From Mytilus galloprovincialis (taxonomy: Eukaryota > Mollusca > Bivalvia > Mytilida > Mytilidae), in contig NC_134844.1 in NCBI RefSeq assembly GCF_965363235.1, positions 21,310,646-21,374,645 of the forward strand: DNA of 64,000 bases, read 5' to 3'. The translations under genes and the position numbers were made by a program. The notes beneath the pieces are model-generated. The model was not told the DNA's origin and did no database searches. It saw nothing but the letters and a program-made list of their open reading frames with translations. This document shows positions 1 to 64,000 of the stretch, one piece after another; position 1 is the stretch's first letter; each line of letters starts with the position of its first letter.

Positions 1-2670
1 TGTTTTCACTGCCTGTGTTAAGAAGAATTCATTAAGATGGAAAATAATGCATAATGTTGTATTTTTATATATTTGGGATATAGATATTGGTATGTATATT
101 TAAAATATTGTTTATTGTTGCAAGATATTTTTGAATTCAGTATGTTGTAAACTTTTTTTTATTGAAAATCTGTGGTTTAAGAAATACCGTTGATTAATCA
201 TTCTAATAAAATATAAGAAAATATTCATGTGAATTTCCTCCATGCACTTGACACATATTCTGATTATAACAAATAAAAAGTTTTTGCCATTATATTCACT
301 GCTACATTCAGGGTTCTCTCCATGGATGAAAATTGAACGATGGAGGAACTTTCAGCATCACAACTTTGTCTTTGCTGTACAATGTAGCGTGATCAAAAGT
401 ATTTCATCCCTCCATGTAAGGAATGGTGAACATGCTAATTCATTGCTTATTTAAATTATATTTTTTTGAATTTTCATTGTAGAAGTATAATATTTTCATT
501 AATTGCCGTTTGTAACCGGATGTATCAATTGGATTGTAAACTACGAAATGAATTCGGACGGAATAACGATAAGATATTTCTTCACAATAAATATTTAAGT
601 TTTTAACTTTTAAAGTAATTCTATGTTATCATTACAGTACTAGAGTTATTTGCGATGAAATAATATTAATGTTTTATGTCTTATTTTGTACTTCTTAAAA
701 AAGGGGGATGCAGATTGCGTAAGTCAAAATCTCAGGTCAAAATAAAAGCACATGTTCGACTTGTTAAACTGTTTTCTTTGTAACTGGATTATTAATTTAT
801 TTATTTAATCTAAATTATCATAAGCATTTGCTGAAACTTAGTCGAATAATTCAATAAAGGAATTGTCTATCTTCAGATAGTATTCTGTCTGGTTTGTTTA
901 TCTACCTGTACAAGCTCAGGTACAAGTGATTAGCGATCTTAATCCGGATATCCCTGAGGCGTTAGAACTGTATTGGATTATAACATAAAAAAGCCTTAGG
1001 GTTATGCAATAACATGAATTTGATTATAATTGCTAATACAATGGCGCAAGATATTTGAAATGGCGGGCGCTATCCTTAAACAGGCCATGGAGATCCCTAT
1101 ATATTATAATGAGGGGGTACCACCATTTTGTTTTAATGCATTGAAACTAAACTAAATTTGCTACGCTCAATATAAATTTGATGCAGAAACTCAATAAGAT
1201 ACAATGCAATTATATTTTAAATCTTGACTACCTAGCAGAATACTAGCCCATTGAAAAATGTGATTAAAGAAAAATGAAAGACCATAAAATCAGTTTCCTT
1301 ACTTATAACACCGACCATTCATTTAAATGGGAAAATGGTACCCACAGAAAATTATGTTCTACATAACTGAAATATGTTCTACATAACTTCATTGTTTTCT
1401 CTTTTTTTTTTAATATGAGCAACATTATTATAATAAATTGATTTTAGAAAATGTAAAAATACAATACTTTTCCCTTGCACTAGTTCATGTATTTTGAAAG
1501 TTTGAATTTCAAGTGAAGCAGTGTTGGTTGCACCAATATACAAATTTTCAATTTGATTCCACAAATTCTGTTTTAGTTGCCATAGAAGAGGTATTAAGTG
1601 AAAATTTGCAAAGGCATGTTAGGGTGAAAGTCCATGAGTTGTAGAATGTATGTATGAGGTCTGATGTTAATGTAATGCCTGTTAGGGTTGTGTTATTTAG
1701 TGGGTTGTATGTTATTATATGCTTTGTCATTCCAAGCATTGTGTCATAGTTTGCAATCTTTTAATTTTTACAGATTTTAAGCATAACTCATAAACAAATG
1801 GCTTTGATTTAAAGATCGAAGAATTTATATTAACTTGTCCATGAACAATCTTGTAGATTCATCAAAGTTTTGTAATTTTTAGTGTTTATACCATGAAGAA
1901 TAACATCTATATTATGAGGATATTTTTGAACAAATTTTATTTTATAATGACTACAAGGAGATTTGGAGTATAAATAATTGAGATAGTAGAGCAATAACAA
2001 AAAATACACAAAAGCACCACAAAAAGACATCTTGGATGAAACAATAGACATGTGTCTTTCCATTTTGTCAAAGTCAAAATGGTCATCAGTCTACAATTTC
2101 TCCAGATATTAAAATATGACATAAAAGATCATAAAACAAACTTTCTTTTTGTTGAGGCTTCGACTTTAGTCGTAAAAGCGACACAAACCGATCCTATATT
2201 CAGCGTCAGCATTGTTGTCATCAGTAGCGTCGACTACGTCCACAAATATTCACTCTCTGGTTAAAGTTTTTGAAATTTTAATAACTTTCTTTATAAACTA
2301 TCCTAGATTTCTACCAAACTTGGCCTGATTATGATGATAAGGTAGTATCCATAGGTAAATTTTGTAGAAAAAAACCATTTTTTTTGTATTTTATGTTTAA
2401 GTGGACTTAGTTTTTCTGCCAGGAAACAATACATTCACTCTGAAGTTAAAGTTTTTAAAATTTCAAATACTATTATCATATACATGTTTCTGTTTGATGT
2501 TAAAAGTTACCTATATTTATACAAACAAGATTGTTTAATGATTATTTAGTTTTGTATTATTTTTAAAGTTTGTTGAGTATTGTTCTTTGATGAGTTCAGT
2601 AATAAATTATTCAGTGTTCATGACATCCATTTCTATCCATTATTTTAATTGTAGTTACACATTGCAAATA
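1..2670. other. Noncoding stretch, no gene recognised
   Basis: AT-rich with only short chance frames. 2245-2520 holds two diverged copies of a block containing GTTAAAGTTTTTGAAATTTT (about 2256 and 2442), similar to motifs in the AGCTCACC-type repeats. Confidence 0.5.
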
Positions 2671-2676
2671 AGTCAG

Positions 2677-2865
2677 GGGCCTCGGTGGCAGAGTGGTCTA
2701 AGTAGTTACTACTGTAATCACTCGCCAGTCAACACTCAGGTTGTGAGTTTGAACCTCTCTCGTGCACAAGACTCTAATCTTAATTGACTAAGATTGTCAG
2801 TTTTCCTATCGAAGGTTGTGGTTTTCTCCAGACACTGTCTTTCTGGCTTCCTCCACCAATAAAAG
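2677..2865 (+). repeat. tRNA-derived SINE
   Basis: A head resembling a tRNA with an A-box (TGGCAGAGTGGTCTAAG) and a degenerate B-box (TTTGAACCTC) is followed by GGTTTTCTCCAGACACTG and GGCTTCCTCCACCAATAAAA. The latter resembles the conserved central domain of several invertebrate SINE families. It is not a functional tRNA, because the arms do not pair well and the body continues. Confidence 0.7.
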
Positions 2866-3010
2866 AGGGACAAAAAGTACCAGAGGGACAGTCAAACTCA
2901 TAAATCAAAAATAAATTGACACAACATAGAAAACTAAAGAATAAGCAACACGAACCCCACCAAAAACTAGTGGTAACGCCTAAATGCGTTCCTATAAAGC
3001 AGCGGTAAAA
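2866..3010 (-). repeat. Tail of the R3 retroelement-like repeat
   Basis: Minus-strand match to the 3' part of the repeat seen in full at 36464-37010: GTGGGGTTCGTGTTG, TTTAGTTTTCTATGTTGTG and GACTGTCCCTCTGGTA motifs. Confidence 0.65.
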
Positions 3011-3049
3011 CACCAAAAATAACAAAAACAAAACTGAAATAAATCAAAA

Positions 3050-5225
3050 GAGGTCAGATTTTATTCACTAGTTCCTGTCATACATTTTATCCAATAAGTA
3101 AAGTGTTGCATATATACGACATACTGCTATCATCTTCACACAATTTAATTAAATCGTTTACTTTGTTTGATAGAAAGATAAATTAAATACCAACATTTCT
3201 GTGGTTTGTTTTAAAGTGTAGATGAAAGTAATTTGAGCTTGGACATTGTATTGCTTTGTGACGTTCTTGATTATACAAAACTAACTGCTGAGCTCCTTTT
3301 CAATACAGTGACACCTACTGATTTCAAGTAACATACAGGAAGGATAAATGTATTGATAAAATGGCTAATAATGAATTTTATTTATTGTGCTAAACGTAAC
3401 TTTTGATAACTTTGATAACTACCTCAGGAATATATTACCTAAGTTGTACTTGGCAAAATTTTTAGGAATTTTGGTCCTCAATGCTCTTCAAATTCGTACT
3501 TTATTTAGCCTTTTTAACTTTTTTTTATTCGAGCGTCACTGATAAGTCTTTTGTAGACGAAACACACGTCTGGCATAAATACAAAATTTAATCTTGCATG
3601 GTACATGTATCTATGATGAGTTTATTTACATGTTAAATGAACATTTCCAAGCACAGTTCCCTTATAACAATATTTGAGAAAGAATTTCTGCGTGTGACCA
3701 GAAATCGACCAGTAGAGCGATATACTGCTGTTACCTTTATTCATATGACAAATATATATAATATCCTAAGTAGTAGTTAGATTCCTGTTCTTTATAAATA
3801 AAGATGTGAATAGCCTCCACCAATGTGTCAGTAATATGTACATGTCAGGTATATGGATTTGATAATGAGATAGTGGTCACAATTATTAGTGATGTTATGT
3901 AAACAACAACACATAGCATAAATTAGTCTAAAAAGACCAATATTGTATCTTATTTAGATTGTTTTAAGCTAAACTGTAAAATCTTCATTTTGCTAATTTA
4001 TTCGACTGCAATTTTTCTTTTTGCTGCTTCTTCACGTTTCTCGTCGATATTAATTGACTCCATCCTGACACAAAGGGTCAAGTTAGTTATCCTTAACACT
4101 TGACATTGTCATCTGTCGCCGTTAAAGTTTAAAAAATATCTTCTCCTCTGAAACTACTAGAACAATTAAAAACACAATCAGGATTGGGTCATCTAGTTTA
4201 AAATGTATGCCCGGTTCTCATAATAGTAAGTATGATTGTCAATCCTATTATAAAATATGATGGCCTCTATTTTATTTCAAGGTCAATAGTAATACTGTTT
4301 AAGCAACATACTACTAGCAAATAACAGTATGAATCATGTAAAATTTTGAGGAGAAGATGTCAATTTCATCTTAAGTTTATATGAACCGGATGAAGAGAAG
4401 TACAGCAACATCTGTTAGGCCTAATTAACTATATGTATTAGTGTAGAAAACAGTCAAATATTGTTAACCTCGTCAGTAATTATCTCATGTCTAAATCGTG
4501 TTCGTTATTATGAGAATTTGCATCATTGATGGTTAATGATGAGTTATTCAAGACTTAGAGGATAACATAATAACGTACCGGTTATCATAATGGAAAATAC
4601 GTTTTTCTTTTAAATTATGTACATCTGAACGCTTTTCTGGATGTATCTTCATCAGGATCGCTTAAACCCAACCAGTTGAAATTCATCAATGGTATTTTGT
4701 TAAACACTTTGGGTTATTTTTGTTATTGAGTTGTTGTATTCTCGATGTTGACCCACGCCTATATGCAGCTATACCTTCTCCAGTATGTAAAATTAACTTA
4801 TTAAAGATTAAACAATTTTGGGTACTCAAAATTGTATTTTGTTATTCTGTGCTCAAACATCGTTTTCCTTTAATAATACTAATTACTTCTATCCCAATCT
4901 CACAAATTACCTCATGTTACTACGTTGCAGTGTTTCGATGAGAATCTTTGAATGATATAGGTATCACAATGTTTTCCCCCTGTTATCAGTCGTTCATACG
5001 AAAAATAAAATTAAAATGTTATTGTTTAATTTGATTTAGCTATAGGGACCATTAATTCAATTGCTGAAGTCAGGCAATTCAAAAGTGATCTTCGTAACAA
5101 CTCTGGCACATGAAAAGCATTTGAAAAATATTTGCATGTGCAATTCCATACATATGGTCATGGACCAAAACAGTTTTTCCCAAATATACATATGATAGAA
5201 ACAATAGAAAAAAACCAAATTCGAT
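3050..5225. other. Noncoding stretch with short repeat scraps
   Basis: No gene seen. 3520-3620 holds a minus-orientation fragment of the 366-bp unit found at 50840 (motif GTAGACGAAACACACGTCTGG). 4110-4200 resembles part of the AGCTCACC-type repeat (TCTTCTCCTCTGAAACTACT). Confidence 0.5.
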
Positions 5226-5229
5226 TGAA

Positions 5230-6150
5230 ACCATTTAATGTCCTGTACCAAAGCAGGAAACGGGCAGTTGTTATCTTAAAGTTCGTATCTATGTGTGTTG
5301 CATTGTGTTTTTTGTTGTTGTTGCACTTCAGTGTTTCTGTTGTGCCCGTTGTTTTCCTCTTACAGTTGATGTGTTTCCCTCGGTTTTAGTTTGTAACCCA
5401 GATTTGTTTTTTCTCAATCGATTCCTGACTTTAAAACAGCGGTATACTACTATTGCCTTTATTTATATGACAACACAAACTCAAAACTTATCTTTCAAGT
5501 TGATTGAATCACGACATTGTAATAACAACAAAGGTTAAGTCCTGGTTTGGCTCTAGACATTCCATTTTAAAACTAGTGATGATAATTCTTAAATTCAGTA
5601 AAACCAAGCAGTTTGAATTATATAGAATATGCTTCCTCTTCTAGAGCACCCCAGTTTTTTTACGGAGTTAATAAATAGTGTTTAGTTCTTTGTAAAGGGA
5701 TTTGTGGAGTGATGTTTGCCTTTATGTCGTTTTTCTTTTTAACGATGGTGCTGCCAGTTTTTCTTTGGATTATTATTTTTGATTGTTTCTTCGATATTTT
5801 CTGTCTTCTAATAGTCCTATAATGACTCCTGCTACAAGCCTTTCTGTTTGGATAAGTTATAATGTTTCAATGAAATATGACTTCCTGTGGTTTAATAAGA
5901 GAGGTGTATATGACATTCAAATACGGGACAAATAATGAAATAACTGAAAATAGACTTTCTTAAAGCGTATTTTAAGCGTAACTTTGGCCTATGGTCAATA
6001 ATTAAAGGCAACAGTAGTATAACGCTGTTCAAAAGTCATAAATCGACTGAGAGAAAACAAATCCGAGTTACAAACTGAAATCAGGGGAAACACATCAACT
6101 ATAGGAGGAAAACAACTACACAATAGAAGACTGAAGTGCAACAAAAAACT
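5230..6150. repeat. Inverted pair of a mussel repeat (R8)
   Basis: 5270-5470 (+) and 5998-6150 (-) are inverted copies sharing GTTTGTAACCCAGATTTGTT-like sequence and a TTAAAACAGCGGTATACTAC / GTAGTATAACGCTGTTCAAA end. Short pieces of the same family occur at 3700-3760 and 34170-34215. Small frames here are repeat-derived. Confidence 0.6.
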
Positions 6151-6159
6151 GAAAGTTGA

Positions 6160-8000
6160 ATATGATATTCCTGTGTTGCTTAAATGTCATTTATGTGTAT
6201 GCATAGTAATTCAAACAAACACACATGTATGTAGGTATATGTATTGGTAAGTTCACAGAATTTAGTACAACACATTTCCAGAATATAAATTTTAATCGTG
6301 AAGCTAACTATTGGTCGTCTTATATCTAATGCAAACTACATTAGCTAAAGTTATTTTTTTCATATCATCTTCTATGAACTCATTTAAAACATTCAATCAA
6401 TTTGGACAAAGGCAGGACTAATAACATACTATTATCTATATAAACAAATCATAGGGGACTCTCAGTTTTAAGCAATTGAGAATGACCAAAATAATTGTAT
6501 GCAAATTTCTTAACACAAACAACATTTTAACTATGTTACAAACATGTTTTGAATAAAAAAAAAGTGATATACTTATTAAATACCATTTTTTTAATCAGAA
6601 ATAGTTGTACCAATATCAATGTTGTTGAGCGTCACTGAGATATATAGTATAACATAATTAAAGGATGCTTGATCCCTAGATCTCTATCTAAAATGACAAA
6701 GGCAAGGTATAAATATAACCACATTTTTACAATGAAATCTTTTTGCGATGGCTAAATCAAATACATAATATCAAACAGTAACTGGCATGAATATGTGATA
6801 GAGGAAAATCCAGAAACAAAGAAAAATGAAGGGAGTTAGTACAGGAAAGGAGTTTCTGGTTTATAAATTCCTTACCTCTATAAATACAAAGCGTAACTAA
6901 AACTGCAAATATGGTAACTCCCTTTCTAAAATGATTCTGAGATGAATACCTCCATGTCTTAAAAAGACGAAATAGGTGCAGAATTGTAGCAACTTGAGTA
7001 AAACACAAGTGGATGGAGATCAATCCATTTCGGTTGAGACTATATAGTTTCAAGGACAAGATCACCGTTCCTTATCATTGTCTGAAATTTTAATTCAATT
7101 TCTTTCCGTCGTGAAATGGGCTTACATTCATTGTAGGACTATGTTACTATCTATATCAATGAACTATTCTTCAAACAAACACATTTGTTATTTATAAAGT
7201 ACGTTTGCATAATTTTAATGCACAGGAAAATAAGATATTTCAAAAGGAAAATCAATGTCTAGTTTGTTATTTTGTAGGAAATACGGTTTTACAATTTGTT
7301 ATTTTGTAGGAAATAACGTTTAAGAAGCACCTGTCTCTGATATTTTATACCTATATACTTAATATATCAAACAGGTAATGTGTTCAGAGACACGTGCCTG
7401 TGGCGAAAGCCGACACCAAAAAGGGCCACCAAACTGACAGATTGATTTAAACATGGAGTAATCATGCAAAACAACCCGAATAAACCGAGGCCGTAATGTG
7501 CAATTATCATCTTTTGTTAGCATCAATTTTCTTCCAAAGGCCCCCTCCTTTGTTTTCTCTACAAGCTATACTGGCATATTTTTCTTCTTCAAAATAAGTC
7601 TATAAAAAACTCCGTATTACTTCGAATCTCCAAAATGATATAGAGACGTTTACATATAAAAACAAACTTGATGTAATAACGTATTGCTTTCAACACGCTT
7701 ATTTTTATCGATATTTATTTGCGCTGTTTTGCGTCAAACATCTGCATATCCAATTGTTGGTCAATTCATGGAGAGTTTATATACAACATATAGTATCACA
7801 AACCTCCAAACATCTATTTTATTAAAATTAATTAATCAGAATAAGGTGATTATAACACTGGAAGACTATTAGCCCAAGTAAATATTATAGGCAGGGGCTA
7901 TAGATAAATTTACGGCATGGATTTAGGTTCGCACGACTCGTGTTTCTAGTACTAGTATTGATTTTGTCAAGCACACTAAAGACTATGAGTTTGGGGATAT
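6160..8000. other. Noncoding stretch downstream of gene A
   Basis: Two frames look superficially protein-like (minus 6757-7065, plus 7684-7872) but lack support. 7255-7320 has a short internal duplication (TTTGTTATTTTGTAGGAAAT twice). Nothing else recognised. Confidence 0.45.
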
Positions 8001-8100
8001 AATCTACTCATTGATAACAGTTTCGCATAGGAAGAGGCACAGTTTCTGATGCAGCAGAAAAAAAAGATTATTGTCATCGGTTCAATGTTGCAAAACAAAA

Positions 8101-8106
8101 TTTAAT
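8101..8106 (-). terminator. Putative polyadenylation signal of gene A
   Basis: ATTAAA on the minus strand, about 28 bases after the stop codon. It is a common variant hexamer, supported by position only. Confidence 0.45.
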
Positions 8107-8133
8107 ATCGCTTCACCACAATTGTATTTTGAT

Positions 8134-9227
8134 TCAGTCATATACAGCATTTTTAGCAATAGGTTCCATTTCATCTTCAAAAATATCGTCTTTCCGTCGT
8201 TTTTTAAGATATGTATAAATGACACCGATCACTATTATTAATCCAATTGCTATACCTACTCCTATACCTATCATAAGAGGTTTTATAGGAGTATTGTCTG
8301 ACCTCTTAGCGGGTTCAACTATATCAACAGAACCTTGTGTTGTAGTCAAATTTGATACTGACGATGCTGTAGTATTTTTAGAATCAATATCTGATTTCCT
8401 GTCAGAAGATACCACTTCTTGTGTAGTTAACACAGTTGAAACACTTTTTGATGGTATATATACATGTTTCGTCGTTTTTAAAACAGGAACATTTGTCGTT
8501 TGTTTCGCTGTCGCAGTTGACAAAACAGCTGCAGTTGATGTTTTTACTGTTGATTGTTTAGTCTTTTTATTTGTTGGTTTAGTCCTTTTAGTTGTTTTTG
8601 GTAATGCCTTCGTTGTAGTTGTTGTAGGTTTTATCGTAGTTACAACAAAAGACGTTTCCGGTTTTCGTGTTGTTGAAATAGTCACTGTTGTAGGTTTCGA
8701 AGTTATTTTTGTTTTTCTTATCGTACTTGTTGTAATGGTAGTTGTAGTTTCTTTTGTCGTAGAGGCAGATGTTGAAGAAACAGTAGTTTCCCTTGTGGTT
8801 GGCATTGTTTGCTTGATTGTAGTTTTCTTCATAGTCGTAATTGCCTTTGTTATTACTTCTTTTGACGTCATCGATTCAGAAGTCATGCCAGTTGTTGATT
8901 GTTTCACTGGTGAAGTCGTTATATGATTTTTGATCGTTGTTTCTGCTACTGTGGAAGTAATTGGTAGCATGGGTGTTGTAGTTAGTGGTGATACTTTTAT
9001 TGCTTTTGTTTTGAGTTCAGTTGAGCTCTCGGTATTCTGTTCAACGGAACTACTAGAAAACACATTTGTAGACAAATCTATAAATTCGTCTGTTGTTGTT
9101 ACTGGTTGAGTTGTCATGCTTTCTTGAAGTGGTGTCGTTCTGATTAACGGGGCTGTGGTTTGTAGAACGGCTTCTGTGGTCTCAGCTGCAGTTCTTTCTT
9201 GATAACTTATTGTTGTATCCTCATAAT
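8134..9227 (-). CDS. Gene A exon 8: mucin-like stalk, transmembrane helix, cytoplasmic tail
   Basis: 1094 nt, phase 1 in, ending at the stop codon at 8134. The acceptor TTGTAG is followed by DYEDTTISYQERTAAETTEA. About 315 residues are dominated by Thr, Ser, Pro and Lys (runs such as TTIKPTTTTTK and TKRTKPTNKKTK), as expected of a heavily O-glycosylated stalk. The helix PLMIGIGVGIAIGLIIVIGV then leads to IYTYLKKRRKDD and the tail FEDEMEPIAKNAVYD. The terminal exon of gene C starts and spans the membrane in the same way but has almost no mucin stretch and a longer, different tail. An ATTAAA signal lies just downstream. Confidence 0.88.
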
Positions 9228-12200
9228 CTACAATAAAAATATCTTTTTAAATTTGCTTTTTAGACTTACCGCACACATTACATTGACTGGCTCACGAACA
9301 AAATTCCTTAAGGAGCAGGAATTTTTTGTAAGCCCCCTGGTCCACATGAGTTCACCTCTAGTGTTTTATGAATAGGTTCATGTTCGTATTCTGTGTTGAT
9401 TTTTTTTCTTCAGTTGTCCATGTATGTGTTGCCTCTCACAGTAGAAGTAAAAGTAAATATCCATTCTCAAGATTTTTTACATTACATTATGTTTATTTGT
9501 GATAGAATTCAAATGCATTAGTGATGTCATTTAAGTAATTTCTTACACAAGAGACCATTCCTAAACCGCCATTTTCTACATAAAAATAGATGTACCAAAT
9601 CCAATAATGGCAGTTGTTTATTCATTCGTGAGATGTGTTTGAGCTTTTGATTTTGCCATTTGATAAGAGACTTCCCGTTTTGAATTTCTCTTGTAGCTCT
9701 GTATTTATGTTATTTTACTTTTTTGAATGATGCGACTAGTGAAACAAAAATTATAGTCCCTTCTGATGCCTCTGCAATCAATTTGTTCTTGATGTTGTTC
9801 GTGACCTTTAATTTATGTATCGTATATATTTTATTTGTTTACTGTTGACAGTAAGCATATACAAATATGATAATGGTTTTTAAAAGATTTCTCATGTTTA
9901 ATATGAATCAATGTAAAAATTAAAAAATATATAAAAAAATCATAACAGTACAATGCTAAGTATTACAGTAAGTACTTAGACGCGAAAGGAACCATCTTAT
10001 GTTTCAACACCATGCCAAAAGAAAAAACAATTTAACATCGTTATGACAATTACGGGTTGGAAGTGATAATTTCAAAAGGGGTTTTCTTTGTAATTAAGTT
10101 GGAGTTGTCTCTCTTTTTTTGCACACAATGAAAGTAATGAGGTAGGTCATTGACCTAATACGTCACCGGAAGTCTAGAATCGCCTGCTTTGTATAACGCT
10201 GATATAAAAGGACCTGACATTGCAATGGCAAATAGGGCATCCACTTCCAACTATTTATGGGGTGACAATTGCATATACCAAGATGACAATGCCCCGATTC
10301 AAAGAGCAAAAGTTGTGAACACGTTGAACAAAATCAACTTCATGGTATGGAATGGTCAGCACAAAGTTCAGACCTTAATATTTTTGAGAGTATGTGGCGT
10401 AAAATTAAACTTGAACTGCAAAAACAGGCACATAACATAATTACGACGGAGATAATTTTGAACATATGGACAAATATAACCCTTTGAATTCATAAGAAAA
10501 CTTTATGATTCGATTCCAGGTTGTTTGAAGCAAGTGATAAGGGCAAAAGGAAACATCACAAATTATTAGGTGAGTTCAGATTATTTTATTGATATACATA
10601 TGATTAAAAAGGTTGAAAAGTGAAAGATACTTCATAACTGTATGTGGCAGCCATCTTGGAATTATCTTAATTTGTGGCACACACTTAGTTTGAAGTAATT
10701 AAAATGTAAATTTTGTTTAAATTTAGTCATTATTTTCTGTACTCTAAGCAAAATCACTTAGAAGTATAAATCTTAAATCCTGAATTTTTGTTTATTATAT
10801 TGATGAGCGATTCAAGTGAAATATGTTAGAAATAGTTATAAATAGATTACCGTTTGCCATCTCAACGAGATATATTTTCTCACTTGAGCCGGTACGGCGA
10901 AAGTCAGAAAAGCAATCGAATTGAAATGACCAATGATAATCTGTTTATCGCTATTTTTCCTATGACGACGTTGTTAATTTCATTGAAAACTGCCACGTGT
11001 GCCCTTATTTTCTAGTGATACTTTTTCATATCACTCGAATCCGTTGCGAATGGAAATTATCCGTCAGTAAGATCATAGGAAAATTTCGTAAAATAGAGAT
11101 AATGTGTTTTAATGAATTGTATTTATAGGTTGTTGTTTTTGGCAAGTTTAGAAGTTTGATAATTATACCCGTCATAGCCTGGCTAAAGTACTAAGAACAC
11201 GAATGCTCGAATCAATTTGTGCGTGTACTTTGTGTAAAATGTTTCGTCCTTTCAGCGTATTTCATCGTTTTGCTTCATCATCATGAAAAAGTAAAAATAA
11301 TAAAAAATAATTTACTCCATGGAAAATTTAAATCAGAAAGTCCCTTATCAAATGGCAAAATCAAAACTTCAATCATCAAACGAATGGAAACAACTGTCAT
11401 ATTACTGACATTGTATATAGACATTTCCTTATGTAGAAATAGTGATTTACAAAACATATATACGCTGACATTTTTGTGTTTTTAATTAATTGATATATTG
11501 TCAGTATATCTAATAAATTGTTATTTCTTGTGCAATGATCGGAAGTAGGAGGATCGATCCGTGCAATAAAAATCCTTACCGTCCGAACAGTTGTACAGTT
11601 TAGGATCATCTACAGAAATATCACTCAAGTAACTTTTCAACTTCGTACCTTCTATTATAAACTGAAAATACAAAGAAAATACAAAAATTCTGTAGTTTCT
11701 GATAAAACATACATTTACATAAATTTTAAAGAAACAGAAAAGTAATTAAAATATGCAAAAACTGAAAACCGAGAGTCTAAAGATATCATAGAAACAATCA
11801 AAATCATAACTTGAAAACAAACTGACCATTCCATTGCAATTACAAATTAGTCAAAGGTACTTACTTAACTATATCTTTGTAAATTTGACTTACGATGAAG
11901 ATGAATAGTCCTTTTCGGATGTAGCTCTTCAACTGGTTCGGTTCGCCTTTTAAATATTGGATTTTGGTTGTTTCAAATGAAGATTCATCAAGAAAAACAT
12001 TTAATTTTTTCTGTGCGTATGATGCCCATGGGAACATGAAGCTTGGTACCAACCCGGTATCAATATATCAAAGCACAACCTACAGTTTATGATGTGGTCC
12101 GCCGAGCATGTGAATAAATGTATTGAGAGCTATCTATGGTGTACAAAGTTTGTTTCAACTATTAGTATTGCGAACTTTCCGAGTTCTGTATTTTTGTTAT

Positions 12201-15200
12201 TCTTGTTGTTTTGCAAAATAGATAGAACAATTTTTTTAAGAAACCAAGGATTATGCTGCAAGCTCTGTGACTCATAATTTTGTAAATAACAACGCTATCT
12301 TGAGTACCAGGAAAACGATTTATTTTCTTCAATGTCAAATAAACTAGAAATGGAGATCTATGGGTGTTTTCTCTGTTGTAAAAATAAAGAAAACTCTAAT
12401 TGTTTATCAAGAGGGGCGTAACACCCTTTTTTTAAATCTATTTTGTAATCTTGAATAATAAGAAACAGTGGACTACATGTGAAGTCTTCTATACAAAATT
12501 ATGCATCAGAAAATGTACTTAATTTCAACATATAGTTCAAAAGTCAATGTGCACATACACTGGAGAAATTTCTAAAAATAACTTCAGGAACACATTTAGA
12601 TATTCCATACTTCTTATAGCAAAACTTTAGAATTTTATTTCAGTTGAAATCTCCTTATCACCTAAAAGTAATGAGGGAATATAAAAAGATAAGTCTATTT
12701 TCAATTTATATTGCCTCTGAAATAAAATTGTAAATTTCGTGACTCTGAAAGACTTACGTTGTTTTGATTTTCACAAGCATAATTACCCTGAAAGACTTTT
12801 TTTGTTCTCCGATTGGAAATTGTGCTTTTATCCATTCGTCACCTTGATTCCCAGAAACGTCGAACTTTGCTTTTTGTGATAACGTATCCGTTTGTCCCAT
12901 TTCTCCAATGTATATTTTCAATCTTCCAACTTCTGTTTAGAAAAAATATGATTTTCTTGCTTTCTTTTACGAATATCAGTAATATCATATGTAAATTAAA
13001 GGAAATTTCCTGATATTTCAAACTTTTGCACAGAAGGTTGTCTGTTGGGTCATTCGCATCAATAAATTTCCCTCACTTTTAATTTATTTTATATCATATA
13101 AAAGTATGTTTATCTACATAATGTGATTAAAATACTAATAATAATCATTGTTTTTCTTATAATGTATTGTGCATATTGTTGATTGTTTTAAATTTTTATT
13201 TAATACCGGAAAAGTGCCAAAAAACAATGAAATGTACAATAGACGTTTAACAAGTGAAACTGCGAGCTACTGCTCACAGATGATACCCCCGCCGCAAGTG
13301 GATAATATTAATAGTGTAAAAATATGCAAGTGTTCGATAAACAGGAAGTTGTCGAGTGATGAATCTGAAAACGCATCACACGGTATAGCTGACTTATATA
13401 AATCCTGAAACCAAATTTCAGAAATCCTTGTATTGTAGTTCCTGAGAAAAATGTGACGAAAATTTTCAACTTGGCTATCATGTGTAAACTCATACAAGTG
13501 TTCGGTAAACAGGAAGTTGTCGAGTGATCAATCTGAAAACGCATCACACGGTATAGCTGACTTAGATAAACCCTGAAACCAAATTTCAGAAATCCTTGTA
13601 TTGTAGTTCCTGAGAAAAATGCGACGAAAAATATTCATGGGACGGACGGACGGACTGACGCACTGACGGACTGACGGAAGGACAGACAGAGGTAAAACAG
13701 TATACCCCCCTTTTTAAAGCGGGGGTATAATAACACAAAAGGACTGAAACATTAAATAGAGATTATCATGTGGTGTTTAACAACAGACTACGCTGTATAT
13801 ACAATGTGTCAAGATGTTTATAAAGTCCATACTTTTATATGATATAAAATAAATTAAGTGCCCAGTTCAATGTTGTACCAGGAATATTGTTTCTCGCAGA
13901 GTGGACTACACATGCATAAACAATTCAGTTTATTTTAATCTGCAATCTTTTTTTTTCTTTATTAAAAATTATATAAACCCTTTCCATGCTAAAGATTGGA
14001 AATAGCACAATGAGAAAAGGACAGTTTTTATAAATCCATGAAAAAATTTCTACAAACATTGCCAAATGTGGAACAGGATCTGCCTACCCTGAGCACCTGA
14101 GCACCCTCCCCCCTCCCCCCTCCCCCGTTTTTGATGGAGTTCGTGTTGCTTAGTCTTTCTATGTTGTATTGTGAGTACTTTTTGTCTGTTTGTCTGTTTG
14201 TCTTTATCTTTTTTCGTTATGTCAGTATACATTCGGTGACCGAATACAAGAGGATGTGATTGTGTTTATGACAACTGGAACATATACGTGTTCATCAGTG
14301 GCACAAATGTTTTATAATGAAGTATATAAACTGTGACTACTGTACATAAACAGCTATATCTACCAATAAGAACATGTGGTATCAATAAAACCCATGAAGT
14401 ACAACAAAGTTGTGATCAATTGGAATTAAATGGTAATTATAATTTGTCGACCAATGCTTACGGTTGTTTCCTACAACTCCCCACATATGATACCAGATCT
14501 CAAAACACAGACCGCCTGTTGTAGCGGGAAAGTACGGAGATAGTAGTCTGGCTTTGTCGTTTATTTTTATAGGAGATGATGATTCCATAAACATATAATG
14601 CCCTGTAATAAACAAGAAATTCGATTCACATGTCTGTCATACAAGGCAATGATCAACTCAAATAACATATAACTTTATATTTTATAATATGTATATTTTC
14701 TGTTTACTACTAGTGCACAAAGAAATAATTCTTTGACACATTAGAACCAATCATTGTTTAATTATAAAATCATTGTTTAGTTACACATATGTTTCCCCCT
14801 TCAAACGTTTATTATTCTTTTTCCGACTTTTTTCCGTAAAAAAAGAACTCCCATAATTGTATGTTTATTTTCCTACCGTTTCTACCTTTACCCAAGGTAT
14901 GGTCATATTTCGGACCTGTGCGTCGAGTAGGTGTGGTACCAGAATTCCATTTCCATTCAAAGTTTGCTAGTTTATCATGTTGCCAGCCACATATATTTTC
15001 ATCTTCAAAATCACAATAATTTCCTGGTTCTACATCTGCAAACAAAATTAGTTATAAAACTATGTATTAATAAGTTAACTTAAAAAACAATAACATATGA
15101 AACTTTATATCAATTGTGTAGAATGTTAAAGCATATGTCTTTTTGAATAACAACTAAGCAGATCAAGAAAGATACAAAATTGCGTCATACATGTATCAAA

Positions 15201-18200
15201 TATGCATAGAAGACAATGTTTCAACATAGTAAACAATATTTTCTATATAAACAATATATAACAGATCCTGCTCCACATGTGGATACCGTAATGTTGCTCA
15301 TGTTATTACAAACCCGATAAAAATTTTAATTCGGTAGGTCACATTCATGAAAAGGGAAGGGGATTGTAGTTACGACGTAAGAAACATATCCGATATCATC
15401 TGTGAAACGGATATTTCATAACTGTCAACCAACTCGTGATGGCTTCCGTAAAATTTACGAAGGGATGATTTCAACTTCACCATTTGGAACTCTTGGTTTA
15501 ATAGCTTCCTAGTGAGCAGCAACCCTCTATCAAGGAACTCACGATAGGAAATACAAGCCCGGGAAATATCATATCGATTGGGAAATAAAAACTCCGTATG
15601 CAGGCGCTGCTGGAATGTTGCTACATAGAAATGGAAAGTTCACAGTTGGGAAAGCTGAAATCATCTCGTTTGTCGTAAAGTTTTGTTTTCAATATATAAG
15701 AAGATGTGGTATGAGTTCCAATGAGACAACTCTCCATTTAAGTCACATGTTGTAAAAGTAAACCGTTATAGATCAAAGTACGGTCTTCAACACGGAGCCT
15801 TGGCTCACACCTAACAACAAGCTATAAAGGGCCCCAAATGACTGGTATAAAACAATTCAAACGGGAAACCCAACGGTCTAATCTATATAAAAAAAAACGA
15901 GTCACTTATGAACCACATCAACAAACGAAAACTACTGAACATCAAGTTCCTGACTTAGGATAGGTGCAAACCAATGCAGCGGGTTGAAATGTTTTAATAG
16001 ATAACTTTTATAAAACAAATCTCTACTGACATTATTTCGGGCGACCCAGAGTTGCGCTTGCTAAACGAGCTGCTAATTATCATTGTCAAACAGTTCTATG
16101 TAAAACTTAAAATTAAAATTCTTATTAAATCTTTCTTGAAATCTAAAATTTGTTTTGTTGCATGGCTCAATTAATTTGTTTTATTGTATTTGTGCATATT
16201 CCCTTGTTTTATTTGTTTTATTTGTTTTGTATATGTTTTTTTTTTATTTCTTTATTTGGATAAAAGCTTATCACAACTTATTTTATAATTTTTATACTAT
16301 GCCGAATAAGAATACAGTTGTCTATGCTTGTATGTTGATCAATGCCAAACAAGTAACGTCTCAGTGAACGGTTGGTTTAGGGTAAAGGCAATGAAAATAA
16401 ACTCATCATAGATACCAGGACTAAATTTTGTATATACGCCAGACGCGCGTTTCGTCTACAAAATAAATCCATCTGACATTGCAGTCTTTTCATCTACTCT
16501 CAAGAAAAGGAAGAACAATAAAAACTATGTCCTTTATATCGTTTATTTCTATAGCAAGTGAAGAAAAGTTTTGATTGAGAGTGAGAGATTTAGCTAGCTA
16601 TAAAACCAGGTTTAATCCACCATTTTCTACATAAGAAAATGCCTGTACCAAGTCAGTAATATGAAAGTTGTTATCCATTGATTTAATGTGTTTGAGCTTA
16701 TGTTTTGCCATTTGATTAGGGACTTTCCGTTTTGAAATTTTCTCGGAGTTCAGTATGTTTGTGTTTTTTTTTTATGCAAGTACACCTTCCATTTTGTCTG
16801 TCCCAAGATAAACTTAACGCCTTTTGATGAAAAACATGATTTAGCTTAGTTTTGTTTTGAATGAACACTTCTGCAGGAAAGATTGAAATATGATTTACAC
16901 TAAACATACTTACATTCACATAAAGGGACAGGAGCACTCCAAGTTGTACCATCACAAGTGATCAATTTCTCGCCTGTTAATTTGAGTGGTGGAGCACATT
17001 TGAATTCTAATACAGCACCACCTTGATCTTTAGTGACTGTAAGATTTCCTGAAGATGGAATTTCATCACAACCTTTTCCTGAAAAAAATAGTTTTCGGGT
17101 AATATTTGTTAAATTGATGATATTTCGGTTGAATTCACAGATTATCATATTCCTTAAAACAAAGTACGTTCTTTGTCTATTCTAAAACAATGTTTTCGGT
17201 ATTGCATGTTTGTTTCTAGGTCTGATTGGTTTTTGTCTTGCCTATGACGGAATTCGTTTGGGCTGGATATTGAGGGCGTATAATCTGTAGTAATCAAATT
17301 TGTCAAACAGTTGGTTGAATCTGTTTATAAAGGTGTTTTAGTAGAATAAGTTAACACAACTTTGTACATAATTTCAGATATCAGGATACAAGTTACTTAT
17401 GTTAAATGTAATTCAGCTATGTTGAACGCATCTATTCAATCGCACTTCAGATAAATGACACAATATATAAAATATATCTTGATTTACATCTAGAAATTGA
17501 CAGTCAGGGTCGATTGAAAACAAAACTTTACCACAAAAATGATGAGTTCAGCTGATCTAGTGTGAATTTTCAATTTCTTTATAACAACATTCCAGCAATG
17601 CCTGTATACGAAGTATATATCACCAAGTTGAAACGTTATTCCAGGGCTTGTATTTCCTATCATGATTTTCTTGATAAAATTTGCTGCTCAAAAGGATTCT
17701 ACTAAACCAAGAGTTACAATTATTGAAGTTGAGACTATCCCTTCCTTTTTACAGACTTAATCAAGAGTTAATAGAAGTTATGGAACATATGGATCCCAGA
17801 TGATAAAGGATAGGTTCTTATTGTCGTTAATACAATCCTGTCCTCTCTTCTCCAAATGTAACGTACCAAATCAGAGTTACCACCGGTTTTGTACTTACGG
17901 TTGCCACATGTGGAGCTGATTCTGCTAACCTTTCCGAATTACCTTAGATTACCTCTAGTTTTGGTGTGGTTTGTGTTGCTCACTCTTTAGTTTTCTATGT
18001 TGTGTTTTGTGTTTTGCAAATGCAGTTGTTGCCTTACATGTATATCTCAAAAATAATGCATTTAGAGAAAATCTGACACGGATACAAATGTTCAAAAGGT
18101 CAAGATCTACCACCCCTGAAATTTTCAGACAAGGTAAAAAAAAAAACATTGTTTGGTTGCTGCCACTAAATTGGTGATTAAATGAAATTTAGCATTTTTT

Positions 18201-21200
18201 GGTTATTATCTTGAATACTATTGAAGATGAAGCTAAACTGTCAACAGCAAAGTAAGAAATACAATATAGTAAAATTGACCAAAATTGTCAAGTGACCACT
18301 TTTAAAAGACTTATTGCCCTTTCAAGAAAGTTTACACAATATGTTCATCATGTTTGTTAAATTTTTAACTCTTCTCCTTTGAAACTAAACTTTCAGTACT
18401 AGTAACTGTAAATTCATAAATTGTATCTGAAGTTTTGATTCATTAAAAAACATGACCACTATGGCTAAAAATAAAACATATGGATCAAATGCAGAAATAC
18501 AGAAAAACTGTAGCACCTAGAACACAAGTGACAGTAGTACGAGTGTTGAATTGGATCTACAAATGAGTCCTTAAAGAGTTATTTCCCTTGAAACGTTTAA
18601 TTTGTTTTTAATTTTTCGTGCAAGTCTTTATTTATTTTCAAAGTTCTTCTCCTCTGAAACTACAGGACCAAATACTTTTGAACTTTAATTGAATCTTCCT
18701 AAGGTTGTTTAGTTTTTTGAATTGCATCCGAACTTTTGATCCAGCAACCATCATGGCCGCCATGGCTAAACATAGAACAGAAGGGACAAAGGCAGTTTTT
18801 GGCCTATATCACAAATACTACAACAGTTAGAGCAAATGGGAAAGAAGTTAAAGTGGTAAATGTGTCATGTTTATATATGTTATGAAATTTTCAGACAAGT
18901 TCGACAAACAATTGTTGGGTTACTGTAGGAATTTATAGTATATATTTTATTTTAATTTTACTGTTTTGGTCACTTGTTTTATTACTATTATAATACTAGT
19001 AGATAGAGAGAAAGTATAGAAACAGAAATGTTCAGCTAAGTAAGATCTACAGTTAGGTCAATATGATCAAAATAGTCAATTTAACCCTTGGTGTTATTGC
19101 CCCTTTTTTTAACATTTTTTTGAAAGTCGATATACTTTTTCATAAACCTCTTCTCTGAAACTACTTGGCCAAATACGTTAAACTTTTAATTGAATATTCC
19201 TTAGGGCATCTAGTTTATAGATTGTATTCGGGAATTTGATCCATTTACAAACATGGCGGCAGTTTCTGAAAAAAAAAAGAACATTTATGGATCAAATGAA
19301 GTTTTTTGCCTTCAATTCAAAAACCAAAGCATTAAGAGCAAAACTAACATATGTGAAAGTCTTAAACAGGTTTAGACCTACCTTCTAGGTAACCTGCAGA
19401 CAAACAGGACAATTTATTGTTGGGTAACAGTCCAGAAATAGTTAATTTTCAGGAAAATTTACGGTTTTGGGTCACGGATTATCTTTTAATATTATTATAG
19501 AAAGAGAGAAGTGTAAATGACAAAGTCGTTCAGCAAAGTAAGATCTACAAGGTGTAATACCACCAAATAATGGTACGTCACATCCGGCTGTATACGAAAA
19601 CAGGTCGAGAAAAATTATTTCCTTGAATTTGACAGTTGTAGGTAATTAGGTAATTTTTTCTATTGTACTGGTCAGGATAAAACTTCACTCATGCCAAGTA
19701 TATCTTTATTTGAAACAAAGATAAATTCTGCACAATTTTTTGAAAAGTGCAAGTTTAACAAAGACTAATAGGGGGAAATCAATGATTGTATTACACCTAA
19801 TATGGGAAGCTGTACATGCACCTTTGACCTTGTGAGTACTCTCATGTGTTAACATTTCTTGCTATTTAAGTGAAATATTACAAAAACTTAAATATTCTGA
19901 GTGGATTGAGTCTCCAAAACACATGAGAAAATGTCTTTGAAATAGGGCTCTATCATGAATATTCAGTTGACAGAAGAGAGAACAAGCCATACTTAGTGTT
20001 TTTTGGAGCTTTTTTACCTTATGTCTTATATTCTGCTCTGATAGAACATTTTCCTAAGAAATAATTAAATAAAAAAATAGTGATAAGTAAATGAAATTTA
20101 AAAATGAAAGTTAATGCTGTAACAACAAATTATTCACTAAAAGAGATTAAGCCTCAGCTGGAACGCTACGTAAATTTGATTTTTACGTAAGGACTTATTG
20201 AAACCTCCTTGGAGACAGTAAACTTTTATATGGATTGACATAACATTCGTTCAATTCAATTACTAATTTTTTTATAACATTTCTATGATAAATGAGTGAA
20301 AGTTACCCCATTTTTTTAATTATTGGCCTGAAAAGTTGAAATTTTTAGGAAATGAGAGGTATATATTTACATAACGAGACTTTATCAGGAAGACAAAGAA
20401 GTCTATTAGTGGGATTTATCTTCCTAAAATCATCTTGTGACTCAACGTATTCAACTGTTTGTAGGCAGGTGATCTGAATATTTGATCATTTATTGGTCAT
20501 CACTATATTCTATCTTGATGCGGCTTGGTTTGGATTTGTCGAAGACATTTTGCTGGAATCGCTGTAGATGTCGTCTTTCATTATACTAGATTTTTCTCAA
20601 ACTATTGAACTGATTATGACAAAACTTGACAGGAATGCTTGAAATAACCAGTATTACAAAGGAAATAAGTCACATTCAGTTTATTAAACAATAATGTCTT
20701 CTTTACAAATACGTTAAATGCCTGAAACTGCAAGTGAGCGATATCAGGCTCTCGTGAGCCTCTTGTTTTCCATCGCCATATTTTTGCTATGGTCACTTGG
20801 AACAATTAAATATCCGAATTTACCCGGCTACGTCCACTCTGTGTTTTTGTTAGGTGTATTTTTATTTGTATCCATTTGATAAGTTGAGCCTTTTTCAACT
20901 GATTTTTGTATAGTTTGTTCTCATGTTGTACTATTACACCAACTCCAGGGTTAGGGCAGGGTTGGGATCCCGCTAGCATGTTTCACCCTGCCACATTATG
21001 TATGTATGTGTCTGCCGTAAGTCAGGAGCTACATGTAAGTAAGCTCACGAGGATTCTATTAAATCAAGAGTTCCAATTATTGAAGTTGAAATCAGTCCTT
21101 CCTTTTTTTAAAGATGGAAAGTGTATTGTGTTCATGTTTGTAGTTACTTGATGCACATAAATCAATATATGATATGCTGTAAATTCCGTCTCTTGCACAA

Positions 21201-24200
21201 CGAAATTATTGATGATTTTTACATTGCACAAGTATTAGAAGTTTTTTAAAACTTGCTATTTTGAATCTTCCTTTCGAAATACATAACGTTCGCAAATTTT
21301 GTAGGATGTTTTCAAATTATTTTGTATTTCGTCTGGATTGCCTTGTTGATGAATATTGGTCATTCAAACATCTATGCTTATTAATAGTAACCGGCACAAG
21401 AAGCTACCTGGTGTTAGACAGTTTATTCTGCACAAGCAGATTCATCAGACTTTCATTGCTATCTCACGTCTATCAAAGGAGGTTCGGGAAGATCTTAGAA
21501 AGTGTGGAACATATATCTACCATACTCACGTATACATATAGGTGGTGGGAGACTCCACTTGTCGTTTGAACAGATGATAATTTTTGCTCCAAATAACTTG
21601 TATTTACGATAGCATCTGAACTTTGCAATTCTGTTTCTAGCTCGCATTCTTACTCGACCATGTGCCGGACTTTTTAAGGTTGTGCATTTTTGGCCAAAAA
21701 CTAAAACAAAAATATGAGTATCAGTAAACGGAGATTGGTCAAATATAAAAACTGTCGATCCAATAGGACAAACAAAAACATACTGTTACATTTTGTGAGA
21801 GCAAACTAACATTGAAATAGCCCAGAAGACAAATATGCTGTCATAAGTAATGACAAAGAAAAAACATGAAATACCAGCTTATTTAATTTATTCGCATTTA
21901 AATAAGCTATAAATTACATAAGAATCAACGTATATATATATGAATTAAAAACACAAAACGTCACTCATACTACTACGGAAGGAGTATATATATATATATC
22001 TAGCTTTCACAAATACGGCCCTACTTTTTTTTATTCGAGATTCCCAGTATTTGGTTTGACAGAAAGACCTTTTTGTTTCGTTCATTATTCTTTAAAGATG
22101 TTTTGCACATTTTGCAAAATCATACTTAATATGGCTATTTTCATGTCCTTGACGATTAAGGAGCACAACTTGTTGAATAGGCTTATCTCATCAAATCGAT
22201 AAAAAGCAAAAGAAAAAGTCACAATATCACAGACCGGACGTGGCAGGTTATTTATACACCCCTAACAAAAAAACCCAACCCAGTTACATACTGCTAGTTA
22301 TTGCTTTAAAATACCGTTTTTACTATTATTTGTATCCAATGGCACGTAATAATGAATTAGGCGTTCAAAAAATCAAATTATTAGGTATCGGCAACTCTAT
22401 GTATTTCATTGATTTCAAATAAAGGTTATATGCAAAACGCAGCATAGCCGAAACATAAGACCTCGATGCTAGGAAATTCACGATGCAAAGGAATCCACTC
22501 ACTATAAATCTAGACAAATACTTAATGTTAGGAATAATAGATTTCTTAACTAGTAATTTAAACACTCTTGTAAAATTATTGTACATTTTAAGTACCACTA
22601 ATATAATACATAGTTAAGAGGCTTACAATGTAATATAATATGTAGCTTCTTTAACTTGTTAACATTTGAGATAATTTAAGTGACTCAAGTGCTGACATCA
22701 AACACGCCGACGCATGCTTAAAATACATATATAATATAATTCGCAATAACTTAAATGTGTTGTCTTTATATCTTTATAGGTTGTTTGACTTATGTAAGCA
22801 TACAAATATTTATATCTATTTATGTTATAAGTAAAATAACAAAAATACCGAAGTTCCTAAACAAATGGCACACTAAAAAGCCCAAACACGTCAAACGAAT
22901 GGATAACAACTGTCAGCTTGTTTCCGAATCCTATTCTTGATACGTATTTTGTATGATGATATATTTGTAATGATGACGAATACATATGTTTAAACTAACA
23001 ACTGGTATGGGCATTTATGTAAAAAATAAATGGTGAATTAAACCTGGTTTTATAGCTACATTTGAAGCTAAATCTCTTTCCAGTCGCATAAAATTCTATT
23101 TTATTTTAAAGTTGTCCTTGACACTTCACTTAATTGAAAGAGAGAAAAAAATATGACGAAATTGACATGGATCAATACTAAAGAGTTGCCAAAATCTGTC
23201 AAATTGCTGTTATGATATATCTTTAGGCGTTCATAGATAAATAGTTTTTTTACAAATTGGCTGTAATTTTGTTAGAACCTCAAAAAACATGTAAGTGCTG
23301 TAATACTGTGAATTCGTGCAAAGTTTGGAAGACTTTATATAAAAAAAAGCACCGGTAGAAACAAATTCAGGGGGAACATTTCGATTTTTTTTGTAACAGA
23401 TAGATAACAACTTTGGCAGATATATTTCAAAAAAAGAGGGGCGAAATATACCAGAGGAACAGTCAAACTCATTAATCCAAAAATAAACTGACAACGCCAT
23501 GGCTAAAAATGAAAAAAAGACAAACAGACCAATAATAGTACGCAAGAAACAACATAGAAAAGTAAAGACTTCACTTCAATAAAATATGTTACTGATAGTA
23601 ATTAGCTGATCATGTTTAAATATGTCTTTTGTTAATCACGCACTAGGGTGAAAGGTCAAGTTTTCAAGTGAAATACAGTGGAATATCCTGTACATATAGA
23701 CCGATTATTGCTTATTGTTTGCATGTATTGATGTCCATTTGAAGTCTTTTGTGTTTGTTTTTGTTGTTGTTATTGTGTATTTATATATTCTATTTTTATA
23801 TTTTTATAGTTCGTTCTTATGTTGTACTGTTATACCACTGTCCCAGATTAGGGGGAGGGTTGGGATCCCGCTAACATGTTTAACCCCGCCACATTATTTA
23901 TGTATGTGTCTGTCCCAAGTCAGGAGTCTGTAATTCAGTGGTTGTCGTTTGTTTATGTGTTACATATTTGTTTTTAGTTCATCTTTTTATATAAATAAGG
24001 CCGTTAGTTTTCTCGTTTGAATTGTTTTACATTGTCATATCGGGGCCTTTTATAGCTGACTATGCGGTATTGGCTTTGCTCATTGTTGAAGGCCGTACGG
24101 TGACCTATAGTTGTTAATGTCTGTGTCATTTTGGTCTCTTGTGGACAGTTGTCTCATTGGCAATCATACCACATCTTCTTTTTTATATATTATTCATTTA

Positions 24201-24986
24201 TATAGTTAATTGCAATTTCATTTTAACATAATAATACATGTACATATGGAATCAGAATGTCAAGTATGAGGAGAAAGGTGCGGTATGGCTCAACTAATAA
24301 TCAGTATATCTATACTCTTATTCTCCGTTTCCGGAGTTTTCATGTTACATCACAACCAGTAACAATGCATTCAGGATATTAAAAGAGACAAGTGCACATC
24401 AGAATATAAGTCTTGTAAACGTCGAAAAACGTAGACGCCGCTGATGCAGAAAAAATACCTATAATAAAATTGAGATTGGAAATGGGGAATGTATCAAAGA
24501 GACAACAACCCAACAAAGAGCAGATAACAGCCAAATTTCACCAATGGCTCTTCAATACAGCGATAAAATCCCACACCCGGTGGTCTAGCTTCAGCTGGCC
24601 CCCAAACAAAAATGTGTACCGGTTTAGTGCCAATGAACGTCAAAAGCTATATTTTTAATACTATAAACGGAATATATGTAGTATGTGATACATGCGCACA
24701 CTCTTAAAAATGATAAATTATTAAAAAACTAAATGAACACTTTTATGACTTTATTCAACTCAATAGTTTTCCATTACATTATCTCATGGGCGTTTCTAAC
24801 TTCCGACTAGAACCGTATGATTTTATTTAGATTAGAAATTTTAAATACATGAAATATTCCAAATATTCCAAATATACAATAAATAATGTCTTCTTTTTTC
24901 TTTTTTTTTTTATATTAATCACAATTCAGCTCTGAAAATATGAACCTATTGACTTCTGAACCGGTATAATATTTAAATATATATAA

Positions 24987-25070
<84 letters not shown>

Positions 25071-26280
25071 AGTACGTTACATTAATTTGTAGGATCCTTT
25101 ACTCTAGATAATTTAGCTGATCTGTAGACGTACTTATGAATATAATTATTTTCTGTGACTGTATCTTACATTAATTTGTAGGATCCTTTACTCTAGATAA
25201 TTTAGCTGATCTGTAACAATAACATCTTCATGCCTTATATATCATGTACTGTAGTACGCCGCTAGATTAAAACTGACGTGGAAAGGTAACACATGCCCAC
25301 CGAAAGCTCTTTTTTTGAGAGCCCAGGTGGTCGTGTGGTCTAGCGGGACGGCTGCAGTGCAGGCGATTTGGTGTCACGATATCACAGTAGCATGGGTTCG
25401 AATCCCGGCGAGGGAAGAACCAAAAATATGCGAAAGCAAATTTACAGATCTAACATTGTTGGGTTGATGTTTAGACGAGTTGTATATATATATATATATA
25501 TATTATATATAAAATGATGGTTTGCTTTGAGCATTTGGTATTGTCAGTTTATATGATCTTTACCTCTCTTTTTTTATAATTTTTCTTGCAAAGCATAGAA
25601 CAAATACATTTAGTCTTAGATGAAAGATTTTTTTAATGGTTGTTTTTTTACTTTGACCTAGCTGTCAGTAGCTGCGAGTACTGTCAAATCTGTATTTAGT
25701 ATCATTTGTTGTTTGGATGTACAAGAACCCGGCCACGTCCACTCTGTATTTTGTTAGATATATTTCTATTTGTATCCATCTGATGAGTTAAAAATCTTTA
25801 AACTGATTTTTACAGTTCGTTCTTTATCAGTACTGTTACAACACTGTCTTAGGTTAGGAGACGGTTGGAATCCTGCATGTATCATGTATGTATGTGCCGG
25901 TCCTATGTCAGAAGCCTTTAATTTAGTGGTTGTCGTTTGTTGCTGTCTTGCATATGTTTTTCGTTCAATTTTGTACATTAATCCCGTTAGTTTTCTCGTT
26001 TAAATTGTGTTACATTTAACATTTCCAGGCCTTTTATAGCTGACAATACGGTATGAGCTGTTCTCATTGTTGAAGGTCGTACGGTGACATATAGTTGCTG
26101 ATTTCTGTGTCATTTGGTTTCTTGTGATGAGTTGTCTCAATTAAAATCATATCACATCTATTTATTATACATGCATACCAAACGATTACCGTCTATACAC
26201 AGATGCACTCAGAATGTCTTACCTTGCAAAGTTTCCAACATTAAAAATGATAACATAAATTGCAAAACTATATTCCTCAT
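8134..26280 (-). CDS. Gene A: CCP-CCP-MAM-mucin-stalk transmembrane receptor-like protein (8 coding exons)
   Basis: Coding exons, 5' to 3' on the minus strand: 26280-26223, 21700-21530, 17078-16914, 15035-14877, 14602-14462, 12932-12787, 11661-11580, 9227-8134. All have AG/GT borders and compatible phases, and the sum is 2016 nt (671 residues plus stop). Predicted protein: signal peptide about 1-19; CCP1 (Cys25-Cys75); CCP2 (Cys80-Cys130); MAM domain (Cys139-Cys305) with the CDFED, ICGW and GPKYDH signatures; Thr/Ser/Lys-rich stalk 308-623; transmembrane helix about 624-648; a short tail with a KKRRK stop-transfer, the acidic FEDEMEP stretch and a C-terminal NAVY (NxxY-type) motif. CCP and MAM are extracellular protein-protein interaction modules; adhesion or recognition is inferred. 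Genes B and C are paralogues. No break was seen in any exon. The 5' UTR and any noncoding exon are not defined. Confidence 0.85.
9568..9722 (+). repeat. R1 repeat in the gene A intron between stalk and MAM part 4
   Basis: Begins CCATTTTCTACAT, has GAGCTTTTGATTTTGCCATT in the middle, and ends TTATTTTACTTTTT. R1 copies sit at the same intron position and in the same orientation in genes B (38525) and C (62640). Confidence 0.7.
10190..10575 (+). mobile_element. Tc1/mariner-like transposase fragment (C-terminal third)
   Basis: WGDNCIYQDDNAPIQRAKVV carries the QDDNAP..rA block around the second catalytic Asp of Tc1/mariner transposases. The following sequence, in changing frames, encodes the remains of SPDLN.iE..W..iK and a C-terminal IPGCLKQVIRAKG-like end. 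At least two frameshifts are present and the N-terminal DNA-binding part is absent. It sits in a gene A intron. Confidence 0.75.
11330..11445 (-). repeat. R1 repeat copy, minus orientation
   Basis: Reverse of the CCATTTGATAAGGGACTTTC / TGACAGTTGTTTCCATTCGT motifs of R1. It lies just 3' of gene A exon 7. Confidence 0.6.
11580..11661 (-). CDS. Gene A exon 7: MAM domain, part 4 (C-terminal)
   Basis: 82 nt, phase 0 in and phase 1 out. FIIEGTKLKSYLSDISVDDP followed by KLYNCSD is the typical MAM ending (f.FEg.......dIa.DDi.l..C). The same exon, always 82 nt, occurs at 39340-39421 (gene B) and 62918-62999 (gene C), which makes it the best single marker for counting gene copies here. Confidence 0.9.
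12787..12932 (-). CDS. Gene A exon 6: MAM domain, part 3
   Basis: 146 nt, phase 1 in and phase 0 out. It reads VGRLKIYIGEMGQTDTLSQK, then AKFDVSGNQGDEWIKAQFPI and GEQKKSFR, corresponding to the L.vy......lw..sG.QG..W..a...i region of MAM domains. The donor is GTAATT, chosen because it keeps the frame into FIIEG of the next exon. Confidence 0.85.
13320..13735 (+). repeat. GACGGACGG-tailed repeat with a partly duplicated body (R7)
   Basis: A block beginning GTTCGATAAACAGGAAGTTG and ending CCTGAGAAAAATG occurs twice in tandem (about 13332-13460 and 13500-13620). It is followed by a GGACGGACGG / GACGGACTGACGG tract and a hairpin (TATACCCCCC ... GCGGGGGTATA) at 13701-13731. The duplication accounts for the apparent minus-strand frames here. 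Confidence 0.7.
14065..14225 (+). repeat. R3 repeat tail with C-rich expansion
   Basis: GGAACAGGATCTGCCTACCC and TGGAGTTCGTGTTGCTTAGT match the R3 3' region, interrupted by a CCCTCCCCCC tract. Confidence 0.6.
14462..14602 (-). CDS. Gene A exon 5: MAM domain, part 2
   Basis: 141 nt, phase 1 to phase 1. It reads GHYMFMESSSPIKINDKARL, then LSPYFPATTGGLCFEIWYHM and WGVVGNN, matching the central MAM pattern (G.YM..E ... A.L.SP ... CF.FWYHM.G) and carrying the third MAM cysteine. The donor is GTAAGC. The gene B copy carries indels and stops. Confidence 0.9.
14877..15035 (-). CDS. Gene A exon 4: MAM domain, part 1
   Basis: 159 nt, phase 1 to phase 1. It reads YVEPGNYCDFEDENICGW, then WKWNSGTTPTRRTGPKYDHT and LGKGRNG. 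CDFE..ICGW and tGPk.DHT..G are the N-terminal hallmarks of MAM domains. The gene B counterpart at 42295-42453 is nearly identical and open. Confidence 0.9.
15270..15680 (-). repeat. R3 retroelement-like repeat, minus strand
   Basis: Reverse-strand copy of the repeat at 36464-37010, including the GVYI-type coding remnant (GGAGTTTTTATTTCCCAATC region) and TCCACATGTGGATACC. Lies in the gene A intron between MAM part 1 and CCP2. Confidence 0.65.
15700..15990 (-). repeat. R2 repeat, minus strand
   Basis: Contains GATGTGGTATGAGTTCCAAT, AAGTACGGTCTTCAACACGG and CAAACGAAAACTACTGAACA, the reverse complements of the R2 3' region seen at 23790-24185. Confidence 0.65.
16400..16780. repeat. Fragment of the 366-bp unit followed by R1
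   Basis: 16396-16475 has AATAAACTCATCATAGATAC and GCCAGACGCGCGTTTCGTCT, the head of the unit described at 50840. 16611-16780 is a plus-strand R1 copy. Both lie in a gene A intron. Confidence 0.65.
16914..17078 (-). CDS. Gene A exon 3: CCP/sushi domain 2
   Basis: 165 nt, phase 1 to phase 1, acceptor TTTCAG and donor GTAAGT. The reading GCDEIPSSGNLTV ... LEFKCAPPLKL ... ITCDGTTWSAPVPLCE has the four-cysteine CCP pattern with Trp before the final Cys. One domain per phase-1 exon is the usual arrangement for sushi domains and fits exon duplication. Confidence 0.88.
17500..18030 (+). repeat. R3 retroelement-like repeat, plus strand
   Basis: Diverged copy of 36464-37010: CTTGTATTTCCTATCATGAT, GCCACATGTGGAGCTGATTC and CCTCTAGTTTTGGTGTGGTT. 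Lies in the gene A intron between CCP1 and CCP2. Confidence 0.65.
18090..19555 (+). repeat. AGCTCACC-type long repeat, internal monomers (R6)
   Basis: Three diverged monomers marked by GAAATTTTCAGACAAG (18118, 18886, and a weaker one near 19390), TTATCTTGAATACTATT and TTATTGCCC. The monomer spacing varies (about 770 and 510 bp). The same family is complete at 53228-54742. It expands a gene A intron. Confidence 0.65.
19553..20780. repeat. MITE-like insert and end of the R6 repeat
   Basis: 19553-19600 (GGTGTAATACCACCAAATAA, TACGTCACATCCGGCTGTAT) matches 47071-47146 on the opposite strand. The R6 family ends near 20730-20770 with GTGAGCGATATCAGGCTCTC. The stretch between is not recognised. Confidence 0.5.
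20820..21110 (+). repeat. R2 repeat fragment with a scrap of R3
   Basis: GGTTGGGATCCCGCTAGCAT and TGTCTGCCGTAAGTCAGGAG match R2. 21045-21100 matches the R3 piece around AAATCAAGAGTTCCAATTAT. Confidence 0.6.
21530..21700 (-). CDS. Gene A exon 2: CCP/sushi domain 1
   Basis: 171 nt, phase 1 to phase 1, acceptor TTTTAG and donor GTGAGT. It encodes a compact CCP with four cysteines: CTTLKSPAHG, AKFRCYRKYK, IIICSND and PPPIC, plus the conserved Trp before the last cysteine. The homologous exon in gene B (45617-45780) is frameshifted. Confidence 0.85.
22850..23100 (-). repeat. R1 repeat, minus strand
   Basis: Reverse complement carries CTATAAAACCAGGTTTAATT at 23040-23060 and the TGTCCATTCGTTTGA-type motif near 22890. 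Lies in gene A intron 1. Confidence 0.55.
23430..23560 (-). repeat. R3 repeat tail, minus strand
   Basis: CCAGAGGAACAGTCAAACTC and ACGCCATGGCTAAAAATGAA are the reverse complement of the R3 3' end. Confidence 0.6.
23790..24185 (+). repeat. R2 repeat, the most complete copy in the window
   Basis: Runs from TTCGTTCTTATGTTGTACTG through GGTTGGGATCCCGCTAACAT, GTCCCAAGTCAGGAGTCTGT and GCCGTACGGTGACCTATAGT to CATTGGCAATCATACCACAT. No coding capacity. Other copies: 25725-26160, 26840-27110, 48890-49110, 55000-55200 (+); 15700-15990, 32525-32590, 40975-41215 (-). Confidence 0.7.
24455..24640 (+). repeat. R4 repeat (3' end of a retroelement, here reversed)
   Basis: GGGGAATGTATCAAAGAGAC and CCCACACCCGGTGGTCTAGC match the 3' tail of the element at 61510-62430. 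Other R4 pieces: 37530-37615, 43850-44015, 46295-46375, 60185-60330 and the right edge from 63964. Confidence 0.65.
24989..25066. repeat. (TA)n microsatellite
   Basis: Nearly perfect TA dinucleotide run of about 75 bp. Smaller TA runs lie at 25483-25512 and 27752-27772. Confidence 0.95.
25080..25216 (+). repeat. Direct duplication of a 47-bp segment
   Basis: The segment starting ATTAATTTGTAGGATCCTTT and ending TAGCTGATCTGTA occurs at about 25081-25126 and again at about 25170-25216, right beside the TA microsatellite. Confidence 0.85.
25322..25425 (+). repeat. tRNA-like SINE head
   Basis: A-box-like TGGTCTAGCGG and a perfect B-box GGGTTCGAATCCC about 60 bases apart. The spacing and lack of a closed acceptor stem argue for a tRNA-derived SINE rather than a tRNA gene. 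It lies upstream of the TA-rich stretch at 25483. Confidence 0.65.
25725..26165 (+). repeat. R2 repeat immediately 3' of gene A exon 1 (intron 1)
   Basis: Same landmarks as 23790-24185, more diverged: GTATGTGCCGGTCCTATGTC, GGTCGTACGGTGACATATAG and AATCATATCACATCTA. Confidence 0.65.
26223..26280 (-). CDS. Gene A exon 1: start codon and signal peptide
   Basis: ATG at 26280 opens MRNIVLQFMLSFLMLETLQ, a short hydrophobic leader. It is followed by G and a GTAAGA donor, so the exon ends in phase 1. Gene B has an exon of identical length and phase at 47379-47436 (MRIVFLKFIFLLVVFEIRQ), and both are preceded by the same 22-bp upstream block. That match is the main reason for choosing this exon and start. 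Confidence 0.8.
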
Positions 26281-26358
26281 ATTCTTAAATAAATTTGGAA
26301 GTTTCCATTCAAATAATGACCACAAAAGTCCTTTTAAACCGCCACAGTCAAAAGTCAC

Positions 26359-26380
26359 AAGTACTTGAAGGCAGGATGTT
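26359..26380 (-). promoter_or_regulatory. Conserved block upstream of gene A start
   Basis: The 22 bases here, including AAGTACTTGAAGGCAGGATG on the plus strand, are identical to 47506-47527 upstream of gene B. They lie about 80 bases before the ATG in A and about 70 before it in B, while the sequence between is much less conserved. This could be a core promoter or 5' UTR element kept after duplication. No TATA box is clear in A; B has TATATATTTTAA close by. Confidence 0.45.
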
Positions 26381-26839
26381 AGTATATATTGAATTATAGT
26401 ACTAATTGGTTATATGATACATGTATATACTATCTGTATACAATCCGTTATAAGCAGTAGTTTCCTCTTTCAACACCACAACATGCTTAATAGTAAAAAA
26501 AGTTAATAATAATCTTTTTTTCAAAATGAATGAATCTTTTAGAAATAAAGTTTATATATCATAAATTGTCGTATGTATAAACCTGCATACTTTCCGTTCA
26601 TTAACAATTCAATTGCATCCAAGTCGAGTGTTTAATATGGAGTGTCAGACATGCAACTTAATGTTCAAATAAATTAACAAATATATCTAAATCTGACATC
26701 TTTAAAACTGACATCTTTTGTCTTTTGCATTAGTCTTTGTTATACTATTGGTTATGCTTTCTGTTCGTTTGCTGTATCACTTCGAATGGTAGGAGAGGGT
26801 CTAGATATCTCAAATATGTTAAACATTGTCACACTAGTA

Positions 26840-27110
26840 TGTCTGTCTAAATGCAGGAACCTAAAATTTAGTGGATGTCGTTAGTTGCTGTTTCTCGTTT
26901 ATTATTTTTTAGTTTAAAACTCTACGTTTGTTTTTTTGTTTAAATTGTTTCTCGTGTTCTCATTATGGTGCATTCAGTTGGCAATAGCTTTATAAGGTAT
27001 TAGTTTTGCTCAATGTTAAAGGTCATACATTGACCCTATAAAGTTGTTAACATGTTCGTTCTTTAGTCACTGGTGGATAGAAGTCTCCTTTGCAAACATT
27101 CCTCTTCTCG
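26840..27110 (+). repeat. R2 repeat, diverged copy
   Basis: CTAAAATTTAGTGGATGTCG, GGTCATACATTGACCCTATA and AAGTCTCCTTTGCAAACATT follow the R2 order. Confidence 0.55.
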
Positions 27111-27117
27111 TTATTTA

Positions 27118-27195
27118 GTATTGGTGTTCGACAAGAAGACCATTTCAGTCCCAATCTATTTAAGATTTTTGTAAACGATTTACCTAGTATTTAAC
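27118..27195 (+). mobile_element. LINE reverse-transcriptase scrap
   Basis: FSIGVRQEDHFSPNLFKIFV followed by NDLPS matches the GVRQGD.LSP.LF.IF.NDL block of LINE reverse transcriptases. Only about 26 codons remain. Confidence 0.65.
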
Positions 27196-27574
27196 TTTGA
27201 AATATCACTTATGCACCAGAACTATCTGAAAAAGGTTAAATAAAAATTTGCCCAATAATAAATAATATTTTTTTTTATATCAGGATTGAGTAGATGGTTA
27301 CATATAAATCTAGAAGAATATTACATTGTTATAACATTAACAGTAACAATGTTACTGCACCAGATGTTCAATTCGTCAAAAAATGAGTGCAACATCCACA
27401 TTTTAAATTTCTTATAAAAATATAAATCAATTCTCTGAAAGAGAGTTGGATTAGATTTCTATGATCGCCAGCATTTACATGAACACAACTACAGTATCCC
27501 CTATCTATCTAATGTGTTTTCATAAATATGTGATTTTGGACAAAAAAGGTAGCAGTTTTATATGTCTTGTTTTT

Positions 27575-30500
27575 ATAGTCCAGTAATTTGTGAAACAATT
27601 GCTCAGATTGTGGTAAAAGCATACAATTTAGCAGAGTGTTAGTTGAGGTCATAACTAACATTTATAGCTATGGACCCAATTCAGAAAATCAAAATGGCGG
27701 CTCTGGGCGGCAATTTTGAAATCATGTCCCAAAAATTAATTAAAATTATTAAAATATATATATATATATATAATATTATATAAAAAAAATATAAAAAATA
27801 TATTACTTTACCAATTTTGATAAATTTTCGTATACCTTATGACAAAGGATATCAACTGGGGACTATTGAAGTAGTATGTGGCCATCTTGAATGGTGGCCA
27901 TTTTGGAAACGTAAATTTCAAATATATCATTATTTGCTATCCTAAATTGTTTTTGGAATTAATACTAAGTTTTTTATGCATTTACAACTAGTTTTTCTTA
28001 TCATTTATTTATATGACTGTTGCTATCCATATTGGATATATTCACCAAGTGCTGAAATAAGGCATGCATATGTTAACTAATAAATGTATTTGAAAAATAT
28101 GCGTAAATTCTTTTAATTGCAGTTTAGCATGTAGGGCTTAGTTACTTTTTTACCACCAAAAATGGGTACATACAATATAAGTTATGACCACTGTATGTTG
28201 AAAAGGAATAATACGTAGGTATTAAGTCAATGGAGCTGAAAAAATAATAAATAGACTGGAAAGAATTCCGTAACGCCAAGAGAGGACACAATGTCAATCA
28301 AATACAAAAAGAGCAGACATAGACATTTGAGGTGGTAATCAGTCCTTTTCTGTAAGCATACAACTGTTCCAAGTTGATGAAGGCAATGTAATGGGAGAAT
28401 CACAAGGCAAAAGGTACTTATCCTGTCAAAGCAAATCTTAAGATCAACATATATTTTGTCAGGAAAGTCTAAGATGAGTCATGGATTGAAAATAACAGTA
28501 AAATGATAACCAGCCACGGTTGTGATGAATTAATAAGAACAATATGATTGCAGGATTTTTTTCTTTCATTGTGATGAGGTATCTGACTATCATCATGAAG
28601 CCTCGACAATTATGATCGACAATAGAGTATGTGACTGTCACTTGAACTACTAACCATTGTTATTTTAGCAAGACTCAGTGCTGTAGATTAATATTTCAGG
28701 AGCAGATGTCATGCTAAATGTTTGTTAAAACTGCACGACAGGGCAATTAGACAGAATTTGAGACACAAAATTCAAGAATCTGTTATCCATGGAATGAGGC
28801 TCGCCAAATTGATAGACGGCTTACACTATGGAACATATATTGTTTTAATATTTGAAATTGATGATATTGGTAAATTGTACAGGAATGATTAACACAACAC
28901 TTCTGAAAAATTGAATAAAAGCTGCCATAGATATGTTAGGGAAATTTAAAACAGGGCATATCTTTTAGTCGTGATGATGAAGGCCTCTTCATAGTTAAAG
29001 TAACTAGAAAAGTTTGAAGAAATAAGCTTGTTACTATAAAAAGGTTTACAGGGACATTCAATGTAGGCTTTCCAAATGAATCAGTTCCACAATCTTTGAG
29101 ACATCTTACTCTCTATCTGAGGACTGATAAGTTGCAGTTGTATCCTTTCATCGACGAGTTGCACAATTGAACTATTATAGCTGAGAAATGGTAAGTCTTG
29201 TCTGCCACTCAACGATATTTCTGGATTGTGTCTTGATGTTTGGCCATCCTGTATCATTTTTACTAAGAAAACTTATGTCTGTTGAACTGATTCGTGTCAA
29301 CAGCTGTTATTGAGTGTCCCTGTAAAGTTATTCTTATTATCAAGCATATCGATTTTGCCTGCAATTGCTATGGTGATGCCTTCATTTTTACCCCTTTTCT
29401 ATAAGTTCTGTTTCAGAGCTTCACGATTACATTTGTTGAAAATCAAGAGCACTAATTTATCTTGCTTTTATGCTTATAGATATCCTATAGCAGATACATA
29501 CCAATTTTGCTAACTGCGTTGTATCAGTTCTTCCTTCCATGATAACTTCAAGATCTTCCAGGCATTTACTGTACAATTTAGCGTGATCTGCAAGCTTGGA
29601 GATTGGTACAATACTTCTTCCAGACCGTGTGCCATCAATGTATTACATTATTTAGGAAAGCACAACTCCAAGGATAAAAGATTCCTGGCTTTCTTTCTGT
29701 GTCTTTTATTCTGCCTATTTGCTATGTTGTCAAGTTTCATCAATCATCAAGCATGATACTAGTAATTTGACATCTCTAGCTCTTATTTTGGCAAAGGGAA
29801 TATGTTTTGTAGAACAAGTGCACAGTCATGTCCTATTTTTGTCGATTTGAAAATGTCGATGTATCATGGAGATCTTCAGATACATCACCACAGAAAAAAA
29901 TACATTGCAGTCATTGTTATTTTTGATCCAGTTCCACTTTACAGTGTCTGGTTACTTTTTGTTTCCTTTCAATTGGCAACTTATCTTCAACATCAGAAGT
30001 ATGTTTTCCCTTATGCTGATGAAATATTTTGAGGTCTGAAAATTTGTTTGACATGGTTTGTGCCATTTTGCCTTGTGGTTCTGGAGGGTTTCTGCAGTTC
30101 CATAGTCCTCATTCAACTGTTTCGAATTGAGCGAAAGGAAAACCAATTCAAGACCCAACATCTTCGCATGCTTGCATCAAAAAAGTGATTGCCAGCTCAA
30201 ATGTTTATGACTGTTCTGTTTGTATCTGCTTGGCATTGCAAACCCTTACATATCCTCTCTTGCCGTTTCACACATTCCTTCCAGTCTTATTGCCCGTTAT
30301 GTTTTTCTTATATCTAGTTCCAGTGTTTTCGAAATCTACAATTTTGATCTTTTCCCCAAAAAAAATAACTTTCGGTCAAAAATTATATCATATATACGTA
30401 ATTTCTGTTTTAAAAAGTTACTAAGGCAAACGTGTAAGTAACAGAAATTTTGAAACTGATATCTTAATTTTGTAAACATGTGCATGCCTTATCTGACCTC

Positions 30501-31682
30501 TTTGTGAATATCCAATATAAATCAAGTAAAAAAAAGTAATTAATAAGATTAGCGAATAATGATATATTGGAAATTCATGTTAACAAAATAGCCATCATTC
30601 AAGATGGCTACCAAACAATCAATATATATGAAGTCCTCAGATGACAGTCCTTGTCAATTGTGATGAATATACCATATGACTATATAATAATTTCCTGCAG
30701 CAAGCGCTTAACCTATCAGTCAAAGTGAACACGGTTACTAAGGAATTGCAAATGTGTATAGGCAGTATAAAGTTATACTTCTCTATGTTAATGTGGAGAA
30801 CAATGTGATAGAATATGATAAACAGAGTGTGGTTTGACAAAACATGTACATGTACATTTCATTTATTGTTAGATATTGTTAACGTCAATTGAGAACATTT
30901 GAGCAGTTGATGTTCTTATAACAGTACTTGTATGATATAAAATTCATTATGTCTGCAATCAAGGTTTTTGAAAGCTGTTTCAAATGAACAATATCAACAA
31001 AACGAATTATCCAATAATCAGCCAACTATTACAAACGACAGGTACTAGTATACACATATTTTCTGGCTTTATTTCTACGTATAAAATAACACTCTCCTGT
31101 TATTCTATGTTGAACAAGCGGTTGCACGAATATTGCTTTCAGAGTAATAGTTCATGTTATGATCCTCTTCGTGTCCGCGTTTTAATGCTTTTATACCTGC
31201 TACAAAACAGAAGAATAACTCGGGGGAGGGGGATAGGCTAGTTTTTTGTCCTCTTTATATAGCTCAAACAAATACATTTGTATACATCTTCCACAATGCA
31301 TTTGTTTTATTATATCGAATAATGACTACATATTTTGGCTTAAAAAAAAAGAAGATTTTTCAAGATGGCCGCCATTCAATATGGGTAATATTTCCAAAAC
31401 TTTTGTTCTTCAAGACAATTGGATTCAGCACTGTTATTCTATCAACCAGATTTCATGTCAATATCTTCTCTAATATCATTTTCATGATTTTCTATTTTTA
31501 ATCTATTGAGATCAAACGGCCGCCATTTTAAAATGGCCGCCTCTTCCGCCAATTTCGATTTTCAGATTGGGTCCATAGCTTAAAATGTTGTCTATGACAT
31601 ATACTACTACTATGCCAAATTTCATGCTTTTACCACAATCTTAGCAATTTTGTCAAAAATCTGCACAAATCGACTGGACTAT
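27575..31682 (-). mobile_element. 4.1 kb DNA element with terminal inverted repeats and a decayed transposase-like region
   Basis: The ends are inverted: ATAGTCCAGT at 27575 and its complement at 31682, with diverged similarity extending about 150 bp inward (AGATTGTGGTAAAAGCAT; GCTATGGACCCAAT). The ends are compatible with a TA target duplication. Minus-strand remnants between about 30165 and 29040 include AKWHKPCQTNFQTSK, PISKLADHAKLYSKCLEDLE and LVKMIQDGPNIKTQS. From memory these resemble a widespread family of uncharacterised invertebrate proteins that start with a WHK.C motif. Many frame breaks are present. GGCGGC/ATGGC motifs recur near both ends. The superfamily is unknown to me. Confidence 0.7.
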
Positions 31683-32524
31683 TCGGCATTTTCAGGGGAG
31701 ATAATGTTCTTTTTACGGGTGTGATTGATTAGGTTTGTTACACTGTAACATTATATAAAACACGCCCATAAAGTCGCTTTAAAGCGGTCATCACACAAAT
31801 GAACTCGATGGTAATTATTCTGTTTACCGGATAAATGGTTCTTTATCATAAATAAATGTTTGTGTGGTGTATATTTAAAAAAGGAGGTACTTTAAAAACA
31901 AACACCGGAATACCTTAATACTCCTACAATACCTGCAAAAATAAGAGGGATGCTTCGTATCCTTAATCTAATTTTTCTTACACATTCGTTAGATATGTTG
32001 AAAATATAAGCCAAATATCAATATATCCATCCCCCTTTTTTCATTTCATTATTTAAACAAACAGCTCTAAATAATATGCAATAACCTAACATTGATGATT
32101 TAGTTAACAATTAATCCAGTACCATATATTATTCATAGTGATTTAGAGATAAATATCTTCCCACCTAACGTACCCATTATTCTGAGAACATGCTGTGTGT
32201 ATGCATTTAAATTTTACAAGTAGAGGCCGAAATATTTCTTAGGACACCACTGAATTTTCTTTAAAGAGATCAAATAACTGTGATGAAACTCAGATGCATG
32301 CTTATACGCTGAAAGCCACATACATTATTTCAGTTATGTTTAATAAAAATTAATAATCTATATGTATACCAAAAACCAAATGACAACAAAATGAGAAATA
32401 CGCATACCACATAGTTAGCTATACAAGGCATCAAAATGACAAATGTTAAATTATTCAAACGTGATAACTTATGTTCTGATTTATGCACAAAACAATAAAA
32501 GAAAAACAAATATAATATATAGCA

Positions 32525-32590
32525 AATCACGAATATCACTGAATTATAGGCTCCTGACTTGGGACAGACACAGGTAATTAATATATACAA
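32525..32590 (-). repeat. R2 repeat fragment
   Basis: Reverse complement of GTCCCAAGTCAGGAGCC with adjoining AATTCAGTG. The 88-codon minus-strand frame across it is not a gene. Confidence 0.55.
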
Positions 32591-33319
32591 AGACAAGGAA
32601 AGTACGAGTAACTTTAGATGTTATTTTACGGAGGTAATACAAATCAATATGTAGAAATGTATATGTCAATGGGTCATACTTGTTACGATGTCTGTAAAAA
32701 CTGCATGAACAACAAATTTTTTTATTTGGTCCTCTTTTTAGAGTTTAATATGATGTGGTTTCCTTCAATTGTTCATATTTTCTGTTACATTTGGTAAACA
32801 GTGTATATGTCAGAAGTGGCAAACAAATCAAGGAAGTTTTTAAATATACAGGATTCATTTTCGGTTGCCCTTTTAACACTATGTATTTTAGATTTTATCA
32901 TATCATAAGTCTTTTCCTATATATATATGTTTTAATCTGATTCAAAGTTTGAGTCAAAATAAAAGCCTTACTCGTTCTTACTATCAAACTGTTTTTAATT
33001 AAATGGTATCATTAGAGGTTCTAAAAAGCCTATGTCGCTCACCTGCATCTTCAAAATTGGCACATTGTTTTTCTTTCCTTTTATTCTATATTTTTTTTCT
33101 TGATGAATTTACAGGTAAAATCCTATATTTATCTTGTTTCACAATAATCAAGTAAGTGCAATTACTGAGCATAATAAGTATTTTATGGACTAACACTATG
33201 AAATCTATGGATTAAGTATAGTAATGACATTTTTATTAATATAGGATTAATAGTAATAGCAATAGCAGTACAAGATATACATAAGCATGCATATGGTTTA
33301 ACAGTTTACAAATTCTTTC

Positions 33320-33520
33320 AAATACCCATACTCAAAAAGTACCAATGATAGGTATAGGAGTAGGAATAGTAATTGTGTTGATGATAATGACTAGCGCAAT
33401 TTATGCTCTTTATAAAAAGAAATGTTTAGGACAGAGGGGAACCGAAAGCTTAAACTTACTTGCTCGAAATGTATAATGGTAAACACAGCGACGTAGGCTA
33501 TCATTTTGAATAATAAAAGC
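33320..33520 (+). pseudogene. Inverted copy of a transmembrane/tail terminal exon
   Basis: On the plus strand, NTHTQKV and then PMIGIGVGIVIVLMIMTSAI, IYALYKKK match the membrane helix of genes A and C. Further on, after frame changes, the GKHSDVGYHFE ending matches GKDSDVDYHFET of gene C. An AATAAA at 33513-33518 follows. The tail contains at least one frameshift. It lies in the opposite orientation to the cluster, about 2.8 kb from the gene B terminal fragment, whose missing half it may be. Confidence 0.72.
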
Positions 33521-33779
33521 TTATTACTACTGCAAAATGAAGACAAGTATTCTCTTTCATTACAATACGTATCTGCTGTGCCTAAACGTGTGTCTCCTTA
33601 CATGCCAAGATTGTTGTTAATGATCTAGTATTAATCGAAAACATTCTGCCTCAAGCGTTTCTGATAAAATTTATTTGAAAAACATGCGGTCTGAATTCGA
33701 CATCATACATTATGTGAACCTGGGCTGTGTGCTCTGATAGTCATAGTCACTTAGTAGGGTCGTGTTTCGTATTAAAAAC

Positions 33780-34720
33780 CCTTTAATTCATCTCAATCAA
33801 ATGGCCAGTGTCACTTGGCGTGTGCCGTCTGCCATCTGTTTTCCGTTAACTTTTACCAAGATCGTCTCCTCTGATACAACTTCCCTAAATTAAACAAAAC
33901 TTGCCAACAATCATCAATTGGGTGACAAAAAGATGGTAGAATGCAGCCTGCCAACAAAAAATTGCGACATATCTGAAAATAGAACATATGAATCAACTAC
34001 AAATTTTGTATATCATCTTGACCACCGTTGAGATCGACCGAATATCTGTTTACATTAAAGCTGTCAGACGATTACTTATAGGAGTCATGTCCTTAAACGA
34101 CGTATTTAACCAAAAGAAAATTCATGTTTGCTCAGAATCATGAAATTTATAAGATGAATTAAATTTTCAAATAAAGGCAACAGTAGCATTCCGCTGTTTG
34201 AAGGAGTAAAAGCAATAATGATAAGCAAGAAAAGGTCTACAAATAAGTACATTTTGTCCAAAATTGTTAGTCGACTTCTAGTGATTGTCCTCTTATTACG
34301 ATTTTCTCACTTTTTTAGTTGTGCCTTATCTTAAAACTTATTAAATCCCTAATTAAATTTAAATAGCAAACTGATTATAGGAGTGGATCTACAAGTAAGC
34401 CATATTAGCCAAAATCTTCATTGGATGAGTTAATGGAGTTATTGCCCTTTTAATGTTATTTTTTCAATTTATTTGATGGATTTTTTTTTATCTTTTTCTA
34501 TAAAATAAAACTATAATAGATAAAGAGAAACTTTAAAAGGAAATAAAGGTAAATATAAACTTTAAAAGAAAAAAAGGATCAGCATTATAAGATTTACACA
34601 CATGTCAACATGATTTAAATTTTCAGTTAACTCTTGATAGAGTTATTTCCCATTACTTAAGTGAGGCAATTTGATTAAACAGGCTGTATTCTGGGTAGAT
34701 TTATTGGGGAGAACTGTAAA
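33780..34720 (+). repeat. R6-type repeat remnants
   Basis: GTCACTTGGCGTGTGCCGTC at 33810, GATCGTCTCCTCTGATACAA at 33860, and TATTGCCCTTTTAATG near 34440 follow the order of the AGCTCACC-type repeat. An R8 fragment lies at 34170-34215. Confidence 0.5.
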
Positions 34721-34729
34721 CTTAATATG

Positions 34730-36110
34730 AAATTTTACACTTCACAGAAGAAAATGATATCCCTGATATATTATTACTCATTAATTTTGAGAAGGCCTTT
34801 GTCTATATAGCAAGGGCCTATCTCTTTGAAACACTGAAGTATTTTAATTTTGGAGATTCTATTATGAACCGGATATTATAACTTTTCAATGATATTGCAC
34901 CAACTGTCAACCAGAACGGTGTCTGTCAGACTTTTTCTGTGTGGTGAGAGGCTGTAGACAGGTGAATACTTTGTCTCCTTACATTTTCTTGCTATGTGCT
35001 GAAATTTTAGGCATTTAATTAAGAAATAGTGATGAGAGAAAGGGTATTACGATAGATGATTCAGAGCATAGTATCTTGTCTCAATATGTAGACGACACAT
35101 CACTTATTCTAGATGGATCGCCTCCCTCATTTGATGCATTTCTCCGTGTATTACAATTCTATGCGGAGATATCAAGACTGAAAATCAATTTAGACAAAAT
35201 AAAAGTTATAAGGATAGGTAGTAAAACACAGAGTCAGGACTTAGTGAAAAGTTGGGACTGAAATGGGGTTTCAGTAGCTTTAAATTATTAAGTATCACTT
35301 TCTGTGTTGATTTAGATAGAATGTTAAATCTAAATTATGCCATTTCGAATACAAGAAATAGATAAAAAATATTACAAAAATGGTCAAAACAGATACTTAT
35401 CCCGTTTGGTTATTTTGGAATTATTAAAAATTTTAAAAACAAATTTGGGGACGATGTTTTTCATGCTTTGAAAATTTTGTCTAAACTGAAACATCCATTT
35501 CGTTTTGAGGAAGTCATTTCGACATGTATATGGCATGACGGACATATTTAAATTGCTAACGCCAGTGTTTACTATAAAAATTAGGCACATCATGACTGTA
35601 AATGACCTGTTAGACAAAACATGGAAATATATTATCATAAGAAAATTTTTAAATAATGTATAATTTCAAACCCATGTTTCTACAGTTTTAAGGGTTCATA
35701 TTATCACTTTAAAAGTGGCCATAAGCCATTGGAATCAACACTGAAAAAGAGAAAAAAAAACCAGGCTTTTATATCTTTTAATATTAATATTTTTTCAAGT
35801 CCGAAAAGTGCGCAAAGGACATATATACTATTTTAAATCAAGGTACTGTGCATGTAGATTTTAAAGCAGAAAGAAATGGGAAGGTATTCTTAATAAAGTT
35901 ATGGAAAAATGGAAAAAAAAACTTGTGTGTTACCAACGTTTCAAAAACATTAGGTTATGTTGGTTTCAATACAGAATTATTCATTGGGGACAAATGCTCT
36001 AGTCTTAATTGTAATTTGTGTATATTATGCAAGGAAGGTCCAGAAATAGAACATTTACTCTTGGGTTGTCAACTTGTAACCAACATTTGGCACAATATAA
36101 ATTCTTAAAT
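34730..36110 (+). mobile_element. 5'-truncated LINE, reverse transcriptase to C-terminal zinc-knuckle region
   Basis: Remnants in order: an INFEKAF block with LFETLKYFNFG (34780-34860), the catalytic region as SQYVDDTSLILDGSPPSFDA (35076 on; the usual A/FADD is VDD here), LKINLDK and RIGSK, then a C-terminal CSSLNCNLCILCKEGPEIEH with LLLGC and NIWHN (35990-36095). This layout resembles L1/Tx1-type elements. Several frameshifts and stops separate the parts. It lies between the inverted exon fossil and pseudogene B. Confidence 0.75.
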
Positions 36111-36351
36111 TTTCGATATAATCCATATCGGAATTCAACTAAATTTGAATATTGTCAATTTTGGCCTCTATGACAATTATGAATTGAAATATAAAGTTAT
36201 CTTACTGACAAAGGACTTCATTTGCAGATGTAACATGCAAGATATAAACCTCATATAAAAGGTCTTAACAATAATATAAAAGAAAACCTGATTTAAGAAA
36301 AACATATTTCTTCAAAACTTGTACTAGAACCCCTGGGCTAAGGTCACTTAT

Positions 36352-36463
36352 TTAATTTAAATTAGGTAAATGTATACACATGTTTGTATATGGGTTTGTA
36401 CGACAGCTAGTTGTATTGATTGCAGTTGTTTCTTGATTACCACGTGTACTGTCCATATACTTC
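36352..36463 (-). pseudogene. Gene B terminal exon, 5' fragment only
   Basis: YMDSTRGNQETTAINTT matches the first codons of the gene C terminal exon (YMDITRSNQEKTAINTT), followed by CRTNPYTN aligned to EQNPTQT. The similarity ends where the transmembrane helix should begin. On the upstream side the exon is cut by a repeat (36464-37010) exactly at the acceptor, so no splice site remains. Confidence 0.7.
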
Positions 36464-37010
36464 CAGCAGCACCTGCATAAGGGGTATATATCTCCCAATT
36501 GATACGATATTCCCGTGCTTGCATTTCCTATCATGATTTTCTTGATAGAGGGTTGCTGCTCACATGGAAGCTATTAAAACAAGAGTTCCAAATAGTGAAG
36601 TTGAAATCATCCCTTCGTAAATTGTACGGACGCCATCACGAGTTGGCTGACCGTTATCGAATAACCGTTTCACAAATGATATCGGATATTTTCCTAACGT
36701 CGTAATTACAACCCCCTTCCCTTTCATGAATGGGACCTACCGAATTAGACTATTTACCTGATTTGTTATCATATAAACAACACGACGGGTGCAACATGTG
36801 GAGCAGGATCTGCTCACCCTTCCGGAGCAACTGAGATCACCCCTAGTTTTTGGTGGGGTTCTTGTTGTTTATTCTGTAGTTTTCTATGTTGTGTCGTGTG
36901 TGCTGTTGTTTGTTTGTCCTTTTCATTTTTAGCCATGGTGTTGTCAGTTTGTTTTAGATTTATGAGTTTGACTGTCCCTTTGGTATCTTTCGTCCCTTTT
37001 TTCTTCTACA
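36464..37010 (+). repeat. R3 retroelement-like repeat inserted at a gene B splice acceptor
   Basis: Runs from CCAGCAGCACCTGCATAAGG to GACTGTCCCTTTGGTATCTT. The left part encodes a GVYI-type remnant of a reverse-transcriptase C-terminus, open from 36499 as MIRYSRACISYHDFLDRGLL and ending SQMISDIFLTS. The rest is noncoding, with GTGGAGCAGGATCTGCTCAC and TTTTAGCCATGGTGTTGTCA. The flanks rejoin as the gene B exon on one side and the homologous intron (37015 on, compare 59474 on) on the other. The element class is uncertain. Confidence 0.7.
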
Positions 37011-37019
37011 AAGACAAAT

Positions 37020-38137
37020 ATTCATTATAGCTTAAGCGACTCTTTTAAAACATTTCCATATTTTAACTGAATGCCACAAATCAACAAAATTTAACTTGTC
37101 ATGAATACAATGATGAATGCGACTAGTAGAGAAACAAACTGTTTACCCTTTCCGTCCACCGGTTTTAAACACTTTAAAATAGGTTCGTGTTAATGTTTGT
37201 GTCACTTAAAATTTTTACATTGATTCATGCATTACTGTAGATTATTTGTACGGTTTGATAGTGTATTTTTATTTTGGTACTGTCGTAGTGTTACATATAA
37301 TGACGTTCTATCAGAATGCAAATGCGATAAGACATTAAATTAACTTTTGATAGTTTATAATAATAATATTTCAATTCATTGAATCGGTGGCAAATTTGCA
37401 TCAATAAATAGATTCTAAACATTGCTTTAGAATCCAGAAGAAACTGAGGTGACGATGAGATTTATTAAATTCTATTTTGTAACCTATGAGTCTTGACATC
37501 GGTTAAATGATAAAAATGTAATCCGGCGTTCGATTTTCTCGCTCTGTTGTAGACCCATTAGTAGTCATGGACTGATTAGTGCCCATTGGTCGGGATGTTG
37601 CTCCTTTGACCCATTCCCTGTTTCCATTCTCCTTTCTTTTAATTGTTTAAATCTTGTTGTTTACGTTTTGTATTGAAATAAAAATCCTTATGCAGTAAAA
37701 GATACTTGTATAAAGAAATAATTTTGAAATTTGAGTCTTTTAAGAATTTAGCAGAATTGAGGAATAACAGTACTATAGCGATAGAAATTTTTAGATTTGA
37801 CGTTTGAATGGGCAGTTTCACTAGAAAATGAAAAAAACCCAGTGAAATGAATGTTTGAGACCACCAAACAATTCAATTATGTGTGTATAATTTAATACTT
37901 TGGGAGCAATATGACCAAAGGAAAAATTAAAATAATAGCCTAATTCATCTAAGGTTAACATTCCTTGATAAAAATTGAAAATCTAATTTCTTATTTCTTT
38001 CTCGATTCATCTAAGGAGAAATGTTTAAAGACTAGTGATGTCCTTTATCCGGAAGTAATTTTTTATGCTATATATGATTGTATTTTTTAAAGTAAAACTT
38101 TCAGTCGTTTTTACAAAGTGACCAGTATAAATAAGAC
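37020..38137. other. Gene B intron homologous to the last intron of gene C
   Basis: 37021-37160 aligns with 59485-59640, and 37390-37700 aligns with about 60050-60400 in gene C, including a decayed R4 piece at 37530-37615. This intron is shared by descent. Confidence 0.65.
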
Positions 38138-38224
38138 CTGTAGGGTAAGTTGTGGTATGTAAATCTGACTTGTTTGTATCTATTGCAGTTGTTTCTAGAT
38201 AACAAAGAGAACTGTCCATATAAT
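38138..38224 (-). pseudogene. Gene B stalk exon
   Basis: 87 nt, phase 1 to phase 1: DYMDSSLCYLETTAIDTNKS followed by DLHTTTYPT, then a weak GTCTTA donor. It is homologous to the gene C stalk exon at 61182-61361 but about half its length, missing the central Ser/Thr-rich part. The start of the following intron is also conserved with C. Confidence 0.65.
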
Positions 38225-38524
38225 CTACAAATAAGATTTGTTTAAAGTAAAGAAATTCTGTACTTAAAAAGTTTTTTCGACTGCGATTTATCAACATAAT
38301 TTAACTAGTGATGATCAAAACGGCTGTTGCAACTGAACTGCTAACCCTTCGTGTCTATCGGATTTTACCCTACGTTTGACCAGATTCATGTTAATTTATG
38401 TGTTATTTAAAGCTTCCCAAGCACTAATTATTGAGATGATATAATGGTATTGTGATACATATTTTAATGTAATACTCGAAATAATTCGCAATAAAACATT
38501 TCCATTCTCAATTTCATAATATCT

Positions 38525-38632
38525 TCAAAACGTCACCATTTGTTATCGTTTAATGTGTTTGAACTTTTGATTTTGCCATTTCGTTAGAAACTTTCTGTTT
38601 TGAGTTCGGTATTTTTGTTATTTTACTTTGTA
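38525..38632 (+). repeat. R1 repeat at the conserved intron position in gene B
   Basis: GTTTGAACTTTTGATTTTGC through GTTATTTTACTTTG. It lies about 300 bp from the stalk exon, as in gene A. Confidence 0.6.
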
Positions 38633-39339
38633 CAACAAAAAGTTGCTGCAAGTGACTCCGACTGTCGTCCAACGAATTATCAGGAGGCGTCATTCAATCA
38701 AAAAGGGCGTTACATGTCACAGGAAATCCAAATAAATACTGAAGTCACTTATTTACACAACTTTTGCCTAGAAACTAGAAAAACAGTAGCCTATATTTTT
38801 TTAATAAATCAAACAAATATGTGATAAATGTGATGATAAATAAATAACTCATTAACCAAAAATAGCCTTCACTAAGATGCTGACTAAGGTTTTGTTTTCT
38901 ACAGAAATATATGTTTTAGGATATGTGATGTTCATGTACTTGATATTTTATCAGTACGAAAACCAATTCCAATAACATATGAATCTAGCCTCTAATTGAT
39001 AAAAATATCTACTCAACTTAACATGAATGCCATAATTTGATGTTGTAAGAAGTAAAAAAGAAGGTATATTTAATAAATCAAACACAATCGATGATTTCAT
39101 TAAGCGAAGACGTCACTCGTTAAATCATAACAACTCTGCACTTATTTGTCGTAATTCGATAAAAAAAAACACAAAAAAAAACGAACATTTTTACATGTGC
39201 GTTTGATACTGTACAAAATGAAAAGTGGTGTTAATAGTGGTCCACTAGTATCAAAAATGTTTCACAAGACATCTAATAAAGACAATTGTCATTTTTTGTG
39301 AAACGACTGTAAAAAAAGATTTTTAATAGTAAAACTCAC

Positions 39340-39421
39340 AATCCGAACAGTTGTACAGTTTAGGATCATCCACAGCAATATCACCCGAGAAGCTTTTTAA
39401 CTTCGTTCCTTCAACTATGAA
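39340..39421 (-). pseudogene. Gene B exon 7: MAM part 4 (open)
   Basis: 82 nt, in frame: FIVEGTKLKSFSGDIAVDDP then KLYNCSD, with acceptor ATCAG and donor GTGAGT. It retains the DDP..YNC MAM ending. Confidence 0.8.
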
Positions 39422-39891
39422 CTGATAATAAAAAAAATGAAAATGCATTTATCTTTAAAGATTTGAAAGAAAAGGATTTTCAAGAAACCTTACAATCTAT
39501 ATGGGGAATACAATATTTCAGAGGATGCTTTCGACATTTCCGGCTTAAAATATCAAAAGGAACGTAATAAATTATGTCTACATCGACCTCATTTGGTACT
39601 TACACAATGTTAAATTAAAACAAAGTGCAATGCGAACGATTTCTTTGCTGAATTGTTTGTTTACTCGGATGCACCTGATAGGGTTTAGGGAACTGTTTGA
39701 TAAGGTTAGAAAAATTTACAATAATGAATCGAGGGATACATTTAACCAGAAGCTACTTCAAATTTAACACAACTATCTAATGTCAACTTGTACCCTTATC
39801 TTCTCTATTATGTAGAAATTTTTTAAGTCAAGTACTTACATAAAAACGTATATGAGAAACCAATGTCTAAGACAAAACATTGGCTACTCTG

Positions 39892-40050
39892 TCGTTTTCT
39901 ACATTTGAAAATGACTGTACCAAGTTAGGAATATGACAGTTGTTTTCCTTTCGTTTGATTTGTTTTATCATTTGAATTTGCCATTTAATTAGGGACTTTC
40001 CGTTTTGAGTTTTCCTCAGAGTTCTGAATTTCTGTAGTTTTACTTTTTTC
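39892..40050 (+). repeat. R1 repeat in the gene B MAM3-MAM4 intron
   Basis: TTTTCTACATTTGAAAATGA, GGAATATGACAGTTGTTTTC and TAGGGACTTTCCGTTTTGAG. There is no counterpart in the same intron of gene A, so it came later. Confidence 0.65.
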
Positions 40051-40652
40051 GTTTATTTTAACAATTTCAACTTTATTGCAATCAAATGTCTCATAAAATT
40101 GAAATATGCAATAAAACTTTTTTGTTAAAATCGTTTCTTTCACTAGAACAAGCAACAGGGAAATTTTTCTTTTTTATTTTGGAGAATTCAAGATTTGTGG
40201 ATGAGGTGTTTGAGTGTTATTTGTGAAACTATTTTATACCACGAGGGCGTAACACAGATGTTTATCTTTGTGTTGTGTTGATTTTGAATAAGGAAAAATA
40301 ACGGATCTGGTATGGAGCCGGGTAGACAAGAATAACTAATAACAAATGTATTATTCTTTAATGTACCATTTAAAAATTAATGTCCACATACTCTGTGTCG
40401 TTTTGAAGAGGTCTGTAAAATCATTTTCAGGGAACTTTCGATCACGTTAAATCTAACACTTGTATGGACAAGAATCGTGAATTTACCTGCTGTATCATAT
40501 TTTACATTGTGACATTTTGAGTAAGTTTGAATAAGCACTACCGGTAATGCATGTACAGCAGAGGTATCATTGTTTTGAGGCGGAAAACAAGACATTCTCA
40601 TTTAATGAAACGTATGATTTCAAAGTAAGTTGCCTATCACATGCATAGTTAC

Positions 40653-40788
40653 CCCAAATTCCGTCTTCCGTTCTCCAACTGGAAATTGTGTTTTTATCCA
40701 TTCGTCTCAGAAACGTTGAACTCTGCATTTTGTGATAACGTATCCGATTGTTCCATTTCTTTAATATATATTTTTAATCTTCCAACTT
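40653..40788 (-). pseudogene. Gene B exon 6: MAM part 3, disrupted
   Basis: Matches gene A exon 6 but lacks 10 nt where A encodes SGNQGDEW. The shifted frame hits a stop two codons later. The acceptor (AAACAG) is kept. Confidence 0.8.
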
Positions 40789-40974
40789 CTGTTTAGAAAA
40801 TGAATAACTATTATTGTCTTGCTTTCTTTTGTGATTATCAGTTATTCCATATGTCATTGTGAGAGAAAGGTAATTTCAATGCTAAACCACAGATGGTCTT
40901 GGGTCATTTGCACAAATAAATTGTTTCACTAAAATTCTTTTTTCATATAGTATTAAATGTAGTATAAATGCCAA

Positions 40975-41215
40975 TAAGTCAACTCTCTCATCCAAGGCAC
41001 AATTTGTAAAAGTAAACCATTATAGGTCAAAGTACGGTCTTCAACACGAATCCTTGGCTCACACCAAACAGCAAGCTATAAAGGGCTCTAAAAATGACAT
41101 GTGGCAAACTATCCAAACGCGAAAATCAACGGTCAAATCTATATAAAAAACGAGAAACGAGAAACACGTATGGACCACATCAACAAACGACAACTACTGA
41201 ACATCAAATTAAAAA
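40975..41215 (-). repeat. R2 repeat, minus strand
   Basis: CAAAGTACGGTCTTCAACAC, CAAGCTATAAAGGGCTCTAA and CAACAAACGACAACTACTGA. Confidence 0.65.
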
Positions 41216-41871
41216 AAGCGTATTTTATAAATATATGATATTATTGAAATACATGTTCTAATATAAAAAAGAAACTCTATTTTTTTTCTAAAAATGTATT
41301 CCAGATTTTGTACATTATTTTGAAAAAATAGTAGGTTTCCGTTAACAAATGGTTAAGAGAGCTAAAAATAACAGTCTTTAACACAAAAACGCTGAAAAGT
41401 GTCTTTGATTTTATCATGCAGAAAAATCTCTATATGCATGTTAAGATGTAAATGCAGTTAAAACCGTCTTTGTTCTTTTACAATATTACACATGTTCATG
41501 ACATTGATCTAACAAGAGGTTTTAAAATTAAAATCATATGCATTTCAATTGATATTTTAATAAATTTGAATAAAAAAATAGAGCGAAATATTTTTGGGCT
41601 GTTTTCTGCTCTTTCGTCGGTTTGTTTTCTCTTCAACACATTCCTCGATTCTATTCTCGGTTTTTATGTTGGATAACAATATAATAATATCTGGACTTAT
41701 GGGTGGGCAAATGTGAAAACATGGACATTCAAAGAGAAAAAGGTCGACAAAGCTAAAACATGTGGTATCAATAAAACACATGTATAACAAGCTATACAAG
41801 CTATGACTTGTTCAATGTGAAACCGCAAATCTTTATGAAATTGTAATTATAGTTTGTTGACCAATGCTTAC

Positions 41872-42002
41872 GGTTATCCTACTACTCCCTACATATGATA
41901 TCATATCTCAAAACACAGACCACCTGTTGTAGCGGGAGAAAGTAGTCTCGCTTGGTCGTTTATTTTCTATAGGAGATGATGATTCCATAAACATATAGTG
42001 CC
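41872..42002 (-). pseudogene. Gene B exon 5: MAM part 2, disrupted
   Basis: Aligns to gene A exon 5 but is 10 nt shorter, with one inserted base near the middle, a missing segment where A encodes SPYF, and TGG codons changed to TGA and TAG. It cannot encode a MAM segment. Confidence 0.8.
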
Positions 42003-42294
42003 CTGCAAAAACAAGAAATTCAATTCACATACTAGTATCTGTCTTACGAAGCAATTATAAATTCAAATAATATATCACTTTATATTTTGAAATATGTATA
42101 TTTTCTGTCTTAAAATTACTTCTAGTGCATAACGAAATAGTTCTTTGACACATTAGATCGACTCATTGTTAAATTATAAAATCATTTTTTAGTTACACAT
42201 ATCCCCCCCCCCCCTTTCAAACGTTTATGTTTCTTTTTCGAGTTTTTCCCGACAAAAAAATGGAACTCCCATAAGTTTATGTTAATTTTCCTAC

Positions 42295-42453
42295 CGTTTC
42301 CACCTTTACCCAAGATATGGTCATATTTCGGACCTGTGCGTCTAGTAGGTGTGATACCAGAATTCCATTTCCATTCAAACTTTGCTAGTTTATCATGTTG
42401 CCAGCCACAAATATTTTCATCTTCAACATCACAATAACTTTCTGGTTCTACAT
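42295..42453 (-). pseudogene. Gene B exon 4: MAM part 1 (open)
   Basis: Same 159-nt length as in gene A. It reads YCDVEDENICGWQHDKLAKF and TPTRRTGPKYDHILGKGGNG. Phe of CDFE is replaced by Val and DHT by DHI, both hallmark positions. The splice sites are intact. Confidence 0.8.
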
Positions 42454-43216
42454 CTGCATACAAAATAAAGCAAAACATTACTTAAGATATCTTAAAAATA
42501 ACATCGGAATGCTTTACCCCTAATGTGTCATACAAACAAATCTTTAACCTTAGTATATCAGCTCTTTTTCTTTTATTGATTTCTTGATTTATCATTTAAC
42601 TAATAGGTTTCTTTTTATATGAACGGTATTTAAGTGCATATTGAAAACTTTTTAATATTTACAGCTGACAACCTGCTGTCGAATGTTCAGAGAGGCGCTT
42701 GTAACATGAACCGCTTGTAACATGAGATACATATTGTTATTGTCAAACATTTCTTTCTTAAGTTTTATATTTGAATATCATTCTACTCGAAATCGTTTTT
42801 TTTTTATTTGTCTTTTTGATTTGTTTTGTTTCATTTTTATATTCAGTAAAAAGCTCAGTAGAGCTTATTTTTCGAATATGTTTTTCTATAAAGAATAAAT
42901 AGAAGTTTTCTATGTCTATTTATTAAGAAATCTCAAACAATAACGACTCCGTCACCACATGCTGTAAGGTGGAGGCATTTGACAACTGAATACCGAATAC
43001 CTGCTGTCAAGATGTAGGAAGATGTAATACAACCGATATCCTTTAAGTATTTTTGTTTTATTTCATTAGTAATTTTAAAAAGGGAAGTTTTGTCACATGA
43101 ACAACGCTTTGTCGCTAACGATTAGACTAACCCGTAGAAATTAAGAAAACTTTTCATTTTGAAAGAATATATTTTACGGAAAGTTTAAATTAGGATGATC
43201 ATAAAAAAATACGTAT

Positions 43217-43381
43217 ATTCACATGATAGGACTGGAGAACTCCAATTTTTACCATCGCATGTGATCAATTTCTCGCCTGCTAATTTGAGTGGTGGATTAC
43301 ATTTGAATTCTAATACAGCACCATCCTGAACTTTAGTGACTGTAAGATTTCCTGTAGATTGAATTTCATCACAACTTTTCC
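43217..43381 (-). pseudogene. Gene B exon 3: CCP2 with lost splice donor
   Basis: The CCP reads intact (SCDEIQSTGNLTV, LEFKCNPPLKLAG, ITCDGKNWSSPVLSCE). Where gene A has GAAT followed by GTAAGT, B has GAAT followed by ATACGT, so the GT donor is missing. The long open frame continuing past this point is read-through into intron. Confidence 0.8.
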
Positions 43382-43849
43382 CTGAAAATATTAAGTAGTT
43401 CTCTCGTGTTAATTTATACTTGTAAATTTTTATGATATTTTGCCTGATTTTATAGATGATTTTTTTTTTTATTAAAACAGATTTTCTTTTTTCATTCAAT
43501 TTTGTATTTATATTTACACAGAGTTTTGGATATAACAATTTATTGTTAAGGCTTGGCTTTTTTATCTTGCGTATGGCGGAATTCAAGACAAAGCAAGTGT
43601 TTATTGTGTACTTGTCGGATTTGTCACAAAGTTGGGTAGTCTTTATAATAAATTGTTTTAGTTTGAAATCATAACTTTTTTTACAGAATTTCACGAAACA
43701 GTTTTAATGTAAGATATATCATAAATTATTTTATATCTCCATATGTGTTAATTATGATGAACTGAACAGTGTGTGGATAACAGTCACTTGGTACTGTTAA
43801 ATATCTGAAAGAATACTTGTTTATTATAACGTCCATTTTTACTGAACTA

Positions 43850-44015
43850 GAACTGAGCATATTTTCATTTAGGGGCCGGTTGAGGCCTACATCCTGATGC
43901 TGTATTTTCTCGCTGAGTTGAAGACCCATTGGTGGTCTTCGGCTGCATGTTATCTGCTCTTTGGTCGGGTTGTTGTCTCTTTGACAAATTCGCCATGTCC
44001 ATTTCAATTTTAGTA
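43850..44015 (-). repeat. R4 repeat fragment
   Basis: TTAGGGGCCGGTTGAGGCCT and GGTTGTTGTCTCTTTGACAA are in the element's own 3' orientation on the plus strand, equivalent to the tail at 61510-61740. Confidence 0.6.
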
Positions 44016-44039
44016 CACACACATTTCAGTTAACATTAA

Positions 44040-45600
44040 TTTAAATTTTTTGTACTAATAAATAAATTGATAGAATTTGCATTTTTAGAACTGCATGTAA
44101 ACTTGATAGAGAAAAACCATCTTTATTAATGAAGGAAAGTGTATTGAATGGAATTTATTTTTATTCTTCAAAGGTTATTTTCTTTGGAATCATCATAAAC
44201 CATGTTCACAATAGGACATTTAGATCGATTTAATCTAGATAGGTTCTTTTTTTGTGGGGTTAAGGGTTAATGTGAACGCGTTGAATAGATCTTTAACTTG
44301 TCTAAACTACAACACAATAGGAGGTACTAGTAATTTAGTTTGTCTATCTGAAATGAACCGATCTTACTTTAAATGTAAACGCACAGATCTGTTCAAACTA
44401 GAACGGTTGAATTGAAAGTAATTTATGCGCATGTGTAGCGACAAAACTACAAAAGAGGGACGAAAGATACTAGAGGGACATTCGAGTGTAATAACATAAC
44501 TTACCGTCCTTCCCTACGCCTATATCACCCTGCTAAGTCGCTCCGTAGTTTTCATATCACAGCCTTGTGACGAGATCAGACACGACGTCACAATATGACA
44601 GGAGACGTTATCAAGCTTGCTTTCGTCAAGCGTAAAACTCTCTTCCGGAGGGGAAAAGGACAAGTTACATTTTTGTACGATAAACAGATATTCGGATATT
44701 CTTCTTATAGATATCGTAAAATATCAGTCGCTTGACACAATGTGAAGCTTGTAAGGTAATTCGCCAAAAAAAGTTCAAATTGTGGCTCGCAGCTTATATT
44801 TTACGATATCATTGTGTAGATAACCCAATAATCTATACATCCTTGTAGATGTCGTCGGTTTATTGTTTGCTGTTCAACCAATATGTCTCTGTTTAAAAAC
44901 AGACCTTTGTGTTCATGCAAGTAAGAGCAAACGGAAAAAAGTTGTCTTCGCCGTACCATAAATTTGTGCGCCTTCTTTTCTTATGTTCTTTTGTTTTTGT
45001 TTTCTTTTTAGGAACCGCAACATTTCTATATGTTGTAAATTCCTTGCTACAGTTTTTTGTATCAAAATTGATGAAAACTACAACAACATCAGTATCTAAA
45101 TTTGAACATGTGATTCAAGAGAAACAATAACTTCATCCATTTATTTTTAAGTGTGTGTATGAGTGTACCAACACATAAATCTATTTATGCACACCGTTTG
45201 CAGTTTAACGGTTAATTTAATTGTAGTGTGAACGCAGTGGTTCAGATTAGAGCGATAGAGATCGTTATGATTAGAGATAATGTTTTTTTTTAATGTTTTT
45301 ATTTAGATCGATTCGAATTAGATCGATTAAAACAAAATGCTACAGTGGGCATAGAAAGAAAAATCTGTAAACTGCTAAATTGTCAGCGAAATCGGATGTA
45401 CAAATTCAGTCAACATAACCAAAATTGTTAATCGAGAGTTGCCGTTAATATCAATTTAGCGCTTTTGACAGTTGCCGTTAATTCAGATTTTGCACTTTTG
45501 ACTAGTAACCATAAAACAATGGTAACCAATGAGAAACTAATTACCAAATGATGAAAGATTGATACAATTATTGTTACTTCTTTTTATGAATGTTTGGATA
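44040..45600. other. Gene B intron, no gene recognised
   Basis: 44452-44485 has an R3 tail motif (GGGACGAAAGATACTAGAGG). The frame at 44909-45130 has a hydrophobic stretch but no supporting context. 44480-44900 is not recognised. Confidence 0.45.
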
Positions 45601-45616
45601 TGCAAGACATACTTAC

Positions 45617-45780
45617 GTTTACATATAGGTGGTGGAAGACTACATTTGTCGCCTGAACAGATGATAATTTTTGCTCCAAATAACTTGTATTTACGATAGC
45701 ATCTGAACTTTTCCTCTTGCTCGCAGTCTTACTTGACCATGTGCTGGATTTTCTAATATTTGCACATTTTTTACCAAAAA
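45617..45780 (-). pseudogene. Gene B exon 2: frameshifted CCP1
   Basis: Clear nucleotide match to gene A exon 2, with good splice sites (TTTCAG acceptor, GTAAGT donor). It has one inserted base and an 8-base deletion, so the CCP cysteines fall out of frame. The Trp position has become TGT. The shifted frame happens to stay open, but the exit phase is wrong for the next exon. Confidence 0.8.
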
Positions 45781-46294
45781 CTGAAACAAAATATGAATAT
45801 TAATAAAAGAGAATGGGTCAAATGTAAAGTTCAATACTATCACATTTGTGACAACAGATTTATACATTTTGAATGAATCTGTCTGAAGTATTTTTGTATT
45901 GTTCCGTCATTTTCGGGACTACGTGTTTATGATTACATACTACATTTTGTAGTAGTCCGTCACATTTATTTCCATCTATGTACATATCTAAACTAATGTC
46001 TAAATAAAAGTCAATCATCTTTGTTTGAAGGGTCTTAGATTTTTATATAAAACAATACAGTACACAATTAATACAATGTATAAACCCATAAAATGTACAC
46101 AACACCACCCACAGTAAATAAAAAAGGGAAAACGTATATCAAAGTATCAATAAATATTCTGGATAACAGCTATTTCCTTCATCTGTACGATTTAAAACGA
46201 ATCTCAACAATATACGCTGATTTCCGAAAACAATCTTGAAAGTATTACAATTTCAACAATAGTTCAACCATATATAATTGTTAAGACCAAAGCA

Positions 46295-47146
46295 CCTCTC
46301 GCAATGTGAAGACCAATTGGTGGCCTTCGGCTGTTATCTGCTCCTTGGTCGGGTAATTGTCTTCTTCACATTTCACCCATTTATATTATCAATTGTAGTG
46401 AGGTTCAGAGGGCAGATGAATAGGGTAAGTTGTTTTCTTTGGTAAAATGTATACCAGTAGACAATATATAATATTCATTACAGCAAAATAATGATCAATG
46501 AAATAATTACTAGAACATCGTGCGGTAGATGTTAACTTCGGTCAGAGTTTATTACGGAGATATGATCGGACCAATAAACGGTATCAATTTAACTGCACAA
46601 GAATCAAGTATAATGTGAATTTGATTGTTTGTTTACGATTTTACCTGGAACTCAAAAATACCCCAGTGCACTTTTTATATATATTTTAAGTTTTCCTATC
46701 GCGTACTTGATTTAGGTTATATGAAATATTAATCATAAGTGAGTCGATTTCCAAAATAAAGTTTCTCTTTGGTGCAATAGTGTTCATGAATTTTTTAATA
46801 AAAATGCAAAAAAAACCTTCAACACGCTGATAAATCGTAGATATAAAAATTAGCGTTCTGCACTCCAAAAGCAGATTTCGTCTGCAAAAGACTCATCAGT
46901 GACGTTCGAATCCAAAGGTAAAGTAAAGGCAAAATAAAGAATGATTTCTAGCATAGGAAAGTCTTTTCAAATTTGTTGAGAAACACCAAACAAAAAAAAA
47001 AAACAAGATATTTATGACTCAGAATTTTTTTACTGCAATGAAATGTAATATAATTATGAATATTGTTTTTGACCCTATTTCGTATAAACCGGAGGTGACG
47101 TAGTATGATTGGTGGTATAACACCTTTATACCATTTTCTGACACAA
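46295..47146. repeat. R4 fragment, 366-bp-unit fragment and MITE-like copy in gene B intron 1
   Basis: 46310-46375: TTGGTGGCCTTCGGCTGTTA (R4). 46855-46915: TTTCGTCTGCAAAAGACTCA (366-bp unit). 47071-47146: inverted match to 19553-19600 (GGTGACGTAGTATGATTGGT, GGTATAACACC). Confidence 0.55.
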
Positions 47147-47378
47147 TTTCGTTGAAGTACGCCTGGTTTTTGTTCGGCATAAATAACTTTTTGACGTCTT
47201 CAATGGTTTAAACTTTCATATAATTTTAAGTTTTAGTAATTTTAGGATTCTAAAAGAAGGTGTTGAAATAACGAAAGGTTTAATGCGAAATTATAATATT
47301 TCATCTTGCAAAAAATCTCTGCAAAGTTGAACGCAAAAACATGAACCCTCTTTTCAATAATGCAATCCTATTACTCAC

Positions 47379-47436
47379 CTTGCCGAATTTCAAAAACTAC
47401 TAATAGAAAAATAAATTTCAAAAATACAATCCTCAT
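47379..47436 (-). pseudogene. Gene B exon 1: signal peptide
   Basis: ATG at 47436 reads MRIVFLKFIFLLVVFEIRQ and then a GTGAGT donor in phase 1. It has the same length and phase as gene A exon 1. By itself it looks functional, but the downstream exons are broken. Confidence 0.75.
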
Positions 47437-47505
47437 CTTTTTAAATGAATTAGGAAAACGTCCTTTCCAACATTATCTTTGAATGCCGCTTCTGTTAAAA
47501 TATAT

Positions 47506-47527
47506 AAGTACTTGAAGGCAGGATGTT
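47506..47527 (-). promoter_or_regulatory. Conserved block upstream of gene B start
   Basis: Identical to the 22-bp block 5' of gene A. On the minus strand it is followed by a TATATATTTTAA stretch toward the ATG, a possible TATA-like element. Confidence 0.4.
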
Positions 47528-48164
47528 GGTTTTCATTGGCCTACTGTATATATACATTTGGTATATTTGGCATACAATTTCCTGTTTACTGCATTCAATT
47601 AATTAACGACTGTATATACTATTTACTATCATAAAACAAACCACAGGTACAGATAGGACAATTATTTTCAAAGAAGTCAGCTTTATCTTTTATGTATTGC
47701 TTTGTTTCATGAAAAAAAGAATGACCAACGTAGATACAAGTGTCTTGTCTTATATCTTATTTTGTAAAAAAATCACTCTGATTCAAACAAAAATATGTCT
47801 GAAACTGACATTATCAAGTTGCTTGATTTTATGATTGACAACATTCTTGTTACGTCTGGAGGAAGTTTTTTTTTCAACAAACAATCGGAATGTCAGTAGG
47901 TACCAGCTGTGTCCCTCTTCTTGTCGACTTGTTTGTTTATTCTTATGAGATTGATTTAATATAAAAACTATGTTGAACGCATCTATCCAATCAACTGGAG
48001 ATAAAGTATACAACAAATACAATTTAAATCTAACCTAGCTTTTGGTGGGGTTTGTGTTGTTGTTGTTCCCCTATTTCTGACACTTTGTTAACGCATCCGC
48101 TTAATATAATGGAATTTGATGAGACTGTCGTACAAGTTTAGCGTTATAAAACCAGGTTCAATTC

Positions 48165-48345
48165 ACCATTTTCTACATTTGAAAATGCATGTACCAAGTC
48201 AGGTTTACAACATTTGTTGTCAATTCGTTTAATGTGTTTTATCATTTGATTGTGCCATTTGATTAGGCTTTCCGTTTTGAATTTTAATCGGAGTTCAGTA
48301 TTTTTGTGATCTGATATTTTTGTGTTTTAATTTTGTTTTACTCAC
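48165..48345 (+). repeat. R1 repeat
   Basis: CACCATTTTCTACATTTGAA, CAATTCGTTTAATGTG and GGCTTTCCGTTTTGAATTTT. Confidence 0.65.
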
Positions 48346-48349
48346 ATCT

Positions 48350-48840
48350 AGAAATTGATTTTGATGGTCGGTTTAAAAAAAACTTTACGACAATAGAGAT
48401 GATTTCACCTTCCTTATTGTGAACTCTCCATTGCTATGTAGCAAAACTCCAGCAGCGCATGCATACGGAGTATATATCTCCCAATTGATACGATATTGCC
48501 GGGCTTGATTTTCTATCATGATTTCTTGATAGAGAGTTCACCTGGAAGATATTAAACTAAGAGTTCCATAATGTGAAGTTGAAATGATTCCTCGTAAATT
48601 TTACGGATACCATCACGAGTTGGTTGACCGTAACGGAATATCTGTTTCACAGATAATATCGGATATCTGACCTACCAATTTAGACTATTTACCGGGTTTG
48701 TATAACATGAGCAACACTGCTGATGACACATGTGGAGCAGGATCTGCTTACTCTTCTTCAGGGGCATCTGAGATCACCCAGGTTTTGTTGAGGCTAGTGT
48801 TGCTTGGTGTTTAGTTTTCTATGTTGAGTTTATCGGCATA
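48350..48840 (+). repeat. R3 retroelement-like repeat
   Basis: Same order as 36464-37010: AGCAGCGCATGCATACGGAG, TATCTCCCAATTGATACGAT, CATCACGAGTTGGTTGACCG, ACACATGTGGAGCAGGATCT and TTTAGTTTTCTATGTTG. Confidence 0.65.
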
Positions 48841-48889
48841 TAATTCCTTTTTCTCTAAAACAATGTTTGAGCAAAACAAACATGCATAA

Positions 48890-49505
48890 ACCCGATGCAT
48901 TTGTGTGCACCTGTCCATAGTCAGGAACCTGATGTTCAGTAATTGTCGTTTGTGGGTTCATAAATGTTTCTTGTTTTTTTATAGATTAGACCGTTGGTTT
49001 TCCCGTTTGAATGGTTTTATACTAGACCTTTTTGGGGGCCTTAATAGTTTACTGTTCGATGTGAACCACGGCTCCGTGTTGAAGACCGTACTTTGACCTT
49101 TAAGAGTTAACATTTCAAATTATGACTTGGAAGATGAGTTTTCTCATTGACACTCAAGCAACATCTACTTATATCAATATAATAAGTAAAATTGTAAAAA
49201 AAAAAAGTATAGGGCAGTGTGTTATAATTTTAATTACTTTAATAAAAACTAATATGTCAACAAATAAAAAAAAAAAGATGGCATGTATAAACTCTTTCGA
49301 CAAAGCACATGAAAAATAAGCGATCAACAATATATATATAAAAAAAAACCATTGAAAAAAAGAGGTTATTTTAAATTATGGATAAACGATGACGAATTTT
49401 AATTTTCCATGTTGAAGACCGTACTATGACCTATAATGATTTTTCTTTTACAAGTTGGGGCTTGGATAGAGAGTTGTCTCATTTGCATTCATACCACATC
49501 TTCGT
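48890..49505 (+). repeat. R2 repeat and a second R2 tail
   Basis: 48895-49110 contains CTGTCCATAGTCAGGAACCT and GGCTCCGTGTTGAAGACCGT. 49405-49505 repeats the end (TGTTGAAGACCGTACTATGA, ATTCATACCACATCTTC). Confidence 0.6.
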
Positions 49506-49740
49506 ATATCTACATAAGCGATAAACGATATATCCAAAAAGCATTGAAATAGAGGTTATTTTAGATTGTGAATAAAATATAACCGAATGAGGAATTTTAA
49601 TTTTTCACAAAAAAAAATTAAATCAAATAGAATTGGTAAAATTTACAGACAATCATTTGGTTTTTTAAATAATTGTAAATCATGTCAAAATCATGTCTCT
49701 TTAAATGAATGCTTTGAAAATGATATTTGTTATCAATCAT

Positions 49741-50120
49741 AATAAAATTAACGGTACCAATTTTCTTGCACCAGATGCGGATTTCGACAATACATGTCTC
49801 TTCAGTGATGCTCGTGGCCAAAATATTTGAAATCCAAAGCTTATATAAAAGATGAAGAGCTATAATCCAAAAGGTCCAAAAAGTATAGCCAAATACATGA
49901 AAGGAATCAGAGCTTTGCATGAGGGAGATACATTCCTTAATTTATAATAATTTCTATCATTTTGTAACAGCAAATTTTAATAACACAAAAAATCCGTATT
50001 TTCATGCCAGTACCGAAGTACTGGCTACTGGGCTGGTGATACCCTCGGGGACTAATAGTCAACCAGCAGAGGCATCGACCCAGTGGTAGTAATAAAATTA
50101 ACGGTACCAATTTTCTTGCA
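49741..50120 (+). repeat. 350-bp repeat unit flanked by its own 30-bp head
   Basis: AATAAAATTAACGGTACCAA (continuing identically for 10 more bases) occurs at 49741-49770 and again at 50091-50120, exactly 350 bp apart. Between them is a segment ending in CTGGGCTGGTGATACCCTCG and CAGCAGAGGCATCGACCCAG, shared with the unit at 50840-51236. Confidence 0.75.
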
Positions 50121-50839
50121 TAACATGAGGTATATGTCATGGATGTTCTCTGGTATATTGTTGAAACTTCCAGTTATTCCATGCATTCAATTTTCTTTTC
50201 AACTACTATATTCCTATTTGGAGCCTTAAACATTAAAAAAGTTTTCAATGAAGTTTATTATGAGAATAACAAAACTTGATCTTTGGGCGTCACTAATTTT
50301 TCAAAAACTATGAATTATAAACATTTAGGTCATGACATTTATGAATTGGGTCAATTTGTGGCATATAAAAAATCCTTGTACTTTATAGATCTACATTTTA
50401 TTGTTGTCTAAATACATAAGACATATATTCGGGGTTTTTTTCCAGATTATAAATAAACTGATGTGGAGCAATCTTCCTGTCATCAGATGTTAATCTATTC
50501 ATATGTACTTGACTTAAAGTATCATTTAGTCCTTCGCGAAGTGAAACTTCTTAACTAAGGTAGAGAAATTTCCTAAAGTATAATATTATTTTTTCCTGGT
50601 ACTTTGCTATCTTAAATGTACCAAATACTTTAAGAATTAAATCATATAATATCAATGTAATAAAACATAACGTTAACTGAAAAAGATCAAAATTTAATGT
50701 AACTGCATTTCTATTAATATCATACGGAAACAAGCTATGATAGAACTATCAGAATCCGTTATAGTGCAGCTGTTTGGGCTTGATATTGATCAGTTGTTGT
50801 TGATAGGGAAGAAATTTTCGGAGTAAACTTCTATTCGGA

Positions 50840-51236
50840 AATAAACTCATCAAAGATACCAGGACTAAATTTTGTATATACGCCAGACGCCCGTTTCGTC
50901 TACAAAAGACTCATCTGTGACGCTCAGATCCAAAAAAATTAAAAAGTCCCAATAAAGTACGCAGTTGAAGAGCGTTGAGGACCAACATTCCTGAAAGTTT
51001 AGCCAAATACAGCTAAGGCAATCTATGCCTGAGGTAGAAAAGCCTTAGTATTTACAAAAAATTCAAAGTTTTGTTAACAGTTAATTTATAAATATAACCA
51101 TATCAATGATAATTCTTGTCAGCACAAAAAGTGCTGACTACTGGGCTTGTGATACCCTCGGGGAAATAAATCTCCACCAGCAGTGGCATCGACCCAGTTG
51201 TTGTAAATAAACTCATCATAGATACTAGGACTAAAA
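50840..51236 (+). repeat. 366-bp repeat unit flanked by its own head
   Basis: AATAAACTCATCAAAGATAC at 50840 recurs at 51206 (with T for A and C/T changes), 366 bp apart. The body has GCCAGACGCCCGTTTCGTCT, AGCACAAAAAGTGCTGACTA and GTGATACCCTCGGGG. Head-only fragments of this family are scattered through the window (16396, 46855, 57260, reversed at 3520). Confidence 0.75.
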
Positions 51237-51239
51237 TGA

Positions 51240-52430
51240 AACTACTAAAATAGTAGATGCCTCTACTTAGTAGGTAATCATCACAAATAATATGTTGATT
51301 TATTTGGAAATACCATAAAATATTTCAAAGTTTAATATTAACAACTTCCCCATTTTTTTTATTATAAACATTGCATTTTTTAAATATCAAATTAAATTAA
51401 ATTAAAAAAAAGTAGGGAAAAGATAGATTACTGAGTAAGGGAATAGATTACATAGATGAATTCATAAAATACCTATATGATCAGATAAAACTTTCAAAAG
51501 CTGTTCTAATTTCAAATAGCCAGAATCTGTTCTTGGGTCAAAACCTTTTGAAGGTTATAGTTGTAATAAATTGTTAAATCGTTTTATCGTCTGGTTTGTC
51601 AATTTACCGATTTTGTTCTATTCGACTATTTTTACTATGCGTTGATTCGCATATATTGTTAAGCATAAATAGCAGCAGGAAAGTGACACTGACCTTTTTG
51701 GAGATCTTGAGATCCATTTAGTTTTTCTTTTTCTTTTATGAGATGTCTCTTAGGGTCGTCAATACAATTTGAATAGAATTGATTTGGTTCGTATAATTTT
51801 AATAAAATTTTGAAAAAAATATTTACTTTGACACTTTGACAAAAAAGAAAATTAATCAAAACACTGAAACCACACACTTTCTTCGAAAAATGTCATTGGA
51901 TATATAACAGCTTGTCAAACACTTATTAAAGCCATGAACTTAGATGAATAAATGTCAGCCTTGTATATGCTACGCGTATATGGTGTGGTAGAAATATTAT
52001 GGAATAAAACTTGATAAATACATTAAGCCAATTTTAATGGTTAAAATCATATACATTGCATTGAGTTGTTAATTAACAAGCCAGTGATAATGTCGGTTTA
52101 TCTACACACTAAATCAACAACAGACAACATAATGATATTTGATGGCTGTATTGACCACCTTTATGCATATGAGATCCTCAAATAATACAAAGGGATGCAT
52201 GAAACGGTGATCGGTTGAAACTTTAATTTATGCATAGTCAAACATACAAATAATTCCAAACGGAAAAATGTACCTCTTTAAACAATCAGAACCAAATTCG
52301 ATAAAATAGGTTAACAGAATTACATTGGCACCATGATCAAGGGGATCATCAGATATTCGCATATACTAGAAGACCACCATGTGAACATAAACTATATCAA
52401 GAGAGAAACAACAAATGTTTTTGCTGAAAT
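51240..52430. other. Noncoding stretch, nothing recognised
   Basis: AT-rich. The 72-codon minus-strand frame at 51659-51877 has no recognisable feature. Confidence 0.45.
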
Positions 52431-52910
52431 CGTTTAGGATGTTAGTAAACAGAAGACCTATTTCAAGATAAAAGAATATCTGGAACAAAGATGCAGACGC
52501 ATTAAAAGCAAACACGCAAGTATAGAAGAAGATACGGAAGGTCAATGGACGACAAATACATATCGACCATCCTTCAATTTTTGAAAAGAACCTGAACAGG
52601 AAAATATTCAGAACCGAAATCAGGAAAAAGAACTAAAAAGAAAATATAACAACTTTAAAAACTCCAATAGTAACGTTGAAATCTATTTTAAAAATAAGTA
52701 CGAAGGCATAAACAAAAAGCAATATCTTTATAAATGACTTAAACGTCGATGGAGCCACTTTAAACAGAGAAAGTATCTTACCTGGATGGCATATTCATTT
52801 TAGCAGTCTAGCAGTGCCAACTGAACATCCAACATTTAACTACCAGCATTTACAAATATGTGTAATGGACTTTAAGTAAACTACTCTAGATGAGGTTGTC
52901 CCAAAGTGGA
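52430..52910 (+). mobile_element. Decayed LINE ORF segment
   Basis: At 52720-52860 the frame reads IFINDLNVDGATLNRESILP then GWHIHFSSLAVPTEHPTFNY. This resembles the linker before the reverse transcriptase in mollusc LINE proteins (a V.DG......IL.GW..HF..LA.P... pattern, from memory). The preceding 250 bp are lysine-rich in broken frames. Stops and frame changes are present. Confidence 0.5.
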
Positions 52911-53171
52911 CGGAGAAAGATAAGGTAAGATCATTAAGAAGCTTAATGCTTTCTTAACAACAGAACGTGATTAAATCGTTCAGTTGATTCGTATGTACCA
53001 CCTAAATGGATTTAGGACATTTGAACCATCATTTTCAAATGTAGGATTAAAAGTAAAATAACAAAAATATTGAACTCCCAGGATTACGTCACTCAGTCCG
53101 AATTTGTAATAGAGTTGTTAGCATCTATCTCTATACATGTAGCAACACGAATCCACACTTAATAAATCTTT

Positions 53172-53223
53172 TATATTGAATCGGGAGTAGGACCAAATCA
53201 GGAACATTATAGATGCAACAACT
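53172..53223 (+). repeat. 52-bp segment with a second copy at 53865-53916
   Basis: The sequence starting TATTGAATCGGGAGTAGGAC and ending AGATGCAACAACT appears identical at both sites, 693 bp apart. The second copy interrupts the head of the nested repeat and lies between two copies of CTACGATAGTA (53856-53866 and 53915-53925). Confidence 0.9.
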
Positions 53224-53227
53224 TTTT

Positions 53228-54742
53228 AGCTCACCTGGCCCGAAGGTCCAAGTGACCTTTTCTCATCACTTTGTGTCCGTCGTCGTCCGTCGTCGTCCGT
53301 CGTCGTTAACTTTTACATAAAGGAAATTTTGCCGTTTTTGGTTATTATCTTGAATATTATTATAGATAGAGATAAACTGTAAACAGCAATAATGTTCAGC
53401 AAAGTATGATCTACAAATATATCAACATGACCAAAATGGTTAGTTGACCCTTTAAGTTGTTATTGCCTTTTATAGTCTTTTTTTACCAAATTTTCGTAAA
53501 TTTTTGTAATCTTTTACAAAAATCTTCTCCTCTGAACATACTTGGCCAAATTTAACCAAACTTAGCCACAATCATAATTAGGGTATCTAGTTGAAAAAAT
53601 GTGTGCGGTGACTCAGCCAACCAACCAAGACGGCCGCCATGGCTAAAATAGAATATAGGGGAAATATGTAGATTTTGGCTTATACAGTGTAACTCTAAAA
53701 CCAAAGCATTTAGAGCAATCTGTCAACGGTTTAAATTGTTAATCAAGTCAATATCTATTTGCTGTGAAATTTTCAGATGAATTGGACCACTGGGTGTTGG
53801 GTTGTTGCCCCCAATTGGTAATTTTAAAAGAAATTTTGACATTTTTATGCCCCACCTACGATAGTATATTGAATCGGGAGTAGGACCAAATCAGGAACAT
53901 TATAGATGCAACAACTACGATAGTAGAGGGCATTACGTTTTCTGGTCTGTGCGTCTGTTCGTTCGTCCTTCCGTCCTTCCGTCCCGCTTCAGGTTAAAGT
54001 TTTTGGTCAAGGTAGTTTTTGATGAAGTTGAAGTCCAATCAACTTGAAACTCAGTACACATGTGCCCTATGATATGATCTTTCTAATTTTAATGCCAAAT
54101 TAGTGTTTTGACCCCAATTTTACGGTTTACTGAACTTGGAAAATGGTAGTGCAAATTTCAGGTTAAAGTTTTTGGTCAAGATAGTTTTTGATGAAGTTAA
54201 AGTCAAATCAACTGAAAACTTAGTATATATGTTTCCTGTGATATGATCTTACAAATTTAACTGCCAAATTACAGGTTTTACCCCAATTTCACGGTCAACT
54301 AAACACAGAAAATGATAGTGCGAGTTGGGCATCCGTGTACTATGGACACATTCTTATTGGTTATTATCTTGAATACTATTATAGATAGAGATAAACTGTT
54401 AGCAGTAATAATGTTCAGCAAAGTAAGATCTACAAATAAGTCAACATGACCAAATTGGTCAGTTGACCCCTTAAGGAGTTATTGCCTTTTATAGTCAATT
54501 TTTAACAATTTTCATTTATTTGGTAAATTTTTGAAAATTTTTACAAAATATTTTCCTCTGTAACTAAAGGGCCAAGTTTATTAAAGATAGAGAAAATTGT
54601 AAGTAGCAAGATTATTCAGTAAAGTTAGATCTAAGAACACATCACCATCTCCAAAACACAATTTTGTCATGAATCCATCTGTGTCCGTTGTTTAATATGT
54701 ACATAGACCAAGGTGAGCGACACAGGCTCTTAAGAGTCTCTA
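53228..54742 (+). repeat. AGCTCACC-type repeat (R6) with a nested insertion
   Basis: Starts AGCTCACCTGGCCCGAAGGT, has a GTCCGTCGTCGTCCGTCGTC tract, internal monomer motifs (TTATCTTGAATATTATTATA, TTGACCCTTTAAGTTGTTAT), and ends AGGTGAGCGACACAGGCTCT. The ends are imperfect inverted repeats (AGCTCACC / GGTGAGC). 53848-54353 is a different repeat (TGCCCCACCTACGATAGTA ... CATCCGTGTACTATGGACAC) inserted inside it. Confidence 0.7.
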
Positions 54743-54999
54743 GTTTTAGTGTGGGACCATGCATAAGCGTGAAGTATCAATTGTGATATGTAAACGCCAT
54801 AAGGTTATGCATATGGTTTGTTACTGCTGAGAAATGGAAAGTGGAAATTATCACGTTTCTCATACATTTTAGATTTTGATGTTTATCTGTTTCAATATCG
54901 AGGAAGCGGGATACTGAATGGTTCATAAGGTATTTCTATGTCGTGATGTTACACTATTATTCCAGGTAAAGGTGAAGGTTGATATATATCAAGTAGTTT

Positions 55000-55200
55000 A
55001 AACCCGCTGCATTTGTTTGCACCTGTCCTAAGTCAAGAACCTGTTGTTCAGTGGCTGTCGTTTGTTGAAGTGGTTCATGCGGGTTTGTCGTTTTTTTATA
55101 TGGATTAGGCCGTTGGCTTTCACGTTTGAATGGTTTTACGCTTGTCATTTTACTTCGATGGAGAGGTGTCTCATTGGCATTCATACCACCTCTTTTTATA
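55000..55200 (+). repeat. R2 repeat fragment
   Basis: CACCTGTCCTAAGTCAAGAA, GGCCGTTGGCTTTCACGTTT and CATTGGCATTCATACCACCT. Confidence 0.65.
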
Positions 55201-55455
55201 TTTAGGAAATTTAATCAATGAAGAAATTCATATTAAAAAAACAGGCCAATGTTTGATTTAACCGAGTGTCTCAATATATCATTTGTATCTTTGCAGATAG
55301 CCTTTCCCTTATATGTCATTAGACTAGTATGAAATAAAAGTTACAATATTAACCTCAGTTATAACAGTATGACAAATCTTATATTTCTTCTTCTATATAT
55401 TATAATTTTAGATGATGTGTTCTACTTTGTATCATAATGCATGTAAATACGCTAT

Positions 55456-55768
55456 CTAATTATAAAGTATTGGAAATAGGACGTCGGATTAAGTTTCAGG
55501 AAGATATCATAAATCTATTATTTAGATACGAATTAGATATTTGAGTTGTACACTTAAGCATGTTTTCTTACGGGCAGATAAGACCTTAAATATCGAAAAG
55601 TTTAAATAAACCTAATTATAAAGTATTGGAAATAGGACGTCGGATTAAGTTTCAGGAAGATATCATAAATCAGATATTTAGATACGAATTAGATATTTGA
55701 GTTGTACACTTAAGCATGTTTTCTTACGGGCAAATAAGACCTTAAATATCGAAAAGTTTTTATAAACC
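55456..55768 (+). repeat. Two-copy tandem duplication, unit about 156 bp
   Basis: CTAATTATAAAGTATTGGAA starts each copy (55456 and 55612), and each ends GACCTTAAATATCGAAAAGT. The copies differ at only a few positions, so the duplication is young. Confidence 0.92.
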
Positions 55769-55769
55769 T

Positions 55770-58700
55770 AATGTCAAGTAGAAATAACAGGGAATATTTC
55801 TTCCCACAAAATATTTTTACTACATTTCTCAGTCACAACATACTTCTTTTTCGGACGTAAAAAAATCCGTATTAAATTTATATATATAAGGTTACAATTG
55901 GTTTTTAGAAACGGTTTCACTTTATCGACCTGTTTTATTTCTATTTCTATTTTTGTTTATTTTGTAATTAAGGGATGTCAGTGGTTTCCAGTGAATTCTC
56001 CAATTTCATGTTGGAGAGTATGATCTGAGACATTTTGTTTAAAGATATGGGGGTATTCATCAATGACACAAAATCAGTACATGCACAGCAAAAAACTCAC
56101 AAAAAGCAAAGACGCGTTGTTCAGCTCAGAGTCACAAAGAGGCCTTCAACGCGGAGCAAAAAAAATAAATACCACCTCACTTCCAGTGTATAATGACGAC
56201 TCTAAGCACCGACTGGAGCGTTACTCTTTGCGACATACAACTGTACTTTTCGTTTAGACTTTGTAAATTGAAAAACCACCAAACAACCCGGTGTCAATAG
56301 ACATATTTCCCAGGCCATTTTATCTTGGGGAAGTAGATCGATCTAGATTCCCCTGGAAAAATGGGATGGTCCCAGTTTTCCCTTAGCAAGATGGAGCAAA
56401 ATCAGGATCTTTCTTATATCTTTTCTCTAGAATCATACCCCTGGTTGTTAAAGTCGATAAGAGTTAGTTGGAAAATATTTGTCCATGATCACGCCCATGA
56501 ACCATGTGGATGTGTAACGGGACTTCTTGTATAAAAATGAGGAGGAATGGTATGATTTCCAATGATACAACTATCCACCAGAATTAATTTAAAGTGGTAG
56601 TAACCAATTACAGGCTACCATACTATGTTCAACAACATGAAATACCCATACTGTATAGTCGGCTATTAAAGGTTCGACACGAGTAGGTCATAAGAACCAA
56701 TAGTCAAACACATTTTCTAGTTGAAGCTCACATAAAGAAAGAATTTTGCAGGATGGTTACAGTTGTTGTTTAAAATATACAATTGTGTATAACCTCATCT
56801 TAGAAATGTATTAAGATCTATTTGTTAAACTGTGTTTGCATCGTTTTTATCGTTGATTGATACGGTAATCTCAGTATTTGGTGGAATAGTTTTGTCAACA
56901 TTTATTAATGTTATACAGCAAACTTGTGTTCACCTTATAATGTAAAGTTTTGTCTTCTGTGAATTTATTGGTCAATAATTCTGGTTTGTTCGAGTGTAAA
57001 TTCCTTTCAAGATATTTGCATTAATAAGTAATGTCACTTCGAAGTAGCATATGTTGTCGGAAGCAATGATGAATAATTATAAGGACATCTTGTAATCTTG
57101 AAGTATCCCTTTCATTTATAATGCTTTCAGATCTGAATAAATTGTTTTGACAGATTTGGTCAATACTTGGGATAACATCAGGCCATTTCTAAACGAAATA
57201 TCCAACCCTGGAACGGATAAACATTTTCCTCCGTATAGTTAAATATGTTAATAGTTATCAAAGGTACCAGGATTATAATTTTGTACGCCAGACGCGCGTT
57301 TCGTCTACATAAGACTCATCAGTGACGCTCATATCAAAATATTTATAAAGCCAAACAAGTACAAAGCTGAAGAGTCCAAAGTTAAAACGCAGTCCATACA
57401 CGATAGTGTCTATCCTGTAATCAAAATGCGAATATGTCGGATATTTTGACAAATATATGAATGGGAACCTTTTTTAGAATAGTAACACATAGGTAAAAAG
57501 TTATAGGCCCTAATATCATTCCTTGATTCTAGACATGTTTGTCGTCAAAACGTTACATATGCTTGAAACAACCCAGGCCGAATAAAACAGATAATTTAAT
57601 AAGTCAAGAAAACATGGTTATATGTACATGTATATGTGTTGTCAATATTCCAAGGGACAAGAATGACAATGATAAAAAATTTCCACGGGTGCAAAATGAG
57701 ATCATGCCCGTTTTTCTCTCAGGATACAAACTTGCACATGCGAAAAAAGGCTACATGTATATACCAAGTCATAAAAATAACATACTGCAACAAATATCTT
57801 AAACAAAATAGTTCCGCCGCATAGGTGCAATTTCAAACTATGAAGAATATATTTATTTTGAAATTTGGTATAATTCTTAGTGGTTCTTATTCTTGAATAG
57901 TACAAACATTTATCCACAATTCTTTAACTACTGCAAAGTTCTGTAATATACAATTAGGTTTTGCTGATAAAAGACATTGATATGTAAAAGGTGCATGTAT
58001 AAGTATTTTACCATCCTGTACTTTTAAGTTCGTCCTTAACTATCCTACCAAATATTATTTCATAGTAATTTCGAGAAAAATATCTTCCAACCTAACGTGC
58101 TTTATATTCTTTATTGTATGCTCTGTGTATACTTTTAACATTTTATAATGTTTTAATGTCTAAGAAATTTTAAGTTAAGACAGAAAGATCTTTTTCGTAG
58201 AACACCACGGAAATGAACGTTAAAGAGACACAATAACTCGATAGATCGCGGATGCAAGCGTAACCGTTGAAACCCACAATTTTGTATCATGATCATGTTT
58301 AATCTTTGATGAGTAGTATTATATTGACATCTCACTGATGTATTTATATAAAGTTAGTTTCCTTTTCTGGTATTTTATGATATAAATTGGTTGAAATTAA
58401 CAAGAAATATTACTGCTTGAGGGAAGCTTACTCTATTATTTGCTAATTATCTTTCTAAACAAAGGTTATCTATATATATCTCTAGAGTTATCAGACACTC
58501 AGAAACGAAAGACCTATGACTCCTAACTCATGTTTATTTGCTTATTCTAATTTAGGCTATTGTAGATATATAAATCAAAAGATTTCAAAATATGCAGTCT
58601 CCTATTGTTTATCGGATATCAAAACTGTTTCAAGTTGAAAAAAAGAGATGTAATCATCAGGGTTTTTTAAAACTTGATTTGTCTTATTAAAATCAATTTA

Positions 58701-59195
58701 TGAAATTTGAACAACGATTCACCACTGGGATACTGTTCAACTTGTCGTTATACTTATCATGTGATTAATTTTAACTAGTCGCTAAATGTTAAAAGTATGA
58801 TTAGTTAATACAATGATTATATTTTGTTGTTCAATTTTATCTTTTTTTGTATTACTTAATCAATTCATTTTAGGTAACATTGTACTAATAAGCATTAAGG
58901 GTTCTCTTGAACTTTGCATGCCACCACCAAAGTTTACAGGTACACAGGGGACCTCAATAGACTAGAAATACTTAGTCGTATAGTTTATATAACAAATTGA
59001 CACCATAATGTAGAGGACAAATCTCTAAATTGAAAACATACAAACTATCACATAAGCAGTGGAAACGCACGAGACAAAACCAATAGACTATCACAAAAAT
59101 GGATATCCCTTGATCAGTTACAACAACATTGGTATGCAAGGAGACACACTTTAAAACACAGCAGATAAGTTCTTTGATGAAGCAGTATTTAGCTT
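55770..59195. other. Noncoding stretch between cluster genes
   Basis: No host gene recognised. 56540-56690 has a decayed R2 fragment (GGAATGGTATGATTTCCAAT). 57258-57345 has a head fragment of the 366-bp unit (GCCAGACGCGCGTTTCGTCT). Confidence 0.45.
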
Positions 59196-59473
59196 TTATG
59201 TTTCAAAATGATAGTCTACGTCGCTGTCTTTACCATATTTATATATTTCAAATAAGTATTTTCTAGCTATCGGTTCCTCTTTGTCTTCGAAAACATCTTG
59301 TTTTCTGTGCTTTTTACGATGAACATAAATTGCGCTAGTCACTATAATTATTGTTATTACTATTCCAACCCCGATACCAATCAGGAGTACAGTTTGAGTA
59401 GGGTTTTGCTCAACAGCTTCGGTTGTATTAATTGCAGTTTTTTCCTGATTACTACGAGTAATGTCCATATAAT
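59196..59473 (-). CDS. Gene C terminal exon: short stalk, transmembrane helix, long tail
   Basis: 278 nt from acceptor TTGTAG to the stop at 59196. It reads DYMDITRSNQEKTAINTTEA and EQNPTQT, the helix VLLIGIGVGIVITIIIVTSA, then IYVHRKKHRKQDVFEDKEEP and a tyrosine-containing end (YLFEIYKYG, DVDYHFET). The membrane part and FED.EEPIA match gene A, but the last 20 or so residues do not. It lacks the roughly 280-residue mucin stretch of gene A exon 8. Confidence 0.8.
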
Positions 59474-62400
59474 CTACAAATAGAAATATTCCTTATAGCT
59501 TAATCGATCCTTTTACATCATTTCCATATTTTACTGAAATCCCAAAATTAACAGAAACTTTACAATGGAAACAATGACGGATGCGACTTGTGGTACCAGA
59601 ACTGTTTAACTTTCCCGTCCACCGGTGTTCTCCTTATAAAACTGATAAACAGCATTTTACTGAAAATATTTAAACAGTAATGGGTGTCCTAGTTCTTGAA
59701 GTTATTATGTATACTATATGCTATTGTTATAGTTTTTTTTATACAAAAGAACTTTCAGTAGTTTTCACAAAGTGATTGATATAAATAATACCTGTAGGGA
59801 AAGCTGCTAATTTTTCTGTTGTTTTTACTAGACTGGTAATTGTTGTTGCCAAACTTGACGAGGCTTCAGTTGTTTCAAACGGTCTATGATACATTGTTGT
59901 GGTTTGCACAACTGACTCAGTTGTATCTATTGCAGTTGTTATTTTCTATAGCTTAATTGATATTTAAAATTATTACATAATTTCTATTTTTTCACTGAAT
60001 GCCACTTATCACTAATGTCGTAGGGTGAGACATCAAACATTTTCTGATAAATTGAATTAAATAATTCTAAACATTGCTATATAGTGCACTAGAAAATGAG
60101 ATGACGATGAAATTTGTTTTTATTTATTGTGTAACTTATCTTGACATCGGTTTAATAATAACAATGTTATTTGGGTGACGGATTTATTCGCTGTAATGAA
60201 GATTCACTGGTGGTCATGGGATGTTTTCTCTTAATCGATTTATGAATTTTGAACAGATTTATTTTACCGTTCTTTTATTTAAGCCTTTTGTTCGTGTTGT
60301 TGTCTCTTTAACACATTCCATGTTTCCCTCTCTTTATTAATTATTGTTTAAATCTTGTTGTCTACATTTCGTATTGAAATACAAATCCCTATGATGTCAA
60401 AGGTACCTATTAGAAAACTGTAGATTTGACGTTTGAATAGGCAGTTTCACTATAGATAGCGATGGAGAGAAAAAAGAATATTTGAGACGGTCAAATTCAA
60501 AGTTGACGTTGACAACTCTCAAATGAATGAAAATTAATTTCGTGTTTGAGATTGACTTTTGTTATCGAAATCATAAGTCATGTAGCATTCAATTAATGAC
60601 TGAAGTCACTAATGAAGACGAAAAAAGTAAAATCATCAAAATAATGAACTCCGAGGTATATTTAAAAATAAAAATCCATATTAATCAAATGGTAAACTCA
60701 AAGCTCAATAAATCAAACGCATCGATAACAAGTGTCATATTCCTGACTTGGTACAGGTATTTTCTTATGTAGAAAATGATGGATTCAACCTGTTATTATA
60801 GTTAGCTAAACATCTCATTTTTAGGACAGTTACATCACATTCCAATATATTGACAACGATGAATGAACAAAACAAACAGACATAATTGGTAAAAATGTCA
60901 AAAATAGGGGCACCAGAGTCAGCACAAAAAGGCTGATAGAAAAAGCACAGTAGTAAGTGTTTTGGTAAAAACTACCAGTGAATGCTTAATGAGATGAATA
61001 CATAAAGTAATCACATATGTGATAAATTGATAAAGATTTTAAATAACTAAACATAACTCAAAGATTGGGCGCTGAATTTAAGCTTTTGTCTTTTGCTAAT
61101 TTGTTTAAATATTGCTTGTTTTTATCTTTTTTATAGTAAAACATTCGGTAATTTTCACAAAGTAACTAATATAAATAACACCTGTAGGGGAAACTGCAAA
61201 TTCTTCTGTTGTGTTAACTAGACTGGTAAATGTCATTGTCAAACTTGACGAAGCTTCGGTATTTTCGACGGATCTATGATACGTCGTTGTGGTTCCCGAA
61301 CCTGACTTGGTTGTATCGATTGCAGTTGAATCTTGGTAACGAAGAGTACTGTCCGTATAATCTACATATAAAAATCTATGTATCAAAGTTAAAGATTCAG
61401 TATGTACATCTTTAACTTAATAGGTCTTTACAAAATAATTTAACAATTTTACTGTCATATCTGAATCTGGACTCTATTTGATAACAATATCTATTAATCT
61501 GAACATGAATAAAATTGAGAATGGAAATGGGGAATGTGTCAAAGAGACAACAACCCGACCAAAATAAAAAAAACACAACAGCAGAAGGTCACCAACAGGT
61601 CTTCAATGTAGCGAGAAATTCCCGCACCCGGAGGCGTCCTTCAGCTGGCCCCTAAACAAATATATACTAGTTCAGTGATAATGAACGCCATACTAATTTC
61701 CAAATTGTACACAAGAAACTAAAATTTAAATAATACAAGACTAACAAAGGCCAGAGGCTCCTGACTTGGGACAGGCGCAAAAAATGCGGCGGGGTTAAAC
61801 ATGTTTGTGAGATCTCAACCCTCCCCCTATACCTCTAACCAGTGTAGAAAAGTAAAAGCATAACAATACGCACATTAAAATTCAGTTCAAGAGAAGTCCG
61901 AGTCTGATGTAAGAAGATGTAACCAAAGAAAATAAACAAAATGACAATAATACATAAATAACAACAGACTACTAGCAGTTAACTGACATGCCAGCTCCAG
62001 ACTTCAATTAAACTGACTGAAAGATTATGATTTCATCATATGAACATCAGGCACAATCCTTCCCGTAAGGGGTTTAGTATCATACCATCATAACATATAT
62101 GAGAAGAACATAACCCGTGTCATGCCAACAACTGTTTTTAGAATAAATGTGTTTAGTTCCGACGCAAAGACCTTATCAGTGACTCAATATTAACGCCAAA
62201 ATATGCAATCTTTAATGACTTGACAACAGTATCGTAATTATATCCCTTCTTAATAAGTCTATTCAAAGGTTTTGTAAGTTTATGAGGTGAATACTGACAC
62301 CTTTGTGCTTTATAAAGAATATTTCCATAAAAAATTGGATGTGAAATACCTGAACGTATAAAAAGTCTGCATGTTGAGCTATATTTACGAATGATGTCTT

Positions 62401-62999
62401 TATACCGATGATAAAATTTAGTAAATGTTTTGACTAGTTATGAATACCATAATTTGCTATTGAAAGAAAAATCTAGAGAAGAAGTTTGTCTTATAAACCC
62501 AACACAGTCGATGACTTCATAAAGTAAAGACGTCATGGCATCACAAATGAATCGACGCACGACTTTTTAACAACCTTTTAGCTTTTTCTTTTTTGACATA
62601 TGAGTTTCTTTTTATAGTGATTATGCGACTGTCATACAAGTGAAAGGTTCAGCTAGTTTTAAAACAAGGTTTTAACAACCATTTTCTAAATAAGAAAATG
62701 CCTAGACCAAGTCTCTGCACTTAATAATAAAAGATGTGTTAACATAAGAGGAGCTTGTAATTTTTACACAGGGCATTTGTCATAGCAGTGAACTGACAGT
62801 TACTGTTGCAACAGTATTGCAATTTTTAGACAGGATATCTAATTGATTATAAAATAAAGGTAATTATAATACTTTTATTGACCTAATGCAAGATTGGTAA
62901 TCAATTGTAAAACGTACCGTCTGAACAGTTGTACAGTTTAGGATCATCTACAGAAATATCACTCCAGTAACTTTTTAACTTAGTACCTTCAATTATAAA
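59196..62999 (-). CDS. Gene C, 3' part: MAM end, stalk, transmembrane, tail (continues past right edge)
   Basis: Supported exons: 62999-62918 (MAM part 4), 61361-61182 (stalk) and 59473-59196 (terminal exon with stop). Their phases fit (1 to 1 to 1). A second stalk exon at 59792-59944 is damaged and probably skipped. The 5' exons (signal peptide, CCPs, first MAM exons) lie beyond base 64000. The visible product ends in a membrane helix (VLLIGIGVGIVITIIIVTSA) and a tail of about 40 residues that differs from gene A. No lesion was seen in the three supported exons, so C could be functional, but most of it is not visible. Confidence 0.7.
59792..59944 (-). pseudogene. Gene C second stalk exon, 5' end lost
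   Basis: ITTAIDTTESVVQTTTMYHR and later EASSSLATTITSLVKTTEKL match the intact stalk exon, and the donor (GTATTA) is good. The first 40 or so bases, including the acceptor and DYTDS start, are missing; the sequence runs straight into what is intron elsewhere in the family. The nearest AG gives a wrong phase with an early stop, so the exon is probably skipped. Confidence 0.65.
60690..60790 (-). repeat. R1 repeat fragment in gene C
   Basis: AACAAGTGTCATATTCCTGA and TTTTCTTATGTAGAAAATGA are the reverse complement of R1. The 81-codon plus frame overlapping it is not a gene. Confidence 0.55.
61182..61361 (-). CDS. Gene C exon: Ser/Thr-rich stalk
   Basis: 180 nt, phase 1 to phase 1, acceptor TGTAG and donor GTGTTA. 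It reads DYTDSTLRYQDSTAIDTTKS and continues with SGSGTTTTYHRSVENTEASS and LVNTTEEFAVSPT, so it is Thr/Ser-rich with NTT sequons. It is homologous to the start of the gene A terminal exon, to the gene B stalk exon and to the damaged exon at 59792. Confidence 0.75.
61510..62430 (-). mobile_element. 3' end of a retroelement: reverse-transcriptase C-terminus plus long 3' UTR
   Basis: On the minus strand about 90 codons from about 62425 to 62145 read KTFTKFYHRYKDIIRKYSST, then HPIFYGNILYKAQR, KLTKPLNRLIKKGYNYDTVV and SLIRSLRRN followed by a stop. From memory this matches the C-terminal region of reverse-transcriptase proteins common in bivalves. The 3' UTR then runs through the R2-like CCCAAGTCAGGAGCC motif to an R4 tail ending GTTGTTGTCTCTTTGACACA. 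It is 5'-truncated, the visible coding part is open, and it sits in the gene C stalk-MAM intron. The class (non-LTR or other) is not certain. Confidence 0.65.
62640..62712 (+). repeat. R1 repeat at the conserved intron position in gene C
   Basis: CAAGGTTTTAACAACCATTT then AGAAAATGCCTAGACCAAGT, which is the 5' part of R1. Once the inserted retroelement is discounted, it is at a similar distance from the stalk exon as in genes A and B. Confidence 0.55.
62918..62999 (-). CDS. Gene C exon: MAM part 4
   Basis: 82 nt with acceptor TTTCAG and donor GTACGT: FIIEGTKLKSYWSDISVDDP then KLYNCSD. Nearly identical to the gene A exon. Confidence 0.82.
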
Positions 63000-63963
63000 C
63001 TGAAAATGCAAATACAATATTAAGTCATTTGTGAAGATTGTAATGAAAGAAGCATTTATCTATAAAGATTTGATGTTACAGAACACATGCTTTTTAAACT
63101 TTTTGTTGCATTTTCTTTTAAATCGAATTCACCTTGGCTTAAATGAACTGTTTAATACTAGTTAATAAAAATAATTTACATAAATGCATTAAAAACCAAA
63201 AGGTACTTTGATTTACTAATCTCAAGAACGTTTTAAACGTTGAAAGTAAAGGATATTTAAGAAATCATAAAACCAATGTGTTTTGTTAAACAAGTATAAG
63301 GCGAAAAGTTTCTATTTTTCATTTTTCTACTGGGATTCACCTAATGTGCCATTTTAAATTGTGTGATAATGGAAGACAAATTTACATAAATGCATTGATT
63401 GATACATTTAACCAAGGAACTTTATATTTAACAAAACCATATAAGGTAAAGGTAAACTTGTTCCGTCATGTTCTCTTCATTTCATAAAATATAGAGATGA
63501 AGACCTTCTATATAAACGTGTGTAACAAACCATGACCAAATACAAAAAAAGGCTGCTAGGTCGTTTGTATAAACAGATTAAATTGTACTGCAATCAAATG
63601 AACCACAAAATTGAAACATTCTTTGATAATAAAAAGAGTTATAGAAATCAAACCACTGACCTGAATTTTGCAACTCACAATTTTGTTAAAAAAAAAACGT
63701 TACGTCAACAAGAACAAGGAACAATTAATTCTCTTTTCGGTCTGCGTTTAAACGTTGCCAAATTCGTTGTTGAATCATAAGAGGCAGTGATTCCGATAAC
63801 TTAAGTTTCAACTGTTTGGTATATTTTTTTCCGGATAAAACAATACATGTACGTTGTCAGAAAATATAAAATTCAATTGTACTCGCTACGAAATAGGATA
63901 ACAGCTCGGCTAGCCTCGTTTCCCGTCCTGTTTCCAAGTTTCATTCAATAATATTTTCCGACA

Positions 63964-64000
63964 ATGTAAATGGGGAATGTGTCAAAGAGACAACAACCCG
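63964..64000 (+). repeat. R4 repeat running off the right edge
   Basis: AATGTAAATGGGGAATGTGT then CAAAGAGACAACAACCCG, the start of an R4 copy. Confidence 0.65.

Follow-up and report, generated by a model that had tools for sequence, protein, structure and literature searches.

In this study, we describe a 64,000-nucleotide stretch of the genome of the mussel Mytilus galloprovincialis (hereafter the window), which probably contains part of a small tandem cluster resembling the class C scavenger receptors (SR-C), whose products would be haemocyte receptors binding microbial polyanions and whose copies would turn over by birth and death. When the genome was read beyond the window, four head-to-tail genes or copies (A1, A2, A3 and A4) and the distant B1 and B2 were identified on chromosome C7. 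The three head-to-tail minus-strand copies that a preliminary description had read in the window were recovered, with MAM part 4 exons at 11580-11661, about 39340-39421 and 62918-62999, and the extension of the assembly that it had suggested added A4, adjoining A3, plus B1 and B2 at a distance of 6 Mb. About six family loci were found over several searches, one of which scored the best 130 of 261 candidates; A1, A3 and A4 are complete 8-exon open frames and A2, B1 and B2 are decayed. A query with the A1 CCP pair (72 of 72 candidates scored) gave 13 matches at E <= 1e-4, ten of them at loci A1, A2, A3, B1 and B2 and the remaining three weak (E 2e-5 to 6.4e-5).

A1 consists of eight minus-strand exons with GT-AG introns, forming one 2007-nt frame of 668 aa in the order signal peptide, two CCPs, four-exon MAM, Thr-rich stalk, transmembrane (TM) helix and short tail. 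Exon 1 (26223..26280), absent from the exon set of the preliminary description, is 58 nt long with a phase-1 donor (GTAAGA) and carries the start codon and a 19-aa signal peptide, and exon 2 (21530..21700), placed by Pfam Sushi match, splice sites and charge, encodes CCP1. The spliced frame and Pfam together place CCP2 in exon 3 (16914..17078) and MAM parts 1 to 4 in exons 4 (14886..15035), 5 (14462..14602), 6 (12787..12932) and 7 (11580..11661, 82 nt), and the spliced frame, composition and a TM scan assign to exon 8 (8134..9227) a 312-aa stalk, one TM helix, the short tail and the stop codon. Over its full length the stalk contains 28.5% Thr and 12.5% Ser (41% Thr+Ser) and no Cys. Pfam matches to MAM (E 2.1e-35) and to Sushi (E 9.1e-10, two stretches), together with the open frame, support the single-pass membrane protein with two CCPs, one MAM and a Thr-rich stalk proposed earlier.

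The earlier reading of one intact, one decayed and one partial copy holds for A1 and A2, but A3 is complete once the right flank is read: its exons 1-6 are located beyond the right edge of the window (C7:21375268-21388955), followed on the same minus strand by exon 7 (MAM part 4, 62918..62999), an optional in-frame extra stalk exon 8a (61182..61361) and a last exon 8c (59196..59473) with a short stalk, TM, tail and stop codon. The frame is open to the stop and gives 396 aa, or 456 aa with the second stalk exon. A further stalk-like stretch, 8b (59800..59939, minus strand), was rejected as a coding exon and is taken as a relic, since no in-frame acceptor was seen by eye. While exons 1-7 are equal in length in A1 and A3 (58, 171, 165, 150, 141, 146 and 82 nt), the two genes show 48 differences in 279 ectodomain residues; the signal exon of A3 is its least certain exon, because it is the one match of a pattern scan and 14 of its 19 residues are unlike those of A1. 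The fourth head-to-tail gene, A4 (C7:21391188-21401186), is open over eight exons, with a signal exon identified by pattern scan only, and encodes 563 aa; over 271 aligned ectodomain residues it is 39% identical to A1. Between A1, A3 and A4 both the length of the stalk and the number of exons vary.

The decayed copy A2 (38150..47436, minus strand) was traced by exon remnants and pattern scan. From upstream to downstream it retains a 58-nt signal exon (47379-47436, pattern scan), remnants of CCP1 (about 45.62-45.76 kb) and CCP2 (43.22-43.38 kb), of MAM parts 1 (42.30-42.45 kb), 2 (41.88-42.00 kb), 3 (40.66-40.79 kb) and 4 (39.34-39.42 kb) and of the stalk (38.15-38.23 kb), and a second stalk-exon remnant (36409..36459), all on the minus strand. 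Its lesions include frame breaks in CCP1, in MAM2, where stops also occur, and in MAM3, and an altered CCP2 donor. No A2 TM exon was found in normal orientation; the sole match, at about 33.3 kb, is an inverted and broken family TM and tail exon on the plus strand (33330..33510), in two pieces matching the A3 TM exon at E 8e-12, which probably belongs to A2. B1 and B2 (C7:27.31-27.39 Mb) have likewise decayed. In B1 MAM part 1 is broken and the MAM2 donor changed, and no MAM part 3 was detectable in B2; A2, A3 and B2 each also yielded a 58-nt signal exon in the pattern scan.

As judged from the predicted proteins, the order CCP-CCP-MAM-stalk-TM matches class C scavenger receptors, a class not named in the preliminary description, and specifically the shrimp form, which lacks somatomedin B; this suggests that the class is also present in molluscs. 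Class C receptors are described with CCPs before the MAM (PMC4493455, a review), and by Pfam A1, A3 and A4 each have a CCP region, of two Sushi stretches in A3 and A4 as in A1, N-terminal to one MAM. Drosophila dSR-CI and Spodoptera Sf-SR-C, as described in PMC6191154 and PMC4493455, likewise combine a signal peptide, CCPs before a MAM, a Ser/Thr-rich stalk and a TM. In the mussel genes the signal peptides are hydrophobic first exons obtained from ORF reading or pattern scan, one TM is present, and Ser+Thr make up 23% (A3) and 30% (A4) of the 30 residues before it. The closest described form is MjSRC of Marsupenaeus japonicus, reported with two CCPs, one MAM, one TM and no somatomedin B and with a size of 692 aa versus 668 aa for A1 (PMC5222524). 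MjSRC differs in being an arthropod protein, here likened to the mussel genes by description and not by sequence, and its intracellular region is reported to bind beta-arrestin2 (PMC5222524); the mussel tails are short and showed no clear endocytosis motif by eye. Insect SR-C are described with somatomedin B (PMC6191154), and among the eight matches to this domain genome-wide (94 of 94 candidates scored) none lies on C7, near the mussel genes. Full insect-type SR-C identity was therefore dropped; as shrimp MjSRC also goes without it, somatomedin B characterizes the insect subgroup and not the class as a whole.

Common descent with arthropod SR-C was assessed on the MAM domains, with the Spodoptera Sf-SR-C MAM (8YT7) as the single representative of the arthropod class. 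8YT7 was the best PDB MAM for all three open mussel genes, at 98.5 bits against 93.5 for MDGA1 (a MAM-containing GPI-anchored protein) with A1, 90.9 against 87.8 with A3 and 98.5 against 84.1 with A4, the margin over MDGA1 thus being only 3 bits for A3 and 5 for A1. In a MAM tree of 16 sequences, one of them a real SR-C, A1, A3, A4 and 8YT7 were grouped with moderate support (86/80) and MDGA1 fell outside this group, which itself is not among the well-supported branches (one of 13 inner branches being so marked and eight left open). When the whole ectodomain was used as the PDB query, complement receptors came first, owing to their many CCPs.

Alternatively, though we consider it unlikely, the genes might encode a molluscan receptor for adhesion or signalling that arrived at this domain order independently, by shuffling of CCP and MAM, and that serves cell-cell adhesion instead of microbe capture. 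Such shuffling would be easy, since both domains are abundant in the mussel genome (517 MAM and 581 Sushi candidates, of which the best 150 in each case were scored, so that the family counts are lower bounds). MAM has an adhesion role in other proteins, and the MDGA1 MAM scores nearly equal those of 8YT7 for A1 and A3; MDGA1 itself has Ig domains and a GPI anchor. The MAM tree, however, places the mussel genes with SR-C, if at moderate support, a CCP1 of strong positive charge is in keeping with polyanion binding, and a structural adhesion gene would presumably seldom show copy turnover with fast CCP change.

The charge of CCP1 bears on the putative ligand. Compared among the cluster copies themselves rather than against a genome-wide CCP background, CCP1 carries a net charge of +13 in A1 (in 57 aa), +11 in A3 and B1 and +10 in B2, with 11 positions K or R in all four, and CCP2 of the same copies carries -2 to -6. 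The CCP1 of A4 is acidic (-6), so that basicity of this domain does not extend to every gene of the cluster. Its occurrence in the four close copies would fit polyanion binding; a single-sequence structure prediction of CCP1 was weak (mean pLDDT 66.5). In Drosophila, dSR-CI is said to bind polyanions, and its CCPs and MAM are described as sufficient for bacteria (PMC5222524). We infer the cell type, the ligand and the uptake by analogy with dSR-CI and MjSRC, a haemocyte pattern-recognition and uptake receptor being the most likely function. Each open gene would produce a type I membrane protein with a signal peptide, two CCPs, one MAM, a stalk whose length varies between genes, a single TM helix and a short tail, displayed on the haemocyte surface, where the stalk would keep the CCP-CCP-MAM head clear of the membrane, the strongly basic CCP1 and the MAM would bind repetitive polyanions on microbes, and clustering of the receptors would lead to particle uptake. 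The cluster itself would evolve by gene birth and death, with new tandem copies arising, CCPs changing faster than the MAM, and decay affecting about half of the copies.

Between A1 and A3 the MAM evolves under purifying selection (omega 0.20, interval 0.10-0.36), and the CCP pair evolves faster (omega 0.74, 0.38-1.78; Fisher p 0.020 for CCP versus MAM). These estimates leave out A2 entirely, the broken MAM part 1 of B1, the MAM part 3 not found in B2, and the too divergent A4. The CCP omega exceeded that of the MAM in 5 of 5 pairs with A1 or A3, with Fisher p values from rounded counts of 0.011 (A1-B1) and 0.005 (A3-B1), and in a per-exon listing that omits MAM part 1, CCP2 had Ka > Ks in A1-B1, A1-B2, A3-B1 and A3-B2. 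With the variable stalk length and exon number of A1, A3 and A4, and with Drosophila Sr-CI being cited, after Lazzaro 2005, for an excess of non-synonymous fixations (PMC6169979), these rates could be read as signs of a recognition family in rapid diversification, whose new specificities would stem from positive selection on the CCP head together with variable stalks. We regard this as improbable: CCP omega ranges from 0.58 to 1.01 over six pairs, each with an interval that includes 1, the A1-B2 contrast falls short of significance (p 0.18), B2-B1 runs in the opposite direction (CCP 0.59, MAM 1.02), relaxed constraint in the decayed B1 and B2 accounts for part of the CCP excess, and only two close genes, A1 and A3, are open. 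Many intact local paralogues, as in a large diversified immune repertoire, were not found among the best 130 of 261 candidates. The locally expanded, diversifying family of the preliminary description is thus only partly supported, in that copies have been gained locally; with about six loci, three of them open and three decayed, a strong expansion is not well supported, and a CCP omega above 1 is not established.

Class C has been described as insect-only (PMC4493455, 2015; PMC6191154, 2018; PMC11203654, 2024) or as known from few invertebrates (PMC5222524, 2016). Clam scavenger receptors have been classified from human and mouse receptors, class C not being among the nine families given (PMC9337622), and a clam MDGA1-like transcript has been listed, with no class C receptor (PMC4769524). 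Literature searches aimed at a molluscan class C receptor yielded no report, which is not proof that none is in print. As far as these sources go, class C is placed in insects or few invertebrates, so that a molluscan SR-C-like cluster adds modestly to a known kind of receptor. A cluster with the same head and anchor would move the origin of class C towards the protostome base and would supply mussel immunology with a concrete candidate phagocytic receptor, and its open and decayed copies would form a natural set in which to trace the changing parts of the head. We propose very tentatively, as a rather doubtful conjecture, that SR-C is an old protostome class, kept in molluscs in the form of a cluster with fast turnover. 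On a conserved MAM module, a basic CCP1 that binds polyanions and a rapidly changing CCP2 would then serve as the variable head, and duplication of stalk exons would adjust the length of the stalk.

It is highly improbable that the B copies are soluble SR-C-like proteins, comparable with two fly class C members, instead of dead genes: they could be read so since stalk and TM exons are lacking, none being found in 23.4 kb below B2 or 11.9 kb below B1 by a scan that was positive in the 3 of 3 controls A1, A3 and A4, and soluble class C proteins are described (PMC4493455), but neither copy keeps a whole MAM domain, given the lesions of B1 and the undetectable MAM3 of B2. The only matches of the stalk/TM scan in the flanks of B1 and B2 were one TM stretch each, nearly identical to one another and GPCR-like by eye.

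The CCP-CCP-MAM genes, with two sushi domains (CCPs), a MAM domain, a stalk and a transmembrane (TM) helix, are built like class C scavenger receptors (SR-C). The first copy, A1, was read from the sequence of the window (C7:21310646-21374645) as eight exons on the minus strand (26280 to 8134) with GT-AG introns, which splice into a single open reading frame of 2007 nt and 668 aa. A signal peptide, CCP1, CCP2 and a MAM domain over four exons are followed by a last exon encoding the stalk, TM helix and short tail together; the Pfam matches are MAM (E 2.1e-35) and, in two stretches, Sushi (E 9.1e-10), and the 312-aa stalk is by composition 28.5% Thr and 12.5% Ser, with no Cys. An open stretch in the last intron (window 10159-10440, plus strand) resembles a DDE transposase fragment by eye and matched no Pfam family at E 0.01. 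Two-copy tandem repeats lie at window 13314-13630 (149 nt, 168-nt spacing, 94%) and 55456-55767 (156 nt, 156-nt spacing, 96%).

The second copy, A2 (window 38-47 kb), has decayed: it carries stops, frame breaks and an altered donor, and a TM exon for it was found only in inverted orientation, at about 33.3 kb. Between A1 and A2, weak reverse-transcriptase-like and zf-RVT-like fragments, below Pfam cut-offs, were seen at window 35019-35261 and 35788-36108 (plus strand). The third copy, A3, called partly visible in the preliminary description, does run off the window, but the flank completes it: exons 1-7 are exactly equal in length to those of A1, the signal exon being placed by pattern scan, the frame is open to a stop (396 aa, or 456 aa if the optional stalk exon 8a is included), and 231 of 279 ectodomain residues are identical to A1. 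To its right, A4 follows the exon plan of A1, is open over 563 aa and has 106 of 271 aligned ectodomain residues in common with A1. The tandem cluster first described was correct and extends further: it comprises four head-to-tail copies in about 82 kb, of which three are open. Within A4 (C7:21397260-21397900), the MAM part-2 exon has its acceptor and initial portion five times in tandem (103-bp unit), and the last of these alone runs on into a full exon.

In its account of the class, a review (PMC4493455) describes class C as a CCP region followed by a MAM motif, membrane-bound or secreted, in insects only. The shrimp member, as described in PMC5222524, has two CCPs, a MAM and a TM without somatomedin B, and a Spodoptera member is described with somatomedin B (PMC6191154). 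The mussel genes are like the shrimp form as described there, with no somatomedin B found on contig C7. In PDB comparison, the nearest solved MAM to A1, A3 and A4 (3/3) was 8YT7, described as the Spodoptera SR-C MAM (PMC11203654), with leads over MDGA1 of 5, 3 and 14 bits, respectively; with the whole ectodomain as query, complement receptors were top, because they carry many CCPs. In a MAM tree of 16 rows including one true SR-C, A1, A3, A4 and 8YT7 grouped together (86/80, branch not starred), and MDGA1, enteropeptidase and ten MAM domains of C7:25.76-25.85 Mb fell outside this group. MAM matches and tree thus support, but do not prove, SR-C kinship, and these candidate genes would extend a known receptor class to a mollusc, a modest yet concrete addition. 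One 3519-aa ORF (C7:25.760-25.770 Mb), inside a MAM-rich region of about 130 kb, holds 18 of 150 scored MAM rows and is MALRD1-like, with LDL-receptor-A-like stretches by eye.

Two decayed copies, B1 and B2, lie 6 Mb from the cluster (C7:27.31-27.39 Mb), beyond the reach of the preliminary description. In B1, MAM part 1 is broken and the MAM2 donor changed; in B2, MAM part 3 was not detectable, and neither showed a detectable stalk or TM. Since near-identical transmembrane stretches, GPCR-like by eye, lie downstream of both (C7:27307806 and C7:27369049), the pair may be a segmental duplication including another gene. With the A1 CCP pair as query (72/72 candidates scored), 10 of 13 rows were A1, A2, A3, B1 and B2, the other three being weak; with the A4 ectodomain, no further locus with CCPs of comparable match strength was found among 130 of 261 candidates scored. 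Given this coverage, the total of six loci holds well for close copies; for divergent ones it is a minimum. On C1 (110.309-110.318 Mb), a 2821-aa ORF, a giant CCP array with no introns inside, holds 39 of 150 scored Sushi rows.

Half of the six copies are decayed, which points to evolution by birth and death. Between A1 and A3, omega was 0.20 (0.10-0.36) for MAM and 0.74 (0.38-1.78) for the CCPs (Fisher p = 0.020, rounded counts). The same contrast gave p = 0.011 for A1-B1, 0.005 for A3-B1 and 0.18 for A1-B2, with A3-B2 and B2-B1 left out; for B2-B1 the omega order was reversed (CCP 0.59, MAM 1.02), the pairs being not independent and the B copies decaying. Positive selection on the CCPs is not demonstrated, because all six CCP omega intervals include 1. 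The earlier interpretation as a diversifying recognition or adhesion family was right in kind but overstated in degree.

Compared among the copies of this family only, CCP1 carries a net charge of +13 in A1, +11 in A3, +11 in B1 and +10 in B2, with K/R at 11 positions common to these four, and their CCP2 is acidic. The head would present a basic CCP1, then an acidic CCP2. CCP1 of A4 is acidic (-6), so the ligands of A4 must differ or its binding must involve a different face. The shrimp member, MjSRC, is described as trimerising via CCP and MAM and being internalised with beta-arrestin2 and clathrin (PMC5222524); by analogy, the mussel receptors might follow a similar uptake route, and no clear uptake motif was seen in their tails.

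Myticins are antimicrobial peptides known from Mytilus, so their presence here agrees with a mussel source. All 30 candidates for this family were scored in the 1.38-Gb genome (331 contigs), giving 17 matches, with clusters at C10:51.84-51.88 Mb and C1:94.61-94.64 Mb.
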